DNA of 64,000 bases from Candidatus Leucobacter sulfamidivorax. Its GTDB lineage: Bacteria; Actinomycetota; Actinomycetes; Actinomycetales; Microbacteriaceae. The position numbers and the translations under genes were made by a program. Numbering within the stretch: the stretch's first letter is position 1; each line of letters starts with the position of its first letter. Shown here piece after piece: positions 1-64,000 of the stretch. The notes below the pieces were generated by a model. The model saw only the letters and a list, made by a program, of their open reading frames with translations. It searched no databases and had not been told where the DNA came from. The stretch covers positions 744,001 to 808,000 of the forward strand of contig QZLF01000002.1 of assembly GCA_016771945.1 (NCBI GenBank), written 5' to 3'.

Positions 1-4
1 GCCC

Positions 5-586
5 GTGATCGCCGGGGCGATCATGCTGGCCTCGGGGGCCCTCTGCCTCGGCGGGGCCGTCGTCTCGCGCAGTCGCATCGGCATCGCGGCCTCGGCGGCC
101 ATGGTGCTCGCGATGGTCGACCTCGTGCTCGTCGGCCTCGTGCCCCCGGTCGTCTGGGCGGCGCTGCTCCTCGCCGCGGGGATCGTGCTCGTCGTCGGCT
201 CGCGGCAGGGCGCGCGGCTCGAGCCGCAGACCGTGCCCGGCGCGATTCCGGTGGATCCCGTGGCGGGAGCCCCCGCCCCGCCGGCGCCGGCCGGCGCCGA
301 CCCCCTCTCCCGCGCCGTCCTAATCGCCTCGGCGCTCGCCTATCCGGCGATGGCGTGGCTCGTGCTCGCGCACGGTCACGGCGCGGGTGGCGCGGCGACC
401 GGGATCGATGCGCACGCGGGCCACGGCTCCTTCGGGGCGCTGCTGCCGATCCTCGTCATCGCGCCGCTCGTGGCGACGCTGCTCGGGCTCTGCGCGACCG
501 CGGCGCTCCGCCGGCGGGCCGGGCTCGCGGTGGAGTCGGGGGCCATGGCGGCGATGCTGCTCGCCATGCTGATCCCCGCGGTCTGA
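5..586 (+). CDS. Integral membrane protein, possibly 5'-partial
   Basis: A GTG at position 5 opens 193 residues, but the frame is open to the window edge, so the true start may lie upstream. Hydrophobic segments lie at about residues 3-22, 25-45, 48-65, 105-122, 145-165 and 175-192, giving roughly five or six membrane spans. A Pro/Ala-rich loop sits at about 75-100. A His/Gly-rich loop near 122-142 contains HGHG and HAGHG and could bind a metal; that is inference. No family was recognised. It ends convergently against hpaD with a GC-rich hairpin between them, so it is not part of the aromatic operon. Confidence 0.7.
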   Translation: MIAGAIMLASGALCLGGAVVSRSRIGIAASAAMVLAMVDLVLVGLVPPVVWAALLLAAGIVLVVGSRQGARLEPQTVPGAIPVDPVAGAPAPPAPAGADPLSRAVLIASALAYPAMAWLVLAHGHGAGGAATGIDAHAGHGSFGALLPILVIAPLVATLLGLCATAALRRRAGLAVESGAMAAMLLAMLIPAV

Positions 587-600
587 GCGGGTCGGGTTCG

Positions 601-646
601 GGCGGCTCGGGTTCCGATGGATCGGGCTTCGGCGGCTCGGGTTCCG
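601..646. repeat. Exact 16-bp direct repeat after the first gene
   Basis: GGCGGCTCGGGTTCCG occurs at 601-616 and again at 631-646. It lies in a Gly/Ser-codon-like low-complexity stretch (587-660) just after the stop codon at 586. In another frame the stretch would read as a GSG-type linker, so it may be the remnant of a longer C-terminus. No function is assigned. Confidence 0.6.
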
Positions 647-682
647 CGGATCACTCCGAGCGGATCCGCCCCGGATCGCAAG

Positions 683-712
683 GGGGCCGGAGCGCTTTCG
701 CGCCCCGGCCCC
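683..712. terminator. GC-rich hairpin between convergent genes
   Basis: Stem GGGGCCGG/CCGGCCCC continues through an A/C mismatch into GCGC/GCGC with a TTTC loop. It lies between the membrane protein (stop 586) and hpaD (stop 750, opposite strand). There is no U tract, as is common for high-GC actinobacterial terminators. It probably serves both directions. Confidence 0.6.
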
Positions 713-749
713 GATCCCGAACCTGCTCACCAGGCCCCGAGATGTGCGC

Positions 750-1892
750 CTACAGCGTGTTGCCGAGCTTGAAGCCCTGCTCGCCGTCGCCCTGGCGGGT
801 GTACGAGAAGCCGTCGGCGCCGATGGTCACCTCGAGCTCCGAGTCGTCGGTGCGCTTGATGACCGGCTGCGGGTTGCCGTCGAGGTCGAGCACGAGCGAG
901 GCCTCGGTGTACCACGAGGGCACGACCGGGTTGCCCCACCAGTCGCGGCGCTGGTTGTCGTGCACGTCCCAGGTGACGACCGGGTTGTCGGGGTCGCCCG
1001 TGTAGTAGTCCTGGGTGTAGATCTCGACGCGGTGGCCGTCGGGATCGAGGATGTAGAGGTAGAACGCGTTCGAGACGCCGTGGCGGCCGGGGCCGCGCTC
1101 GATGCGGTCCGACATGCGCAGCGACCCCATCTTGTCGCAGATCGCGAGGATGTTGTGCTTCTCGTGCGTCGAGAACGCGACGTGGTGCATGCGGGGGCCG
1201 TCGCCGCCCGTCGCCGCGGTGTCGTGCACGGTCGGCTTGCGGCGGATCCATGCGGCGTAGACGGTGCCGTGCTCGTCCTGGATGTCCTCGGTGACGCGGA
1301 AGCCGAGATCCTGGTAGTGGCGCACGGCGCGCGGCACGTCGGGGGTGACCTGGTTGAAGTGGTCGAGGCGCACGAGCGCACCCGGGGTGTAGAGGTCGTA
1401 GCGCCAGGCGAGACGCTCGACGTGCTCGACGTCGTGGAAGAACTCGTAGGGGAAGCCGAGCGGATCGACGACGCGCACCGAATCGCCGATGCCCTTCACG
1501 AAGCCGTCCGGGTTGCGGCGCACGTCGCAGCCGAGCTCGGTGTAGAAGGCGACCGCCTTGTCGAGGTCCTCCGGGGTGCGCACGCGGTACGAGAACGCGG
1601 CGACCGCGGCGACGGGGCCCTTGCGCAGCACGAGGTTGTGGTGGATGAACTCCTCCATCGAGCGCAGGTAGATCGCGTTCTCGTCCTCGGCGGTCACGAT
1701 GAGGCCGAGCACGTCGACGTAGAACTCGCGCGATGCGGCGAGGTCGGTGACGACGAGCTCCATGTAGGCGCAGCGGAGGATGTCGGGTGCCGGAGCCGAC
1801 GGGGTCGGGACCGGGTTGTCGGTCTTGATCGGGGCCTCTTTCGTGACCCAGAAGCCCGAGGAGGTCTTATCGGCGGGATTCAGTACAGACAT
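750..1892 (-). CDS. hpaD: 3,4-dihydroxyphenylacetate 2,3-dioxygenase (homoprotocatechuate extradiol dioxygenase)
   Basis: The 380-residue protein matches the type I (vicinal oxygen chelate) extradiol dioxygenases of the Brevibacterium fuscum HPCD group. It would open the ring of homoprotocatechuate to 5-carboxymethyl-2-hydroxymuconate semialdehyde using Fe(II) or Mn(II). Metal ligands are visible as His178 (LDHFNQVTP), His237 (MHHVAFSTH) and Glu290 (HRVEIYTQDYYTG). Their spacing equals the known H155/H214/E267 set. The second-sphere His (His223) and Tyr280 also fit. VOC repeats lie at about 40-160 and 173-300, followed by a conserved C-terminal lid (DNQRRDWWGNPVVPSW). The start has AAGGAAG upstream. 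It is last in the hpaG-gntR-hpaE-hpaD unit, 39 bp after hpaE. Confidence 0.96.
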   Translation of the reverse strand: MSVLNPADKTSSGFWVTKEAPIKTDNPVPTPSAPAPDILRCAYMELVVTDLAASREFYVDVLGLIVTAEDENAIYLRSMEEFIHHNLVLRKGPVAAVAAFSYRVRTPEDLDKAVAFYTELGCDVRRNPDGFVKGIGDSVRVVDPLGFPYEFFHDVEHVERLAWRYDLYTPGALVRLDHFNQVTPDVPRAVRHYQDLGFRVTEDIQDEHGTVYAAWIRRKPTVHDTAATGGDGPRMHHVAFSTHEKHNILAICDKMGSLRMSDRIERGPGRHGVSNAFYLYILDPDGHRVEIYTQDYYTGDPDNPVVTWDVHDNQRRDWWGNPVVPSWYTEASLVLDLDGNPQPVIKRTDDSELEVTIGADGFSYTRQGDGEQGFKLGNTL

Positions 1893-1931
1893 GATTGTGC
1901 TTCCTTGCGTTTTCAGGTGGTCGGGGAGTGG

Positions 1932-3431
1932 TTACTTGCCGGTCGCGCCGAAGCGGGGGAAGTGCGCCGTGCCGAGGGTGATGTGGACGGCCTGCTGATC
2001 GGTGTAGAAGTCGATCGAGCGGTAGCCGCCCTCGTGCCCGAGACCCGAGGCCTTGACGCCGCCGAAGGGGGTGCGCAGGTCGCGCAGGTTGTTCGAGTTG
2101 AGCCACACCATGCCGGCCTCGACCGACTGCGCGAAGTTGTGCGCGCGCTTCAGGTCGCTGGTCCAGATGTAGGCCGCGAGGCCGTACTTGGTGTTGTTGG
2201 CGAGCTCGAGCGCCTCCTCCTCCGTGTCGAAGGGGGTGATCGCGACGACCGGGCCGAAGATCTCCTCCTGGAAGATGCGGGCGTCGGGCGAGACGTCGGC
2301 GAAGGCGGTCGGGGCGACGAAGTTGCCCTCGGGGAAGCCCTCGGGGCGCCCGCCGCCGGCGATGAGGCGACCCTCGCTCTTGCCGATCTCGACGTAGCTC
2401 ATGACCTTCTCGTAGTGCTCGGGGTGCACGATCGCGCCGACCTCGGTCTTCGGGTCGCTCGGCAGGCCCACGACGATGTTCTTCGTGCGCTCGGCGTAGC
2501 GCTCCACGAACTCGTCGTAGATGCCGCGCTGCACGAGGATGCGCGAGCCCGCGGTGCAGCGCTCGCCGTTCAGGCTGAAGACGCCGAACACGGTCGCGTC
2601 GAGGGCGGTCTCGAGGTCCGCGTCGTCGAAGACGACCGCGGGGCTCTTGCCGCCGAGCTCCATCGAGAGGCCCTTCAGGAACGGGGCGGAGTTGCCGAAG
2701 ATGAGCGAGCCGGTGCTGCTCTCGCCGGTGAAGGAGATGAGCGGCACGTCGGGGTGCTTCACGAGCGAGTCGCCGGCCGACTCGCCGAAGCCGTTGACGA
2801 GGTTGAAGACGCCCGCGGGCACGCCCGCCTCTTCGAAGATGCCGGCCCAGAGCGAGGCCGAGAGCGGGGTGAACTCGGCCGGCTTCAGCACGACCGTGTT
2901 GCCGGTGGCGAGCGCGGGGCCGAGCTTCCAGGACTCGAGCATGAACGGCGTGTTCCACGGCGTGATGAGGCCCGCGACGCCGATCGGCTTGCGGTTCACG
3001 TAGTTCATCTGCACGCCGGGCACCTTGAAGGCGTCGTCGTGCTGAGCCACGATGAGGTCGGCGAAGAAGCGGAAGTTCTCGGCCGCGCGGCGGGCCTGGC
3101 CCTTCGCCTGGGTGATCGGCAGGCCCGAGTCCCAGCTCTCGAACTCGGCGAGCTGCTGATCGCGCGACTCGACGATGTCGGCCACCTTGTGCAGGATGCG
3201 CGAGCGCTCGCGGGGGAGCATCTTCGGCCAGGGGCCCTCCCGGAAGGCGCGCTTCGCTGCGGCCACCGCGAGGTCGACGTCGGCCTTCTGGCCGGAGGAG
3301 GCCTTGATGTAGTTCTGGTTGGTGACCGGGTCGAGGACGTCGAACTCCTGGCCGCCGACCGAGTCGACGAACTTCCCGTCGATGTAGTGGCGGATCTTAT
3401 CCGGGAGCCCTGCGGGCTTCTCGTGGGACAT
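1932..3431 (-). CDS. hpaE: 5-carboxymethyl-2-hydroxymuconate semialdehyde dehydrogenase
   Basis: An NAD-dependent aldehyde dehydrogenase of 499 residues, the expected size. Catalytic residues are visible: Asn160 (TPWNTPF), Lys183 (VLKPAE), Glu258 (MELGGKSP) and the nucleophile Cys292 (NGERCTAGSR). It should oxidise the hpaD ring-cleavage product to 5-carboxymethyl-2-hydroxymuconate. The assignment to HpaE rather than another ALDH rests on the ALDH sequence type and on its place directly before hpaD. AGGAAGG precedes the ATG. It lies 66 bp after the GntR gene on the same strand. Confidence 0.93.
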   Translation of the reverse strand: MSHEKPAGLPDKIRHYIDGKFVDSVGGQEFDVLDPVTNQNYIKASSGQKADVDLAVAAAKRAFREGPWPKMLPRERSRILHKVADIVESRDQQLAEFESWDSGLPITQAKGQARRAAENFRFFADLIVAQHDDAFKVPGVQMNYVNRKPIGVAGLITPWNTPFMLESWKLGPALATGNTVVLKPAEFTPLSASLWAGIFEEAGVPAGVFNLVNGFGESAGDSLVKHPDVPLISFTGESSTGSLIFGNSAPFLKGLSMELGGKSPAVVFDDADLETALDATVFGVFSLNGERCTAGSRILVQRGIYDEFVERYAERTKNIVVGLPSDPKTEVGAIVHPEHYEKVMSYVEIGKSEGRLIAGGGRPEGFPEGNFVAPTAFADVSPDARIFQEEIFGPVVAITPFDTEEEALELANNTKYGLAAYIWTSDLKRAHNFAQSVEAGMVWLNSNNLRDLRTPFGGVKASGLGHEGGYRSIDFYTDQQAVHITLGTAHFPRFGATGK

Positions 3432-3497
3432 GGCGTGCCTTCCTGTGTTCGGGATGGTGATCGTGGGCTTCGGGTGGTCTGGGGGCGGCGGATCGGC

Positions 3498-4175
3498 CTA
3501 GGCCGCGGGGAGCTCCTCGCCGTGGCGGCGTTCGTCCTGCTGGGCGAGCACGGCGTCGAGGGTCGTGAGGCGGTGCTGGCGCGCCGCCATCTCGATCTCG
3601 AGCACGGGGGCCCCGTCCCGGATGAGGGCGAGGATCCGGTCGTGCTCGTCGACGGATTCGCGGGCGCGGCCGGGCACGAAGCTGAATGACGAGTTGCGCA
3701 GCACCTTCATGCGGTTCCATCCGCGGTGCACGAGATCGAGGATGTGCGGGTTCGGGCAGGCCTCGAAGAGCACGCTGTGGAACTCGAGGTTCAGCTCGGT
3801 GAAGCGCTGCGGGTCGAAGTGCTCGAGCGTCTCGCGCATGCGGGCGTTGACGGCCGCGGCTCGTTCGAGGTGGTCCGCGGTGATGCCCGGGGTGGCGAGG
3901 GCCGTGGCGTAGCCCTCGACGAGCGCGAGGGTCTGCATGGTGTGCAGGTACTCGGTCTCCTGGATGAGCGCGACCTGCGCGCCGACGTTGAGCTCGAAGG
4001 TGACGAGCCCCTCGGCCTCGAGGCGGCGGATCGCCTCGCGCACGGGGACGACCGACATGTCGAGCTCGGCGGCGATCGGGGCGAGCACCAGCCGGAAGCC
4101 CGGCACGTACCGCCCGCTGTCGATCCGCTCGCGGATCAGGCGGTAGGCCTGTTCGCTTTTGGAGAGTTGAGTCAC
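3498..4175 (-). CDS. GntR-family regulator, FCD subfamily
   Basis: The chosen GTG start gives 225 residues and is preceded by AAGGAGG at ideal spacing. An ATG at 4223 would add 16 residues but has no ribosome site. An N-terminal winged helix (about residues 5-70; LRDMSVVPVREAIRRLE-like recognition region) is followed by an all-helical FCD ligand domain (about 78-210) with the usual metal-site histidines (EFHSVLFE, DEHDRIL, RQHRL). It sits inside the hpa unit between hpaG and hpaE, so it is probably the local regulator and likely responds to an aromatic acid or pathway intermediate (inference). Two perfect dyads lie just upstream. Confidence 0.9.
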   Translation of the reverse strand: MTQLSKSEQAYRLIRERIDSGRYVPGFRLVLAPIAAELDMSVVPVREAIRRLEAEGLVTFELNVGAQVALIQETEYLHTMQTLALVEGYATALATPGITADHLERAAAVNARMRETLEHFDPQRFTELNLEFHSVLFEACPNPHILDLVHRGWNRMKVLRNSSFSFVPGRARESVDEHDRILALIRDGAPVLEIEMAARQHRLTTLDAVLAQQDERRHGEELPAA

Positions 4176-4198
4176 ATTCACCTCCTTGAACTTTGATC

Positions 4199-4217
4199 CG
4201 AGGCCGCGGCGGCCTCG
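4199..4217. promoter_or_regulatory. Perfect dyad upstream of the gntR gene
   Basis: CGAGGCCGC and GCGGCCTCG flank a single central base, forming a 19-bp perfect palindrome 24 bp before the gntR start codon. A second dyad lies at 4231-4253. The site could be an operator for autoregulation or, as RNA, a hairpin reducing readthrough from hpaG. The sequence alone cannot decide. Confidence 0.4.
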
Positions 4218-4230
4218 GCACATACGCCGC

Positions 4231-4253
4231 GTAAAGGCCCACTGGGCCTTTAC
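4231..4253. promoter_or_regulatory. 23-bp perfect dyad between hpaG and gntR
   Basis: GTAAAGGCCCA, one base, then its exact complement in reverse, lying 42 bp after the hpaG stop. As RNA it forms an 11-bp stem ending in UUUAC, so it may be a partial terminator or processing site within the operon. As DNA it resembles a strong symmetrical operator. Confidence 0.45.
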
Positions 4254-4295
4254 ATTAAGCGGCTTGGTGCAGATTCGACTGGGCTGCCATGATCC

Positions 4296-5798
4296 TCAGG
4301 CCTTCCCCGTCTCCGCCTGGTACTTCGCGCGCCACTCGGCGTTCATCGGGAAGAGGCCGTCGACCGCGGCGCCCTGCTTCACCTGCTCGGCGACCCAGGC
4401 GTCGGCGTGCTCCTGGACGGCGGCCTCGCGGGCGACCTCCTCGAGCAGGAACGGCGGGATCACGATGACGCCGTCGCGGTCGCCGAAGATGATGTCGCCG
4501 GGCTGCACGGCGGCCCCGCCGCAGGCGATCGTGACGTCGGTCTCCCACGGGACGTGGCGACGGCCGAGCACGCTCGGGTGCGCGCCCTGCGAGAAGACGG
4601 GGATCTCGAACTCCTGCACGGCGCCGAAGTCGCGCACGCCGCCGTCGGTTACGATGCCGGCGGCCCCCCGGTACTGGGCGCGCAGCGCGAGCACGTCGCC
4701 GACGGTGCCCGTCTCGGGGAGGCCGCGGGCCTCGACCACGAGCACCTCGCCCGGCTGCACGCTGTCGAAGGCGCGCTTCTGGGCGTTGAAGCCGCCGCCG
4801 TACTCCTTGAAGAGGTCCGGGCGGAAGGGGATGAAGCGCAGGGTCTTCGCGGTGCCGAGGATGACGTCGTCATCGTGGTTCGGGTGCACGCCGTCGATGA
4901 AGATGTCGACGTAGCCGCGCTTGCGCAGCGCGGCCGAGACGGTCGCGACCGCGACGCCGTCGAGCAGCTCGCGGATCTCGTCGGTGAGCGGGCCGGCGTT
5001 CGTCGAGCTCGTCGAGACGTCGCCGTCGAGCGGCGTCGCGCGACCTGCGGCCACCGCGGCGGCGTGCTCCTCCTCGCTGCCCCAGGCCTCGACGCGCTGC
5101 AGGTCGTCGACCTTGGGCTGGTTGCCGAAGTCGCCGAAGGCGCGGGAGCCCTGGGTCACGGTGGTGACGAGGCGGCCCGTCGTGGGGGCGCCGGGGGCGT
5201 TCGGGGCGTCGACCTCGACCTCGACCACGTCGCCCGGCACGACGACGGAGCTGCCTGCCGGGGTGCCGGTGAGGATCACGTCGCCCGTCTGCAGGGTCAT
5301 GTGCTGCGACAGGTCGGCGACGAGCTGGCCGAAGGGGAACTTGAGGGTGTCGCTCGTGTCGTTCTGCACGAGCTCGCCGTTGACCCAGGTGCGCACGCGC
5401 CAGGCGTCCTGCCCGAGCCCGGGGGTCGGGATCGCGACCGGTCCGATCGGGGTGTAGCCGTCGCCGCCCTTGTTGCGCACGTTGGAGCCCTTGTCGGCCG
5501 CGCGCAGGTCGTAGAGGCCGAAGTCGTTGGCCGCGGTGACCGCGGCGACGTGCTTCCAGCCGTCCTCGGGGGAGACCCAGCGGGCGGGCTCGCCGATGAC
5601 GAGGGCGATCTCGCCCTCGAAGCCGAGCAGCTCGGTGCCGGCGGGGCGCTCGATCGTGCCGCCCGTGGCCGCGAGCGAGGAGGCGGGCTTCAGGAAGTAC
5701 GAGGGGAAGGCGGGTGTGCGGCCCCGCTGCGCGATGCGCGAGGGGTAGTTCAGGTGCACGGCGATGATCTTGCCGGGGGTGTCGATTCCGAGTGTCAT
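4296..5798 (-). CDS. hpaG: HpaG-type decarboxylase/isomerase: FAH domain fused to an RraA/HMG-aldolase-like domain
   Basis: 500 residues. The N-terminal half (about 1-240) is a fumarylacetoacetate-hydrolase fold with GFEGEIALVIG and KGGDGYTPIGP, typical of HpaG decarboxylase/isomerases. The C-terminal half (about 268-490) belongs to the RraA-like/HMG-CHA aldolase family, with GTVGDVLAL and VTDGGVRDFGAVQ. Enterobacterial HpaG instead has two FAH repeats. The product should decarboxylate 5-oxopent-3-ene-1,2,5-tricarboxylate and isomerise the product to 2-oxohept-ene-1,7-dioate. HMG/CHA aldolases are known to have oxaloacetate decarboxylase activity, so the RraA half may do the decarboxylation (inference). 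GAAAGG precedes the ATG. First gene of the leftward hpa unit. Confidence 0.88.
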   Translation of the reverse strand: MTLGIDTPGKIIAVHLNYPSRIAQRGRTPAFPSYFLKPASSLAATGGTIERPAGTELLGFEGEIALVIGEPARWVSPEDGWKHVAAVTAANDFGLYDLRAADKGSNVRNKGGDGYTPIGPVAIPTPGLGQDAWRVRTWVNGELVQNDTSDTLKFPFGQLVADLSQHMTLQTGDVILTGTPAGSSVVVPGDVVEVEVDAPNAPGAPTTGRLVTTVTQGSRAFGDFGNQPKVDDLQRVEAWGSEEEHAAAVAAGRATPLDGDVSTSSTNAGPLTDEIRELLDGVAVATVSAALRKRGYVDIFIDGVHPNHDDDVILGTAKTLRFIPFRPDLFKEYGGGFNAQKRAFDSVQPGEVLVVEARGLPETGTVGDVLALRAQYRGAAGIVTDGGVRDFGAVQEFEIPVFSQGAHPSVLGRRHVPWETDVTIACGGAAVQPGDIIFGDRDGVIVIPPFLLEEVAREAAVQEHADAWVAEQVKQGAAVDGLFPMNAEWRAKYQAETGKA

Positions 5799-5826
5799 GC
5801 TGGCCTTTCAGCTGGTCCTCTGGGTG

Positions 5827-5846
5827 CGTATTTCAAATGATATACG
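5827..5846. promoter_or_regulatory. Imperfect dyad in the hpaG promoter region
   Basis: CGTATTTCAA-ATGATATACG is symmetrical in 8 of 10 pairs and lies 29 bp upstream of the hpaG start, in the only AT-rich stretch of this intergenic region. On the minus strand TATATC within it could serve as a -10 element. Its size and AT-rich halves suit a GntR/FCD operator, so it is a candidate binding site of the operon's own regulator. Confidence 0.45.
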
Positions 5847-5912
5847 ATCCATGAGGGTTTTGGGAAGAGGGTCTCTCCGAGGACTTCGAGACCGTTCCCG
5901 CCCGCACCCGGA

Positions 5913-7592
5913 CTAGAGCTGCGCGTTGCGCGGCCCCCGCGGGCCGTAGTCGAACTCCGCGGTCATGGGGCCGAAGCCGCGCAGTCCCGCGGGCGCGTCC
6001 TCGGGGTCCAGGTGGAGCTCCAGGAAGGACCCGTGCGCCGAGACCTCGATGGCCGCAAGCGCCTCCTCCAGCTCGCCCTCGGTGGCGGCGGAGTGGAACT
6101 CCATGGTCGTGTCCGGCTTGAACACCTTCGCCAGTGCGCCGTAGTTCCAGTTCGCCACATCGTTGTAGGCGGAATTCATCCCGAGAATCCACCTCTCGAT
6201 CGTATAGCCGCGGTTGTTGATGAGCACGATGATCGGGGCGAGGTCCTCGCGCAGGATCGTGGAGAGCTCCTGCGCGGTGAGCTGGAACGACCCGTCTCCG
6301 ATGAACAGGACGTGACGGCGCTCGGGCGACGCGAGCTGGCTGCCGAGCAGCGCCGGAAGGGTGAAGCCGATCGATCCCCAGATCCCGGAGTTGATGTAGG
6401 TGGCGCCTGCGGGCAGCGGCTGGGGCCCGAGGCCGATGCTCGAAGTGCCCGCCTCGGCGATGACGACGTCGTCCGGGCGCAGGAAGTGCGCGAGGCGCGG
6501 CCACAGCCGCTCATGGGTGAGGGGCGAATCGCGTCTCGGGCGCGGCCCCCGGCGGACGGCCGGCTTCGCGGGCTTCCCGGCTTCGGCGGCGGGCACGCGT
6601 TCGAGCAGCAGGTCCAGCAGCTCGAGCACCGTGATGCCGTTGTAGTCCTCGCCGTGGATGCTGACGTGCTGATCGCCGAAGTCGACGGTGGCGTGCTGCG
6701 GCAGCTGCTGGGTGAAGGCGCCCGAGTTGCCCTCGATGAAGCGGGGCGTGGTGGTGAGCAGGAAGTCGGCCTGCTCGATCGCCTCGCGCACGCCGGGGGC
6801 GGAGTTCGCGCCGTTGTAGGTGCCGATGAAGAGCTGGCTCTGCTCGTTCAGCACGCCCTTGCCCGAGGTCAGATGCGCATAGGGCGTCCGGGTGCGCTCG
6901 GCGAACGCCTGCAGCCGAGAGGCGAAGCCGTGACGGTCGGCGTCGAGGTCGATGAGGAGCGCGGGGCGCTCAGCTGCGGCGAAGAGCTCGAGGATGCGCT
7001 CGGCGGCCGCCTGCAGCCGCTCGGGGTCGCTCGAGGGCCAGGCCGCGCTGAACGGCGTCGTCGGCGCCTCGATCGTCAGGTGCGAGATGTCCGAGGGCAG
7101 CTGGATGTGCACGGGGCGCTTCTCGCGCAGCGCGATGTGCAGCGCTCGATCGATCTCCTCGGCGGCGTTGTGGGGAGTGATGCGCACTGCCGCGGCGGTG
7201 AACTGTCCGATGCTTCCGAGCATGTTGCGGAAATCGCCGTCGGCCATGCTGTGGTGCAGGTCGTAGCGGGCCTCGGTGGCGTAGAGCGGGGGCGCGCCCG
7301 CGATCGACACGACGGGCACGTGCTCGGCCGCGGAGCCCGCGATGCCGTTCAGCGCGCTGAGCTCGCCGACCCCGTAGGTCGTGAGCAGCGCGCCGAGGCC
7401 GCGCGAGCGCGCGTAGCCGTCGGCCGCATAGGCGGCGTTCAGTTCGTTGCAGGTGCCGACGAAGCGGATGCCGTCGAACGCGTCGATCTGCTCGATGAAG
7501 TTGAGGTTGAAGTCTCCGGGCACGCCGATGATCTCGGTGATCCCGGCGTCGTGCAGCCGGGAGAGGAAGAAATCGCCGATGGTGATCCGCAC
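5913..7592 (-). CDS. Aromatic 2-oxoacid decarboxylase (phenylpyruvate/indolepyruvate decarboxylase type)
   Basis: The GTG at 7592 has AAGGAG upstream and gives 559 residues, normal for ThDP-dependent pyruvate/indolepyruvate decarboxylases. A longer open frame to 8630 runs antisense to PucR and is rejected. Visible active-site residues are Asp27 (GVPGDFN), Glu50 (TCNELNAAYAADGYAR), the His pair 113-114 (DLHHSMADGDF), the ThDP/Mg motif GDGSF at 432-436 through NN at 459-460, and Glu466 (GYTIE). It should convert phenylpyruvate, 4-hydroxyphenylpyruvate or indolepyruvate to the arylacetaldehyde plus CO2, feeding the neighbouring arylacetate pathway. Substrate choice is inferred from context. Divergent from the PucR gene. 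Confidence 0.88.
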   Translation of the reverse strand: MRITIGDFFLSRLHDAGITEIIGVPGDFNLNFIEQIDAFDGIRFVGTCNELNAAYAADGYARSRGLGALLTTYGVGELSALNGIAGSAAEHVPVVSIAGAPPLYATEARYDLHHSMADGDFRNMLGSIGQFTAAAVRITPHNAAEEIDRALHIALREKRPVHIQLPSDISHLTIEAPTTPFSAAWPSSDPERLQAAAERILELFAAAERPALLIDLDADRHGFASRLQAFAERTRTPYAHLTSGKGVLNEQSQLFIGTYNGANSAPGVREAIEQADFLLTTTPRFIEGNSGAFTQQLPQHATVDFGDQHVSIHGEDYNGITVLELLDLLLERVPAAEAGKPAKPAVRRGPRPRRDSPLTHERLWPRLAHFLRPDDVVIAEAGTSSIGLGPQPLPAGATYINSGIWGSIGFTLPALLGSQLASPERRHVLFIGDGSFQLTAQELSTILREDLAPIIVLINNRGYTIERWILGMNSAYNDVANWNYGALAKVFKPDTTMEFHSAATEGELEEALAAIEVSAHGSFLELHLDPEDAPAGLRGFGPMTAEFDYGPRGPRNAQL

Positions 7593-7715
7593 GGGGTCTC
7601 CTTGAAATCGTGGTTCGAAAGGCCGAGTCGAACGCCGTTCGTGGGACGGGAGGCCCGGGGCGTACGGCGGTTCGTCGCGGCGCGCGTGAGCCCACCGTAT
7701 CCGGGGGCGGCGCCG

Positions 7716-7758
7716 TTGTCCCCATTCGCTCGTCTCGACTATTCTCGACATATGTCGA
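7716..7758 (+). promoter_or_regulatory. Candidate leaderless promoter and palindrome over the pucR-type start
   Basis: TTGTCC at 7716-7721, an 18-bp spacer, and TATTCT at 7740-7745 place a start site at about the A of the ATG at 7752. There is no Shine-Dalgarno, so leaderless translation is likely. A perfect 14-bp palindrome, TCGACATATGTCGA, spans 7745-7758 and includes the start codon. It fits the TCNAC-N4-GTNGA pattern seen at six other promoters in this window. Confidence 0.5.
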
Positions 7759-9029
7759 AACGGGCCGGCGCCTTCGTGGAGGGCCTCAGCGAGGTGCAGG
7801 AGCTGGTCGACGACCTCGCCGCCGATCTCGGGCGCTCGGTCACGGTGGACAACCCCGAGTTCGAGTTCGTGTGCGCGAGCGCGCAGACCGGCCCGATCGA
7901 CGGGCCGCGCATCGCCGCGATCATCGACCGCGCCCCGCCGCGCGGCCCGCTGCCGTGGCTGCTCGGGCACGGCATCGAGACCGCGACCTCGCCGGTGCGG
8001 ATCGCGGCGAACGAGGAGCACGGCCTGCTCGCCCGCATCTGCTTCCCGGTGCGCGGCGAGGAGGGCGAACTGCTCGCGTACCTCTGGCTGTTCGACGAGC
8101 CCCGCGTCGAGGCCGCCGAGGTCGAGCGCACGCTCGAGACGGTCGCGGCGCTGGCCGCGGTCATGATCGGCGGCGACCGGGCGCTCCTCGCCAGGGTCGA
8201 GGAGGCCCGCGCGCACGCGGACGGAGTGCTCGCTTCTCGGGCGGGAGCGCTCGAGGCCGCGATCGCCGGCGGATACCTCGCGGTCGAGGGTGAGCTCCTC
8301 GTGCACGTGGCCCGGCTCGCCGACGCGGTGGACGGCTCGCCGCGCATCGGCCAGGGAGCGCTGGTGCGACGGCTGCTCGCCGCCCTCCATCGCGGTCGCC
8401 CCGGGTGCGGCTTCCTGCTCTCCGAGAGCGCGGCCGGACTCGTGGTGATCGAGCGCAGCCGCGGCGGCGACGACACCGGGCGCACGCTTCGACGACTGGA
8501 GCGGGCGGTCGCGGATGCGGATGCGGAGCTCGTGTCGGTCGGATCCGCCGGATGCGCGACGTCCTCGCCGATCGACGCCTGCGTGCGTCGTGCGCGCTTC
8601 AGCGCCGAGGTGGCCGCGCTGATCGGGCACCGCGACGGCCCGCTCGCCTGGGAGGATCTCGGCGCGTGGCGGCCGCTGATCGGGTGGAGCCTCGACCGCG
8701 ACGCGATCGCCGGCATCAGCCCCGACGCGGAGCGACTGCTCTCATCGGACGCGCGCGACTACGCCGACACGCTCGTCGCCTATCTCGACCACGCGCGGAA
8801 CACCACGGAGACGAGCGGGGCCCTCTTCATCCACCGGGCGACGCTGCACTACCGGCTGCAGCGCGTCCGAGCGGTGCTCGGGGACGAGGCGCTGGACGAC
8901 GGCTGGCGCGCGACGGCGCTGCATATCGCGCTGCGGCTGCACTCCGCGTTGCAGGATCGTGCACTCCAGGAGCGTGCATTGCAGGATCGTGCGCTGCGGG
9001 ACGCGGCGCGGCGGACGCGCCCTCAGTAG
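7752..9029 (+). CDS. PucR-family transcriptional regulator
   Basis: 425 residues. The C-terminal PucR-type HTH is clear (about 340-395; DTLVAYLDHARNTTETSGALFIHRATLHYRL). The N-terminal two thirds resemble the GAF/linker sensor region of CdaR/PucR regulators. It is divergent from the 2-oxoacid decarboxylase and ends convergently with hpaI, the two stops overlapping by 7 bp. It probably controls the decarboxylase and perhaps the arylacetate genes (inference). The C-terminus carries a four-unit pentapeptide repeat. There is no SD, and the start seems leaderless. Confidence 0.85.
   Translation: MSKRAGAFVEGLSEVQELVDDLAADLGRSVTVDNPEFEFVCASAQTGPIDGPRIAAIIDRAPPRGPLPWLLGHGIETATSPVRIAANEEHGLLARICFPVRGEEGELLAYLWLFDEPRVEAAEVERTLETVAALAAVMIGGDRALLARVEEARAHADGVLASRAGALEAAIAGGYLAVEGELLVHVARLADAVDGSPRIGQGALVRRLLAALHRGRPGCGFLLSESAAGLVVIERSRGGDDTGRTLRRLERAVADADAELVSVGSAGCATSSPIDACVRRARFSAEVAALIGHRDGPLAWEDLGAWRPLIGWSLDRDAIAGISPDAERLLSSDARDYADTLVAYLDHARNTTETSGALFIHRATLHYRLQRVRAVLGDEALDDGWRATALHIALRLHSALQDRALQERALQDRALRDAARRTRPQ
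8946..9005 (+). repeat. 15-bp tandem repeat encoding the pentapeptide tail of the PucR protein
   Basis: Four 15-bp units encode ALQDR, ALQER, ALQDR and ALRDA directly before the C-terminal ARRTRPQ. Units one and three differ by only one or two bases. The segment is helical and strongly charged, beyond the end of the normal PucR HTH, and looks like a recent repeat expansion. Confidence 0.75.
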
Positions 9030-9853
9030 CTCCCGCGCGGCGACGCGCTCGCCGCATCGCCGTCCCCGCCGCCCTCCGGGATGAAGCGGTCGACCAGGGC
9101 CTCGCTCTGCCGCGCGAGCATCGCCACGTCCGCGCCGACCGCCACGAAGGAGGCCCCCGCCTCGATGTAGCGCTCGGCGTCGGCCGGCACGAAGGCGTTG
9201 ACGCCGACGGGCTTGCCCGCGGCCCGGCCCGCCTCGATCGCGCGCAGCACGTTCGCGACGACCTCCGGATGCGACTGCTGGCCGATGCGCCCCATCGACG
9301 CCGCCATGTCCGAGGGTCCGACGAAGAGCGCGTCGACGCCGTCCACCGCGGCGATCGCCTCGACGTTCTCAGCTGCCGTCGCCGACTCGATCTGCACGGT
9401 CAGGCTGATCGTCTCGGCCGCGCGCTGCAGGTAGCCGTCGACGCGGTTCCACCTCGCCGAGCGGGCGAGCGCCGAGCCGACGCCGCGCACCCCGTTCACC
9501 GGGTAGTGCACGGCGCGCACGACCTCCTCTGCCTGCGCGACCGTGTCGACCATGGGGATGAGCAGGTTCTGCGCGCCCAGGTCGAGGAACTGCTTGATGA
9601 TCACCGTGTCGCCGACCGGCGGTCGCACGAGCGGCGCCACGGGGTAGGCCGACATCGCGTAGAGCTGGGCGAGCACCGACTCGAGGCCGTTGGGGGAGTG
9701 CTCGGCGTCGAGCAGCACCCAGTCGCAGCCGCTCGAGGCCATGATCTCGGCGGTGATCGGGCTGCCCGCGCAGGCCCACAGTCCGATGAGCGGGCGATCG
9801 CTCTCGCGCAGCCGCTCGGTGAGCGTCGGGGGCAGGCTCAGGCGAATCGGCAC
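9023..9853 (-). CDS. hpaI: 4-hydroxy-2-oxoheptane-1,7-dioate aldolase
   Basis: Class II HpcH/HpaI aldolase of 276 residues from a GTG at 9853 that overlaps the end of hpaH by 16 bp, indicating translational coupling. Motifs fit HpaI: the base His in LDAEHSPN, the Arg in PLVRPPVGD, the metal Glu in VQIESATA and Asp in FVGPSDMA. It cleaves HHED to pyruvate and succinic semialdehyde, the last step of the homoprotocatechuate meta pathway. The C-terminus is slightly extended (GGGDGDAASASPRGSY). Its stop overlaps that of the convergent PucR gene. Confidence 0.93.
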   Translation of the reverse strand: MPIRLSLPPTLTERLRESDRPLIGLWACAGSPITAEIMASSGCDWVLLDAEHSPNGLESVLAQLYAMSAYPVAPLVRPPVGDTVIIKQFLDLGAQNLLIPMVDTVAQAEEVVRAVHYPVNGVRGVGSALARSARWNRVDGYLQRAAETISLTVQIESATAAENVEAIAAVDGVDALFVGPSDMAASMGRIGQQSHPEVVANVLRAIEAGRAAGKPVGVNAFVPADAERYIEAGASFVAVGADVAMLARQSEALVDRFIPEGGGDGDAASASPRGSY

Positions 9854-10623
9854 GTCACGCTCCCGAGCTGCCCGTAATCGGCGTGCACGGTGTCGCCCTT
9901 CGACACCCACATGGGCCGGGTGAACGAGCCGGCGAGGATGATCTCGCCCGCCGCGAGGCTCTGACCGTGCTGCGCGAGCTTGTTCGCGAGCCAGGCGACG
10001 CCCATCGCCGGGTTGCCGAGCACGGCGCCCGCGACCCCCGACTCCTCGATCGTCTCGTTGCGGTAGAGCATGGCCGAGACCCAGGGCAGGTCGACCTGAT
10101 CGATCGTGACCGGCCTGCCGCCGATCACCATGGCGCCCATCGCCGCGTTGTCGCTGATGGTGTCCACGATGGTGCGGCCCTCGAGCTCCAGGTGCGAGTT
10201 CAGCACCTCGAGCGCCGGCACCACGTAGGCCGTCGCGTCGAGCACGTCGAAGATGGTCGTGTCCGGGCCGACGAGCGGCTTCGAGAGCACGAACGCGAGC
10301 TCGACCTCGATGCGCACGTTCGAGAAGCGGTCGAACTCGAGCACGGAGCCCGACTCGACGACCATGTCGTCGTGGATCACGCCGTAGTCGGGCTCGGTGA
10401 TGCCCGTCGCGACCTGCATCACCTTCGAGGTGAGGCCGATCTTGTGCCCGACGAGACGGGCCCCGTTCTCGATGCGGCGATCCGACCACACCTTCTGGAT
10501 CGCGTAAGAGTCCTCGACCACCATGCCGGGGTAGCGCGCGGTGAGGCGGGGCAGCACGGCGCGGTCGCGATCCGCCTGCACCAGCTCCTCCGCGATGGAT
10601 TCGATCTGAGACTGTTCGAGCAC
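9838..10623 (-). CDS. hpaH: 2-oxohept-4-ene-1,7-dioate hydratase
   Basis: The GTG at 10623 has GGAGG four bases upstream and gives 261 residues; an in-frame GTG at 10638 would add five residues without an SD. The sequence is the HpaH/MhpD hydratase family, with VGHKIGLTSKVMQ, the metal Glu pair in RIEVELAFVL, and GNPAMGVAWLANKL. It hydrates the enol diacid to 4-hydroxy-2-oxoheptanedioate, the substrate of the overlapping hpaI. The upstream esterase ends about 60 bp earlier on the same strand. Confidence 0.93.
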   Translation of the reverse strand: MLEQSQIESIAEELVQADRDRAVLPRLTARYPGMVVEDSYAIQKVWSDRRIENGARLVGHKIGLTSKVMQVATGITEPDYGVIHDDMVVESGSVLEFDRFSNVRIEVELAFVLSKPLVGPDTTIFDVLDATAYVVPALEVLNSHLELEGRTIVDTISDNAAMGAMVIGGRPVTIDQVDLPWVSAMLYRNETIEESGVAGAVLGNPAMGVAWLANKLAQHGQSLAAGEIILAGSFTRPMWVSKGDTVHADYGQLGSVTCRFA

Positions 10624-10684
10624 GGGGCCTCCACTCACTCGGGTTCAGCAGCGATCGTAGTGGAAACGGCGCGGCGGCGCGCCG

Positions 10685-11566
10685 TCACTCCTCTCCGCCC
10701 GCCATGAACGCGCCCGCCTCCTCGATCACCGCTCGCCCCTCGCCGAGCAGGCCGGCGAACAGTCCCCAGACATGGGGCATGCCCGGCCAGACGTGCAGGG
10801 TGACGTCGACTCCGGCCAGGGCGGCGCGCTCGGCGAGTCGCGTCGCGTCGGAGAGTAGGATCTCGGCCTCGCCGACCTCGACGAGCAGGGGCGGCAGCCC
10901 CGAGAGCTCGGCGAAGAGGGGCGAGGCGGCGGGAGTCCCGGCGGGCAGCCCGCCCAGGTAGTGGGCCGCCGCGGCGGCGAGACCCTCCCGGTCGAGGCTC
11001 GGATCCGCCTCGGCCTTCGCGGTCATGCTCGCCCCGCTCAGCGCGAGGTCGAGCCAGGGGGAGAAGAGCACCGCGCGGGCGGGAAGGGGGAGTCCGGCGT
11101 CGCGGAGCGCGACGAGCAGCGCGAGGGCGAGTCCGCCGCCGGCCGAGTCGCCGGCTACGACGATCCGGTTCGCGGGATAGCCCAGCTCGAGGAGGCCCCG
11201 GTAGACCGCGATCGCGTCGTCGAGCGCGGCGGGGTGCGGGTGCTCTGGGGCGAGACGGTAGTCGGCCGCGAAGAGCGCCGCGCCCGCGGCGCGCGCGAGG
11301 CTCGTCGCGTACTCGCGGTAGGCGAGTGCCGAGCCGATCGTGTAGCCGCCGCCGTGCAGGTAGAGCAGCACGCGCTCGCCCGGGGCCTCCATCCAGATGC
11401 CGGGCACGCCGCCGATCTCGCGCTGCTCGGTGACTGTCGACTCGTCGCCCGGGAGCGAGACGAGCATCCCCTCGAAGACGGGCCGCATCTCCTCCGGGGG
11501 CGCCGAGAAGCTGACGGGTCCGCCCCGCAGCAGGCCGATCAGCTGTTCCAGTTCCTGAGCGCTCAT
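10685..11566 (-). CDS. Alpha/beta-hydrolase, hormone-sensitive-lipase (family IV) esterase
   Basis: The ATG at 11566 with AGGAGG eight bases upstream gives 293 residues. The oxyanion motif HGGG (71-74) and nucleophile elbow GDSAGG with Ser141 are present. The His is near the C-terminus in WPGMPHVWG. It should hydrolyse short acyl or aryl esters. It lies at the head of the hpaH-hpaI unit, suggesting release of an aromatic acid from an ester, but the substrate is unknown. A GC hairpin (11591-11613) lies in the leader. Confidence 0.85.
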   Translation of the reverse strand: MSAQELEQLIGLLRGGPVSFSAPPEEMRPVFEGMLVSLPGDESTVTEQREIGGVPGIWMEAPGERVLLYLHGGGYTIGSALAYREYATSLARAAGAALFAADYRLAPEHPHPAALDDAIAVYRGLLELGYPANRIVVAGDSAGGGLALALLVALRDAGLPLPARAVLFSPWLDLALSGASMTAKAEADPSLDREGLAAAAAHYLGGLPAGTPAASPLFAELSGLPPLLVEVGEAEILLSDATRLAERAALAGVDVTLHVWPGMPHVWGLFAGLLGEGRAVIEEAGAFMAGGEE

Positions 11567-11590
11567 TCCGTCGTCCTCCTCATCCGCCGG

Positions 11591-11613
11591 GTCGCCGCGC
11601 CGCTGCGGCGGAG
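11591..11613 (-). repeat. GC hairpin in the esterase leader, near-copy of one at 18970
   Basis: CGCCGC-GCCGCT-GCGGCG can form a short stem. The 23-bp stretch matches 20 of 23 bases of 18970-18992, which lies at the same kind of place, before the start of another leftward gene (the BVMO-like flavoprotein). It may be a small dispersed repeat. Confidence 0.4.
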
Positions 11614-11697
11614 TCCTCCCGTACGGCCAGGCTACGACCGGCCGGGCGGCCCGCCCAGTGATCGCTCGCACGGCGATGTGCAGACAGTGCACTCTTC

Positions 11698-11757
11698 GAC
11701 GATCGCGACGACGATCGCGACGACGATCGCGGCGGCGACCCCGGCGGCGACCCCGGC
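11698..11757. repeat. Five tandem 12-bp repeats
   Basis: Three units of the type GACGATCGCGAC (the third ends GGC) are followed by two exact units of GGCGACCCCGGC. The array lies between divergent genes and is multiple-of-three periodic, but no open gene covers it convincingly. Possibly an accidental expansion, a nucleoid-protein site or a remnant of coding DNA. Confidence 0.7.
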
Positions 11758-11839
11758 TAGGCGGCCGCGAGACCGCCCGTTCGCGGGCTTCGTTTCGGAT
11801 TCGTGATGTTTCAAGAGGATTTCGGGACTTGTGTTTTTG

Positions 11840-11853
11840 TCAACGTCCGTAGA
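11840..11853. promoter_or_regulatory. Candidate operator upstream of the ABC importer (site F)
   Basis: TCAAC-GTCC-GTAGA, with four of five pairs symmetrical, sits about 130 bp before the binding-protein start in an AT-rich promoter-like segment. It shares the TCNAC-N4-GTNGA core with sites at 7745, 31036, 33481, 35441, 35497 and, weakly, 39641. Confidence 0.45.
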
Positions 11854-11984
11854 AAATGAAATTCGACAGCACGCCGAGGTGATGCTCGCCCCGACTCCGA
11901 AGCGCTCAGCGCCGACGGTCGGCGGGAGGGGATCCGGTGCCGCTTTCACCCACATCCATGTCCAGGCAACCGAGAGAAGAAGAC

Positions 11985-13529
11985 ATGAAGAAAACACTGA
12001 TGGGCCTTGCGGCGGTCGCCGCCGCCGCGCTCGCCCTGACCGCCTGCGCGGGCGGTTCCGACGGCTCCGGCGGAGGCGGAGGCGAGGGCCAGGCCGAGGG
12101 CGGCACGCAGCTGCGCATCGGCAACTTCCTCGACGTCACCTCCTGGGATCCCTCGAGCGCCGACATCGGCTTCGACGGCCCCTACCTGTCGGCCATCTAC
12201 GACCCGCTCCTCGCGATCAACGACAAGGGCGAGCCGCAGCCCGCGCTCGCGACCCAGTGGGAGACCTCCGAGGACTTCCTCACGATCACGCTCGACATCC
12301 GCACCGACGCGAAGTTCTCGACCGGCACCCCCGTCGACGCCGACGCGGTGGTGAAGAGCCTCGAGTACCTCAAGGACGGCATCCGCTCGAACGAGGCCTA
12401 CCAGAAGGTCGACAGCTTCGAGAAGGTCGACGACGATACCGTCGCGATCCACCTCACCGAGCGCGACGACACGATCCTCTACTTCATGGGTCTCGGCCGC
12501 AGCTACGTCATGGATCCCGAGGCGATCGACGCTGGCACCCTCGCGGAGACCCCGGTCGGCTCGGGCCCCTACACCCTGAGCGCCGACTCGATCCCGGGCG
12601 CCGAGTACAAGTTCGACAAGGTCGCGGACCACTGGGCCGCCGCCGACTTCGCCTTCGATCCGCTCGTGATCACCCCGGCGAACGGCGACCCGACGGCGCT
12701 CCTGAACGGCATGGAGGGCGGTCAGTTCGACCTCATCTACGGCGACCCGACCGGTGTCGAGATGGCACCCGAGAAGGGCTGGAACGTCTCGAGCGACGTG
12801 GCCACCTGGAACGGCCTGCAGATCACCGACCGCACCGGCGAGATGGTGCCGGCGCTCGGCGACAAGCGCGTGCGCCAGGCCCTGAACCTGGCCTTCAGCG
12901 GTGAGGATCTGCTCGCCTCGGTACGCCAGGGCATCGGCGCGGTGACCAACCAGGTCTTCCCCGACGGCGGCGCGGGCAACCTGCCCGAGCTCAACTCGCT
13001 CTACGAGCCGGCCAACATCGAAGAGGCCAAGAAGCTGCTCGCCGAGGCGGGCTACGCGGACGGCTTCGACGTGACCATGCCCATGGCGGGTCCCTTCCAG
13101 GCCTGGCAGCCCACGATCGAGCAGGTGTTCGGCGAGCTCGGCATCCGCGTCACCTTCGACGAGTACCAGTTCCAGGACTACATGGGCAACGTCGGCAACT
13201 ACCCGATGTTCGTCGCGGTGCTCGCCATGGACAGCAACCCGGTCGCCACGGTCGAGCGGCAGATCGCCAACCCGCAGTGGTACAACCCGCGCACCGGCCT
13301 CGACGCCCACCCCGAGATCCAGGCGCAGGTCGACGCGGTGTTCTCCGCCGAGCCCGGCGACGCGCAGATCGCGGAGATCGAGAAGCTGAACACCATGGTG
13401 ACCGAGGAGGCCTGGTTCGCCGTGTGGCTCCAGTCGAACAACTCCTACGTCTCGGCCGCTAACATCGAGGTCCAGCCCGTCGTCGGCATGATGTTCCCGA
13501 CGCTGCGGCAGATCTCGGTCGTCGGCTGA
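11985..13529 (+). CDS. ABC transporter substrate-binding lipoprotein, family 5
   Basis: 514 residues from the ATG at 11985. A signal peptide ends in the lipobox LTAC with Cys21 as the lipid-anchored residue, followed by a Gly/Ser-rich linker. The mature part is an extracytoplasmic solute-binding protein of family 5 (DppA/OppA), with the typical early segment YDPLLAINDKGEPQPALATQWE. It delivers a peptide or similar ligand to the permeases encoded next. The ligand is unknown. First gene of a four-gene importer operon. Confidence 0.93.
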   Translation: MKKTLMGLAAVAAAALALTACAGGSDGSGGGGGEGQAEGGTQLRIGNFLDVTSWDPSSADIGFDGPYLSAIYDPLLAINDKGEPQPALATQWETSEDFLTITLDIRTDAKFSTGTPVDADAVVKSLEYLKDGIRSNEAYQKVDSFEKVDDDTVAIHLTERDDTILYFMGLGRSYVMDPEAIDAGTLAETPVGSGPYTLSADSIPGAEYKFDKVADHWAAADFAFDPLVITPANGDPTALLNGMEGGQFDLIYGDPTGVEMAPEKGWNVSSDVATWNGLQITDRTGEMVPALGDKRVRQALNLAFSGEDLLASVRQGIGAVTNQVFPDGGAGNLPELNSLYEPANIEEAKKLLAEAGYADGFDVTMPMAGPFQAWQPTIEQVFGELGIRVTFDEYQFQDYMGNVGNYPMFVAVLAMDSNPVATVERQIANPQWYNPRTGLDAHPEIQAQVDAVFSAEPGDAQIAEIEKLNTMVTEEAWFAVWLQSNNSYVSAANIEVQPVVGMMFPTLRQISVVG

Positions 13530-13617
13530 CCGCAGTCCGGGCGGGGTCGCGCATGCGGCCCCGTCCGGATCCCGTCTTCTCCCTCTCCCTCTCCCCGATC
13601 CCCGAATCAGGACCCCC

Positions 13618-14559
13618 ATGATCAGATTCACGCTCAAGCGGCTCATCTCCGGCGTGATCCTGCTGTTCGCCGTGGCGATCGGCACCTTCTTCCTCGCGCA
13701 CGCGGCGATCCCGGATCCGACGCTGGGGCTCCTCGGCACCGCGGCCACCCCCGAGGCGCAGCAGGCGCTCGCCGCCAAGATCGGGACGGACCGGCCGCTC
13801 ATGGTCCAGTTCTGGGACTGGTTCACGCATCTGCTGCGCGGCGACTTCGGGGACTCCTGGAAGAACTTCACCCCCGTCGGCAAGCAGATCGCGGTCAAGT
13901 TCCCCGTCACCCTCTCGGTCGTGAGCCTCGCGATCCTGCTCTCCGCCATCCTGGGCCTCGTCTTCGGCGTCACCGCCGGCCTGCGCCCCGGCAGCTGGAT
14001 CGACCGGGCCGTCAAGATCGGCGCGGTCGTGCTCTTCGCCCTCCCGGGCTTCTGGGTGGCGCTCGTGCTCGTCATGGTGTTCGCGGTGCAGCTCAAGTGG
14101 TTCCCCGCGGTTGGCTACGTGCAGCCGGGCCAGTCGATCGGCGGCTGGCTGCTCTCGATCACCCTGCCGGCCGTCGCGCTCGCGCTCGGCGCCGTCGTCA
14201 TGGTCGCCGAGCAGCTGCGCAACGCCATCATTCAGGCCGACGGCCAGGACTACGTGCGCACCCTCCGCAGCCGCGGCCTCCCGTCGTGGCGCGTCACGGT
14301 GCACCTCCTGCGCAACGCCGCGCCCGCATCGCTCACGATCCTCGCGCTCATGTTCGTGGCGCTCCTCTCGGGCGCCGTCGTGGTCGAGAACATCTTCGCG
14401 CTTCCCGGCATCGGCGCGCTGACCCAGGGCTCCTCGCAGAACGGGGACATCCCGATGCTGCTCGGGATCACGGTCGTCGCCGTCGTCTTCGTCGTCATCG
14501 TCAACTTCCTGCTCGACATCCTGCTCGGTTGGATCAACCCGAAGGCCCGCGTCAAATGA
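13618..14559 (+). CDS. ABC transporter permease, DppB/OppB type
   Basis: 313 residues with an N-terminal span (10-30), a periplasmic loop and five further spans. The EAA loop is visible at about 205-235 (DYVRTLRSRGLPSWRVTVHLL). It is the first membrane subunit of the family-5 importer. Its TGA overlaps the next ATG as ATGA, indicating coupling. Confidence 0.93.
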   Translation: MIRFTLKRLISGVILLFAVAIGTFFLAHAAIPDPTLGLLGTAATPEAQQALAAKIGTDRPLMVQFWDWFTHLLRGDFGDSWKNFTPVGKQIAVKFPVTLSVVSLAILLSAILGLVFGVTAGLRPGSWIDRAVKIGAVVLFALPGFWVALVLVMVFAVQLKWFPAVGYVQPGQSIGGWLLSITLPAVALALGAVVMVAEQLRNAIIQADGQDYVRTLRSRGLPSWRVTVHLLRNAAPASLTILALMFVALLSGAVVVENIFALPGIGALTQGSSQNGDIPMLLGITVVAVVFVVIVNFLLDILLGWINPKARVK

Positions 14560-16415
14560 CCGCTCCGCTCACCGACAACATCGACCCGCGCGCGGTGCGC
14601 CGCGGCTCGATCTTCGCGCGCCTCATGCGCCGCCCCGCCGGCGCCATCTCCTTCCTGGTGCTCGTCCTCGTCATCCTGGTCGCGATCCTCGCGCCGTGGA
14701 TCTCGCCGCAGGACCCGAACTTCGTCGATCTCTCGGCCGCCCGCGCGCTGCCGAGCCCCGAGCACTGGCTCGGCGGCGACACCTCGGGCCGCGACGTGCT
14801 CAGCCGCCTCATCTGGGGCACCCAGATCACTCTCTGGGGCGCGCTCGTCGCGATCGTGACCGCCGTCGTGCTGGGCGTGCCCTCGGGCCTCGCCGCCGGC
14901 TACTACGGCGGCGCGACCGACCGCATCGGCACCTGGGTCAGCGACGGCCTGCAGGCGATCCCCGGCATGATCATCCTGCTCATCGTCGCCGCGAGCACCC
15001 GCAACGACTTCACGCTGCTCATGATCACGGTCGGCGTCTTCATGGCTCCCGGCTACTTCCGCCTCACCCGCTCGACCGTGCTCGCCGTGCGCAACGAGGC
15101 CTACGTCGACGCCGCGCGCGTCGCCGGCCTCTCCGACGGCCGCATCATGGCGCGGCACGTGATCCGCCAGGTCTTCGCGCCCATCGTCATCCAGTCCGCG
15201 CTCACCGCGGGCATGGCCATGGGCATGCAGGCCGGCCTGCAGTTCCTCGGCATCGGCGGCGGCACGACCCCGGGCTGGGGCGCCGCCATGAACGAGGGCT
15301 TCCGGGTCATGCGCACCGATCCGCTGCTGCTGCTCTGGCCCTCGCTCGCCCTCGGCATCACGGTCGCCGCGCTCGCGATCCTGGGCTCGACCCTCGCCGA
15401 CGTGATCAGCGTGCAGACACCGACGCTGTCGCGCCGGCAGCGCAAGCGGATCGCCGCGGAGAACGCCGCGAAGCGACCCGCCGATCAGACCGCCTCGACC
15501 ACCGGCTCGATCTCGGTCGCCGCGGTCGACTCGGCCGTGCGGCTCGAGAACCTGCGGGTCAACTACGAGACGCCGAACGGCCCCGTGGAGGTCGTGCACG
15601 GCATCACCCTCGACGTCGCCCCCGGCGAGGTGCTCGGCATCGTCGGCGAGTCGGGATCGGGCAAGTCGCAGACGGTGTTCTCGATGCTCGACCTGCTGCC
15701 GAAGTCGGGCTACTACACGGCCGACGCGATCTGGATCGGCGGCGAGGACGTGACCGCGCTCTCGAAGAAGGACCGGCATCGGCTGCTGGGCGACGAGATC
15801 GGCTACATCCCGCAGGAGCCGATGACGAACCTCGACCCCTCGTACACGATCGGCTATCAGCTCACCGAGCCGCTGCGCGCCGTGCACGGCATGGGCAAGG
15901 GCGAGGCACGGGCCCGGGCGCTCGAGATGCTCACCCGCGTGGGCATCCACGATCCGAAGCGCGTCATGAAGTCGTATCCGCACGAGCTCTCGGGCGGCAT
16001 GGCCCAGCGCGTGCTCATCGCGGGCGCGATCGCGGGCAAGCCCTCGGTGCTCGTCGCCGACGAGCCGACCACCGCCCTCGACGTCACGGTGCAGGCCGAG
16101 GTGCTGGAGCTGCTGCGCGAGCTGCAGCAGGAGTACCACATGGCGCTCGTCATCGTGACCCACAACTTCGGCGTCGTCGCCGACATCTGCGACCGCGTCG
16201 TCGTGATGCGCGGCGGATCGATCGTCGAGATCGACGACGTCGGCCCGATCTTCGCCCACCCCGAGAGCGACTACACCCGAGAGCTCATCGCCGCCTCGCT
16301 GGACGGCGCGGAGAGCCGCGGCGAGCTCGACCGCGAGCTCGCGGGAGCCGCCGCGGGCGGATCGGGCGCGGGATCCGGATCCGGATCCGCCGGTACCGAG
16401 GAGGAGCAGGCATGA
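14556..16415 (+). CDS. Fused ABC permease (DppC-like) and ATPase (DppD-like)
   Basis: One uninterrupted 619-residue frame from the ATGA overlap. The permease half (about 1-300) has the DppC N-terminal region and EAA loop (EAYVDAARVAGLSDGRIMARH). A charged linker (about 295-330) leads to an ATPase half with Walker A GESGSGKSQ, signature LSGGMAQRV and Walker B VLVADEPT. In most importers these are separate genes. The protein ends in a Gly/Ser tail encoded by repeated GGATCC units. It would place one permease and one ATPase permanently in the same complex. The other ATPase gene overlaps its end (ATGA). Confidence 0.92.
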   Translation: MTAPLTDNIDPRAVRRGSIFARLMRRPAGAISFLVLVLVILVAILAPWISPQDPNFVDLSAARALPSPEHWLGGDTSGRDVLSRLIWGTQITLWGALVAIVTAVVLGVPSGLAAGYYGGATDRIGTWVSDGLQAIPGMIILLIVAASTRNDFTLLMITVGVFMAPGYFRLTRSTVLAVRNEAYVDAARVAGLSDGRIMARHVIRQVFAPIVIQSALTAGMAMGMQAGLQFLGIGGGTTPGWGAAMNEGFRVMRTDPLLLLWPSLALGITVAALAILGSTLADVISVQTPTLSRRQRKRIAAENAAKRPADQTASTTGSISVAAVDSAVRLENLRVNYETPNGPVEVVHGITLDVAPGEVLGIVGESGSGKSQTVFSMLDLLPKSGYYTADAIWIGGEDVTALSKKDRHRLLGDEIGYIPQEPMTNLDPSYTIGYQLTEPLRAVHGMGKGEARARALEMLTRVGIHDPKRVMKSYPHELSGGMAQRVLIAGAIAGKPSVLVADEPTTALDVTVQAEVLELLRELQQEYHMALVIVTHNFGVVADICDRVVVMRGGSIVEIDDVGPIFAHPESDYTRELIAASLDGAESRGELDRELAGAAAGGSGAGSGSGSAGTEEEQA

Positions 16416-17257
16416 GCGCGCAGGCACCGCTGCTGACCGCGGAGAACGTGATCGTCGAGTACGGCTCGCGGCGCAAGCCCAACCGGGTGCTGCACGAGGT
16501 CTCGCTCGAGATCGCCCCGGGCGAGTGCCTCGGCCTCGTCGGCGAGTCGGGATCGGGCAAGTCGACGCTCGGCAAGGCGATCCTCGGCCTCGTGCCGGTC
16601 GCCGGCGGCACCATCACCTTCGACGGGCGGGACATCACCCACCTGAAGGGCCGCGCGCGGCGGGAGCTCGCCGCCGACATCCAGGTCGTCTTCCAGGATC
16701 CCTACGGCTCGCTCAACCCCAAGATGACGATCGGGGACATCCTCGCGGAGCCGCTGCTGATCTCCGGCGCGGGCCGCGCCGAGGCGCGCTCGGTGGTGGG
16801 CGAGATGCTCGAGCGCGTGAAGTTGCCGGGAGACGTCGCCTCCCGCTACCCGAGCGAGTTCTCCGGCGGCCAGCGGCAGCGGATCGCGATCGCGCGGGCG
16901 CTCGTGCGCCGGCCGCGGCTCATCATCTGCGACGAGCCCGTGAGCGCGCTCGACCTCACGACCCAGGCGACCGTGCTCGACCTGCTCATCGAGCTGCAGC
17001 GCGACACGGGGGTCTCGTACCTCTTCGTCTCGCACGACCTCGGCGTGGTGCGCCGCATCTGCCACCGGGTCGCGGTGATGTACCGCGGCGAGCTCGTCGA
17101 GGTGGGCGACGGCGATCAGGTGACGCGGGATCCGCAGCACCCCTACAGCCGCCGCCTGCTCGCGGCCTCGCCGGTCGCCGACCCGGCCCTGCAGGCCGAG
17201 CGGCGGGAGGCGTGGCTCGCGCTGCGACAGGAGCAGGCCGCGGTCGCGACGGCCTAG
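16412..17257 (+). CDS. ABC transporter ATPase, DppF/OppF type
   Basis: 281 residues starting in the ATGA overlap, with GAGGAG upstream. It has Walker A GESGSGKST, the Q-loop VFQDPYGSLNP typical of OppF, signature FSGGQRQR, Walker B LIICDEP and the C-terminal oligopeptide-transporter region HPYSRRLLAASP. It is the second nucleotide-binding subunit, pairing with the ATPase half of the fusion protein. Confidence 0.94.
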   Translation: MSAQAPLLTAENVIVEYGSRRKPNRVLHEVSLEIAPGECLGLVGESGSGKSTLGKAILGLVPVAGGTITFDGRDITHLKGRARRELAADIQVVFQDPYGSLNPKMTIGDILAEPLLISGAGRAEARSVVGEMLERVKLPGDVASRYPSEFSGGQRQRIAIARALVRRPRLIICDEPVSALDLTTQATVLDLLIELQRDTGVSYLFVSHDLGVVRRICHRVAVMYRGELVEVGDGDQVTRDPQHPYSRRLLAASPVADPALQAERREAWLALRQEQAAVATA

Positions 17258-17334
17258 GCGTTGCCCGGCCGGTGAGCGAGCTGCGCCGTGCCGAGCCTGT
17301 CGAGGCATCGAGATGATCGGGCGGACGCATCCCG

Positions 17335-18939
17335 TCAGGACGTCAGGGCGAAGCCCGCGTAGCCGCTCTCGGCGACCTCGTCGCACTTCCGGCGGAAGGG
17401 CCCGACGCCGCCGAGGTACGGCAGCACGACGCGGGCCTTGCCGGCCACGTTCGCACCCACGTACCACGAGGTGGAGTCGCGGTGCACCATGAGCTCGCCG
17501 AGCTCGGCGGCGTGCTCGATCCAGGCGCGCTCCGCCTCGTCCGTCGCCTCGAAGCGCACGACCCCGTCCGCGCGGGCCGCCGTCAGCGCATCGACGATCC
17601 AGCCGACGTGCTGCTCGATCGAGACGATCATGTTGCTCAGCACCGCGGGGCTCTGCGGTCCGGTCACGAGGAAGAGGTTGGGGAAGCCGGGCACCGCGAG
17701 GCCGAGATAGGCGTGGGCGCCTCCGGCCCAGGCCTCCGCGAGCGTGCCCCGCGGACCGCGGATGTCGATGCGCGTCGGGGTGCCCGTGAAGGCGTCGTAC
17801 CCCGTGGCGTAGACGATCGCGTCGAGCTCGATGAGGCCCGCCTCGGTCTCGATGCCGCGCTCCGTCACGCGCACGATCGGGTGCGCCTTCACGTCGACCA
17901 GCTCGACGTTCGGCCGGTTGAAGATCTCGTAGTACCCCGAGTCGATGCAGCATCGGCGCGTGCCGAAGGGGTAGCCCTTCGGCACCAGTCTCTCGGCGGT
18001 GTCGGGGTCGTCGACCCGCTCCCTGATCTTCTCGGCGAGGAAGTCGTGCACCATCCGGTTCGCCTCGTCGTCGAAGAGCACGTCGTCGTAGATGCCGAAG
18101 TACGAGAAGGGCACGCCCGCGGCGTAGAGCTCCTCGAACATCGCGCGCCGATCCGCCTCGCTCACGTCCTTCGCCTTCAGCCCGGTCATCGGCAGGGCGA
18201 GGCCGTCGAGGGAGTGCCGGGCCGCGTCCCGGATCGCGGGCGCGTTCGCCCGCCATTCGGCGATCTCCTCGGCGGTGAGCGCGCGGTTGCCGGCCGGCAG
18301 GCTGTAGCTCGCCGTGCGCTGCAGCACCGAGAGGCGCCCCGCCTCCTTCGCGATCTCGGTCGCGACCTGGATGCCGCTCGAGCCGGTGCCGACGACCGCG
18401 ACGCGCTTGCCCGAGAAGTCGACCGACGTCTCGGGCCAGGCGGTCGTCTCGTACGACTCGCCGGCGAAGGACTCGACGCCCGGGATGTCGATCCTCTTCG
18501 GCGTCGAGATGGCGCCGGTCGCGAGCACGACCCAGCGCGCGATGACGGGGCCGCCCGCCGAGACCTCGACGCGCCAGAGGTTCTCGGTCTCGTCGAAGCG
18601 CATCGCGGAGACCTCGGCCCCGAAGCGGATGAGCGGGCGCAGCTCGAGCCGATCCGCGACGTGCTTCGCGTAGCTCAGGATCTCGGGCTGCGAGGCGTAG
18701 CGCTCGGTCCAGTCCCACTCCTGCTCGAGCTGCGGATCCCACGAGTAGGAGTAGTGCAGGCTCTCGATGTCGCAGCGCAGCCCGGGGTAGCGGTTCCAGT
18801 ACCAGGTGCCGCCGACCTCGTCGCCGCGCTCGACGCCGAGCACCGAGAACCCGCGATCCCGCAGCTGCGCGAGGGCGGCGAGCCCCGCGAAACCCGCCCC
18901 GATCACCAGCACGTCGACCCGCGCCTCATTTCCAGTCAT
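17335..18939 (-). CDS. Baeyer-Villiger-type flavin monooxygenase with altered fingerprint
   Basis: 534 residues. The FAD-binding GAGFAG lies at 14-19, GGTWYWNRYPGLRCDIES at 43-60, the NADPH-binding GTGSSG near 184-189, and a catalytic-Arg region (GTRRCCIDSGYY) is present. All fit class B (type I BVMO) enzymes. The fingerprint FxGxxxHxxxWP reads FAGESYETTAWP at 158-169, so the conserved His is Glu164. It would insert oxygen next to a ketone or aldehyde carbonyl, but the His change makes canonical activity uncertain. The AraC gene lies 173 bp upstream on the same strand. A hairpin, CCGCCGCG/CGCGGCGG, at 18971-18990 lies in its leader. Confidence 0.85.
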   Translation of the reverse strand: MTGNEARVDVLVIGAGFAGLAALAQLRDRGFSVLGVERGDEVGGTWYWNRYPGLRCDIESLHYSYSWDPQLEQEWDWTERYASQPEILSYAKHVADRLELRPLIRFGAEVSAMRFDETENLWRVEVSAGGPVIARWVVLATGAISTPKRIDIPGVESFAGESYETTAWPETSVDFSGKRVAVVGTGSSGIQVATEIAKEAGRLSVLQRTASYSLPAGNRALTAEEIAEWRANAPAIRDAARHSLDGLALPMTGLKAKDVSEADRRAMFEELYAAGVPFSYFGIYDDVLFDDEANRMVHDFLAEKIRERVDDPDTAERLVPKGYPFGTRRCCIDSGYYEIFNRPNVELVDVKAHPIVRVTERGIETEAGLIELDAIVYATGYDAFTGTPTRIDIRGPRGTLAEAWAGGAHAYLGLAVPGFPNLFLVTGPQSPAVLSNMIVSIEQHVGWIVDALTAARADGVVRFEATDEAERAWIEHAAELGELMVHRDSTSWYVGANVAGKARVVLPYLGGVGPFRRKCDEVAESGYAGFALTS

Positions 18940-19112
18940 CGCCTCGGCCTCTCCGTCTCTCGGTTCCGGGCCGCCGCGCCGTCGCGGCGGAGATCACCCG
19001 TTGCGAGCGAGACTAACCGGGCCTCCGCGGGATGCGAGAGGACCAGCCTGCACTGCGGGGGCGAATCACCTGCACGCCGGTCGGACCGATCCGGATCCGC
19101 GTCGCCGCCGGC

Positions 19113-20069
19113 TCAGCGCGGCAGCGCCGTCCGCCGCCACTCGCCCGGCGTCTGCCCGAAGCTCTGCTTGAACACCCGGCTGAAGTATCCCGCGTCCTCG
19201 AAGCCCCACCGCTCGCTGATCGCGGCGACCGTCTCGGCGGCCCGCAGCGGATCGGCGAGATCGCCGCGGGCACGGTCGAGGCGGCGCTGCTTGACCCACT
19301 GCGCGACGGTCGTGCCGGTGGCCGAGAAGAGGTTGTAGAGGTGTCGCACCGAGAGGTAGTTCGCGGCGGCGATGGCGGCCGGATCGAGCCCGGGGTCGCC
19401 GAGGTGGTCGTCGATGTAGGAGAGCACGCGCATCAGCACGGCCGTGCGTGCGGCGCGCCCGTCGGCGTCGACCTCGAGGACCTCGCCGATGAGCGTGGAG
19501 AGGAGGTCGAGGAAGGTGCGGCTGAGGCCGGCGGCGGCCTGCGAGTGGAGCAGCGGCAGGTTGTCGTTCATGGTGCGGAGGTACGACGCCAGCACGGCGC
19601 CCACACCGGTGTCGCCCCGGATGGGAAGCGCGGCGAGGTCGCCGGCGACGCCGTCGGGCAGTGCGAGGGTGCGCTTCGGGAACATCGCGACGAGGAAGCT
19701 GAAGTCCTCGTCGGCGCGCAGGTCGTAGGCGCGCGCCGTGTCGTAGAGGGTGATGGTCCCCGGGTCGAGCGTCGACTCGCGGTTCCCCTGCGACATCGTG
19801 GCCGATCCGCTCAGCTGCAGGGTGATCTTGTAGAACGCGTGCTCGTGACCCCGGTGCAGCCCCGGCCGCCGCTCCACGAGGTGACTGTTCGCCGAGAGGT
19901 GGGTGAGCTGCAGCTCGCGCGAGGACGCCGAGCGCAGCCGCACGCGCAGGCCCTCCCGCGCGAAGGGGGTGATCCGGAGGGGAGGGAACAGGCCGTCGAT
20001 GATGCTCCGGAAGCGGGGCATCACGTCCTGCTGCCCGGGGCCGAGCTCGAGGGCGATCGGTGAGGTCAT
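19113..20069 (-). CDS. AraC-family regulator, FeaR-like (paralog 1)
   Basis: The ATG at 20069 has GGAG six bases upstream and gives 318 residues; an ATG at 20081 lacks an SD. An N-terminal AraC_binding_2 domain (about 30-200; LYDTARAYDLRADEDFSFLVAMFPK) and a C-terminal AraC HTH pair (about 215-315; SVRHLYNLFSATG, AISERWGFEDAGYFSRVFKQSFGQTPGEWR) are seen. FeaR controls amine oxidase and phenylacetaldehyde dehydrogenase in E. coli, so this may sense an arylaldehyde or amine product. Divergent from the ketopantoate-reductase-like gene. Confidence 0.88.
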   Translation of the reverse strand: MTSPIALELGPGQQDVMPRFRSIIDGLFPPLRITPFAREGLRVRLRSASSRELQLTHLSANSHLVERRPGLHRGHEHAFYKITLQLSGSATMSQGNRESTLDPGTITLYDTARAYDLRADEDFSFLVAMFPKRTLALPDGVAGDLAALPIRGDTGVGAVLASYLRTMNDNLPLLHSQAAAGLSRTFLDLLSTLIGEVLEVDADGRAARTAVLMRVLSYIDDHLGDPGLDPAAIAAANYLSVRHLYNLFSATGTTVAQWVKQRRLDRARGDLADPLRAAETVAAISERWGFEDAGYFSRVFKQSFGQTPGEWRRTALPR

Positions 20070-20285
20070 CTGCGACTCCATGGGTGTCCGGCGGTCTTCC
20101 CGTGCCGTCAGCCTCCCAGTTTCCGGGGCGGAGCGCCAGGAATCGGCCGGGAATGTGCAGGCGGGCGCAGCCGATTGTGCGCGGATCGGCAGGCCGCCGT
20201 CGGCGCTCTGCGGCAGAATTGACCTGGACCGCCGGCCCCGGCATCGCATTCCCGGGACGGGCGCACGAATCGGAAGGAATCTCGA

Positions 20286-21206
20286 ATGAAGATCGCGATC
20301 GTCGGATCCGGAGCCATGGGGCAGCTGTTCGGCGCGCACCTCGTGAACGCGGGCAACGAGGTCGTCTACATCGACGCGAGCCCCGTCATCATCGATGCGC
20401 TGAACGAGCGCGGGGTCTCGGTGCACACCGAGGAGGGCGTGCTGCAGGCCCCCGCCCGGGCGACGCGCGCCGCCGATCTCGCCGAGCAGTTCGAGCTGTT
20501 CATCGTCTTCACCAAGGGCTTCCACACCGAGGCGGCCGTGGAGTCCGTGCGCCACCTGCTCGGGCCCGACGCCGTGGGCCTCACGCTGCAGAACGGGCTC
20601 GGCAACGCCGAGGTGCTCGCGGGCGTGTTCGGTGCCGACCGCACCCTCATGGGCATGACCGATTTCCCGGCCGACATGCGCGAGCCCGGCGTGATCCACA
20701 CGAGCACGCAGAGCAAGGTGCGGGTCGGCGGCTTCGGTGCAGAGGCCGGTGCCCGTGCCGAGGCCGTGGCCCGCGTGCTCGACGAGGCCGGGCTGCACGC
20801 GGCCGTCGACCCCGAGATCCTCGTCCCGATCTGGGAGAAGGTCGTCTTCAACGCCGGTTTCAACACGTTGAGCGCGGCCACCGGGCTCACCGTGGGCGAG
20901 ATCGCGGCGAGCCCGCACACCCGCGCGATCATGACGAACGTGCTCGACGAGGCGGAGGCGGTCGCCGCCGCCTGCGGCGTCCCGGTCTCGCGCGAGCGGA
21001 TCGACGCCACCGTCGCGAACGCGTACGAGCACCACACCCACCACAAGACCTCGATGCTGCTCGACCGCGAGGCCGGCCGCCGCACCGAGATCGACACCAT
21101 CGGCGGGGCCATCGTGCGCCTCGGCGCCGAGCACGGGGTGCCCACCCCGGTGACCGCGACGCTCGCGGGCATCGTCCGGGCGCTCACCGAGGCGCCGGGC
21201 GCGTAG
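20286..21206 (+). CDS. Ketopantoate reductase-family protein (ApbA/PanE)
   Basis: 306 residues with the NAD(P)-binding GSGAMG at 7-12, the central LQNGLGN and the C-terminal helical domain starting at EKVVFNAGFNTLSAATG (Lys and Asn of the active site). The family reduces 2-oxo acids such as 2-dehydropantoate. Here, among aromatic catabolic genes, it may act on another 2-oxo acid. GGAAGGA precedes the ATG. The AraC gene is divergent, so it is a likely regulator. Confidence 0.85.
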   Translation: MKIAIVGSGAMGQLFGAHLVNAGNEVVYIDASPVIIDALNERGVSVHTEEGVLQAPARATRAADLAEQFELFIVFTKGFHTEAAVESVRHLLGPDAVGLTLQNGLGNAEVLAGVFGADRTLMGMTDFPADMREPGVIHTSTQSKVRVGGFGAEAGARAEAVARVLDEAGLHAAVDPEILVPIWEKVVFNAGFNTLSAATGLTVGEIAASPHTRAIMTNVLDEAEAVAAACGVPVSRERIDATVANAYEHHTHHKTSMLLDREAGRRTEIDTIGGAIVRLGAEHGVPTPVTATLAGIVRALTEAPGA

Positions 21207-21255
21207 TCCTCGCCGTCGTCCGGGCGGGCGCGCAGGGTCGAGGCGGTAGAATCGA

Positions 21256-23472
<2,217 letters not shown>

Positions 23473-23487
23473 CGCACGATCGTCCCT

Positions 23488-23535
23488 CCCGCCTGCCCGC
23501 CATGTACGTCGGCGGCGCGTCCGGCGGGCGGCGGG
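23488..23535. terminator. Hairpin between the helicase and the SnoaL-like gene
   Basis: CCCGCC-T-GCCCGCC (23488-23501) pairs with GGCGGGCGGCGGG (23523-23535) with a single bulged base and a 21-nt loop. It is positioned between two convergent genes and would act on both. Confidence 0.5.
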
Positions 23536-23550
23536 GGAAGCGGATGAGCC

Positions 23551-23901
23551 TCAGACGGTGGTGAAGACCTTGCTGGTGATGCGCCAGACGCCGTCGCGGC
23601 GGATCAGCCCGAAGAAGTTGCGGAAGCCGGCGCCGAGGAAGCCCTGCTCGTCGAGCACCGCGTGCGCGATCTCGCCCTGCACGACGATGCTGTGGATCTC
23701 GAAGGAGTACTCGGAGCCCGAGGGCTCCTTCGTGGCCACGACGTTCGCCGCGAAGTCGGCCCCGCTCATCGTGGCGTAGTCGGGGCCGAGATAGCCCCAC
23801 ATGACCGAGTTCTCGTCGAAGGCGTCGCGGACCATCTCGGCGTCTGCGGCGATGCAGCCGTCCACGTACTTCTGCACGGCGGCGCGGACCTGTTCTTCCA
23901 T
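23551..23901 (-). CDS. SnoaL/NTF2-like protein
   Basis: 116 residues from an ATG preceded by AAAGGAA. The fold signature is that of small alpha+beta cone proteins: an N-terminal helix (EEQVRAAVQKYVDGCIAADAEMVRDAF), a Tyr/Trp-rich strand region and a C-terminal RRDGVWRITSKVF. Members bind small ligands or act as isomerases or hydratases. No active site can be assigned. It lies downstream of the aldehyde dehydrogenase on the same strand, but a strong hairpin separates them. Confidence 0.8.
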   Translation of the reverse strand: MEEQVRAAVQKYVDGCIAADAEMVRDAFDENSVMWGYLGPDYATMSGADFAANVVATKEPSGSEYSFEIHSIVVQGEIAHAVLDEQGFLGAGFRNFFGLIRRDGVWRITSKVFTTV

Positions 23902-23943
23902 GGCGGGTTCCTTTCGGGGGTTCGGGGGCGGGGGAGAGAGACG

Positions 23944-23979
23944 AACGCGGGTGCGGTCTGGAGCGACCGCACCCGCGTT
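23944..23979 (-). terminator. Strong hairpin after the aldehyde dehydrogenase
   Basis: A perfect 14-bp stem (ACGCGGGTGCGGTC and its complement), extended by one A-T pair, with a 6-nt loop, lies 18 bp after the dehydrogenase stop and before the SnoaL-like start. It should end or attenuate transcription from the dehydrogenase promoter. Confidence 0.75.
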
Positions 23980-23996
23980 TCGCGGTGAATTCGGGA

Positions 23997-25409
23997 TCAG
24001 CCGTTGATGACCTGCGGCTGCGCGACGGCCTTCAGGCCCTCGACGCCGAACTCCTGGCCGTAGCCCGACTGCTTCGCCCCGCCGAAGGGGATGAAGGGGT
24101 TGACCATGCCGTGGGCGTTGATCCACACGGTGCCGGCCTGGATGCGCGCGGCGATCTGACGGGCCTTCTCGCGATCCTTCGACCACACGGAGGCGCCGAG
24201 GCCGACCTCGAGCTCGTTGGCGAGCTTGATGACCTCTTCGAGATCCGTGTACTTGATGATCGGCAGCGCCGGGCCGAACTGCTCCTCGACGACGAGATCG
24301 TTGTGTGGATCGATGTCCGCGACGAGCGTCGTCGGGTAGAAGTTGCCCGGTGCGTCGTAGTCGGGGTCGCCGCCCATGACGACGCGCGCGCCCGAGGCCT
24401 TCGCGGACTCGACCAGGCGGTCGACCTCCTTGAACTGGTCCGGGTTCTGCAGCGGGCCCAGCACGTTGTTCTCGTCGAGGCCGACGCCCATGGGCATCTG
24501 CTTCGCGAACTCCGCGAGCGCGTCCACGACCTCGTCGTAGATCGACGCGGGCACGTAGAGGCGCTTCAGCGCGGCGCAGGTCTGGCCGGTGTTGATGAAC
24601 GCGCCCCAGAACAGGCCCTCGGCGATCTCCTTGGGATCGACGTCGTCGAGCACGATGCCCGCGTCGTTGCCGCCGAGCTCCAGGGTGAGGCGGGTGACGT
24701 TGCCGGCGCTCGCCTCGATGATGCGCTTGCCGACCGGGGTCGAGCCGGTGAACATGATCTTCGCGACCTTCGGGTGGCGGGTCATCGCGTCGCCCACGGT
24801 GCGGCCGGGGCCGGCGACGACCTGCAGCACGCCCTCGGGGAGCACGGTGTTCATGACCGCGATGAGGGCCAGCACCGAGAGGGTGGTGGTCTCGGCCGGC
24901 TTCATGACGACCGTATTGCCCATGCGCAGCGCGGGAACGATCTGCCAGATCGAGATCATCATCGGCCAGTTCCACGGCGAGATCGCGGCGACCACGCCGA
25001 GCGGGCGGTAGTGCATCTCGGCGTAGTTCTCGCCGTCGTCGATCACGACGTCGACGGGCAGCGGGGTGTTGGCCGGCACGCGGGTCCAGGCGACGCAGCC
25101 GCCGACCTCGAAGCGCGCGTTGGGGCCGTTGAGCGGCTTGCCCTGCTCGCGCGAGAGCAGCTCGGCGAGGGGCTCGGCGTGGGCCTCGATCGCGTCGGCG
25201 ACCTTGTTGAGGTAGTCGACGCGCTCCTCGTCGCTGAGCGCGGCCCAGGCGACCTGAGCCTCCTCGGCCTTGTCGATGGCGGCGTTCAGATCGTCGATGG
25301 TCTGCACCGGAGCGGTGCCGATCACCTCGTCGGTCGCGGGATCGCGCACCTCGCGGGTCTCGCCGCCCTTCGGGGTGATCGCTGCAAGCAGGCTTTCATA
25401 GGTATCCAA
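23997..25409 (-). CDS. Aldehyde dehydrogenase (possible arylacetaldehyde or succinic semialdehyde dehydrogenase)
   Basis: A TTG at 25409, with GGAGG five bases upstream, gives 470 residues; an ATG at 25472 would add 21 unlikely residues without an SD. Catalytic residues are Asn147 (PWNWP), Lys170 (VMKPAE), Glu244 (LELGGNDAG) and Cys278 (NTGQTCAA). The window contains sources of two aldehydes: arylacetaldehydes from the amine oxidase and 2-oxoacid decarboxylase, and succinic semialdehyde from HpaI. Either could be the substrate; sequence alone does not decide. Confidence 0.88.
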   Translation of the reverse strand: MDTYESLLAAITPKGGETREVRDPATDEVIGTAPVQTIDDLNAAIDKAEEAQVAWAALSDEERVDYLNKVADAIEAHAEPLAELLSREQGKPLNGPNARFEVGGCVAWTRVPANTPLPVDVVIDDGENYAEMHYRPLGVVAAISPWNWPMMISIWQIVPALRMGNTVVMKPAETTTLSVLALIAVMNTVLPEGVLQVVAGPGRTVGDAMTRHPKVAKIMFTGSTPVGKRIIEASAGNVTRLTLELGGNDAGIVLDDVDPKEIAEGLFWGAFINTGQTCAALKRLYVPASIYDEVVDALAEFAKQMPMGVGLDENNVLGPLQNPDQFKEVDRLVESAKASGARVVMGGDPDYDAPGNFYPTTLVADIDPHNDLVVEEQFGPALPIIKYTDLEEVIKLANELEVGLGASVWSKDREKARQIAARIQAGTVWINAHGMVNPFIPFGGAKQSGYGQEFGVEGLKAVAQPQVING

Positions 25410-25541
25410 GGTGACCTCCACTTCGAGTCCGGTAGGTGATACGAGCATACGCGCCGCAGCCGTGAGAGTCATTGCCTCGCGCGGTAGCGGAGTTGTCTCT
25501 GCGCGAACAGTCGGGTGCGAGCGTTCGGCGCGCGATCAGGA

Positions 25542-26804
25542 TCAGTGCCTCGGCGCGAGCCTGCGCACGATCGTGAGCGCGATCGCGGCCGCGAGCACCG
25601 TGCCGGCGGCCAGAACCGACGCCATCGTGAGCGCGGTGGTGCCGACGAGCTCCGCGATCACGGGGGTGCCGAGCCCGCCGAAGGTGAACATCGCCATGCC
25701 CATCATGGCCGAGGCGGTGCCGGCGCGGCCGCCGTGCCTGGTGAGCGCGAGCACCGTGCCGTTGGGGCCGCTGATGCCGATGCCCGCGAGGAAGAGCGCC
25801 AGGAAGGCGAGGAAGAGCCACGGGGGCGCCCCCGCGAGGGTCGCGCCGAGCAGTAGCAGACCCGTCGCGGCACCGGACACCTGCCCCGCGAGGTACATGC
25901 GCCGCGGGCCGAATCGGCGCACGAGCAGGCGGCTGAGCTGCGCCCCGCCCAGCTCGGCCAGCGCGTTCATCGCGAAGAGCATGCTGAACAGCTGAGGGGT
26001 GAGACCGAGCTCGTCCTGGAGCACGAAGCTCGACATCGAGAGATAGCTGAAGAAGGCGAGCCCGCCGAGGCAGGACGCCGCGAAGACGGCCATGAACAGC
26101 GGATCGCGGAAGACCGCGCCGAGGTGCGACGCCGTGCCGCCGAACAGCGGGCCGTCGTGCCGCAGCGAGGTCGACAGCGTCTCCCGCACGCCCAGGATCG
26201 CGAGCAGGGTGAGCGCGATCCCGATGCCTCCCAGCACGACGAAGATGCCGCGCCAATCGGTGACGTTCGAGAGCAGGCCGCCGATCACCGGGGCGATGAT
26301 GGGCATCGTGAAGGTGACGAGGGTGAGGAGGGAGAGCATGCGCGAGAGCTCCGCGCCCTCGAACAGATCGCGGGCGATCGCCATGCTGATGACCACCCCG
26401 GCAGCCCCCGCGAGCCCCTGGAGGAAGCGCGCGGCGAGCAGCAGCTCGATGCTCGGCGCGATCGCGCAGGCGAAGGAGAAGACCGCGAAGATCAGCACCC
26501 CGAGCACGAGCGGCCGCTTGCGGCCGAAGCGGTCGGAGAGGGGTCCTGCGACGAGCTGCCCGATGCCGAGCCCGATCAGGCACACCGACATCGTGGCCTG
26601 CGCGAGCGCGTCCGAGGTCTGCAGCCTCGCCGCGAGCTCGGGCAGCTGCGGCAGGTACATGTCGATCGACAGCGGGCCGAAGGAGTTCAGCAGCCCCAGC
26701 GTCAGGGCGAGCTTCAGCGCGCCCGAGCGCCCGCGCCCGGCGCCCGAGGCCCCGGCCCCCGTGCCCGTCGCGCCGCCGCTCAGCACCCCAGCACGCGGCG
26801 CCAC
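25542..26804 (-). CDS. MFS transporter, Bcr/CflA (DHA1) drug-efflux type
   Basis: 420 residues with a Gly/Ala-rich N-tail and 12 predicted spans. The Bcr/CflA features are present: NSFGPLSIDMYLPQLPELA in TM1, GPLSDRFGRKRPL after TM2 and ARFLQGLAGAAGVV in TM4. It would export a drug or toxic intermediate by proton antiport. It overlaps the end of the upstream esterase. A GTG at 26786 is an equally possible start; no clear SD supports either. Confidence 0.88.
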   Translation of the reverse strand: MAPRAGVLSGGATGTGAGASGAGRGRSGALKLALTLGLLNSFGPLSIDMYLPQLPELAARLQTSDALAQATMSVCLIGLGIGQLVAGPLSDRFGRKRPLVLGVLIFAVFSFACAIAPSIELLLAARFLQGLAGAAGVVISMAIARDLFEGAELSRMLSLLTLVTFTMPIIAPVIGGLLSNVTDWRGIFVVLGGIGIALTLLAILGVRETLSTSLRHDGPLFGGTASHLGAVFRDPLFMAVFAASCLGGLAFFSYLSMSSFVLQDELGLTPQLFSMLFAMNALAELGGAQLSRLLVRRFGPRRMYLAGQVSGAATGLLLLGATLAGAPPWLFLAFLALFLAGIGISGPNGTVLALTRHGGRAGTASAMMGMAMFTFGGLGTPVIAELVGTTALTMASVLAAGTVLAAAIALTIVRRLAPRH

Positions 26805-27805
26805 CAGCTGTCGCGCGCCGCGTTCGCGGCCTGCGACACGGTCGCGTCGGGGGAGAAACCGCTGAAGCCGTGGTAGCCGCCGGCCCAGACGTGCAGCTCG
26901 GCCTGGCCTCCGGCCGCCCAGATGCGGCTCGCGTACCCGACGGTCTCATCGCGGAACACCTCGCAGGCGCCCACCTCGAGATAGGCCGGGGCGAGGCCCG
27001 AGAGGTCGGTCGCGCGCGCCGGCGCCTGGTAGGGGTGCACGCGGTCGGTCGCGCGATCCGCCCCGAGCATGGCGTCCCAGCCGCAGTCGTTGTTGTTGCG
27101 ATCCCAGGCGCCGAGGCCGTCGTACTGCCACGATGAGACGGTGTCGTTGCGGTCGTCGATCATGGGTGCTCCGATGAGCTGCCCGGCGAGCGCGATGCCG
27201 CGATCCCGCGCCATGAGCGAGACGGCGGCGGCGAGGCCGCCGCCCGCCGAGGCGCCGGCGACGACGATGCGCGCGGGATCGATCTCGAGCTCCTCGGCGT
27301 GATCCGCCATCCAGGCGAGCGCGGCGTAGCAGTCCTCGGCCTGGGCGGGCGCAGGGTGCTCGGGGGCGAGGCGGTACTCGACGCCGACGCCGACGACGCC
27401 GAAGCGCTCGGCGAGGTCGATGAGCTCCGAGGTCTCGAAGAAGCGGGTGCCGAGCATGTAGCCGCCGCCGTGGATGCCGAGCACGCCGGGCGCGGAGCCC
27501 GCGCCGTGCAGCGCGGCGCCGGGGGAGCCGGGGGCCGGGCGCACGATCGTCACCTCGACCTCGGGGGAGCCCGCGGGGCCGGGGATCAGGCGATCCTCCC
27601 AGACCACGGCGCGCCCCTCGGCCTGCGTCTCCATCGAGGGGATGACGGTCTCGAAGTGCGCGCGGTTCTCGAGGATCGTGTGCTCGCGCAGGGGGATGCC
27701 CTCGACGAGGTCGAGGAACGCGGCGAGGCCGGGCTCGAGCTCCGGGTCGTAGGGCACGGGACTCGGCCGCACGGCGGGCTCGGGGGCGCGGTAGCGATCG
27801 GTCAT
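26780..27805 (-). CDS. Alpha/beta-hydrolase esterase, family IV (tandem copy 2)
   Basis: 341 residues from an ATG with GGAAGGAA upstream; ATGA overlaps the end of the previous esterase. HGGGYMLG gives the oxyanion hole and GASAGGG the nucleophile Ser; the His lies in AGGYHGFSGF. Its C-terminal half is very similar to the neighbouring esterase (ASRIWAAGG, AELHVWAGGYHGF), so the two arose by tandem duplication. Probable role: hydrolysis of an ester or lactone in the 26-39 kb island. Confidence 0.87.
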   Translation of the reverse strand: MTDRYRAPEPAVRPSPVPYDPELEPGLAAFLDLVEGIPLREHTILENRAHFETVIPSMETQAEGRAVVWEDRLIPGPAGSPEVEVTIVRPAPGSPGAALHGAGSAPGVLGIHGGGYMLGTRFFETSELIDLAERFGVVGVGVEYRLAPEHPAPAQAEDCYAALAWMADHAEELEIDPARIVVAGASAGGGLAAAVSLMARDRGIALAGQLIGAPMIDDRNDTVSSWQYDGLGAWDRNNNDCGWDAMLGADRATDRVHPYQAPARATDLSGLAPAYLEVGACEVFRDETVGYASRIWAAGGQAELHVWAGGYHGFSGFSPDATVSQAANAARDSWWRRVLGC

Positions 27806-28836
27806 GAGCGGTTCCTTCCGAGGATGCGGATCAGCCAGGAGTCCCGGGAGGCGAGCGCGGCGCGCGCGAGCTCGCCGTCGGGCGCGTAGAGGTCGAAGCC
27901 GTGGCAGCCGCCCGACCAGATGTGCAGCTCGGCCTCGCCGCCGGCGGCCCAGATGCGCGAGGCGTAGTCGACGTTCTCGTCGCGGAACATCTCCGCCGAG
28001 CCCGCCTCGATGAAGGCGTGCGGCAGGCCAGCGAGATCGGTCGCGCGGCTCGGCGCGGCGTAGGCCGGGGCGTCCGGCGAGTAGGCGAGCTCCGGGCCCA
28101 GCACGCAGCGCCAGGCGAGCAGGTTCGCGTCGCGCCGCCAGGTGCCGATGCCGTCGTATTGCAGGGACGATGCGGTCGAGTTGGTGTTGTCGATCATGGG
28201 GCACAGCAGCAGCTGGCCGGCGATCGCGGGGCCGCCCCGGTCCCGCGCCATGAGCGAGACCGCCGCCGCGAAGCCGCCGCCCGCGCTGCCGCCCATCACG
28301 ACGAGGCGCTCGGGATCGACCCCGAGCTCGGCCGCGTGCGCCGAGACCCAGCAGGTCGCCGCGTAGTTGTCCTCGACGCCGGCGGGGAAGGGGTGCTCGG
28401 GGGCGAGGCGGTACTCGACGTTCACCCCGACGACCCCGTGCCGCTCCACCAGGTCGACGACGCGGCCGTGCTCCCAGCTGCGGTGTCCCATGATCATGCC
28501 GCCGCCGTGGAAGTTCACGAGCACGGGCAGGGCGCGATCCGCCGCCGCTGCCGGCCGGAAGATCGTGACCTCGAGATCCGGGGCGCCCGCGGGGCCCGGG
28601 ATCGTGCGCTCCTCGGCCACGACCGCGCGCCCGGCGAGCACCGCGGAGGAGTCGGCGAAGCTCGGGCCGCCGCGCATGAGGGGCAGGCTCTCCTCGGTCA
28701 TGGGCAGCTGCGGCATCCGCGCCGCGGCCTCGAGCATGGGGAGCAGCTCGGCGGCGAAGGGGGCCGGTGCGAGCTGCGGCGATCCGGTGGCGACGGGGCC
28801 GACCGTGTCGATGGGGTTCACGGGGGAGGCCGTCAT
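27802..28836 (-). CDS. Alpha/beta-hydrolase esterase, family IV (tandem copy 1)
   Basis: 344 residues. HGGGMIMG forms the oxyanion site and GGSAGGG the nucleophile elbow; the His lies in SGGCHGFDLYAP. It shares strong blocks with the downstream copy (NVEYRLAPEHP, ASRIWAAGGEAELH). It starts one base after the aldo/keto reductase stop and overlaps the next gene by ATGA, so all three are translated as a coupled set. Confidence 0.87.
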   Translation of the reverse strand: MTASPVNPIDTVGPVATGSPQLAPAPFAAELLPMLEAAARMPQLPMTEESLPLMRGGPSFADSSAVLAGRAVVAEERTIPGPAGAPDLEVTIFRPAAAADRALPVLVNFHGGGMIMGHRSWEHGRVVDLVERHGVVGVNVEYRLAPEHPFPAGVEDNYAATCWVSAHAAELGVDPERLVVMGGSAGGGFAAAVSLMARDRGGPAIAGQLLLCPMIDNTNSTASSLQYDGIGTWRRDANLLAWRCVLGPELAYSPDAPAYAAPSRATDLAGLPHAFIEAGSAEMFRDENVDYASRIWAAGGEAELHIWSGGCHGFDLYAPDGELARAALASRDSWLIRILGRNRS

Positions 28837-28837
28837 G

Positions 28838-29800
28838 TCACGGCCCCTCGGGGTTCACGACGTCGCGATCGGCCCAGAACGGTTCGACGCGCGCGCGGAT
28901 CTCCTCGGCGCCGACGCGCTCGAGCAGGTCCAGGCTCTGCAGGTTCGCGTTCAGCTGTTCGACGCTCGAAGCGCCGAACAGGGTGTTGGCCGTGGCCGGG
29001 TGGGTGAGCGTGAAGGCGATCGCGAGCTGCGCGGGCGTCGCGCCGAGCTCCTCCGCCAGAGCGACGAAGGCGGGCACGTCGTCGATGATGCGCTGCCGGA
29101 TGCCGCCCGGATCCCGCCCCACCTCGCGGTCGGTCGTCACCTTGCCGGCGAGATAGCCGCCCTCCATCACGTCGGAGGCCTGCATCGAGAAGCCCTGGGC
29201 GAAGACCTTCGCGAAGGGCTCGCCGTCGGGGATCGAGCGGCGCGAGACGCTGTACTTGAGCTGGGCCATCACGGGCGCCGGGACGCCCTCGGCGGCGGCG
29301 ATGTCGAGCAGCGACTGCACGCTCGACGCCGACCAGTTGTTGACGCCCCAGGCTCGGATCAGGCCGTCGCGCGCGAGCTCGGCGAGGTTCAGCACGATGT
29401 CGCGCAGCTCGACGTCGTCCCGGCGCAGATCGCCGAGCACCACGATGTCGGAGTGCTCGGCGTCGACGCGGAAGAGGGCGCGCTCGAGCTGCGGTCGGAA
29501 GCCCCGCTCGTCGTCCCAGGCCTCGAGCCACAGCTTCTCGGAGAGCAGGTACTCCTCGCGCGGGATGCCCGTGGCGCGCATGGCCGCGGCGAAGAGGATG
29601 TCGGTGAAGGCGGGCGCCATGCCGTGCACGCCGTAGACGCCGACGTCGAAGAGATTGACGCCGCGGTCGACGGCGGTGCGCAGCAGCTCGACGGTGTCCT
29701 CGAAGTGCATGCGGTCGTAGACGTGCCAGGAGCCGAGCGCGAAGACCGAGGTCTCGATCTCGCTCGTGCCGAGGCGGCGGCGGGGGACGGGGGTGGGCAT
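28838..29800 (-). CDS. Aldo/keto reductase-like protein (paralog A)
   Basis: 320 residues with an AKR TIM-barrel pattern: LGTSEIETSVFALGSW at the start, SEKLWL carrying the catalytic Lys, GVNNWSASSVQ and FGASSVEQLNANL for NADPH binding. The tetrad Asp and Tyr are in NLFDVGVYG. The usual His (LHxPD) is replaced by VVLGDL. The paralog at 33564 has the same change. It probably reduces a ketone or aldehyde, but catalysis may differ from normal AKRs. It lies between the zinc dehydrogenase and two esterases on the same strand. Confidence 0.83.
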   Translation of the reverse strand: MPTPVPRRRLGTSEIETSVFALGSWHVYDRMHFEDTVELLRTAVDRGVNLFDVGVYGVHGMAPAFTDILFAAAMRATGIPREEYLLSEKLWLEAWDDERGFRPQLERALFRVDAEHSDIVVLGDLRRDDVELRDIVLNLAELARDGLIRAWGVNNWSASSVQSLLDIAAAEGVPAPVMAQLKYSVSRRSIPDGEPFAKVFAQGFSMQASDVMEGGYLAGKVTTDREVGRDPGGIRQRIIDDVPAFVALAEELGATPAQLAIAFTLTHPATANTLFGASSVEQLNANLQSLDLLERVGAEEIRARVEPFWADRDVVNPEGP

Positions 29801-29854
29801 ATCTGTGGACTCTACTCTCTCGTGGTGCTGTCTCGGTGCCGGCCCGGTACGGGC

Positions 29855-30970
29855 TCAGCGACGGGTGAGGCGCGGGTCGATCACGGCCTTGACCTCGCCG
29901 AGCTCGTGCATGCGCGCGATCTTCTCGGAGGCCTCCTCGAGCCCGCAGGGCTCCGAGAAGAGCTCGTCCCAGGGAAAGCGATCGGCGAAGCTGCGGAAGA
30001 ACTCGATGGACCGGTAGTAGTCGGAGACGTCGCCGTTGAGCGAGCCGACGACCGCGAGCTCCTTGCGCATGATGCCCGAGAGGGGGAAGGGATCCCCGGC
30101 GGGGCCGGTCGAGCCGACGATCACGACGGTGCCGCGCTGGGCGGCCATGCCGATGGCCTCGGGTCCGATGCTCGGGGCGCCCGCGAAGTCGAGCACGAGG
30201 TCGGCGCCCTGGCCGTCGGTGAGCTCGAGCACCCGCGCGATCGTGGCCTCGGACCCGCCCGCGATGTCAACGGTGCGGTCGGCGCCGAAGCGCTCGGCGA
30301 GCGCGAGCCGCGACGGGGGAGCGCCGACCGTGATGACGGTGCCCGCCCCCGAGATGCTGGCGACGGCGGTCGCGAAGAGCCCGAGCGCGCCCGAGCCCTG
30401 CACGACGACGCGGGATCCGGGGCGCACTCCGCCCGCGCGGTCGAAGGCGCGCAGCACGGTCTTGGCGGCGCAGCCGGCGGCCGAGGCCCAGGTGTCCTTG
30501 ACCTCGGCGGGCAGGCGCAGCTTCTGGGCGCCCGGCGTGACGTAGGCGAACTCGCTGAGGCCCGCGGTGGCGTAGGGCGGCACGTCGCTGCGCTGCAGGA
30601 AGCCGTAGCCGCGCCTCGAGCAGGCGACGGGCTGGCGCAGCACCGTGCAGCCGAAGCACCTGCCGCACACCGACTCGGACCAGCCGATGCGGTCGCCGAC
30701 GGCGATCGGCTCGCCGAGCGCGTCGACGGCGCCCTCGCCGACCGCGACGACCTCGCCCACCATCTCGTGGCCGAGCACCAGGGGCAGCATGCCGGGGAAG
30801 CTCATCTTGCCGGCCCAGATCTCGATGTCGGTGCCGCAGAGCGTGGTGCAGGTGATGCGCACGAGGGCGGCGCCGGGCTCGACGGCCTCGGGCAGCGGCA
30901 GCTCCTGCATCTCGAGGGGAGCGCCGTGCTCGGTGAGCACCGCCGCCAGGGTGGATGTGGGAATCGTCAT
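29855..30970 (-). CDS. Zinc-dependent alcohol dehydrogenase (MDR family)
   Basis: 371 residues. Catalytic zinc ligands are in TLCGTDIE and GHEMVGEV. The structural zinc loop CGRCFGC followed by a fourth Cys (PVACSRRG) is present. The NAD(P) fold has GSGALGLFATAVA. It interconverts an alcohol and an aldehyde or ketone; the substrate is unknown. It is first in the leftward set dehydrogenase-AKR-esterase-esterase and is divergent from the amidohydrolase, with site A between them. Confidence 0.9.
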   Translation of the reverse strand: MTIPTSTLAAVLTEHGAPLEMQELPLPEAVEPGAALVRITCTTLCGTDIEIWAGKMSFPGMLPLVLGHEMVGEVVAVGEGAVDALGEPIAVGDRIGWSESVCGRCFGCTVLRQPVACSRRGYGFLQRSDVPPYATAGLSEFAYVTPGAQKLRLPAEVKDTWASAAGCAAKTVLRAFDRAGGVRPGSRVVVQGSGALGLFATAVASISGAGTVITVGAPPSRLALAERFGADRTVDIAGGSEATIARVLELTDGQGADLVLDFAGAPSIGPEAIGMAAQRGTVVIVGSTGPAGDPFPLSGIMRKELAVVGSLNGDVSDYYRSIEFFRSFADRFPWDELFSEPCGLEEASEKIARMHELGEVKAVIDPRLTRR

Positions 30971-31035
30971 CGATGGCTCCGTTCCGTGATTCCCGGCTCG
31001 GCGTCGTTGTCGGCGGGGCCGGGGATGTGGTTTTA

Positions 31036-31051
31036 TTCTACATATGTTGAA
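31036..31051. promoter_or_regulatory. Candidate operator between divergent dehydrogenase and amidohydrolase (site A)
   Basis: TTCTACATATGTTGAA is palindromic in seven of eight pairs and has the TCNAC-N4-GTNGA core. It lies in an AT-rich island between two divergent starts (30970 and 31112), so a bound regulator could control both directions. TATTCT at 31034-31039 could be a rightward -10. Confidence 0.55.
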
Positions 31052-31111
31052 CTTAAGGGGAAGGGCCGTTCCGGGCGACGTTCGGGGCGCGCGGCATCCC
31101 GAGGAGGAGCG

Positions 31112-32536
31112 ATGACCGAAGCAGGAGCGGACGGGCACGGGAGCGCCGCCGACCTGGTGCTGCGCGGGGGCGCGGTGCACGTGCTCGACCCGGCGGGCAC
31201 GCGGGCCGAGGCCGTCGCGGTCGCGGGAGGCCGCATCGTCGGGGTCGGCTCCGACGCGGAGATCGAGGGGCGGATCGGCGCGGCCACGCGCGTGGTCGAG
31301 CTCGGCGGGCGCTCGGTGATCCCGGGCGTCAACGACTCGCATCTGCACGGAGCCTGGCTCGGCGCCCGCTGGCCGCACACCTTCTTCGGCGCGCCCGACC
31401 CCGAGGCCGCCGCGCAGGTGAGCGGGGTGCTCGCGGGGAGCCGGGCGGAGCGGCGCGCGGCGATCCTGCGCACCGGCGAGCTGCTCTCCGAACTCGGCAT
31501 CACGAGCTACACCGAGCCCGGCATCGGTCCGGGGGAGGACGACGGCGAGACCGGCTGCTTCGGCAGCGATGTGCTGGGCGCCTACCGCGAGCTCGCGGCC
31601 GAGGGCGCGCTGCGCCAGCGCGTCACGATGCTCGCGCTCTACGGCGTGCTCGACGGGCCGAGCCGGCTCGAGACCGTGCTCGCGGGCATCGCGGAGCGCG
31701 CCGCGGCGGAGCCCGAGCCGGAGCCGCGCTGGCTGAACCTCGCGGGCGTGAAGATCTTCGGCGATCTGATCCCGCTGGCGAGGCAGGCCTGGACCGAGCG
31801 CAGCTACGACGACGGCACCCACGGCGACCTGCTCGTCGAGGGGGAGACCCTCGAGCGCAAGGCCGAGCGCCTCGCGGCGATGGTGCGCGCCGCGCACCTC
31901 GCGGGGCTGCAGATCGGGGTGCACGCCACCGGCGACCGCACCATCCAGCTCGTGCTCGACGCGATCGCCGGGGCGCAGGCCGAGGGGGGCGCGCCCTCCG
32001 CGCGAGAGCTCGCGCACAGCGTGATCCACGGCGATCTCGCGACCCCGCCCCAGATCGCGCGCATGGCCGAGCTCGGCGTGTGGCTCAACACGCAGTCGGG
32101 CATCGCCGCGCACTCCTCGGAGTGGCTGGCCGGCCTCATGGGCGCCGAGACGGCGGCGGAGGCCTGGGACATGCGCGCCGCGCTCGAGGCCGGCGTGCTC
32201 GTGCTCTCGTCGGACGCGCCGGTGCTCGGCTTCGACTGGCGGCGCGGGATCGCCGACGCCGACGCGCGCATCGTCGCCTCGGGCGGCTCGGTCGACGACG
32301 AGGCGGCGCGGCGACGGCTGCACGGGCTGCTGCGCGCCTATACGGCGGTGCCCGCGGAGCAGGATCGCGCCGCGTCGTGGAAGGGCACGATCGAGGTCGG
32401 CAAGGTCGCCGACCTCGCGGTGCTCGCAGGCGACCCCTACGAGGCGGGGGCCGCGGGCCTCCCGGAGGTGGCCGTCGACCTCACGGTGCTCGACGGGCGC
32501 GTGGTCTTCGAGCGGCCCGGCCGGAGTCAGGACTGA
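31112..32536 (+). CDS. Amidohydrolase, YtcJ-like
   Basis: 474 residues from an ATG preceded by GAGGAGGAG. The metal-binding HLHG (NDSHLHGAW) after the first strand, His in IGVHATGDR, His in SVIHGD and Asp in SSDAPV match YtcJ-like amidohydrolases. An insertion at about 135-205 carries an EPEPEP stretch. It would hydrolyse a C-N or ester bond of a cyclic or N-acyl compound. A second YtcJ-like protein is encoded at 46159. It is in the cluster carrying the shared operator. Confidence 0.87.
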   Translation: MTEAGADGHGSAADLVLRGGAVHVLDPAGTRAEAVAVAGGRIVGVGSDAEIEGRIGAATRVVELGGRSVIPGVNDSHLHGAWLGARWPHTFFGAPDPEAAAQVSGVLAGSRAERRAAILRTGELLSELGITSYTEPGIGPGEDDGETGCFGSDVLGAYRELAAEGALRQRVTMLALYGVLDGPSRLETVLAGIAERAAAEPEPEPRWLNLAGVKIFGDLIPLARQAWTERSYDDGTHGDLLVEGETLERKAERLAAMVRAAHLAGLQIGVHATGDRTIQLVLDAIAGAQAEGGAPSARELAHSVIHGDLATPPQIARMAELGVWLNTQSGIAAHSSEWLAGLMGAETAAEAWDMRAALEAGVLVLSSDAPVLGFDWRRGIADADARIVASGGSVDDEAARRRLHGLLRAYTAVPAEQDRAASWKGTIEVGKVADLAVLAGDPYEAGAAGLPEVAVDLTVLDGRVVFERPGRSQD

Positions 32537-32594
32537 ATCGGGGTCGCTCGGGGCGTCCATTCCGTGGAATGAGCGCCCCGAGCGACCCCGATTC
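32535..32594. terminator. Very long perfect hairpin between convergent genes
   Basis: A 21-bp perfect stem (32535-32555 with 32574-32594; begins GAATCGGGGTCG) is continued by CATTCC/GGAATG with a GT tip. It lies directly at the amidohydrolase stop and 28 bp from the SDR stop on the other strand. It is much longer than usual for a bidirectional terminator. Confidence 0.75.
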
Positions 32595-32621
32595 GGGAGA
32601 GCGCGGAGGGGGGAGTGAGGC

Positions 32622-33377
32622 TCAGGTCAGCAGCTGCCCGCCGTCGACCGCGAGGCTCACGCCCGTGATGTGCGCCGCTCCCTCGCCCGCGAGGAAGACC
32701 ACGGCCGGGGCGATGTCCTCGACCCGGGCGAGGTCGCCGAGGGGGATGCGATCCGCCCACGCCTTCCGAGCCGGCGAGCCCTCGGGCATGCCCATCTGCA
32801 GCATCGGGGTGAGCACGGGGCCGGGGGCGACGGCGTTCACCCGGATGCCGTGGGCCGCGAGCTCGATCGCCGCCCAGCGCGTGATCGAGTCGACGGCCGC
32901 CTTGCTCGACTCGTAGGCGCCCATGCCGGGGGTCGGCTGGCGTCCGCCGATCGAGGAGATGTTGACGATCGTCCCCCCGCCGCCCGCGGCGATGCGGTGG
33001 CGCGCGAAGCCCTGCACCATGTGGAAGGTGCCGATGATGTTGACGTCGACGATCGAGCGGTACGCCTCGCTCGCGAGCTCGGTCACGGCGCCGTGCACCG
33101 AGAGGATGCCCGCGTTGTTGACGAGCACGTCGACGGGGGTGCCGGCGGCGGCGCGCGCCTCGAATGCGGCGGCGACGGCCTCCGCGTCCGTGATGTCGAG
33201 GGCCAGCGCCTCGGCGCTCGTGCCCTGCGAGCCGAGCGCGGCCGCGGCGGCGGCCACCGCCTCGGCGTCGCGATCCGCGAGGATCACCGAGTCGCCCGCG
33301 GCCTGGAAGGCTCGGGCGATGCCCTGGCCGATGCCGCCGGCCCCGCCGGTGATGAGGACAGTTCTGGGTACGGTCAC
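32622..33377 (-). CDS. Short-chain dehydrogenase/reductase
   Basis: 251 residues from a GTG with AAGGAG seven bases upstream. TGGAGGIG (cofactor), NNAG, the catalytic Ser (NISSIGG) and YESSK are present, so it is a classical SDR. Asp in ADRDAE suggests NAD preference. It probably oxidises a secondary alcohol. Divergent from the AKR at 33564, with site B between. Confidence 0.9.
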   Translation of the reverse strand: MTVPRTVLITGGAGGIGQGIARAFQAAGDSVILADRDAEAVAAAAAALGSQGTSAEALALDITDAEAVAAAFEARAAAGTPVDVLVNNAGILSVHGAVTELASEAYRSIVDVNIIGTFHMVQGFARHRIAAGGGGTIVNISSIGGRQPTPGMGAYESSKAAVDSITRWAAIELAAHGIRVNAVAPGPVLTPMLQMGMPEGSPARKAWADRIPLGDLARVEDIAPAVVFLAGEGAAHITGVSLAVDGGQLLT

Positions 33378-33480
33378 GCGGACTCCTTCGTCGTGTTCGT
33401 CGCGGCGCGCGGGCGCCGGCTGTGCTGCGGGGTCGGCCGCAGCTCCGGAATCGGGGCTGCCGGAGCGGCCCTCGTGCTGA

Positions 33481-33500
33481 TATTATACAAGTGTAGAAAA
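33481..33500. promoter_or_regulatory. Candidate operator between divergent SDR and AKR (site B)
   Basis: TTATAC-AAGT-GTAGAA lies at 33483-33498 within a dyad of seven matched pairs out of nine, in an AT-rich island. It overlaps TATTAT, a possible -10. It resembles sites A, C and D. Confidence 0.5.
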
Positions 33501-33563
33501 TAAGGCGGAAGGGGCGATTCCCGCGACTCGCGGGGCGCTCGCCGCCTGTGCGAGGAGGCAATC

Positions 33564-34580
33564 GTGACCGCACCCGTCCGGGTTCCCACCCGCAGGCTCG
33601 GCCCCGGCGGGCCGGAGGTCCCCGTGTTCGCGCTCGGATCGTGGAACATCTGGGATCGCATGGAGCCCGAGGAGCGCGTCGCGCTGATCCGCCGCGCCGC
33701 CGAGGTCGGATCCGCCTTCTTCGACGTCGCCTATTACAACATGGGCCCGCACGCCGAGGCCTCCCGCACCGACCTGCTCTTCGGCGAGGCGATCCGCGCG
33801 GCGGGCCTCGCCCGCGATGACTACCGGCTCTGCGGCAAGCTCTGGCTGTGGGAGTACCCGCAGACCGGCTTCGCTGAGCAGATGGACGTCTCGCTCGAGC
33901 GGATCCGCGCGGGCGCCTCGGGGGATTCCGGCGCCACCGACGTGGAGAGCTTCGACACGGTCGTGGTCGGCGACTTCTTCGGCGACATCGACATCGCCCA
34001 GGTCGTGCGCGACGCGCACGCCGAAATCGAGCGCGGCAGCTTCGCGAGCTGGGGCGTCAACAACTGGTCGGCCGACGCGCTGCGGCTCGCGCTCGACACC
34101 GCCGAGGCCGAGGGACTCACCCCGCCCTGCTTCGCCCAGCTGAAGTACGGCCTCGTGCGCCGCAGCATGGCCGAGGGCGAGTTCTACGGCCGCTGGTTCG
34201 AGGAGGGGCGGCTCGCCCTGCAGGCCTCCGACCTCTTCGAGGGCGGCATCCTCGTGGGCAAGCTCTCGCCCCAGCGCAAGATCGGCGCCGATGTGGGCGG
34301 CATCCGCGAGCGGATCGTCGCGGCCTACCCCGAGGTGGAGCGCATCGCGGGGGAGCTCGGCGCGACCCCCGCGCAGCTCGGCATCGCCTTCTGCCTCGCG
34401 AACCCGGCGACGGCGAACGTGCTCTTCGGCGCCTCGTCGGTGCGCCAGTTCGACGACAACCTCGGCGCCCTCGAGGTGCTGGACCGGGTCGGGGCGGAGC
34501 GGATCCGCGAGGCGACCGCCGGGCTCTGGCTCGACCGCGAGGTGCGCGCCGACGGGGTGTGGAAGCCCGCCTCGGCCTGA
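33564..34580 (+). CDS. Aldo/keto reductase-like protein (paralog B)
   Basis: 338 residues from a GTG preceded by GAGGAGG. It is closely related to the AKR at 28838: FALGSWNIWDRM, GKLWLWEYP, WGVNNWSADALR and FGASSVRQFDDNL match block by block. The tetrad His is missing here too (VVVGDFFGD). Two AKR copies in one cluster suggest either reduction of two related carbonyls or formation of a heteromer (inference). Confidence 0.83.
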   Translation: MTAPVRVPTRRLGPGGPEVPVFALGSWNIWDRMEPEERVALIRRAAEVGSAFFDVAYYNMGPHAEASRTDLLFGEAIRAAGLARDDYRLCGKLWLWEYPQTGFAEQMDVSLERIRAGASGDSGATDVESFDTVVVGDFFGDIDIAQVVRDAHAEIERGSFASWGVNNWSADALRLALDTAEAEGLTPPCFAQLKYGLVRRSMAEGEFYGRWFEEGRLALQASDLFEGGILVGKLSPQRKIGADVGGIRERIVAAYPEVERIAGELGATPAQLGIAFCLANPATANVLFGASSVRQFDDNLGALEVLDRVGAERIREATAGLWLDREVRADGVWKPASA

Positions 34581-34610
34581 TCCTCGACCCGCGCCCCTTC
34601 CCGGCGTCGA

Positions 34611-34660
34611 GTCGTCGCGGATGTGTCGCTCACGGCCGCGAGCGACACATCCGCGACAAC
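34611..34660. terminator. Long hairpin between convergent AKR and hydrolase
   Basis: A perfect 17-bp stem (34614-34630 with 34641-34657; GTCGCGGATGTGTCGCT) is extended on both sides around single mismatches, with a short GC loop. It lies 30 bp after the AKR stop and 13 bp from the hydrolase stop. Like that at 32535 it is unusually long and has no U tract. Confidence 0.75.
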
Positions 34661-34673
34661 CGAGCGCGGGCGG

Positions 34674-35393
34674 CTACCGCGCGAGGAACTCGATCGCCGC
34701 GGCCCGGAACTCGGGGCTGTCGAGCGCGCCGCGGTGGTCGCCCGGCACCCGCAGCACCTCGGCACGCGGCAGCGCCGCGGCGAGCTCGTCGACGCCCTGC
34801 GCCATCTGGTCGTCGGCGCCCGCGACGAGCAGCGTCGGCACGGCGGGTCCGCCCGACTGCGGGGCGAAGGGCTCCGAGCCGAGGCCGGCGACGAGGCGGA
34901 CGAGCCCGGTCGAATCGCGCCCCGAGGCGCCGATCAGGCCGGCGATCGCTCCGACGACGGGGTGCTGCGGCTCGGCTCCGGCCAGCACGGCCTCGAGCGC
35001 GGCCGCGTCGATCACCGCGAAGGGGTCGAAGGGGCTGACTCCGCCGAGCACCGCGCGCCGCACGCGCGGCGAGGACGCGGGCAGCTCCCAGCCCAGGCGG
35101 CCGCCGAGCGAGTAGCCGACCACGTCGAACTCGCCTTCGGGGGCGACGCTCGCGACGGCGTCGAGGATCTGCGCGACTACCGCGGTCGTGGAGGCCTCGG
35201 TGGCCGCGGCGTCCGGGCTGTCGCCGTGCGAGGGCAGGTCGATCGCGACGACGCCGCGACCCGCGGCGTTCAGCGCCTCGGGCCACCCGGTCGAGAGGTA
35301 GTCGTCCCGCGCGCTCGCGGCGAAGCCGTGGAGCAGCACGACGGGGGGCAGCGCGGCGTCCGCCGCGGGGAAGTGGTGGACGGCGAGAGCCAT
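34674..35393 (-). CDS. Alpha/beta-fold hydrolase
   Basis: 239 residues with HGFAAS (oxyanion region), the nucleophile elbow GYSLGG, Asp in AGADDQM and His in PGDHRG, the complete catalytic triad of MhpC/BioH-type hydrolases. It would hydrolyse a C-C bond, ester or lactone. Divergent from the methyltransferase-like gene, with sites C and D between. Confidence 0.88.
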   Translation of the reverse strand: MALAVHHFPAADAALPPVVLLHGFAASARDDYLSTGWPEALNAAGRGVVAIDLPSHGDSPDAAATEASTTAVVAQILDAVASVAPEGEFDVVGYSLGGRLGWELPASSPRVRRAVLGGVSPFDPFAVIDAAALEAVLAGAEPQHPVVGAIAGLIGASGRDSTGLVRLVAGLGSEPFAPQSGGPAVPTLLVAGADDQMAQGVDELAAALPRAEVLRVPGDHRGALDSPEFRAAAIEFLAR

Positions 35394-35440
35394 GGCGTTG
35401 CCTTTCGACGGTGGCGTGCAGAACCCGGACCCGGGGGTTT

Positions 35441-35456
35441 TTCTATGTTAGTAGAA
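35441..35456. promoter_or_regulatory. Candidate operator near the hydrolase start (site C)
   Basis: TTCTAT-GTTA-GTAGAA, five of six pairs matched, 48 bp upstream of the leftward hydrolase start. A second site (D) lies 50 bp to the right, so each of the two divergent genes has its own copy. Confidence 0.55.
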
Positions 35457-35496
35457 AATAAATCCGAACGACAGGCGGCCCCCTGGACATCTTTTG

Positions 35497-35510
35497 TCTA
35501 CGACTGTAGA
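35497..35510. promoter_or_regulatory. Candidate operator near the methyltransferase-like gene (site D)
   Basis: TCTAC-GACT-GTAGA is perfect in all five pairs and lies 72 bp before the rightward start at 35582. TAGAGT within it could be a -10, so binding would block transcription. Confidence 0.55.
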
Positions 35511-35581
35511 GTTTCCCCGAGAACCGATCGAACGCCGTCGTTCCGCGTCACACCGGGCGACCCGACTTCCAAGGACACGCA

Positions 35582-36556
35582 ATGACCGCCACCCCCGCAC
35601 GCATCGTCGACATCGCCATCGGCTTCATGGGCGCCCGCCAGCTCGACAACGCCGCGCGCATCGGCCTCTTCAAGGCGCTCGCCGACGGCCCCAAGACGGC
35701 CGCCGAGCTCGCGACCGCCACCGCGCACTCGGAGCGTCAGGTGCGCATCCTCGCCGACGCCATGAACGGCCTCGGCCTGCTCGACCGCGCGAACGGCAGC
35801 TACTCGCTCGCGGCCGACTCCGAGAAGTACCTCTCGGGCAAGGGCGGCATCGACCTCACCCCCTTCATCGCCTTCCTCGGCGACATCAGCTACAGGCAGT
35901 GGATCGGCTACGACAAGACCGTCGACACCGACGCGCCGGGCACCCTCGACCTCGACGAGGCCGGCTGGGGCGACTTCATGGCCGGCGTCATGACCTACAA
36001 CGCCCTGCACGCCGAGCAGTTCGGCGAGGCCTTCGACTTCTCGGGCTACCGCGACGCGCTCGACTTCGGAGGCCTTTCGGCGGGCTTCTCCTTCGCCGCG
36101 ATGCAGCAGAACCCCGAGCTCAAGGTCCGCTTCGTCTACGACGAGCGCTTCGGCGAGTCGATCGCCGCGGCCGCTGCCGAGGCCGGGCTGCAGGACCGCG
36201 TCATCGTGGAGGCCGGCCCGACCGAGTCGACCCGCCCCGGCGGCCAGCACGATCTGGTGCTCGTGACCCACGTGCTGCACCGCTTCACCGAGGAGCAGAA
36301 CGTCGGCATCCTGCGGGCCGCCCGCGAGGCCGCCGCCCCGGGCGCGACCCTGATGCTGCTCGAGTTCTTCCTCGACCGCGACGACACCCAGCGCCCCATC
36401 GACGCCCTGCACGCCGGCGAGTACTTCAACATCGACGGCACCGTCGTCTTCCCGATCGAGACGGTCGAGGGGTGGCTCGCCGAGGCCGGCTGGAAGACCG
36501 AGCGCGTGGTGCCGCTGCCCGGCAGCCCCCGCGTGCTCGTCGCCACCGCGGTCTGA
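35582..36556 (+). CDS. O-methyltransferase-like protein with degenerate SAM motif
   Basis: 324 residues. The N-terminal dimerisation/winged-helix domain (about 1-90; GLFKALADGPKTAAELA) and the plant-type O-methyltransferase core are recognisable. The catalytic His region is kept (VTHVLHRFTEEQN, His233). The Gly-rich SAM motif, normally DVGGGxG, is DFGGLSAGFS at 161-170, and the next acidic residue of the SAM site is not clear. It may bind a different ligand or act as a structural subunit. It starts an operon with the two phosphotriesterase-like genes, preceded by operator sites C and D. Confidence 0.8.
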   Translation: MTATPARIVDIAIGFMGARQLDNAARIGLFKALADGPKTAAELATATAHSERQVRILADAMNGLGLLDRANGSYSLAADSEKYLSGKGGIDLTPFIAFLGDISYRQWIGYDKTVDTDAPGTLDLDEAGWGDFMAGVMTYNALHAEQFGEAFDFSGYRDALDFGGLSAGFSFAAMQQNPELKVRFVYDERFGESIAAAAAEAGLQDRVIVEAGPTESTRPGGQHDLVLVTHVLHRFTEEQNVGILRAAREAAAPGATLMLLEFFLDRDDTQRPIDALHAGEYFNIDGTVVFPIETVEGWLAEAGWKTERVVPLPGSPRVLVATAV

Positions 36557-36597
36557 TGACCCTCGCCCCCGTGCTCATCGCCGAGGCGATCGCATGA
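36556..36597 (+). CDS. Possible 13-codon coupling minicistron
   Basis: An ATG overlaps the stop of the methyltransferase-like gene (TGATG) and reads MTLAPVLIAEAIA before a TGA that overlaps the next ATG (ATGA). It bridges the 37-bp gap between the two larger genes. No own SD is seen, so it would work only by re-initiation. The downstream gene has GAGG of its own, so the minicistron may be incidental. Confidence 0.3.
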   Translation: MTLAPVLIAEAIA

Positions 36598-37763
36598 TCG
36601 CCTCGGTGCTCGGCCCCGTCGACCCCGCCGGGCTCGGCACGGTGCTCGCGGCGGAGACGCTGCTGCGCTCGCCGGGGCCGACGCCGAAGTCCTCGGGGGC
36701 GCCGTCCGCGGGCGTGCCATCGAGCGCTCCGGCCGGCGCAGTCGAGTTCGAGCGCGCGCCGGTCGCGATGCCGATGCTCGGCAGGCTCCTGATGGGCGCG
36801 CCGAACCGCGACGACCGCACCCTCGCCGAGCCCGATGCGGAGCGCGCCCTGCGCGAGTTCGCGGCGCCCGGCGGGGGAACGGCGGACGACTGTGCGGCGG
36901 GCGGCCGTGCGGCGGGCGGCCGTGCGGTGGTGGCGCTCGCCGGACGCGGATCGGCGGCGACTCCCGAGGCGCTCGCCCGGCTGGCCGCGGCGAGCGGCGT
37001 GACGATCGTGCGCGGAGTCGCACCGGCGCCGAATCACGGAACGGACGGGGCGGACGGGGCGGATCGGGATCCCGAGCGGATCGAGGCCGTTCTGCTCGCC
37101 GAGCTGGAGGCGTCCGAGCGCCCCGCGGGCGTCGTGGGAGTCGTGCCCGCGGCATCCGCGGGCGACCCGATGGCGGAGGAGCGGATCGCCGCCGCCGCTG
37201 CCGCCGCGCTCCGGGCCGGCGTCGCGCTCGTGCTCGAGACCGGCCCCGACCCCGAGACCGCGGAGCGCTCGCTCGCCGCGATCGACGCCGCGGGGCTCGG
37301 CCGCGACCGCGTCCTGCTCGCGGGCGTCGCGGCGGCGCTGGGCGACCGCGTCGGCGGCGACCGCGGCGACGGAGTCCCCGGCTCGGGCATCGGCGAGGGC
37401 CGGCTCGAGGCGCTGCTCGGCCTCGGCGCCGCGCTCTGCTTCGACGACCTCGGCCGCATCCCGACGGTGCGCACGGTGGTCTCCGACTTCGAGATCGCCC
37501 TCGCGATCCTCCGCTGCGCCGAGCTCGGCGCCGCGGAGCGGGTGGCGCTCAGCTGCGGCATCCGCCGCAAGCACCGGCTCACCGCGTTCGGCGGCAACGG
37601 CCTGGAGTTCGTCGACACCCAGTTCCTGCCGCTGCTCGGCAGGCTCGGCGGCGACGAGGAGCTCGTCGCCGCGGCGGGCGGCGGCAACGCGGTGCGCATC
37701 CTGGCCCGCCGGCCTGCCGGAACGCGGGAAGAGCGGGAAGAGGAAGGAAAGGAGCAGGCATGA
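36594..37763 (+). CDS. Catalytically dead phosphotriesterase-family paralog
   Basis: 389 residues, co-linear with the intact paralog that follows: LGPVDPAGLGTVLAAETLL against LGTVEPADLGPTLMHEHVF, and LRCAELGAAERVALSCGIRRK against AELVADGWASQLVLGGDVCQR. All metal ligands are lost: the HxH is Ala and Thr, the bridging Glu is Val, the two later His are Glu and a non-His residue, and the final Asp is Gly. Two Ala/Gly-rich insertions are seen at about 30-50 and 90-110. The frame is intact with normal codon use, so it is not decaying. It may be a regulatory or structural partner of the next gene product, with which it overlaps by ATGA. Confidence 0.75.
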   Translation: MIASVLGPVDPAGLGTVLAAETLLRSPGPTPKSSGAPSAGVPSSAPAGAVEFERAPVAMPMLGRLLMGAPNRDDRTLAEPDAERALREFAAPGGGTADDCAAGGRAAGGRAVVALAGRGSAATPEALARLAAASGVTIVRGVAPAPNHGTDGADGADRDPERIEAVLLAELEASERPAGVVGVVPAASAGDPMAEERIAAAAAAALRAGVALVLETGPDPETAERSLAAIDAAGLGRDRVLLAGVAAALGDRVGGDRGDGVPGSGIGEGRLEALLGLGAALCFDDLGRIPTVRTVVSDFEIALAILRCAELGAAERVALSCGIRRKHRLTAFGGNGLEFVDTQFLPLLGRLGGDEELVAAAGGGNAVRILARRPAGTREEREEEGKEQA

Positions 37764-38911
37764 GCGGCATCGACTTCGCCGCGATCGGCGCCGGCGGGAA
37801 GAGCGCTCGCCCGGCGGCTCCCGCCGCGATCGATCTCGACGCGCTCGAGATCCCGGATCGCAGCGGCCTCGTGCAGACCGTGCTCGGCACGGTGGAACCC
37901 GCGGATCTGGGCCCGACCCTCATGCACGAGCACGTCTTCCTCGACATCCGCCGCCCGCCGCACTCGCCGAACCCCAGGCCGGGGGAGTGGGACCCCGGCG
38001 CCGAGGATCCCCTGACCATCGAGAACCTCGCCGCGGTACGCCGCGGGCGGCCGAACGCGGACAACGACATCCTCGGCGACTTCGCGCTGATGCTCGACGA
38101 GATCGGCGACTTCGCCCGCCAGGGCGGCGGCACGGTCGTCGAGGTCACGACGGTCGACGCCGGACGCGACGCCCGGGCCCTCGCACGGCTCAGCCGGGCC
38201 TCGGGCCTGAACGTCGTGATGGGCGGCGGCTGGTACCAGAAGGACCTGCACCCCGCCGACTTCGCCGAGCTCGGCCTCGAGCGGCTCACCGCGCTCATCG
38301 TGCGCGACCTGGTCGAGGGGGTCTGCGGCACCGGCGTCCGGTCCGGCGTCATCGGCGAGATCGGCGCCGAGGGCGACCCGATCCACCCGCAGGAGATGCG
38401 CAGCGTGCGCGCCGCGGGCCGCGCCTCCGCGCTCACGGGCGCCCCGGTCACCCTGCACATGGGCGGCTTCGGCGAGGAGAAGCTGCGCGTGCTCGACGCG
38501 CTCGAGGAGGAGGGGGCGGATCCGCGCTCCGTCGTCTTCGGGCACGCGGGCACGATCGCCGAAGACATGGACCTCGCGCGGCGACTGCTCTCGCGGGGCG
38601 TCACGGTCGAGGCCGACTTCCTCGGCACGACCGGCAGCCCCTGGGGGACGCTCTTCCCCTTCACGGACCGGGGCGTGGCTCGGGGCTTCGCCGAGCTGGT
38701 CGCCGACGGCTGGGCCTCGCAGCTCGTGCTCGGCGGCGACGTGTGCCAGCGCATCCAGCTGCGCCGCTACGGCGGGCACGGCTACGGCTACATCGTCGAC
38801 CACTTCCTGCCGACGCTCGCCGAGTTCGGCGTCCCGCCCGAGGACCTCGAGCGCATGATGGTGGGCAACCCCGCGCGGGTGCTGGCCTTCCGGGCGCCGG
38901 GGAAGCGCTAG
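37760..38911 (+). CDS. Phosphotriesterase-family hydrolase (possible lactonase)
   Basis: 383 residues with all binuclear-metal ligands of the PTE/PHP amidohydrolase group: His56 and His58 (MHEHVFLD), bridging Glu200 (GEIGAEG, Glu rather than carbamylated Lys), His233 (LHMGGFGEE), His262 (FGHAG) and Asp327 (LGGDVC). An N-terminal extension of about 35 residues precedes the barrel. Family members hydrolyse lactones or phosphotriesters; in this island of esterases and dehydrogenases a lactone is more likely (inference). ATGA overlap couples it to the dead paralog. Confidence 0.9.
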   Translation: MSGIDFAAIGAGGKSARPAAPAAIDLDALEIPDRSGLVQTVLGTVEPADLGPTLMHEHVFLDIRRPPHSPNPRPGEWDPGAEDPLTIENLAAVRRGRPNADNDILGDFALMLDEIGDFARQGGGTVVEVTTVDAGRDARALARLSRASGLNVVMGGGWYQKDLHPADFAELGLERLTALIVRDLVEGVCGTGVRSGVIGEIGAEGDPIHPQEMRSVRAAGRASALTGAPVTLHMGGFGEEKLRVLDALEEEGADPRSVVFGHAGTIAEDMDLARRLLSRGVTVEADFLGTTGSPWGTLFPFTDRGVARGFAELVADGWASQLVLGGDVCQRIQLRRYGGHGYGYIVDHFLPTLAEFGVPPEDLERMMVGNPARVLAFRAPGKR

Positions 38912-38965
38912 TGGTGCGTCCCGGAAATGGGTACCTGCTGCGGTGCACACCACCGGCGGAGCGGG

Positions 38966-39562
38966 CTACGCCCCCACGCGCAGCCGAGCCACGAAGTCGG
39001 CGACCTGCGCCTCCAGGATCGCGGGGTCGAGGTGCTCGGGGTTCACCACGCTCAGCACCGTGGCTCCGATGTTCATCAGCACGATCTCGTCGACGAGCTG
39101 CGCATCCGGCACCGGCGTGATGATGTCGCCGTCCTCGCGCCCCTCGCGCAGGTACCGCATGTAGCTGGCCTTCCAGCTCGTCAGGTGCTCGCCGTAGTCG
39201 TGCTCGATCTCGGTGCTGAAGGCGCAGCGCTCCCAGAACGACAGCAGCACCCGTGCTGCGGTCGCGTCGTCCTCGCCGATCGGCAGCGTGTAGCGCATCT
39301 CGAGCTCGAGCGCCTCGATGCCGCGCTTCCCCTCCAGACGGATGCGCACGCGGTCGCGGATTCGGTTCAGCGAGCGCTCGTAGGCGCCCGCGATGATCGC
39401 GTCCTTGCCGGGGAAGTAGTGCTTGAGCGCTCCGTTGGCGAAGCCCGCCCGCGAGGCGATCTCGCGCATGGTCGCCGCCTCGATGCCGCCCTCGACGATG
39501 AGCTGCCAGGTGACGTCGACGATGTCCTGGCGGCGCTGGTCGTGGTCGATGATCTTGGGCAT
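38966..39562 (-). CDS. TetR-family regulator
   Basis: 198 residues from an ATG with AAGGAA upstream. The N-terminal HTH is clear (IVEGGIEAATMREIASRAGFANGALKHYFPGKDAIIAGAYE, about 25-60), followed by a helical ligand domain typical of BetI-like repressors. Seven palindromes of the TCNAC-N4-GTNGA type occur at promoters in the window and a weak copy lies upstream of this gene, so it is the favoured candidate for the shared regulator. This is inference. Confidence 0.9.
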   Translation of the reverse strand: MPKIIDHDQRRQDIVDVTWQLIVEGGIEAATMREIASRAGFANGALKHYFPGKDAIIAGAYERSLNRIRDRVRIRLEGKRGIEALELEMRYTLPIGEDDATAARVLLSFWERCAFSTEIEHDYGEHLTSWKASYMRYLREGREDGDIITPVPDAQLVDEIVLMNIGATVLSVVNPEHLDPAILEAQVADFVARLRVGA

Positions 39563-39640
39563 GCGGATTCCTTCGGTCTGCGCGGCCGGGCGTCGCGAGC
39601 CGGGTGCGTACCGGTGCGAACGAGCGCGGCTGGAGTTGAA

Positions 39641-39656
39641 TTCCTCCATTGTAGAC
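39641..39656. promoter_or_regulatory. Weak operator copy upstream of tetR (site E)
   Basis: TTCCTC-CATT-GTAGAC keeps the 6-4-6 spacing of sites A to D, with four of six and five of six consensus bases in its halves. It lies 79 bp upstream of the tetR start and next to the terminator of the amine oxidase gene. It would suit weak autoregulation. Confidence 0.35.
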
Positions 39657-39700
39657 GAAAAAGGCGGGGCCCCGGCGGATCCTGCGATCCACCGGGGCCC
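39657..39700 (-). terminator. Intrinsic terminator of the amine oxidase gene
   Basis: A 15-bp stem (GGGCCCCGG..., one U-G pair) at 39667-39700 with a 4-nt loop, followed on the minus strand by CGCC and a run of five T. It lies 17 bp after the amine oxidase stop. It is one of the few classical U-tract terminators here. Confidence 0.88.
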
Positions 39701-39717
39701 GTCGCCGCCGCGAGCGG

Positions 39718-41802
39718 CTACTTCTTCTTCGCGGCCGACTTCGGCTTGCCGCAGGCGCAGCCGCCGTTGCCGCACTTGCAGACCCGGCCGCTGCAGCAGC
39801 CGCAGCCGCCGTCCTTGCAGCAGTCGTCCTCCTGCATCGCGCACGCCGAGCGGGCGTCCTCGGGCAGGTCCATGGTCGGGTTCTGGTCGAGGAAGCCGTG
39901 CGGCTTGAACCAGAAGCCCGCGTACTCCACGGGCATGACGGGCCAGTCCTCGGTGCGGGGCAGGTGCGTCGGCCCGAACTGGTGCCACAGCACGATGTCC
40001 TCGCCGTCGAGGCTGCGGTTCGCCTTCGTCCACGTCGGCAGGCCCTGCCAGCCCGAGCTCTGGCTCGGGTACAGGCCGGCCGGGTAGATCTCGTTCTCGG
40101 CGTACTGCGTCCCCCACAGGTGCTTGGTCGCGAAGTTCGCGCGGGCGTAGACGGTCGAGTCGGGCTGTGCGAGCAGCACCGGCTTGCCCTCGGGGATGAG
40201 CCAGAACGCGGTCGGCTTGCCGGTGTAGTTCTTCCGGTGCGCGCTCCGCACCTCCCACACCCGGCCCGCGAGCCCGTTCGCCAGACGCTGAGCGTTCTGC
40301 TCGTCCTTCAGCTGGAGATCGGACCAGGTGAAGGCGTTGCCCCGCGGGTTCATCGGGCCGCGCGGGATGCCGACCATCTCGAGCTCGTGCAGGGTGTTGT
40401 CCTCGCCGTCGACCGCGACGTCGAGCCGCGCGGAGAAGATGTGCTGGTGGATCGGCGCGAGGAGCCCCGGGGCCATCTCGGTGTTGTGCGGGTTCGGGGT
40501 GCCGGGGATCCCGGAGCCGGCGAAGACGACGCCCGTCGCCTTCGCCTCGAACTGGATCGAGCCGTCGAGGTAGAAGTACCAGAAGAAGCCGTAGTCGTAG
40601 TTGCCGATCGTGGAGAAGAAGCTGATGACCAGTCGGCGGCTGCGGCGGGTGTCGGGCTTGCCCTCGAGGTCGGTGTGCTTCCACTGGATGCCGTAGTCCT
40701 CCTCGTGCATGCAGATGACCTGGTCGACCTTGAGGGGGTTGCCGAGGTCGTCGTTCACGAAGCCGTCGAAGTAGTGGATCACGCCGAGGCAGTCGCAGCC
40801 GAGCGAGAGCGGGTTCGCCATCCGGCCGAGCAGGTACTCGCCGGCGTCGAAGTAGCTCACCCAGTACCGGGTCTCGTCGACGTCGCCGTAGGGCACAACC
40901 ATCTCCGGCACGCTCGCGCGGGTGAGCACCGGGCGATCCTCGCCCTTGTCGTTCCAGGAGATGTTGTTCAGCACGAGCCCCTCGCGCGCGTTGAAGCCGA
41001 CGTGCAGCTTCCAGTTCTCCCACTGCACCTCGTTGCCGTCGACCGAGAAGCTCGGGCCCTCGGGCATCCTGATGTCGATGGGCTTCAGGCTGGTGCGGGC
41101 CGGCCCATGCACGTCGAGGGTGTAGTTGCCGTCCTCCATGTGGGTCGGGGCGGCGTCGGGATCGTCGTAGACCTTGAAGACCCTCTGCTCGGTCATGTCG
41201 ACCTTGACGATCAGTCCCTCGACCGGGCGGGCCCAGGGGCTGTCGCCCTCCTTCGGGATCAGGTAGGTCAGCGAGCGGAAGTAGCGCCGGCCCTCGTCCT
41301 CGGTCTCCTCCGGGAAGTAGCCCGGGGCGAGCGGGGAGCAGAACGCGGTGTCGATGAGGTCCGCGTGCCCGCGGCGCTCCATGGCGGCGCGCCACTGCGG
41401 ATCGGCCTTGACGAGATCGTTGATCTCGACGAACTCCTCCATGGTGATGGGGGACTGGCCGCGCTCGGGGGTGTTCGGCACGACGGTCTTCTTCACGACC
41501 TTCTCCTTGGTGATCGAGACGATCACCTCGGTGTGCTTCTGGTTGTCGCGATCGAGCAGCGTCGCGAATGCCCGGCGCTCGAAGGGCTTGCCCGGCTTCC
41601 AGCGCTTGAGGGTCGCCTTCGGCGGGTCGACCGGCAGCATCAGCGTCATGCGCACGCGGTTCTTCAGCAGGCCGGCGTTCACGAGCACGTCGCGCACGGT
41701 CGCGATCTCGCCCGCGGTCAGCGGATCGAGCGGGTGCTGGGCCTCGAGGGGCGTGCTCACCCGCTTCCCATGGGTGTGCGTGGTATCAGGTGTATGAGCC
41801 AT
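39718..41802 (-). CDS. Copper amine oxidase with Cys-rich C-terminal tail
   Basis: 694 residues from the ATG at 41802. The topaquinone precursor is Tyr402 (IGNYDYG). Copper ligands are His452, His454 (IHQHIF) and His613 (PTHLPRTEDWP), and the base is Asp319 (SYFDAGEY). Spacing agrees with Arthrobacter phenylethylamine oxidase. It oxidises a primary amine such as phenylethylamine or tyramine to the aldehyde, ammonia and hydrogen peroxide. No signal peptide is seen, so it is probably cytoplasmic. After the catalytic domain, residues 654-684 contain ten Cys (CC, CGCC, CKC, CAC) before a Lys-rich end, like a metallothionein. An AraC gene is just upstream, as in FeaR/TynA systems. Confidence 0.96.
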   Translation of the reverse strand: MAHTPDTTHTHGKRVSTPLEAQHPLDPLTAGEIATVRDVLVNAGLLKNRVRMTLMLPVDPPKATLKRWKPGKPFERRAFATLLDRDNQKHTEVIVSITKEKVVKKTVVPNTPERGQSPITMEEFVEINDLVKADPQWRAAMERRGHADLIDTAFCSPLAPGYFPEETEDEGRRYFRSLTYLIPKEGDSPWARPVEGLIVKVDMTEQRVFKVYDDPDAAPTHMEDGNYTLDVHGPARTSLKPIDIRMPEGPSFSVDGNEVQWENWKLHVGFNAREGLVLNNISWNDKGEDRPVLTRASVPEMVVPYGDVDETRYWVSYFDAGEYLLGRMANPLSLGCDCLGVIHYFDGFVNDDLGNPLKVDQVICMHEEDYGIQWKHTDLEGKPDTRRSRRLVISFFSTIGNYDYGFFWYFYLDGSIQFEAKATGVVFAGSGIPGTPNPHNTEMAPGLLAPIHQHIFSARLDVAVDGEDNTLHELEMVGIPRGPMNPRGNAFTWSDLQLKDEQNAQRLANGLAGRVWEVRSAHRKNYTGKPTAFWLIPEGKPVLLAQPDSTVYARANFATKHLWGTQYAENEIYPAGLYPSQSSGWQGLPTWTKANRSLDGEDIVLWHQFGPTHLPRTEDWPVMPVEYAGFWFKPHGFLDQNPTMDLPEDARSACAMQEDDCCKDGGCGCCSGRVCKCGNGGCACGKPKSAAKKK

Positions 41803-41828
41803 CGGTTTCCTCACTTCGTCGATGATCC

Positions 41829-41847
41829 GGATACTTCCCCAGTATCC
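41829..41847. promoter_or_regulatory. Dyad in the amine oxidase leader
   Basis: GGATACT-TCCCC-AGTATCC is a perfect 7-bp dyad 27 bp upstream of the start codon. It could be an operator or an RNA hairpin close to the ribosome site. It does not match the TCNAC-N4-GTNGA set. Confidence 0.4.
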
Positions 41848-41898
41848 CGCGGGGCTCGCGGGACCGGGAGGGGTCTGCGGGGGCCGTGCACCGCCCGA

Positions 41899-41933
41899 CA
41901 AAAACCGAGCGCCCCGAGGCGATCGGCGCGCTC
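41899..41933 (-). terminator. Intrinsic terminator of the AraC gene (paralog 2)
   Basis: GAGCGC, a mismatch, CCGA, a 5-nt loop and the complementary arm form a hairpin at 41907-41933 that overlaps the AraC stop codon. On the minus strand it is followed by GGTTTTTG. It separates the AraC transcript from the amine oxidase gene. Confidence 0.75.
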
Positions 41934-42879
41934 ATGCCTGGCGCAGCTCGCTCGGGGAGACGCCGTACGCCGCGCGGAAGATGCGGCTGAAGTGGGCGGC
42001 GTCGACGAAGCCCCAGCTGGTGGCGATCGCGGCGATGCCCCGGTGCGCGAGCGCGGGGTCCAGCAGATCGGTGCGGCAGCGCTCGAGCCGGCGCTCCTTG
42101 ATCCACGCCGACACGGTGGTGCCCGCCTCGTGGAAGAGCGCGTGCAGGTGCCGGGTGGAGATGTAGTGCGCCGCCGCGATGCTGCCGGGGGAGAGGGCGG
42201 GGGAGGCGAGGTTCGCGCCGATGTAGGCGTAGACCTTGTGCAGCAGCGCCTCGCGCGGACCGCGCGCCTCGGCCTCGATGTCGAGCACCGCCGAGAACAT
42301 GGTGCCGAGGAGCTCGAGGCTCGAGTGCGCGAGCTTGGTGCGCGCGAGCTCCGAGAGCCCGGCCGACTGCGGCGAGGCCTGGGCGATGAAGGAGGCCACC
42401 GCGCTCGCGATGGGATGGTGCTCGCCGAGCGAGACCGCGGTCAGCGAGTCGGTGAGCTGCGGCGGCAGCTCCAGGCGGTCCTTCGGGAACATCATGATGA
42501 GGTTGCGGAAGCGCTCGTCGAAGAGCAGGGAGTACGGGCGCGACGTGTCGTAGAAGGAGATGTCGCCCGGGCGCATGACGACCTCGCGGCCGTCCTGGAT
42601 CAGGATGCTGGATCCCGCGAGGATGAGGCTGACCTTGTAGTACCCGTTGCCGTTGCCCTGCGCGATGCTCTCCGGGGTGCGTTCGACGAGCTGTGCGGAA
42701 GAGGCGATCTCGGTGAACTCGACGCCGTCGGCGCCCGCGGCGGTGAGCGTGGCGCTGAAGCCGTCGGTCTTCGCGGGCGTGAGCCGCAGCGGCACGAAGG
42801 AGTCGTCGATCGTGCGCTGGTAGACATCGAGGTCGTCGATGAAGACCGTCGTGGAACGGGTTCCGTGCGTGCTCTGCAT
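41932..42879 (-). CDS. AraC-family regulator, FeaR-like (paralog 2)
   Basis: The ATG at 42879 has GAGG eight bases upstream and gives 315 residues; the open frame to 43323 is not supported. An AraC_binding_2 domain (about 30-195; FYDTSRPYSLLFDERFRNLIMMFPK) and a C-terminal HTH pair (ISTRHLHALFHEAG; IATSWGFVDAAHFSRIFRAAYGVSPSELR) are seen. It is closest to paralog 3 at 50758. It lies upstream of the copper amine oxidase and is divergent from the GMC oxidoreductase, so it may activate either. Confidence 0.9.
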   Translation of the reverse strand: MQSTHGTRSTTVFIDDLDVYQRTIDDSFVPLRLTPAKTDGFSATLTAAGADGVEFTEIASSAQLVERTPESIAQGNGNGYYKVSLILAGSSILIQDGREVVMRPGDISFYDTSRPYSLLFDERFRNLIMMFPKDRLELPPQLTDSLTAVSLGEHHPIASAVASFIAQASPQSAGLSELARTKLAHSSLELLGTMFSAVLDIEAEARGPREALLHKVYAYIGANLASPALSPGSIAAAHYISTRHLHALFHEAGTTVSAWIKERRLERCRTDLLDPALAHRGIAAIATSWGFVDAAHFSRIFRAAYGVSPSELRQA

Positions 42880-43153
42880 TCCATTCACCTCGGTGTGAGC
42901 CGGGACGTCGTCGTCGATCGGGACGCGGGAGACGCGCCCCCTCTCCGCCGATACTATCCGATTGGCAAGTCGGCGGCAAACGATTTCCTGACCATTTGTT
43001 CGCTTTTTCGGGATATCGCCGCGCGATTGACATCCGCGGCATTCGGCTTGACCATGGGCGCCCAGTGCGCCCGGCGCCCTCGACTGCCGGACGCCGAGGT
43101 GGGAGGCTTGAAGGAGCCGCGCGGCGAGGTGGCCGCGCTCGAGAGGAGAAGAC

Positions 43154-44734
43154 ATGTCCGCACAGCTGGGATCGTCCGAGGCCCCGAAGAGCGTCATCGT
43201 CGTGGGAGCCGGATCCGCCGGTTCGGTCATCGCCCGCCGGCTCGCCGACGCCGGGGTCGAGGTGACCGTGCTCGAGGCCGGTCGGGAGGACACGAACCCC
43301 GACATCCACGATCTGAGCGGCATGGGCCGGCTCTGGCACAGCCCGGACGACTGGGACTACTACACGGTTCCGCAGGAGCACGCGAACGGCATCAGCATGC
43401 ACTGGCCCCGGGGCAAGGTGCTCGGCGGCTCGCACTCCCTCAACGCGATGATCTGGGTGCGCTGCGTGCCGCAGGACTACGACCACTGGGCGTCGCTCGG
43501 CAACGACGGCTGGGCCTGGGAGGACGTGCTGCCGGTCTTCAAGGCCATCGAGAACTACCGGGGCGCGGGCGACCCGGAGTGGCACGGCACCGAGGGACTG
43601 CTCGACGTCACCGACGACTACGAGCTCTCGCCCATCCAGCAGTCGATCATCGACGCCGCGGTCGAGGAGGGCCTGCCCCGCAACCCCGACTACAACGGGG
43701 CCTCGATCGAGGGCGTCTCGCAGCAGCAGATCACCATCAGGGACGGCAAGCGCCTCAACACCTACATGGCCTACCTGAAGCCGGTGCGGGATCGCGTGCG
43801 CGTCGAGGTCGGCTGCCACGTGCACGAGCTCATCTTCTCCGATGCCGCCGAGGGCGAGCGCCCCCGGGTCGTCGGCGTGCGCTACGAGCAGGGCGGCGAG
43901 ATCCGCGAGCTCACCGCCGACGAGGTCGTGCTCGCCGCTGGCGCGATCGACTCGCCGCGCGTGCTGCTGCGCTCGGGCATCGGTCCGGCCGACGAACTGC
44001 GCGAGGTCGGGATCGAGCCCGTGCTCGACCTGCCCGGCGTCGGCAGGAACCTGCACGACCACTACCTGGCCCCGGTGATCTTCGACACCGCGAAGCCGAT
44101 CGACCCGCCGCGCGAGGGCGTCTCCGTCACCCAGTCGCACCTGTTCTGGAAGAGCCGGGAGGATCTGGATCGCCCGGACACCCAGCCGATCCACTTCTCC
44201 GTGCCCATGTACGGCGACTTCCTCGAGCCGAAGGGCGACAACGGCTTCTCGCTCATGGCGGGCCTCGTCACGCCGCAGTCGCGCGGCACCCTCAGGCTCT
44301 CCGGGCCGAATCCGGAGGATCCGCTGCTGCTCGACCCGCAGGCGCTCAGCCACGAGGACGACGTCGAATCGCTCGTCGCCTCGGTGCGGCAGTGCCGGCG
44401 CATCGGCCGGCAGCCCGCCCTCGCGGCGAGCCCCGAGGAGGGCGGCTGGGGCGCGACCGAGGTCTACCCCGGCCCCGAGGTGGGCGACGGGGAGGACCTC
44501 GTGGACTACATGCGCGGCACCCTGGCGACCTACCACCACCAGGTCGGCACCTGCAAGATGGGCGTCGACGCCGAGGCCGTGGTCTCGCCGCGGCTCAACG
44601 TGCACGGCGTCGACGGGCTGCGCGTCGCGGACGCCTCCATCATGCCGCGCGTCACGACCGGCAACACCAACGCCCCGGCCATCCTGATCGGCGAGCTCGC
44701 GGCGAAGTTCATCCTCGCCGGAGAGCGCGCCTGA
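43154..44734 (+). CDS. GMC oxidoreductase (choline dehydrogenase-like)
   Basis: 526 residues from an ATG preceded by GAGGAGAAG. FAD-binding GAGSAG at 18-23, the GMC signature PRGKVLGGSHSLNAMIWVR, and the active-site His462 (HHQVGTCKMG) and Asn504 (GNTNAPAILIGE) are visible. It oxidises a primary or secondary alcohol using FAD. The 274-bp leader contains TTGACA at 43027-43032 without a good -10, as expected for an activator-dependent promoter. It is followed closely by the amidase gene. Confidence 0.93.
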   Translation: MSAQLGSSEAPKSVIVVGAGSAGSVIARRLADAGVEVTVLEAGREDTNPDIHDLSGMGRLWHSPDDWDYYTVPQEHANGISMHWPRGKVLGGSHSLNAMIWVRCVPQDYDHWASLGNDGWAWEDVLPVFKAIENYRGAGDPEWHGTEGLLDVTDDYELSPIQQSIIDAAVEEGLPRNPDYNGASIEGVSQQQITIRDGKRLNTYMAYLKPVRDRVRVEVGCHVHELIFSDAAEGERPRVVGVRYEQGGEIRELTADEVVLAAGAIDSPRVLLRSGIGPADELREVGIEPVLDLPGVGRNLHDHYLAPVIFDTAKPIDPPREGVSVTQSHLFWKSREDLDRPDTQPIHFSVPMYGDFLEPKGDNGFSLMAGLVTPQSRGTLRLSGPNPEDPLLLDPQALSHEDDVESLVASVRQCRRIGRQPALAASPEEGGWGATEVYPGPEVGDGEDLVDYMRGTLATYHHQVGTCKMGVDAEAVVSPRLNVHGVDGLRVADASIMPRVTTGNTNAPAILIGELAAKFILAGERA

Positions 44735-44757
44735 GCGCGGGGAACGGAGACGACGCT

Positions 44758-46122
44758 GTGACGACCGACGCACGGTTCGAGGGACTCCGAGCGGAAGCGC
44801 TGCGCTCGCTCGCCGCCGCCCGCGCCGACGATCTGAACGGCTTCACCCAGGTCGCGGAGGAGGCGGCGGTCGAGCGGGAGCTCGCCGCCGCCCTCCGCGG
44901 CGGGGCCGCAGGCGACGCGGAGCCGCTCGGCGAGGCCGCGCTCCGGGGGCGCGCGATCGCGATCAAGGACAACATCCACGTCGCGGGCCTGCGCAACACG
45001 GCGGCCACGCCGGCGCTCGCGGAGTTCGAGCCCGACGCGGACGCCCCGGCGGTGGAGCGGCTGCGCCGTCGCGGCATGGTCGTCATCGGCAAGACCAACA
45101 TGCACGAGCTCGCGCTCGGTGTCACGGGCTCGCACACGGCGACGGGCCCCGTCGTGAACGCCGTCGACCGCGCCCTGGTCACCGGCGGCTCGAGTGCGGG
45201 ATCCGCCGTGGTCGTCGCCTCGGGGGTGTGCGAGCTCTCGCTCGGCAGCGATACGGGCGGATCGACGCGCATCCCGGCTGCCTTCAACGACATCTGGGGC
45301 TTCCGGCCGAGCACCGGCCGCTACGACGAGGAGGGCGGCACGAGCATCGCCTTCTCGCGCGACACGATCGGGCCGATGACCGCGAGCCTCGAGGGCATCG
45401 TCGCGCTCGACTCCGCGCTCGCGCGGACCGCCGACGCGGCGGTCGCGGACGTGCCGGTGGCGCGGATCGGCTACGACCCCGCCGACATCGAGCTGTGCGA
45501 CGCCCCGGTGGCCGAGGCGTTCCACGCCGCCCTCGAGGCCGTCGCCGCCTCGAACGGCTGCGAGCTGGTCGAGGCGCCGCTGGATCGGCTGAATCGCGTT
45601 GCGCAGAGCTTCGACCCCGAGCTCGCCGCGCAGGAGCTCGCGCCCTCGCTGCGCAGCTACCTCGGCTCATCCGAGCGGCTGCCCTCGCTCGAACGGGTCG
45701 TCGAGGAGCTGGTCGATCCGCACGTCGTGCACATGATCGAGGGCAGCCTCGCGGCGACCTCGGGCGGCGTCTGGAGCGGCACCTGGCACCGGCTCATGAA
45801 CGAGATGGCGCGCCTGCGCACCGCCTACCAGCGGATGCTCGGCGAGGCCGGGCTCGTCGCCACGATGCGGCCGACGACGCCCCTGCTGCCGCGCCCCCTC
45901 GCGGAGGTGCTCGGGATGAGCCTTCCCGAACGCAACGCGCTGTTCGGGCGCACGATCCACTTCTCGAGCTTCGCGACGCTCATGGGCGCGCCCAGCCTCT
46001 CGCTGCCGCTCGGCCCGCTGCTCGGGCGCTCCATGACCGGAGTGCTGCTCGAGACCCTGCCGGGGCTGGACGTCGAGCTGCTGAGCCTCGGCCGCCGCGT
46101 GGAGGCCGCGCTCCGCGGCTGA
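44758..46122 (+). CDS. Amidase signature (AS) family enzyme
   Basis: 454 residues from a GTG with GGAG upstream. The Ser-cisSer-Lys triad is present: Lys70 (AIKDNIHVAG), Ser146 (GGSSAGSA) and Ser169 (SDTGGSTRIP). It hydrolyses an amide to an acid plus ammonia or amine. It follows the GMC oxidoreductase by 23 bp, so the two probably act on the same compound, for example an amino-alcohol amide (inference). Convergent with the amidohydrolase at 46159. Confidence 0.92.
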   Translation: MTTDARFEGLRAEALRSLAAARADDLNGFTQVAEEAAVERELAAALRGGAAGDAEPLGEAALRGRAIAIKDNIHVAGLRNTAATPALAEFEPDADAPAVERLRRRGMVVIGKTNMHELALGVTGSHTATGPVVNAVDRALVTGGSSAGSAVVVASGVCELSLGSDTGGSTRIPAAFNDIWGFRPSTGRYDEEGGTSIAFSRDTIGPMTASLEGIVALDSALARTADAAVADVPVARIGYDPADIELCDAPVAEAFHAALEAVAASNGCELVEAPLDRLNRVAQSFDPELAAQELAPSLRSYLGSSERLPSLERVVEELVDPHVVHMIEGSLAATSGGVWSGTWHRLMNEMARLRTAYQRMLGEAGLVATMRPTTPLLPRPLAEVLGMSLPERNALFGRTIHFSSFATLMGAPSLSLPLGPLLGRSMTGVLLETLPGLDVELLSLGRRVEAALRG

Positions 46123-46158
46123 CGGGCTCCTCCGTCGGCCGCGGGCGACTCGGCCGGA

Positions 46159-47811
46159 TCACTCGGCGGCGTACACCCGCCGCCCGGCGAACCAGGTCTC
46201 GGCGACCTTCGTGCGCACGAGCTCGTCCTCCGGGTGGGCGAAGGGGTCGCGGTCGAGCAGCACGAAGTCGGCGGACTTGCCCGCGGCGAGCGACCCGGTC
46301 TCCTCCGCGAGGCCCATGGCCTCCGCCCCGCCGATCGTGAACGCGGCGATCGCCTCCTCCAGCGTGATGGCCTGCTCCGGCCACAGCGAGCCGGGGTAGG
46401 CGCCGCTCGGGTCCTGGCGGGTGACCAGGCCGTGGATCCCCTCCCAGGCGTTGGGCGAGGGCGAGACGGGCCAGTCGGATCCGCCCGCGACCACCGCGCC
46501 GGAATCGAGCAGGTCGCGGTTCGGATGCATCCGCTGGACGCGATCCTCGGACATCACCTCGCGGATCGCCTCGATGATGGGGCCGGGCCACCAGATGAAG
46601 GGCGAGATGTCGGCCGAGACGCCGAGCCGCGCGAAGCGGGGGACGTCGTCCGGATGCACGAACTGGCCGTGCGCGACCTGGTAGCGGGTCTCGGTGAAGC
46701 CCTCGGCGCGCAGCGTCTCGACGGCGTTCAGCACCGCGTGCACCGAGGCGTCGCCGGTGCAGTGGATCTTCGCCGAGATGCCGACCTCCGCCGTGCGGCG
46801 CAGCCAGTCGAGCAGCTCCTCGGGCTTCAGCAGGGTCTCGCCGCAGAAGTGGGCGCCGTGGAGGTCGTCGGGCAGGTACGGCTCGAGGAACGCGCCCGTG
46901 CGGGTGGGCGGCACGCCGTCGAGGAAGATCTTCACGAAGTCGGGACGGTGGTGCTCGGTGCGGTACTGCTCGCCGCCGAACACGAGGTCGTCGCCGATGG
47001 TGTCGAAGCCGAAGATCTCGTCGTTGATGAGCATCGAGGAGACGGTCCAGGCGTTCAGCTCGCCCGCAGTGTCGAGCGAGCGCAGGGCCTCGAGGATGCC
47101 CGTCGAGACGCCCGCGTCCTGGAACGCGGTGACCCCGTACGAGTTCAGGATCTCGACGCCGCGCGCGCACGCGCGGCGCACCTGCTCGGGGGTGAGGCCC
47201 CCGGCCTCCTCCTGCGCGCGGGCGACCGGGATGCCCGCGGCCTCGAAGAGGACGCCGGTGGGGCGGCCCTCGGCGTCGAGCGCGACCCCCTCCTGCCCGG
47301 CCTGGACGCCGCCGAGCTCCATGGCCCGGGTGTTCGCCCAGCGGTTGTGGTGGGAGTCGTCCGTGAGCACCACCGGGCGCCCGCCCGCGGCCTCGTCGAG
47401 CCGGGCCAGGGCGTCCGCGGTGTTCACGTCGTTCAGGCGGTCGCTCGCCCAGGGGGCGCCGGTCACCCAGGCGCCCTCGGGCAGCTGCGTCGCGTAGGAG
47501 CGCACGGCCTCGATGATGCCGTCGAGGTCGGCGCCGATGGGCACCGCGAGCTCGAACAGCTCCTCCTTGCCCGAGAAGAAGTGGTGGTTGTGCACGTCGA
47601 TGAGCCCGGGCATGACGAACGCCCCGCCGAGTTCGCGCACCTCGGTGCCGGGGCCGACGAGGCCCGCGAGCTCGGCGTCGGAGCCGATCGCCACGATGCG
47701 GCCATCCGCGACGGCGAGGGCCTCGGCCCACGGCCGCTCGGGATCGACCGTGTAGATCCGGCCCCCCGTGAGGAGGAGATCCGGGGCGGGGTGGGACGCG
47801 GACTGGGACAT
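46159..47811 (-). CDS. YtcJ-like amidohydrolase
   Basis: 550 residues from an ATG with CGGAG upstream. Metal-site motifs: HNHHFF (IDVHNHHFFSG), a Lys or Glu region in FVKIFLDGVP, HCTGD, AHGQF and GSDWPVSP, as in YtcJ. Members hydrolyse amides, formamides or imides. The protein is full length and distinct from the shorter relative at 31112. Divergent from the SDR-monooxygenase pair at 48025. Confidence 0.9.
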   Translation of the reverse strand: MSQSASHPAPDLLLTGGRIYTVDPERPWAEALAVADGRIVAIGSDAELAGLVGPGTEVRELGGAFVMPGLIDVHNHHFFSGKEELFELAVPIGADLDGIIEAVRSYATQLPEGAWVTGAPWASDRLNDVNTADALARLDEAAGGRPVVLTDDSHHNRWANTRAMELGGVQAGQEGVALDAEGRPTGVLFEAAGIPVARAQEEAGGLTPEQVRRACARGVEILNSYGVTAFQDAGVSTGILEALRSLDTAGELNAWTVSSMLINDEIFGFDTIGDDLVFGGEQYRTEHHRPDFVKIFLDGVPPTRTGAFLEPYLPDDLHGAHFCGETLLKPEELLDWLRRTAEVGISAKIHCTGDASVHAVLNAVETLRAEGFTETRYQVAHGQFVHPDDVPRFARLGVSADISPFIWWPGPIIEAIREVMSEDRVQRMHPNRDLLDSGAVVAGGSDWPVSPSPNAWEGIHGLVTRQDPSGAYPGSLWPEQAITLEEAIAAFTIGGAEAMGLAEETGSLAAGKSADFVLLDRDPFAHPEDELVRTKVAETWFAGRRVYAAE

Positions 47812-48024
47812 CGTCGGCTCCGATCGGTCGTGCGTTGCGGGGGACGGGACCCCTGGTCGACTCAAGTATTCCAGGTGGGTGCGGGTGGGACGGTTGACCA
47901 TGGGCGAACGACCGCTGCGATCTGAGCGACCGATCCCGCGAGGCCCTGGTGGCGGCGGGACGCAGCCGGGAGAATGGCAGCCACAAGAGGCCACCACAGA
48001 GGCGAAGCAGAAAGGCACCGCGAA

Positions 48025-48828
48025 ATGGGAACTCAGCAGGGACGAGTCGTCATGATCACGGGCGGCGGTACGGGCATCGGCGCGGCCGTGGCCGAGCGCT
48101 ACATCTCCGAGGGGGCGACGGCGGTCATCGTCGGCCGGCGGCTCGAGCCGCTGCAGGAGGTGGCCGAGCGCATCGGCGCGGTGGCGATCTCCGCGGATGC
48201 CGCCGACGGCGCCTCGGCTCGAGCCGCCGTGGAGGAGGTGCTCGAGCGCTTCGGGCGTCTCGACGTCCTCGTCGCGAACGCGGGCGGCCACGGCTTCTCT
48301 CCCGTCGGCGAGACCACCGACGAGAACTGGGCCTCGGCGATGAACGTCAATCTCGACACCGCCTTCGTGATGGCGCGCGAGGCGCTGCCGGCGCTCATCG
48401 ATGCCGGCGGGCAGATCGTCGTGATCTCCTCGCTCGCGGGCCTCTTCGCCGGCCCGAACGTGGCCGGCTACACGGTGGCCAAGCACGCTCTCATCGGCCT
48501 CACGAAGAGCCTCGCCCGCGACTACGGGCGCAAGGGCGTGCGGGTGAACGCCGTCTGCCCGGGCTGGACCCGCACGCCGATGGCCGACTCGCAGATGGAC
48601 GAGTTCGCGGAGGCCGCGCCCGAGATCGCGGACCGCGAGGCCGCCTACGCCGCCGTCGCGCGCGATCTGCCGCTCGGCCGGGCGGGCGATCCCTCCGAAG
48701 TCGCCTCGGTCGTGCGCTTCCTCGGCTCCGACGAGTCCTCGTACATGACCGGCGCGACCCTGCTCGTCGACGGCGGCGCGCACATCGTCGACCTGCCGAC
48801 GATCGCGTTCGAGCACGCCGGCATGTAG
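48025..48828 (+). CDS. Short-chain dehydrogenase/reductase
   Basis: The ATG at 48025, with AAAGG ten bases upstream, gives 267 residues; an ATG at 47974 adds 17 residues not seen in SDRs. TGGGTGIG, NAGG, the Ser in VVISSLAG and YTVAK are present. Gly-Arg-Arg after the second strand suggests NADP. It is 12 bp upstream of the flavin monooxygenase, so they form an operon and may act in sequence on an aromatic alcohol or ketone. Confidence 0.9.
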   Translation: MGTQQGRVVMITGGGTGIGAAVAERYISEGATAVIVGRRLEPLQEVAERIGAVAISADAADGASARAAVEEVLERFGRLDVLVANAGGHGFSPVGETTDENWASAMNVNLDTAFVMAREALPALIDAGGQIVVISSLAGLFAGPNVAGYTVAKHALIGLTKSLARDYGRKGVRVNAVCPGWTRTPMADSQMDEFAEAAPEIADREAAYAAVARDLPLGRAGDPSEVASVVRFLGSDESSYMTGATLLVDGGAHIVDLPTIAFEHAGM

Positions 48829-48840
48829 GGGCGGGGAGCG

Positions 48841-50718
48841 ATGGAGTTCCACCACCACGGCTACGTCCGCACGGACCCCCGCATCGAACCTGCCGCGGGG
48901 ATCGGCCTGAACCGGCCCGAGGAGCTGCCCGACGAGGTCGACGTGCTCATCGTCGGCGCGGGCCCCGCGGGCATCATCACCGCGGCGCAGCTCGCGCAGT
49001 TCCCGAACGTCGTCACCAGGATCGTGGAGCGGCGATCGCACCGTCTCGAGGTGGGCCAGGCCGACGGCATCCAGGCGCGCAGCGTGGAGACCTTCCAGGC
49101 CTTCGGCTTCGCCGGACGGCTGATCGACGAGGCGTACCAGCTCACCGACACCGAGTTCTGGACGCCCGACCCCGAGAACCCCCGCCATATCGTGCGCAGC
49201 TCGACCACGCCCGACACGCTCATCGGCGTCAGCGAGTTCCCGCAGCTGATCGTGAACCAGACCCGCGTCGCCGACTACCTCGCGGAGTTCGCGCGGAACT
49301 CGCCCGCGCGCGGCGAGGTCGACTACGGCTACGAGTTCGAGGGGCTCGAGGTCGAGGATTCGGGGGAGTACCCCGTCGCGGTGACGCTGCGCCGCAGCAG
49401 CGGCCCCGACGAGGGCGCCGCCCGCGTCGTGCGCGCGAAGTACGTGGTGGGCGCCGACGGCGCCCGCAGCCGGGTGCGCGCCTCCATCGGCGGCAGCCTG
49501 CAGGGGGATCAGGCCGACCACGCGTGGGGCGTCATGGACGTGCTCGCGGTCACCGACTTCCCCGACGTTCGGCGCAAGAGCGTCATCCAATCGGGCGACG
49601 GCGGCAACATCCTGGTGATCCCGCGCGAGGGCAACTTCCTGGTGCGCTTCTACGTCGACCTCGGCGAGGTGCCCGAGGACGACGGCGGGGCCGTGCGGGC
49701 GACGGGCATCGAGCAGATCATCGCGCGCGCGAACACGATCCTGCGCCCCTTCACCCTCGATGTGAAGGACGTCTCGTGGTGGAGCGTCTACGAGGTGGCG
49801 CACCGGCTCACCGACCGCTTCGACGACGCCGACTCGCACCCCGGCGCGCGCCGCGCGCCGCGGGTGTTCCTCGCGGGCGACGCCTGCCACACGCACAGCG
49901 CGAAGGCCGGCCAGGGCATGAACGTCTCGCTGCAGGACGGATGGAACCTGGCCTGGAAGCTCGGGCAGGTGCTCTCGGGCCACGCCCCCGAGGCGCTGCT
50001 CCCCACCTACAGCGACGAGCGCCGCGTGATCGCGAAGAACCTCATCGACTTCGACAAGGAGTGGTCGACGCTGATGGCGATGAGGCCCGAGGACTTCGCC
50101 ACGCCCGGCGAGCTCGAGGACTTCTACATCGCGACCGCCGAGTTCCCCGCGGGCTTCATGACGCAGTATCAGGAGTCGATCCTCACCGCGGGCTCCGAGC
50201 ATCAGGGTCTCGCGACGGGCTTCCCGCTCGGCAAGCGCTTCAAGTCGGCTCCCGCGATGCGGGTGAGCGACGCGGTGCGCGCGCATCTCGGCCATCATCA
50301 CCGCGCCGACGGCAGGTATCGCATCTACGCCTTCGCGGACGCCGACGGCTCCGAGCTGAACGCGTGGGCCGACTGGATGCTGAACGGCGGCGACTCGCCT
50401 CTGCGCCTCTTCACCCCTCCGGGCGGTGACGACGATGCGCGCTTCGACGTGAAGCTGGTCGCGCAGCAGGACTACCACGACGTCGATCTGCTGGAGGTCT
50501 CGCCGCTGTTCTTCCCGCGGCTCGGCCCGTTCCGGCTGAAGAGCTACGAGAAGGTGTGGGCGGCGATCCCCGGCGAGGACATCTTCGAGGAGCGCGGGAT
50601 CAGCCGCGACGGTGCGATCGTGGTCGTTCGACCCGACCACTACGTGGCGAACATCCTGCCGCTCACCTCGCGGGGCGAGCTCGCCGACTTCTTCCGCCCG
50701 CTGCTGAACGAGGTCTGA
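48841..50718 (+). CDS. FAD-dependent aromatic hydroxylase (phenol 2-monooxygenase/MobA type)
   Basis: 625 residues. GAGPAG at 39-44, the DG motif VVGADGARSRVR, and the GD motif FLAGDACHTHSAKAGQGMN near 345 identify a group A flavin monooxygenase. The C-terminal 170 residues form the thioredoxin-like domain found in phenol hydroxylase and 3-hydroxybenzoate 4-monooxygenase. It hydroxylates a phenolic ring using NAD(P)H and O2, making a catechol. It could supply a ring-cleavage substrate, but homoprotocatechuate production is not its usual reaction. GGGGAG precedes the ATG. Confidence 0.93.
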   Translation: MEFHHHGYVRTDPRIEPAAGIGLNRPEELPDEVDVLIVGAGPAGIITAAQLAQFPNVVTRIVERRSHRLEVGQADGIQARSVETFQAFGFAGRLIDEAYQLTDTEFWTPDPENPRHIVRSSTTPDTLIGVSEFPQLIVNQTRVADYLAEFARNSPARGEVDYGYEFEGLEVEDSGEYPVAVTLRRSSGPDEGAARVVRAKYVVGADGARSRVRASIGGSLQGDQADHAWGVMDVLAVTDFPDVRRKSVIQSGDGGNILVIPREGNFLVRFYVDLGEVPEDDGGAVRATGIEQIIARANTILRPFTLDVKDVSWWSVYEVAHRLTDRFDDADSHPGARRAPRVFLAGDACHTHSAKAGQGMNVSLQDGWNLAWKLGQVLSGHAPEALLPTYSDERRVIAKNLIDFDKEWSTLMAMRPEDFATPGELEDFYIATAEFPAGFMTQYQESILTAGSEHQGLATGFPLGKRFKSAPAMRVSDAVRAHLGHHHRADGRYRIYAFADADGSELNAWADWMLNGGDSPLRLFTPPGGDDDARFDVKLVAQQDYHDVDLLEVSPLFFPRLGPFRLKSYEKVWAAIPGEDIFEERGISRDGAIVVVRPDHYVANILPLTSRGELADFFRPLLNEV

Positions 50719-50757
50719 CCGGGCGGTCCGGGAGGCCCCTCGAGGGAGCCGGTCCGC

Positions 50758-51714
50758 TCAGCGCAGCTCGCTGGGCGAGGCCTCGTAGCGGGCCTTGAAC
50801 ACGCGGCTGAAGTGCGCGGCGTCGGTGAAGCCCCAGCGGCCGGCGATCGCGGCGATGGTGCGATCCGCGAGCACGGGGTCCAGCAGATCGGCGCGGCAGC
50901 GCTCGAGGCGGCGCTCGCGGATCCACGTCGAGACCGTCGTGTCGAGCTCGCGGAAGAGCGCGTGCAGGTGCCGGGTCGAGATGTAGTGCTCCCGGGCGAT
51001 GCGGCTCGGCGAGAGGTCGGGCGCGCCCAGGTTCTCGTCGATGAAGGCGTGGATCTTCTGCAGCAGCGCCTGGTGCGGATCCAGCTCCGCCGCCTGCACG
51101 TTCAGCATCTGCGAGAAGAGCGTGCCGATGAGGTCGAGGCTCGTGTGCGCGAGCTTCGCGCGGACACGGTCGGGGAGCCCCTCGAGCTGCCGCGGGAACT
51201 GGGAGAGGAAGGCCGACACCACGGGGGCGAGACCGGTCTCCGCGCCCAGCGGCACCGCGGTGAGCTGCTCGGTGAAGGGCACCGGAAGATCGAGCCGGCC
51301 CTTCGGGAACATCATGATGAGGTTGCGGAACTCCTCGGTGAACAGCAGCGAGTACGGTCGCGAGGTGTCGTAGACGGCGAGGTCGCCCGGTCGCATGACC
51401 ACCTGGCGGCCGTCCTGCACCAGCACGCTCTCCCCGGTGAGCAGCAGGCTCAGCTTGTAGAAGCCGCTGCCGCCGTGCGAGATCGTCTCGTCGGTGCGCT
51501 CGACGAGGTGGGGCTGCGCCATGACCTCGGTGAAGACCACCCCGTCGGCGTCGGTGGAGCTGAGCCGGGCGGAGAACGAGCCCGAGCGCCGCTCCTGGGA
51601 CACGAGCAGGGGCACGAACGAGGAGGAGACGGCCTGACGGAAGTCGCCCAGGCTCTCGGCGCGCGCGGCGGAGACGCCCGCGCGCCGTCGCGTCGGGGCT
51701 TCGGACACCTGCAT
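50758..51714 (-). CDS. AraC-family regulator, FeaR-like (paralog 3)
   Basis: The ATG at 51714 has GAGG eight bases upstream, the same arrangement as in paralog 2, and gives 318 residues. The domain order is AraC_binding_2 (about 30-200; VYDTSRPYSLLFTEEFRNLIMMFPKGRLDLP) and HTH pair (ISTRHLHALFRELDT; IAGRWGFTDAAHFSRVFKARYEASPSELR). It lies convergent with the monooxygenase and 132 bp downstream of the ThDP enzyme gene on the same strand, so it may regulate either. Confidence 0.9.
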   Translation of the reverse strand: MQVSEAPTRRRAGVSAARAESLGDFRQAVSSSFVPLLVSQERRSGSFSARLSSTDADGVVFTEVMAQPHLVERTDETISHGGSGFYKLSLLLTGESVLVQDGRQVVMRPGDLAVYDTSRPYSLLFTEEFRNLIMMFPKGRLDLPVPFTEQLTAVPLGAETGLAPVVSAFLSQFPRQLEGLPDRVRAKLAHTSLDLIGTLFSQMLNVQAAELDPHQALLQKIHAFIDENLGAPDLSPSRIAREHYISTRHLHALFRELDTTVSTWIRERRLERCRADLLDPVLADRTIAAIAGRWGFTDAAHFSRVFKARYEASPSELR

Positions 51715-51846
51715 TTGCATCACCTCGCGGAGCGGCACCGGCCCGCGCCTTCTACGCGGCGGATCCCCGCTTTGTACCTGGATGCTAGTACGGGCGGCCG
51801 ATCGCGGCAAACCACCGGATGCGCACGCAGCCCCGGGGTCCCGGGC

Positions 51847-53724
51847 TCACCTCGGGTCGAGGCCGTTGAATCGCTGCACCTCGCGCTGATAGGGGGCCAC
51901 CACCGATCGGGAGACCCGGCAGTCGAGCAGGATGGTCCCCGTGCCCCCGGCCTCGCGCCAGTGCGCGAGAGCGTCGAGATCCGAGAGGCGCTCCACGCGC
52001 ACGCCCGTCGCTCCGAGCGCGGTCGCCAGTCCCGCGAAGTCCACGCTCGGGATCAGCATCGCCCGCTCGTCGAGCCCCATCTCGCCGTAGAGGTGCACCT
52101 CGGCCCCGTAGGCCCCGTCGTTCCAGACCACGATCACGCAGCGCGGTGCGGTGCGGATCGCGGTCTCGAGATCGGCGAGGGCCATGAGGCCGCCGCCGTC
52201 GCCCGTGGTGAGGACGACGGTGCTCTCCGGCGCGGCGATGGCCGCCGCTGCAGCGACGCCCGGGATCGTCGACAGGCCCAGACCGATGGTCTGGTAGGCG
52301 GTGCCGACCATCACGGTGCGCCCGGGCTCGGCGACCGGCCAGAACATGTTCGCCCAGCCGATGAAGTGGCCGCCGTCGCTCGTCACATGCCGATCCTCGG
52401 GCAGCAGCCTGGCCAGGCGCGCGGCCACGGCGCGCGGGTCGAGCAGCCCGTCGGAGCAGAGCCCGTCCGGATGCTCGGCGAGTCCGTCGTCGCGCACCCG
52501 GAGCGCGCCGCCGGGCTCCAGGCCCGCCACGGTCCCGCGCCACGCGCTCGGCTCGGGCCGGGCCGCCTCGAGCCCGGAGACGAGCGCGCGCAGCACGGCT
52601 CGGGCGTCGCCCCGCAGCAGCAGCTGCGAGACGGGATGCGCCGTGCGGGGCGCCGGCACCTCCTCGACGTCGACGCGCACGACGGCGGCCTCCGGGGCCA
52701 GCAGCTCACCGAAGCGCATCGTGAACTGGTTGAGACCGGCCCCCACGACGAGCACCGCGTCCGCCTCGGCGATCACGGCCATTGCGTCCTCCTGGCCGAA
52801 GCCGCCGACGATGCCGAGATCGTGGCGGGCGTCGGGGAAGATGCCGCGGGCGCGGGCGGTGGATCCGGTGAGCGCCCCGAGCAGCTCCGCGATCCGCGCG
52901 AGCTCCGCCTCCGCCCCGGCGATCCGGGCGCCGTGCCCGGCGATCACGACCGGCCGCTCGGCGACGGCGAGCATCGCGACCGCCTCGGCGATCGTCTCGG
53001 GCGGGACTGCGGTGGTGGTGGCGGGGGCGCCCCCGGTCCCGGCGGGGGTCTCGATTCCGGCCTCGACTCCGGCCTCGACCCGGGCCTCGTCCGCCGGGGC
53101 GGGGCGCGTCGCCGCGAGCAGCTCCCGCGTCACGGCCGGGTCCGAGAGGTCGATGCCGATCCCCCCGGCGCGGGTCCCGGCGCCCGCGGGCTCGGGCGCG
53201 TCGGCGAGGTCGTAGGGGATCGCGAGCACGACGGGCCGGCGCAGGCGCAGCGCGACTTCGGCGGCGCGATCCACCTGCTCGTCGACCCTTCCCGGGGCCA
53301 GGGCGACCGTGCGCACCCCGACGGCCGCCGCGAGCATCTCCTGGTCCACGTCCCAGGGCCGCGCGCCCGTCGTGGGGGCGTCGCCCACGACCACCAGCAT
53401 CGGCGTGCGGGCCTGCGCGGCCTCGGCGAGGGGGGTCAGCGCGTTCGTGAAGCCCGCGCCGTAGGTCGTGGTCGCGATGGCGAGGCGGCCGCTCACCCGC
53501 GTGAAGGCGTCGGCCGCCGCCACGGTGCCGGCCTCGTGGCGCACCCCGACGAACCGCAGGCCGATCCGGGCGAGGGCGTCGATGAGGTGGGCGTTGCCGT
53601 TGCCCATGAGGCCGAAGGCCTGGTCGGCGTGCCGGGCGAGCGCCGCGGCGAGCGCCTGGGAGAGGGTGCGCGCGGGCGCGTCGGGGGCCGGCGTAGGGGA
53701 GGACGGCGAGAGCGTGGATGACAT
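51847..53724 (-). CDS. ThDP-dependent enzyme, acetolactate synthase/benzoylformate decarboxylase fold
   Basis: 625 residues from an ATG with GAGG upstream. The catalytic Glu64 (VRHEAGTVAAADAF), central domain and C-terminal ThDP motif (GDGGG at 508-512 through NDGAYG at 535-540) are present. A low-complexity Ala/Glu/Gly/Thr insertion at about 205-240 separates the first and middle domains. It differs clearly from the 2-oxoacid decarboxylase at 5913, lacking the HH pair. Its reaction could be a decarboxylation or carboligation and is unknown. Divergent from the small lipoprotein. Confidence 0.85.
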   Translation of the reverse strand: MSSTLSPSSPTPAPDAPARTLSQALAAALARHADQAFGLMGNGNAHLIDALARIGLRFVGVRHEAGTVAAADAFTRVSGRLAIATTTYGAGFTNALTPLAEAAQARTPMLVVVGDAPTTGARPWDVDQEMLAAAVGVRTVALAPGRVDEQVDRAAEVALRLRRPVVLAIPYDLADAPEPAGAGTRAGGIGIDLSDPAVTRELLAATRPAPADEARVEAGVEAGIETPAGTGGAPATTTAVPPETIAEAVAMLAVAERPVVIAGHGARIAGAEAELARIAELLGALTGSTARARGIFPDARHDLGIVGGFGQEDAMAVIAEADAVLVVGAGLNQFTMRFGELLAPEAAVVRVDVEEVPAPRTAHPVSQLLLRGDARAVLRALVSGLEAARPEPSAWRGTVAGLEPGGALRVRDDGLAEHPDGLCSDGLLDPRAVAARLARLLPEDRHVTSDGGHFIGWANMFWPVAEPGRTVMVGTAYQTIGLGLSTIPGVAAAAAIAAPESTVVLTTGDGGGLMALADLETAIRTAPRCVIVVWNDGAYGAEVHLYGEMGLDERAMLIPSVDFAGLATALGATGVRVERLSDLDALAHWREAGGTGTILLDCRVSRSVVAPYQREVQRFNGLDPR

Positions 53725-53942
53725 AGAGGGATCCTCGAGAGCGTTGATACGGAAGGCGAACCGTATGTGTCTCGCCGGTGCCGGCAGCAGCGCCCCTTTT
53801 TCGAGCGCCTTACCCGCGCCCCGCAGGGGCGTGGAGGATCGGACCGGGCCAGTATAGCGCCGGTGCGCGGAAACCCCCATGCGCGTCCGCACCGGCGCTG
53901 CCACACTGAGCCGAGAGGATCGCCGACCCGGAGGAGGACGCC

Positions 53943-54443
53943 ATGAGGGGGATCACGACGGCGGGGCGCGGTGCGGCCCTGTGCGCGGCGCTCGCGCTCG
54001 CGGTGCTCGGCCTCACCGCCTGCGGCGACGATGCCGCGCAGCAGGAGCCGACGGCGGTGCAGGAGGACGGCGGGGGCGACGGGTCGCCCGCGACCGAAGA
54101 GAGCGGCGGCGGATCCGCGCCCTCCGGGCTCACCGGCGAGGCGCTGCCCGACGACTGGCCGGCGGAGTTCCTCGTCCCGGACGGAGAGGTCGTGCTCGTG
54201 CTGCCCCTCGGCGACGGCGGGTACTACTCCGTGCTGGTCGAGGGCGTGGACGACGACCAGGCGCGGGGCCTCATCGACGAGATGGTGGCTGCGGGTCTCG
54301 GCACCGTGTCCGGCGTCGCGGAGACCGGCGGCGGGGAATGGGTGGCCGTGGTGACGAGTGCGGATCGCAGCGCGTCCTATGCCTACGCGACCGGCGGCGC
54401 GGGCGAGCCGAACGTCACGATCCAGGTCCTGCCCCAGGGCTGA
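53943..54443 (+). CDS. Small putative lipoprotein
   Basis: 166 residues from an ATG preceded by GGAGGAGG. A basic start, a hydrophobic segment (10-23) and the lipobox LTAC with Cys27 indicate export and lipid anchoring. A disordered Gly/Glu/Ser linker (29-62) leads to a compact domain of about 100 residues (DDWPAEFLVPDGEVVLVLPLGDGGYYSVLVEG) with an alternating beta pattern. The family was not recognised. Confidence 0.82.
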   Translation: MRGITTAGRGAALCAALALAVLGLTACGDDAAQQEPTAVQEDGGGDGSPATEESGGGSAPSGLTGEALPDDWPAEFLVPDGEVVLVLPLGDGGYYSVLVEGVDDDQARGLIDEMVAAGLGTVSGVAETGGGEWVAVVTSADRSASYAYATGGAGEPNVTIQVLPQG

Positions 54444-54458
54444 GACCGGCCCGGAGTC

Positions 54459-56186
54459 TCAGGTCGCGACGGGCTGCGCCGCGAGGTACGCGACCGCGGC
54501 GCGGGAGCGCACCTCCCACACCGCGAAGATGTCGGCCAGGTGCCGCTCGACGGTCTTCACGCTGATGCCGAGCTCCTGCGCGATCTGCGCGTTCGTGAGC
54601 CCCGCCGCGACCCGGTTCGCGACCTCGGCCTGCCTGGCGGTGAGCGGCGCCGGTCGCATCGACGGGCCGAGCGGTGCCCCGTCGGCGCCCGCCGCGATCC
54701 GGGCCGGCAGCGCAGCTCGCCGCGTCACGCCGAAGGCCGACATGATGCGGGTGAGCGAGCCCTGCACCGTGCGCGGGGAGAGGAACAGCGCCGCCCCGAT
54801 CGCCCGGTTGTCGTAGCCGCGCGCCGCGAGCAGCGCGATCTCGCGCTCGCGCTCGGTGAGGCCCGCCCACTCGCTGCCCGGGGGCGGCTGCACGCGGCGC
54901 CCGAGCAGGCGCAGCTGGCGCGCGGCGTCGCGGCGATCCGCCCGATCCCCGCGCCGTTCGGCCTCGGCGGCGACGCGCTGCAGCCGGCCGGCCGCCTCGA
55001 CGGTGCGGCCGGAGGCCGCGAGCGCCCGGGCGAGCACGAGCTCGTTCCGGGCCGCGTCCCGCAGCGCGCCGGACAGGGACGCCCGGGCGAGCGCCGCGTC
55101 CGCGTGCCTCAGCGCGGGCTCGACCTCGCCGCGCTCGAGGTCGAGCAGGGCGAAGACGCGCTCGCCGACCCCCTCCGACGCGGCCTGCGCGGTGAGCGGG
55201 ATGAGCCGCCGGGCCCAGCGCTCGGCGGCGGCGCGATCCCCGCGCGAGAGCGCCGCCCCGACCAGCACCTCGATGCTGAGGGAGCGGTCGATGAGGATGA
55301 GCCTGCGGAGTCCGGGCCCGCCGCCGGCGAGGATCTCCTCCGCGGCCCCCTCGGCGTCGCCGATCGCTGCCAGGCCGGCCCCGACGAGCGCGCGAGCCGA
55401 TCCCTGCAGATACCCCCGCGGGTGGGGGAAGGCCCGGGCGACCGAGGTGCGGGCGCGGCGCACCTCGGCCGCGCGTCCGCTCGCCGCCGAGACCAGGGCA
55501 TCGATCGCGGGGCTCAGCGCCAGCCAGAACGCGTCGCCCCGATCGCGGGCCTCGGCGACGACGCGCTCGTGCAGACGCGCGGCCTCCGAGATGCGGCCGG
55601 TGTAGAAGAGGACGCGCAGGGGGAGGAAGGGCGCGGAGGGGAAGCGGTGGCCGTCCGCCTCCCCGGGGAGCGGATCGACGGCCCAGTCGTGCCCGGGGAA
55701 GGCCTCGTCGAGGGCCTGCACCGCGAGGCCCACCCGGCCCGAGGTGAACAGCGCATCGATGGTCAGCAGGATCCCGGGCAGCCGGCGCCCCGCGTCCCCG
55801 GGCCGCCCCAGGACCGCGCCGCGCAGCGCCCAGAGCTCCTCCGCGACTCCTTCCTCGGCGGCTCGATCGGCCGCGGCCCAGAGCGCGCCCGCCCCGGCGA
55901 GCAGGCGCGAGGCGAGGGCGAGCGCCCGCGCCTCGGGATCCTCGGCCCCTGTGCTCGCGAGCAGGGACGCCTCGGCGGCGAGCGCCGCGGCGTCGAAGTC
56001 CGCTGCGATGAAATGGGGGAGCGCGCGGAATGCGGCGAGCCGGGCGGCAGCGGCGGGATCCGCCGCCGTGCCTCCGAGCAGCGCCTCGGCCCGAGCGGCC
56101 TCGCCGAGCGCTCCCCTCGGGTCGTCCGCGGTGCCCAGGCTCACGATGCGGGCGATCGCCGCGTCGAGCTCGGGCAGCGGATTCAT
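54459..56186 (-). CDS. LuxR-type regulator with two tandem HTH domains
   Basis: The ATG at 56186 gives 575 residues; TACTGT 7 nt upstream of the ATG suggests a leaderless start. About 430 residues of Ala/Leu-rich helical repeats resemble the TPR-like region of large LuxR/MalT regulators without an ATPase domain. Two GerE-type HTH domains follow: LTEREREIALLAARGYDNRAIG... at about 443-490 and LTARQAEVANRVAAGLTNAQIA... at about 515-560. Two such domains in one chain are unusual. Its targets are not evident; the DUF3054 and hisN-like genes lie upstream on the same strand. Confidence 0.85.
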   Translation of the reverse strand: MNPLPELDAAIARIVSLGTADDPRGALGEAARAEALLGGTAADPAAAARLAAFRALPHFIAADFDAAALAAEASLLASTGAEDPEARALALASRLLAGAGALWAAADRAAEEGVAEELWALRGAVLGRPGDAGRRLPGILLTIDALFTSGRVGLAVQALDEAFPGHDWAVDPLPGEADGHRFPSAPFLPLRVLFYTGRISEAARLHERVVAEARDRGDAFWLALSPAIDALVSAASGRAAEVRRARTSVARAFPHPRGYLQGSARALVGAGLAAIGDAEGAAEEILAGGGPGLRRLILIDRSLSIEVLVGAALSRGDRAAAERWARRLIPLTAQAASEGVGERVFALLDLERGEVEPALRHADAALARASLSGALRDAARNELVLARALAASGRTVEAAGRLQRVAAEAERRGDRADRRDAARQLRLLGRRVQPPPGSEWAGLTEREREIALLAARGYDNRAIGAALFLSPRTVQGSLTRIMSAFGVTRRAALPARIAAGADGAPLGPSMRPAPLTARQAEVANRVAAGLTNAQIAQELGISVKTVERHLADIFAVWEVRSRAAVAYLAAQPVAT

Positions 56187-56265
56187 GGGCCGACAGTACA
56201 CCCGGCGGGGGCCGGCGGCGCGGCGGCGGCGGGCGCGTCGAGTCGGCGTCGCCGCGCGAACCGCG

Positions 56266-56658
56266 TCAGCGTCGCCGGATGCGGCGGATCAGCGCCGCGA
56301 CGAGGCGCCAGCCGACGAGCGCGACGCCGAGCACCCCCGTGGCGACGAGCACGAAGGGGAGGGCCGCCCCGCCGTCGGTGAACAGCACCCGCAGTAGCAT
56401 GCCGAGGGCGACCGTGCCGATCCACACCGGCAGGCCGCTGCGCAGCACCGCGGTCGGCGCGCGCCAGATCAGCGCCGCGATCCACACGATCGCGAGGCCG
56501 GCGAGGAAGGGCCACGCCGTCTGCCAGAGTCCTGCGAGGGTCTCGGCCCGGCCGTGCTGGCCGCGGCCCGCGGCGGCGAAGGCGAGCACGCAGACGACGT
56601 CGAGCGCTGCGGAGAGCGCGATCGCGCCGGGGCCGGCCCGACGGACGGGCGCGCTCAC
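56266..56658 (-). CDS. DUF3054 membrane protein
   Basis: 130 residues from a GTG that overlaps the phosphatase stop (GTGA), with GGAGG seven bases upstream. Four membrane spans are predicted (about 10-27, 38-58, 66-85 and 93-113), with RxGxPVW in the second loop, followed by an Arg-rich cytoplasmic end. The pattern fits DUF3054, a family of unknown function common in actinobacteria. Confidence 0.85.
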   Translation of the reverse strand: MSAPVRRAGPGAIALSAALDVVCVLAFAAAGRGQHGRAETLAGLWQTAWPFLAGLAIVWIAALIWRAPTAVLRSGLPVWIGTVALGMLLRVLFTDGGAALPFVLVATGVLGVALVGWRLVAALIRRIRRR

Positions 56659-57470
56659 CGGCTCGCCTCCGCCACGGCCGCCACGACCGCGTCGTGCAGG
56701 CGCCCGTTCGTGGCGAGCGCGCTGCCGTTCCAGGCGCTCTCGCCGCCCGTGATGTCGGTGAAGCGGCCCCCCGCCTCGCGCACGATCGGCACATGCGCGG
56801 CGAGGTCGTAGGCCTTGACGTCGAACTCCGCGACGATGTCGACGAGGCCCTCGGCGAGCAGCATGTAGGACCAGGAGTCGCCGTAGGCGCGGTCCCGCCA
56901 CACCCGGTCCTGCAGGTCGAGCAGCGGTGCGAGGTACCCCGCCCGGCGCCACTGGTCGATGCTCTGGAAGCTGAGGGAGGCGTCGGCGAGCTCGCCGACC
57001 CCCGAGACGCGCAGGCGGCGGGGATCCTCCCCCTTCGCCCGCCCCCAGGCGCCGCCGCCGAGCTCGGCCCACCAGCGCGCACCGAAGGCGGGCATGCTCA
57101 CGACGCCGACGGTCGGCACCCCGTCGACCTCGAGCGCGATGAGCGTGGCCCAGTTCGGCACGCCGCGCAGGAAGTTGGCGGTGCCGTCGATGGGGTCGAG
57201 GATCCAGCGGCGGCTCCCGCCCTCGCCGCCTCCGTCGCTGCGGCCCGACTCCTCTCCGAAGAAGCCGTCCCCGGGGCGCTCGGCCTCGATCCGCCCGCGC
57301 AGCGCGCGCTCGACCGCGAGGTCGGCATCCGTGACGTGGGTGCGGTCCGGCTTCGTCTCGACGCGCAGATCGGTCGCGCGGAACCGCGGCAGCGAGATGC
57401 CGTCGGCGAGATCGGCGAGTTCGAGCGCGAAGGCGAGATCGGGGGAGGGGGCGGGGGGCTGATCCGTCAT
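56655..57470 (-). CDS. hisN: Inositol monophosphatase-family enzyme, histidinol-phosphatase type
   Basis: 271 residues from an ATG with AGGA five bases upstream. Metal-binding residues are in GEESG (Glu73), WILDPIDGTANF (Asp92, Asp95) and DVKAYDLAAHVPIVREAGG, the HisN/IMPase arrangement. It likely dephosphorylates histidinol phosphate or a related phosphate ester. The isolated position, outside any his operon, is common for hisN in actinobacteria. Coupled to DUF3054 by GTGA. Confidence 0.88.
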   Translation of the reverse strand: MTDQPPAPSPDLAFALELADLADGISLPRFRATDLRVETKPDRTHVTDADLAVERALRGRIEAERPGDGFFGEESGRSDGGGEGGSRRWILDPIDGTANFLRGVPNWATLIALEVDGVPTVGVVSMPAFGARWWAELGGGAWGRAKGEDPRRLRVSGVGELADASLSFQSIDQWRRAGYLAPLLDLQDRVWRDRAYGDSWSYMLLAEGLVDIVAEFDVKAYDLAAHVPIVREAGGRFTDITGGESAWNGSALATNGRLHDAVVAAVAEASR

Positions 57471-57665
57471 TGCCGTCCTGTCAGCGGTCGCGAGGGTGGG
57501 GCGTCGGGGTCCATTCTCGCAGCTTGTCTGAGAGTGAGCGTCCGTAGTCCCAGAGCGACGGCAGTCGGCCGGGAATGCGGATTGCCCGCGCGGCCTGTGG
57601 ACAGGACATTCACAGGTATGGTTCACTTTCGAGTGATTGCTCTGCCCCTCTTCGAAGGAGAAGCC

Positions 57666-59135
57666 ATGTCAGAAGCCCAAACAGATTCACTCGCCAAGAA
57701 CAAACTCGGCGCGAGTTCGATCGTCTTCCTGGTGCTGGCCGCGGTCGCCCCGGTGACGGTGCTCATCGTCGTGATCCCGCTCGCGATCGCCTTCGGCAAC
57801 GGCGGCGGCGTCCCCATCGCGATCCTGCTCGTGGCGATCGCGCTGCTGCTGTTCGCGGTCGGCTACGCGCAGATCACGAAGGAGCTGACGAACGCCGGCG
57901 GCTTCTACGCCATCGCGGTCAAGGGACTCGGCCGCACGGCGGGTCTCGTCACGGGCCTCATCGCGACGATCGGCTACAACGCCTTCACCGCGGGCGCGCT
58001 CGCCACCCTCGGCTTCTTCGCCGGCGTGGTCGTGCCGGGTCAGCTGTGGGGCATCGAGTTCGACTGGTTCCTGACCGCTCTCGTGCTCTTCATCATCATC
58101 ATCCTGCTCGCGACCTCCGGCATCCACGTCAGCGCGGTCGTGCTCGGCGTCGCGCTCGTGCTCGAGATCATCCTGGTGATCACCTTCGGCTTCTCGGTGC
58201 TCTTCTCGACCGGCTTCGACCTCGGCATCTTCTCGCCCGAGATCATCTTCGGCGGTTCGCTCTGGATCGGCCTGCTGCTCGCGGCGACCTGCTTCATCGG
58301 CTTCGAGGCCACCGCGCTCTTCGGCGAGGAGGCGAAGGATCCGCACCGCACCGTCCCGCGGGCGACCTACGCGGCGATCATCATCATCTGCCTCATCCAC
58401 GTCTTCGGCGCCTGGGCGATCGTCAGCTCGGTCGGCATCGGCGACGCGCAGGCCGTCTCGCTCGAGCACCTCGAGGCGGGCGACCTCACCTTCATACTGA
58501 TCGAGCAGCACCTCGGACCGATCCTCGGCGTCATCGCCCTGATCCTCCTCGTGGTCAGCCTGTTCGCCGCGCAGCTCGCGTTCCACAACTCGGCCGGTCG
58601 CTACCTGTTCTCCCTGGGTCGCGCGCACGTGCTGCCGCACTGGCTCGCGAAGACCAACCGCAGGGGCGCCCCGGCGCGCGCGCTGATCGTGAACTTCCTG
58701 TTCGCGGTGATCGTCGCAGCGATCTTCCGCCTCGCCCTGCCGGAGGTTCCCCCGGTGCTCACCCTCCTGCCCGTCGGCGTCGGCTTCGCGACCCTCGCCA
58801 TCATCATCGTGCAGGCGATCGCGGCGCTCTCGGTGGTCGTCTACTTCCGCAGGAGGCGGGATCCGCGGTGGTGGTCGACCTTCATCGCCCCGGGCCTCGG
58901 CTTCCTCGCGCTCGCGGTGTTCAGCGTCATGGCGATCGTGCAGTTCCCGCTCGTCGCGGGCTCCGAGGAGCTCTACGTCGTAGTCCTGCCGTGGATCCTC
59001 GTGGTCGCGCTCGTCGGCGGCATCCTCTACGGCGCCTACCTCAAGTCGAAGCGCCCCGAGGTCTACGCCGGGCTCTCGGAGGACCTCGAGAAGTTCGACG
59101 AGGAGCTCGCCGAGGCCGCGGCCGAGGAGAACTGA
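57666..59135 (+). CDS. APC-superfamily amino acid/amine permease
   Basis: The ATG at 57666 has AAGGAGAAG upstream and gives 489 residues; an ATG at 57618 is less likely. About 12 spans are visible. The unwound TM1 (LAAVAPVTVLIVVIPLAI) and the TM6 segment (CFIGFEATALFGEEAKDPHRTVPRA) are typical of APC-type amino acid transporters. It may import an amine or aromatic amino acid for the amine oxidase route, though it is 16 kb away. Followed three bases later by an SDR gene. Confidence 0.92.
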   Translation: MSEAQTDSLAKNKLGASSIVFLVLAAVAPVTVLIVVIPLAIAFGNGGGVPIAILLVAIALLLFAVGYAQITKELTNAGGFYAIAVKGLGRTAGLVTGLIATIGYNAFTAGALATLGFFAGVVVPGQLWGIEFDWFLTALVLFIIIILLATSGIHVSAVVLGVALVLEIILVITFGFSVLFSTGFDLGIFSPEIIFGGSLWIGLLLAATCFIGFEATALFGEEAKDPHRTVPRATYAAIIIICLIHVFGAWAIVSSVGIGDAQAVSLEHLEAGDLTFILIEQHLGPILGVIALILLVVSLFAAQLAFHNSAGRYLFSLGRAHVLPHWLAKTNRRGAPARALIVNFLFAVIVAAIFRLALPEVPPVLTLLPVGVGFATLAIIIVQAIAALSVVVYFRRRRDPRWWSTFIAPGLGFLALAVFSVMAIVQFPLVAGSEELYVVVLPWILVVALVGGILYGAYLKSKRPEVYAGLSEDLEKFDEELAEAAAEEN

Positions 59136-59138
59136 GCC

Positions 59139-59915
59139 GTGCCGTCGTCCGACCAGCTGGGCCTGCCCCGGCGCGTCCTCGTCACCGGGGGCGCGTCGGG
59201 CATCGGCCTCGCCTGCGCGAAGCTCTTCCACGATGCGGGGGCGGGGGTCGGCATCGTCGGCCGCTCGCAGGCCCGGCTCGACGCCGCGGCGGCATCGCTC
59301 GGCGACTCCGACAGCGGGGCGCCGGTCGTCGCGGTCGCGGCCGACGTCGCCGACGAGGCCTCGATCGGGGCCGCGGTCGAGCGCGTGGCCGCCGAGCTCG
59401 GCGGCATCGACGCGCTCGTGCTCTCCGCCGGCACCGACGGTGAGATGGGCGCGCTGGTGCCCGAGGTCACGGCCGCGGGCTTCCGCGAGGTGCTCGAGAT
59501 CAACGTGCTCGGGACCTTCCTCGCGGTGAAGGCCGCGCTGCCGCACCTGAGTGCGGCCGAGAACGCCAGCATCACCATCATCGGCTCGGACTCCGGTTTC
59601 GTGGCGGTGCCCGGCATGCTCGCCTACAACGCCTCGAAGGGCGCGATCGTGCAGCTCGTCAGGGCGCTCGCGGTCGAGCTCTACGACGATCACGGCGTCC
59701 GCGTCAACAGCGTCGCGCCGTCGGTCGTCGACACGCCCATGGCGCGGCGGGGTCTCGGCGACGAGGTGATGGATGCCCCGGACTTCCCGGTGCAGGAGGC
59801 CGAGGACGTCGCCTGGTCGGTGGCCTACCTCGCGAGCGCGCGGGCACGGGCGATCAACGGCCAGAGCCTGCTCTCGGACTTCGGCTACACGGGCCGGTCC
59901 TCCTTCCCGGCCTAG
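59139..59915 (+). CDS. Short-chain dehydrogenase/reductase
   Basis: 258 residues from a GTG with GAGGAG nine bases upstream, in the end of the permease gene. TGGASGIG, LSAG (in place of NNAG), the Ser in IIGSDSGF and YNASK fit a classical SDR. It is translationally linked to the permease, so it may act on the imported compound. Confidence 0.9.
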   Translation: MPSSDQLGLPRRVLVTGGASGIGLACAKLFHDAGAGVGIVGRSQARLDAAAASLGDSDSGAPVVAVAADVADEASIGAAVERVAAELGGIDALVLSAGTDGEMGALVPEVTAAGFREVLEINVLGTFLAVKAALPHLSAAENASITIIGSDSGFVAVPGMLAYNASKGAIVQLVRALAVELYDDHGVRVNSVAPSVVDTPMARRGLGDEVMDAPDFPVQEAEDVAWSVAYLASARARAINGQSLLSDFGYTGRSSFPA

Positions 59916-60024
59916 CCGCCGCTTGTCGATCGCGAGGCCGGTTCCGTTCGCGGGGCCGGCCTCGCGCTTCGAGCCGGGCGTCGCTCTCGGGCGGCGCTGC
60001 TGCCGCGCCGCGCCGCGTCGCTCA

Positions 60025-60078
60025 GTTTGATCGTTGTACACGAGTTATCGCTGTACAACTCGTGTACAACGGTCGAAC
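60025..60078. repeat. 22-bp inverted repeat with TTGTAC half-sites
   Basis: The arms 60025-60046 and 60057-60078 match at 20 of 22 positions, and the inner 15 bp (CGTTGTACACGAGTT and complement) are perfect, around a 10-nt loop. Both differences become G-U pairs in RNA. The loop carries a further TGTAC, giving three GTAC-centred half-sites (TTGTACA, TGTACAA, GTGTACAA). It lies about 110 bp after the SDR stop. It could be a terminator-like structure or a multi-site operator. Confidence 0.75.
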
Positions 60079-60210
60079 AGGTGTGTCGCGACGAGGCGTC
60101 GACCGTGCAATCGGTCGCGGGGGACTCGCGAGGCTACGAGACGTACGAGTTCGAGGACTCCGCTGATGCGAGCGAGACAGCCGTCATCCAGACGAGAGTG
60201 ATCGCCGCCG

Positions 60211-60441
60211 TCAGGCCGATACGATGGCGGCCCAGTCCTCCGTGAGCCGGTGCATGCTCATCCCGTCCTCGGCGACGCCGGCAGCAGCGGTTGCAGACTT
60301 CCAGGTGCCGCCCTCGCCCTCGAACGCGGCTCGCTCGCACTCGGCGAGCGCACCCGCGGCGATCTCCTCACGCGACAGGGCGCGACCGCCCAGGGCAACG
60401 ACAGCACGAGCACCCGTAGAACCGGAGCAGCCGTGTCGAAT
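60211..60441 (-). pseudogene. Possible gene remnant without a start codon
   Basis: A 76-codon open frame ends at a TGA (60211-60213) and reads like real protein: ARAVVALGGRALSREEIA, then GALAECERAAFEGEGG, WKSATAAAGVAEDG and RLTEDWAAIVSA. It is bounded upstream by an in-frame TGA and has no ATG, GTG or TTG near its beginning. Codon bias fits the genome. It may be the 3' end of a gene that lost its front. The family was not recognised. Confidence 0.35.
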
Positions 60442-60491
60442 TCACAGTCATGAGTCGAGCTTGATCTGAGCGAATCGGCAGGTGCGAGAAA

Positions 60492-60518
60492 GGCCCGGAA
60501 TCGTGGTGATTCCGGGCC
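60492..60518 (-). terminator. Intrinsic terminator of the tRNA-Lys gene
   Basis: A perfect 11-bp stem GGCCCGGAATC/GATTCCGGGCC with a 5-nt loop, followed on the minus strand by TTTCTCGC. It lies eight bases after the tRNA 3' end. Confidence 0.88.
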
Positions 60519-60525
60519 TGAACTG

Positions 60526-60598
<73 letters not shown>

Positions 60599-60668
60599 GC
60601 ATTGCCTTCCGGGCAACGGAGGAAAGCCTAGCACGACCAGGGGGCACGTCGGAAATCCCGGGACGGGG

Positions 60669-61952
60669 TCAGACCCGCTTCGACTTCGGGCTCGGGCGCC
60701 GCACGAGGAACGCCGCCGCGACGAGGCTCGCGAGCACCGAGGCCGCCATGACCGCGAGGCGCGCCGCGTCGGCCGCGGCCGCGTCGTCGAAGCTCAACTC
60801 GGCGATGAGCAGCGCCACGGTGAAGCCGACTCCGCCGAGGCAGGCCACCCCGGCGAGCTCCCGCAGGCGCACCCCGAGACCCGCGCCCGTGAGACGGCCC
60901 ACGAGCAGTGCCGTGAGCGTGATGCCGATCGGCTTGCCGAGCACGAGCCCGGCGGCGACTCCCCAGGCGATCGGTTCGAGCAGGAGGTTCGAGCCGCCGG
61001 TCACGGCGACTCCCGCGGCGAAGAACGCGAACACCGGCACCGCGATGCCGCTCGAGAGCGGGCCGAAGCGGAAGCCGAAGTGCTCGGCGAGGTCGATACG
61101 GGCAGGCGGATCGGGATCGCCCGCTGCGGATCGTGCGTTCCCGGATCGCGCACCCCGGTCGCGGGCCGCGACCGGCACGGCGAACGCCAGCAGCACGCCT
61201 GCGACCGTCGCGTGCACGCCCGACGCGTGCACCAGCGCCCACACGACGAAGCCGAGCGGCAGCAGCACGATCCATGCCGCCCACGGCCGACGGGCGAACC
61301 AGGCTGCGCCCCGCTGCGCGATCAGCGCGTAGAGCGCGAGGGGGAGGATCGCTGCGGCGAGCCACGGCCACTGCACTCCGTCGCCGTAGAAGACGGCGAT
61401 CACGGCGATCGCGATGAGATCGTCGACGACGGCGAGCGTGAGCAGGAACATGCGCAGCGCGGGCGGGATGCGCGGCGCCACGAGGCCGAGGATCGCGACG
61501 GCGAAGGCGATGTCGGTGGCCGTGGGGATCGCCCAGCCGTGCGCGGCGGGGGTGCCCGCGGTGAAGGCCAGGTAGACGAGCGCCGGAACGGCGACTCCGC
61601 CGAAGGCCGCTGCGACCGGTACGGCCGCCGTGGCGGGGCGCCGCAGCGCGCCGTCGACGAACTCGCGCTTGAGCTCGAGCCCGACGGTGAAGAAGAAGAC
61701 CGCCAGCAGCCCGTCCGCGGCCCACTGGCCGAGCGAGAGGTTCAGGTGCAGCGCCTCCGGGCCGACGCGGAACTCGCGCAGCCCGGTGTAGGCCGACGCC
61801 AACGGGGAGTTCGCCGCGATGAAGCCGAGGGCCGCCGCGGCCATGACGGCGAGGCCCGCGGCGAACTCGCCCCTGAGCAGGCGGGAGACGCGCGCGGCCT
61901 CGCGCGCCGGAACGGACAGGATGCGGCTGGATCGAGGCGGGGACGGTTGCAC
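60669..61952 (-). CDS. nhaA: Na+/H+ antiporter NhaA
   Basis: 427 residues and about 12 spans. The family features are clear: [21 protein letters not shown], the unwound-helix segment [13 protein letters not shown] and the ion-binding Asp pair in [14 protein letters not shown]. It exchanges sodium for protons in the cytoplasmic membrane for pH and salt homeostasis. A loop near 260-290 carries a Gly/Ala/Pro-rich insertion. A small protein gene lies 70 bp upstream on the same strand. Confidence 0.96.
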
Positions 61953-62021
61953 GGGCTGCTCCGGGGGTCGGGAAACGGGGGACGACCGCCGACCAGACTT
62001 CCCGGCACACCGGGATCCAGC

Positions 62022-62288
62022 CTATCGGGCCTTGCGCTCCGCCTTTGCGAGGGCCTTCGACCGGGCCTTCTCCAGGCGCTCGGTCTCCTTGACCCGCTCC
62101 TCGTGCTCCTCGTCCTCGGGCTGCTTCGCGACGCTCACGATCGCCAGCACCAGGCCGGCGGCCCAGACGCCCCAGATGAGGTAGCGGCGCCAGTCCTTCG
62201 GCATGGCCTGGGTCTGGCGCAGCGTGCCCAGAGCTCCGAGCAGCGCGCCGATCACCCCGAAGTTCGTCAGGTACTTGCCGATCGACAT
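62022..62288 (-). CDS. Small membrane-associated protein, unknown
   Basis: 88 residues from an ATG with GGAGGAGG upstream. Two hydrophobic segments (about 5-22 and 35-54) are followed by a strongly charged helix ([21 protein letters not shown]), likely a coiled coil in the cytoplasm. No family was recognised. It is between nhaA and ilvD. Confidence 0.75.
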
Positions 62289-62432
62289 ACGGCCTCCTCC
62301 GCGCTCTCCGCCGGCCGCGCTCGCCGCCGGCCGGGCTCGCGATCAAGACTATCGGGTGCGCGGATTCCGGCAGGTGAGACCGGTGCGGCGGCGGGAGGAG
62401 CGCCCCCCCTGCTCGGGGTTAGACTGGAAGGT

Positions 62433-64000
62433 ATGGCAGACATCGACATGAAGCCGCGCAGCCGCGACGTCACCGACGGAATCGAGAAGGCCGCGGCACG
62501 CGGCATGCTCCGCGCCGTCGGCATGGGCGACGACGACTGGGACAAGCCCCAGATCGGCATCGCGAGCTCCTGGAACGAGATCACGCCCTGCAATCTGAGC
62601 CTCGACCGGCTCGCCCAGGGCGCGAAGGAGGGCGTGCACGCCGGCGGCGGCTACCCGCTCGAGTTCGGCACGATCTCCGTCAGCGACGGCATCTCGATGG
62701 GCCACGAGGGCATGCACTTCTCGCTCGTCTCGCGCGAGGTCATCGCGGACTCGGTCGAGACCGTCGTCATGGCCGAGCGCCTCGACGGCACGGTCGTGCT
62801 CGCCGGCTGCGACAAGTCGCTGCCCGGCATGCTCATGGCCGCCGCCCGGCTCGACCTCGCCTCGGTGTTCCTCTACGCGGGCTCGATCGCGCCGGGCTGG
62901 GTGAAGCTCTCCGACGGCACGGAGAAGCAGCTCACCATCATCGACGCCTTCGAGGCCGTGGGAGCCTGCAAGGCGGGCACCATGAGCGAGGAGGACCTGA
63001 AGCGGATCGAGTGCGCCATCGCCCCGGGCGAGGGCGCCTGCGGCGGCATGTACACCGCGAACACCATGGCCTGCGTGGCCGAGGCCCTCGGCATGAGCCT
63101 GCCCGGCTCGGCGGCCCCGCCCAGCGCCGACCGCCGCCGCGACTACTTCGCCCATCGCTCGGGCGAGGCCGTGGTGAACATGCTGCGCCAGGGCATCACG
63201 GCGCGCGACATCATGACGAAGAAGGCCTTCGAGAACGCGATCGCGGTCGCGATGGTGCTCGGCGGATCGACGAACGCCGTGCTGCACCTGCTCGCCATCG
63301 CGCGCGAGGCCGAGGTCGAGCTCACCCTCGACGACTTCACGCGCATCGGCCAGCGGACCCCGCACCTCGCCGACATGAAGCCCTTCGGGCGCTACGTGGC
63401 GGAGGACTTCGACCGGGTCGGCGGCATGCCCGTCATCATGAAGGCGATGCTCGACGCCGGCCTCCTGCACGGCGACGCGCTCACCGTCACCGGCAAGACG
63501 GTCGCCGAGAACCTCGCCGACGTCAACACCCCGCTCGACGGCAAGGTGATCCGCACCCTCGACGATCCGCTGCACGCCAACGGCGGGCTCTCCATCCTGC
63601 AGGGCACCCTCGCCCCCGAGGGCGCCGTCGTGAAGACCGCCGGCTTCGACGCCGAGCTCTTCGAGGGACCCGCCCGCGTCTTCGAGCGCGAGCGCGCGGC
63701 CATGGACGCCCTCACCGAGGGGGCGATCTCCGCCGGCGACATCGTCGTGATCCGCTACGAGGGCCCCAAGGGCGGCCCCGGCATGCGCGAGATGCTCGCC
63801 ATCACCGCGGCGATCAAGGGCGCGGGGCTCGGCAAAGATGTACTACTATTGACCGACGGCAGATTCTCGGGCGGCACAACCGGCCTGTGCATCGGCCACA
63901 TTGCACCGGAGGCGACGGACGGGGGTCCGATCGCCCTGGTGCGCGACGGAGACCTGATTCGGGTCGATATCGCCGCACGAACGCTCGACCTTCTGGTAGA
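62433..64000 (+). CDS. ilvD: Dihydroxy-acid dehydratase, 3'-truncated by the window
   Basis: 522 residues are present and the frame runs off the right edge. GCDKSLPGM (Fe-S Cys), [24 protein letters not shown], and [13 protein letters not shown] with TDGRFSGGT are all IlvD hallmarks. It dehydrates dihydroxy acids to 2-oxo acids in valine and isoleucine synthesis. No strong SD at normal spacing is seen; TAGACT at 62420-62425 puts a leaderless start near the ATG. Codon use changes sharply after residue 467 (from about 63834). Confidence 0.95.

What the first reader, a model, noticed from the sequence alone, without database searches (positions are those of the whole stretch)
7745..39656. A shared palindromic operator, TCNAC-N4-GTNGA, at seven promoter regions
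Sites at 7745 (TCGAC-ATAT-GTCGA), 11840 (TCAAC-GTCC-GTAGA), 31036 (TTCTAC-ATAT-GTTGAA), 33483 (TTATAC-AAGT-GTAGAA), 35441 (TTCTAT-GTTA-GTAGAA), 35497 (TCTAC-GACT-GTAGA) and weakly 39641 (TTCCTC-CATT-GTAGAC) keep the same half-site and 4-bp spacing, and all lie in upstream regions rather than inside genes. They would link the ABC importer, the dehydrogenase/AKR/esterase unit, the amidohydrolase, the SDR, both AKRs, the hydrolase, the PTE operon and tetR into one regulon. The local TetR protein is the favoured binder; PucR, whose start codon lies in the perfect copy, is the alternative.
Basis: partly seen in the sequence, partly recalled or inferred. Interest (0 to 1): 0.72.

Follow-up and report, generated by a model that had tools for sequence, protein, structure and literature searches.

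The report
TetR-controlled catabolic regulon in Leucobacter
Six short mirror-image DNA sites in this bacterium's genome are very probably the switches at which one local TetR protein turns a scattered set of import and breakdown genes on and off; the same switch sits before the same genes in many related bacteria, but what compound it senses is unknown.

Summary
The observation largely holds. Six of the seven sites (31036, 33483, 35441, 35496, 11839, weaker 39641) fit one extended operator, about TTwTwTTCTAC-N4-GTAGAAwAwAA. A matrix from 115 sites of other genomes scores them 43 to 21; the next place in the window scores 7.

The local TetR (38966-39562) is the best-supported binder. Orthologues in Leucobacter, Agromyces, Leifsonia, Amycolatopsis, Microbacterium, Maritalea and Devosia sit among the same genes with the same sites. 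Of 241 sites in 80 loci none lies inside a homologous gene and 221 lie within 150 bp of a gene start. TetR relatives with changed recognition helices carry changed operators. The ABC importer 20 kb away belongs to the regulon.

Binding, repression, inducer and substrate are untested. This is a new, well-supported member of a known kind: a local TetR regulon.

The parts
31036..31051 (.). operator TTCTACATATGTTGAA between divergent Zn-dehydrogenase (-) and amidohydrolase (+)
   Evidence: relative-trained matrix score 40.2; relatives carry sites at this junction, e.g. GTCAACGTATGTAGAA
33483..33498 (.). operator TTATACAAGTGTAGAA between divergent SDR (-) and AKR (+)
   Evidence: score 42.8; same junction occupied in relatives; site within 300 bp upstream of AKR2 homologues in 53 of 59 and of SDR in 50 of 65
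35441..35456 (.). operator TTCTATGTTAGTAGAA upstream of alpha/beta hydrolase (-) and methyltransferase/PTE operon (+)
   Evidence: score 41.5; upstream of OMT orthologues (own included) at least one site in 27 of 27 loci, two sites in 22 of 27, reversed control 0 of 27
35496..35511 (.). second operator of the pair, GTCTACGACTGTAGAG; overlaps spacer and -10 of a sigma70-like promoter (35484-35512, +)
   Evidence: score 30.5; promoter scan; paired site in relatives
11839..11854 (.). operator GTCAACGTCCGTAGAA upstream of dipeptide-type ABC importer operon
   Evidence: score 36.0; site upstream of all 20 SBP orthologues incl. own (19 with <=2 mismatches, 1 with 3); none at <=3 mismatches in 6 of 7 paralogues
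39641..39656 (.). weaker operator TTCCTCCATTGTAGAC, about 80 bp upstream of the tetR start; possible autoregulation
   Evidence: score 20.8 against a highest simulated value of 13.2 in the window, but other genome places reach 19.1; similar site upstream of tetR in L067
7744..7759 (.). CTCGACATATGTCGAA over the pucR start codon: claimed copy, rejected
   Evidence: score 7.1; of the TCGAC..GTCGA type found at 20 places; pucR matched in own genome only of 60
38966..39562 (-). TetR-family regulator (TetR_N, TetR_C_6), recognition helix region GFANGALKHYF; proposed binder
   Evidence: Pfam; AlphaFold2 model, mean pLDDT 90.4, all-helical with short helix 43-48; orthologues
11937..13529 (+). SBP_bac_5 solute-binding protein, first gene of importer operon
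   Evidence: Pfam
13618..16415 (+). ABC importer permease (13618-14559) and permease-ATPase (14556-16415)
   Evidence: Pfam
29855..30970 (-). Zn-dependent dehydrogenase (ADH_N, ADH_zinc_N)
   Evidence: Pfam (on a longer reading of the frame); NCBIfam
28838..29800 (-). aldo/keto reductase 1, probably co-transcribed with ADH
   Evidence: Pfam; order ADH-AKR1-EST in relatives
27802..28836 (-). HSL-type esterase (Abhydrolase_3)
   Evidence: Pfam
26780..27799 (-). second HSL-type esterase (Abhydrolase_3); start codon not settled
   Evidence: Pfam
25542..26804 (-). MFS transporter, Bcr/CflA subfamily; possible end of the operon
   Evidence: Pfam and NCBIfam TIGR00710 above cut-off; follows the esterases in L042 and L054
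31112..32536 (+). Amidohydro_3 amidohydrolase
   Evidence: Pfam
32622..33377 (-). short-chain dehydrogenase/reductase
   Evidence: Pfam
33564..34580 (+). aldo/keto reductase 2 (best solved match AKR6D1)
   Evidence: Pfam; PDB sequence search
34674..35393 (-). alpha/beta hydrolase
   Evidence: Pfam
35582..36556 (+). O-methyltransferase-like protein (Dimerisation + Methyltransf_2)
   Evidence: Pfam
36594..37763 (+). PTE-like protein, weak match to the C-terminal part only
   Evidence: Pfam E 3e-6
37760..38911 (+). phosphotriesterase-family hydrolase
   Evidence: Pfam

Best explanation
The six supported sites are operators of the TetR-family protein encoded at 38966-39562. Its dimer binds TTCTAC-N4-GTAGAA palindromes with AT-rich flanks at the promoter of an ABC importer operon and at three divergent promoter regions (Zn-dehydrogenase-AKR-esterases / amidohydrolase; SDR / AKR; alpha/beta hydrolase / methyltransferase-PTE-PTE), and perhaps weakly at its own promoter. 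Shown here by computation: the sites, their conservation before the first genes of the same units, co-occurrence with the TetR, and a match between recognition-helix class and operator class. Inferred: that it is a repressor that covers the promoter (overlap seen at one promoter only), that an imported substrate or an early pathway product releases it, and that the enzymes form one breakdown pathway for a small ester-, lactone- or carbonyl-bearing compound. The compound is unknown.
For: A matrix from other genomes ranks exactly these six first in the window. The best whole-genome pattern matches lie here. In 80 loci around TetR homologues 241 sites were found against 15 for the reversed pattern; 0 of 241 lie in homologous genes (which cover 50% of the sequence; control 9 of 15), 221 lie within 150 bp of a gene start, median 64 bp. 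First genes of units carry sites (AMID 41 of 47, AKR2 53 of 59, SDR 50 of 65, OMT 55 of 74, SBP 19 of 28); genes inside units do not (AKR1 0 of 35, PERM1 0 of 47, PERM2-ATPase 0 of 32, EST 0 of 19). SBP orthologues occur in the same 19 of 36 other same-genus genomes as the close TetR orthologue, and all 20 with the own have the site. OMT and close TetR orthologues share 23 other same-genus genomes; 1 has only OMT, 2 only TetR. Sites with <=1 mismatch: 20 of 20 same-genus genomes with the TetR (59 places, not all in the cluster) against 6 of 17 without (7 places); reversed control 36 and 33 places (summed by me). Helix class against core (<=1 mismatch) within 400 bp upstream of tetR: NGALKxYF 18 of 80 TCTAC, 0 TCACC, 0 AGACC; HGA[IL]xRYF 23 of 25 TCACC (reversed 2), 0 TCTAC, 0 AGACC; HSA[FL]ARYF 6 of 7 AGACC, 4 of 7 TCTAC.
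Against: No binding or expression data. Only 20 of 91 TetR homologues have a site (<=2 mismatches) within 300 bp of their own start, and 39641 scores little above two unrelated genome places (19.1 and 17.8), so autoregulation is not secure. At two mismatches the helix classes blur: 80 NGALK genes have TCTAC 44, TCACC 15, AGACC 21 (reversed 1, 7, 6), and 4 of 7 HSA-class genes carry a TCTAC-type hybrid. Nine of 80 loci (L046, L061, L066, L091, L094, L103, L106, L109, L111) have no site at <=2 mismatches. In L046 and L061 no gene of this cluster was found in the locus, but the five Streptomyces loci have cluster genes and only 1-2 core matches each. Site numbers alone do not exceed the reversed control genome-wide; place and conservation carry the case. 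Helix classes are probably single clades (no tree made), so the helix-operator match may rest on few events.
Confidence: 0.9

Rival explanations
1. Another regulator, such as one of the TetR paralogues elsewhere in the genome, binds these sites, alone or together with the local TetR.
For: Five paralogues of the same subfamily lie on C3 and C10; 4 of 7 HSA-class tetR genes carry TCTAC-type hybrid sites, so cross-talk is possible.
Against: The own-genome paralogue regions (L156-L158) hold no TCTAC core at <=1 mismatch; the best-scoring palindromes of L156 and L158 are GCCTCC-N4-GGAGGC and GTCACC-N4-GGTGAC. The motif follows TetRs with the NGALKxYF helix.
Confidence: 0.06
2. PucR (7752-9029) binds the sites, the copy at its start codon being the autoregulatory one.
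For: The 7745 copy is a perfect TCGAC-N4-GTCGA palindrome and the gene has a PucR HTH.
Against: No match at E<=1e-30 in the other 59 genomes while the sites are conserved in many genera; the 7745 copy scores 7.1 and is of a type found at 20 places in the genome.
Confidence: 0.01
3. The palindromes are a by-product of AT-rich -10 elements in a GC-rich genome, or chance.
For: The operator flanks are AT-rich and one site overlaps a -10; the loose consensus does not exceed chance in the window, and the strict pattern does not exceed its reversed control genome-wide.
Against: Conserved N4 spacing and GTAG halves before the same genes in several genera, reversed control 15 against 241 in those loci and 0 of 27 upstream of OMT.
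Confidence: 0.02

Closest known systems
TetR-family local repressors of catabolic clusters (KstR and BetI types)
   Same: TetR_N plus a BetI-type C-terminal domain; palindromic operators at several promoters of a catabolic and transport cluster (recalled for KstR).
   Different: NCBIfam models for BetI and KstR match far below their cut-offs (53 of 118 and 46.4 of 280 bits); gene content here differs; operator difference from KstR is recalled, not compared; inducer unknown.
TetR structure 2nx4 (organism Rhodococcus is recalled, not in the listing)
   Same: Closest solved sequence, E 3e-33 over residues 1-181.
   Different: The listing names only 'Transcriptional regulator, TetR family protein'; no operator or function seen; not examined further.
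Comparative-genomics regulons with factor-motif correlation (IclR, LacI and MerR families)
   Same: Same kind of inference: conserved sites, regulon content, and correlation of protein residues with motif (PMC8222616, PMC4052901, PMC5045206: titles and starts of abstracts seen; papers not opened).
   Different: Those treat other families; no paper on this TetR group appeared in the searches.

Membership tests
TetR family of regulators | N-terminal TetR_N helix-turn-helix domain above the curated cut-off | tested here: met
   PF00440, 49.6 bits against 24
TetR family of regulators | all-alpha fold with separate C-terminal ligand/dimer domain | tested here: met
   AlphaFold2 model, nine helices, mean pLDDT 90.4; PF13977 33 bits against 27. 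Dimer not modelled, no fold search made
TetR family of regulators | binds a palindromic operator and is released by a ligand | not testable with these tools
   only indirect support for operator binding
BetI (choline-binding repressor) | passes the NCBIfam BetI equivalog cut-off | tested here: not met
   NF001978 53 bits against 118; TIGR03384 48.8 against 201.3
KstR (cholesterol catabolism repressor) | passes the NCBIfam KstR cut-off | tested here: not met
   46.4 bits against 280
Local TetR regulon | operators before the first genes of neighbouring units, conserved with the regulator | tested here: met
Local TetR regulon | autoregulation | tested here: inconclusive
   weak site at 39641 (20.8); 20 of 91 homologues have a site within 300 bp upstream, seen in the Amycolatopsis loci mapped

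The most novel reading that the evidence does not exclude
Leucobacter and its relatives hold a set of paralogous TetRs, several of them beside dipeptide-type ABC importers, that keep one palindrome geometry (N4 spacing) but have split into operator dialects readable from a few residues of the recognition helix: NGALKxYF with TCTAC, HGA[IL]xRYF with TCACC, HSA[FL]ARYF with AGACC. Hybrid operators before some HSA-class tetR genes would link the modules into a cascade. This would be a natural helix-to-operator code, and the class met here governs an unrecognised breakdown pathway shared by several actinobacterial genera and by two alphaproteobacteria (Maritalea, Devosia).
Probability: 0.5. Interest if true: 0.55.

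Novelty: new member of a known kind. Interest (0 to 1): 0.42.

Why it matters
It gives an operator and a regulon to a TetR group for which no study turned up in the searches. It ties an importer 20 kb away to the enzyme cluster and gives a direct handle for finding the inducer, and so the substrate, of a pathway shared by several genera. The paralogues with changed helices and changed operators offer a compact natural test of how TetR proteins change DNA specificity while avoiding cross-talk.

Tried and rejected
Rejected: the 7745/pucR site and PucR as binder. Rejected as too loose: the consensus TCNAC-N4-GTNGA. Three extra genome hits were looked at: C1:1184785 (score 17.8) lies inside a 403-aa frame; C2:50719 (19.1) and C4:154967 (12.2) lie outside the frames of 60 aa or more with GC3 above 0.75; none was followed further. 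Only pattern-selected stretches and paralogue regions of the genome were scored with the matrix, not the whole genome.

Led nowhere: naming the substrate. Pfam, NCBIfam and PDB sequence searches gave only broad families. The plasmid collection gave one match, in Embleya, with no annotated feature under it. Six paper searches found nothing on this regulon (listings and starts of abstracts only, no paper opened). The script was faulty: it printed many loci instead of five Streptomyces ones, and its output was not used. The output was cut between L068 and L081; five loci (L068, L070, L071, L073, L080) were mapped again and all are counted. The structure was predicted but no fold search was made. 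Of the proteins in the failed, five were family-searched later; the others (among them window 5913-6970, 6012-7700, 9023-9829, 15500-16415, 16523-17317, 45228-46340, 46234-47925) were not.
Full report
What was claimed.

Is it there, and is it more than chance? All seven sequences exist. The consensus as written does not stand out in the window: 17 matches with up to one mismatch against 23.3 expected. It has 35 exact places in the genome (reversed pattern 7); by my count of the list 20 of these are TCGAC-N4-GTCGA, and only 3 have T or A at both variable positions, all three in the window. The longer motif is another matter. TTCTAC-N4-GTAGAA has 3 places with one mismatch in 3.84 Mb, all three within 4.4 kb of this window, and 19 places with up to two, 5 in the window. 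Its total is not high (the reversed control gave 35 in the genome); its clustering is the point. KTCWAC-N4-GTAGAA with up to one mismatch gives 7 places, 5 in the window.

Matrix from other genomes. I collected 115 distinct sites with at most two mismatches from loci L035-L081 around TetR orthologues and built a palindromic matrix with eight flanking bases. It shows information out to position -5 (T/A-rich), strong T, C, T, A, C in the half-site, and a weak preference inside the spacer. In the window it ranks 33483 (42.8), 35441 (41.5), 31036 (40.2), 11839 (36.0), 35496 (30.5) and 39641 (20.8) first, then 7744 at 7.1. In 200 simulated windows the maximum averaged 3.6 and reached 13.2. The training sites were chosen by likeness to the core, so core scores are partly circular; the flanks were not chosen. 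Among the other genome stretches that I scored, C2:50719 reaches 19.1 and C1:1184785 17.8, so 39641 is not outstanding genome-wide.

Relatives. A protein search found the TetR in 52 of 299 related genomes at E<=1e-25, paralogues and the own genome included; 80 named loci of 123 found were kept. In these 80 loci the motif (at most two mismatches) occurs 241 times, the reversed control 15 times. None of the 241 falls inside a gene homologous to the window's genes, which cover half of the sequence (control 9 of 15), and 221 lie within 150 bp of a gene start, median 64 bp. The genes with a site within 300 bp upstream are first genes of units: AMID 41 of 47, AKR2 53 of 59, SDR 50 of 65, OMT 55 of 74, SBP 19 of 28, ABH 29 of 64, ADH 22 of 47, TETR 20 of 91. 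Genes inside units have none: AKR1 0 of 35, PERM1 0 of 47, PERM2-ATPase 0 of 32, EST 0 of 19, PTE 0 of 9. Nine of 80 loci have no site at this strictness; five are Streptomyces loci that do have cluster genes and 1-2 looser core matches each. Maps of five further loci (three Amycolatopsis, one Actinocrispum, one Prescottella) show TetR with OMT in all five and hydrolase, AKR2 and SDR in four, with sites at the junctions.

The distant importer. In Microbacterium the SBP-permease-ATPase importer lies inside the same cluster as the TetR, with a site in front. In Leucobacter it lies apart, as in the window, yet its orthologues occur in the same 19 of 36 other same-genus genomes as the close TetR orthologue, and all 20 (own included) have the site about 100 bp upstream, 19 with at most two mismatches and one with three. 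Of seven paralogues six have none at three mismatches, and the seventh (L141), beside a TetR with helix YANGALKYYF, has two perfect sites. Upstream of OMT orthologues 27 of 27 loci (own included) have at least one site and 22 have two, as at 35441/35496; control 0. OMT and close TetR orthologues share 23 other same-genus genomes; one broken assembly (G038) has only OMT, and G042 and G044 only TetR.

Who binds? With the TetR orthologue present, 20 of 20 same-genus genomes have a site with at most one mismatch (59 places, not all in the cluster). Without it, 6 of 17 (7 places). The reversed control hardly differs (36 and 33 places; sums). The stronger argument is the match of protein and DNA. 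TetRs of this subfamily with helix NGALKxYF lie beside TCTAC operators, including homologues only about 40% identical in Microbacterium, Maritalea and Devosia. Those with HGA[IL]xRYF have TCACC within 400 bp upstream (23 of 25; reversed 2; none with TCTAC), and those with HSA[FL]ARYF have AGACC (6 of 7), 4 of the 7 also a TCTAC-type site (examples). At two mismatches the separation is less clean: the 80 NGALK genes have TCTAC 44, AGACC 21, TCACC 15, against reversed 1, 6, 7. Paralogue regions of the own genome carry no TCTAC core. The residues lie in the short helix 43-48 of the predicted model, the expected recognition helix (recalled). PucR had no match at E<=1e-30 in the other 59 genomes.

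How it works. Most likely a TetR dimer blocks the promoters. Direct sequence support for promoter overlap exists at one place, a TGGACA-17-TAGAGT promoter at 35484-35512 whose spacer and -10 are covered by the 35496 site; elsewhere it is inferred. A ligand made available by the importer or the first enzymes would release it. The enzymes (two aldo/keto reductases, Zn-dehydrogenase, SDR, two HSL-type esterases, an alpha/beta hydrolase, an Amidohydro_3 hydrolase, a methyltransferase-like protein, PTE-family hydrolases) suggest breakdown of a small ester-, lactone- or carbonyl-bearing compound. This is a guess of low confidence.

Known or new? The mechanism is the ordinary local TetR regulon. The protein fails the BetI and KstR equivalog cut-offs. 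No paper on this group appeared in six searches of the held library (listings and starts of abstracts only). I call it a new member of a known kind; the helix-to-operator correspondence among paralogues is the part with most to offer.

Noticed in passing
own genome C3:694074, C3:718985, C10:702, C10:8419, C10:10321 (L156-L158): Five TetR paralogues of the same subfamily; palindromes near several of them differ from the window's (GCCTCC-N4-GGAGGC, GTCACC-N4-GGTGAC, AGACC-N4-GGTCT).
   Followed up: partly
L037:6329, L039:6394; G015:C8:164638, G017:C1:3069661, G019:C1:611535: Hybrid operators with a TTCTAC half and a GGAGAA half just upstream of HSA-class tetR paralogues, which suggests cross-regulation between modules.
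   Followed up: no
window 750-5798: Extradiol dioxygenase-like, aldehyde dehydrogenase, GntR/FCD regulator and FAA hydrolase-RraA fusion: looks like a homoprotocatechuate-type cluster (name recalled). Its homologues lie directly beside the TetR in L040 and L046.
   Followed up: no
window 36594-37763: PTE-family-like protein matching Pfam only weakly at its C-terminal part, ahead of a full PTE; in the rows seen it is 39-48% identical to relatives, the full PTE 61-80%.
   Followed up: no
window 39718-41901, 41932-43323, 43154-44734: Copper amine oxidase, AraC-type regulator and GMC oxidoreductase next to tetR. The AraC and GMC frames overlap as called from the first start codon, so a start is probably wrong.
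   Followed up: no
window 7752-9029: PucR-type regulator without a match at E<=1e-30 in 59 other genomes, possibly acquired.
   Followed up: no
L083 3176-4528: A 450-aa reading frame between AKR2 and the importer in Microbacterium, whose end resembles HNH-type proteins (recalled), a likely insertion.
   Followed up: no
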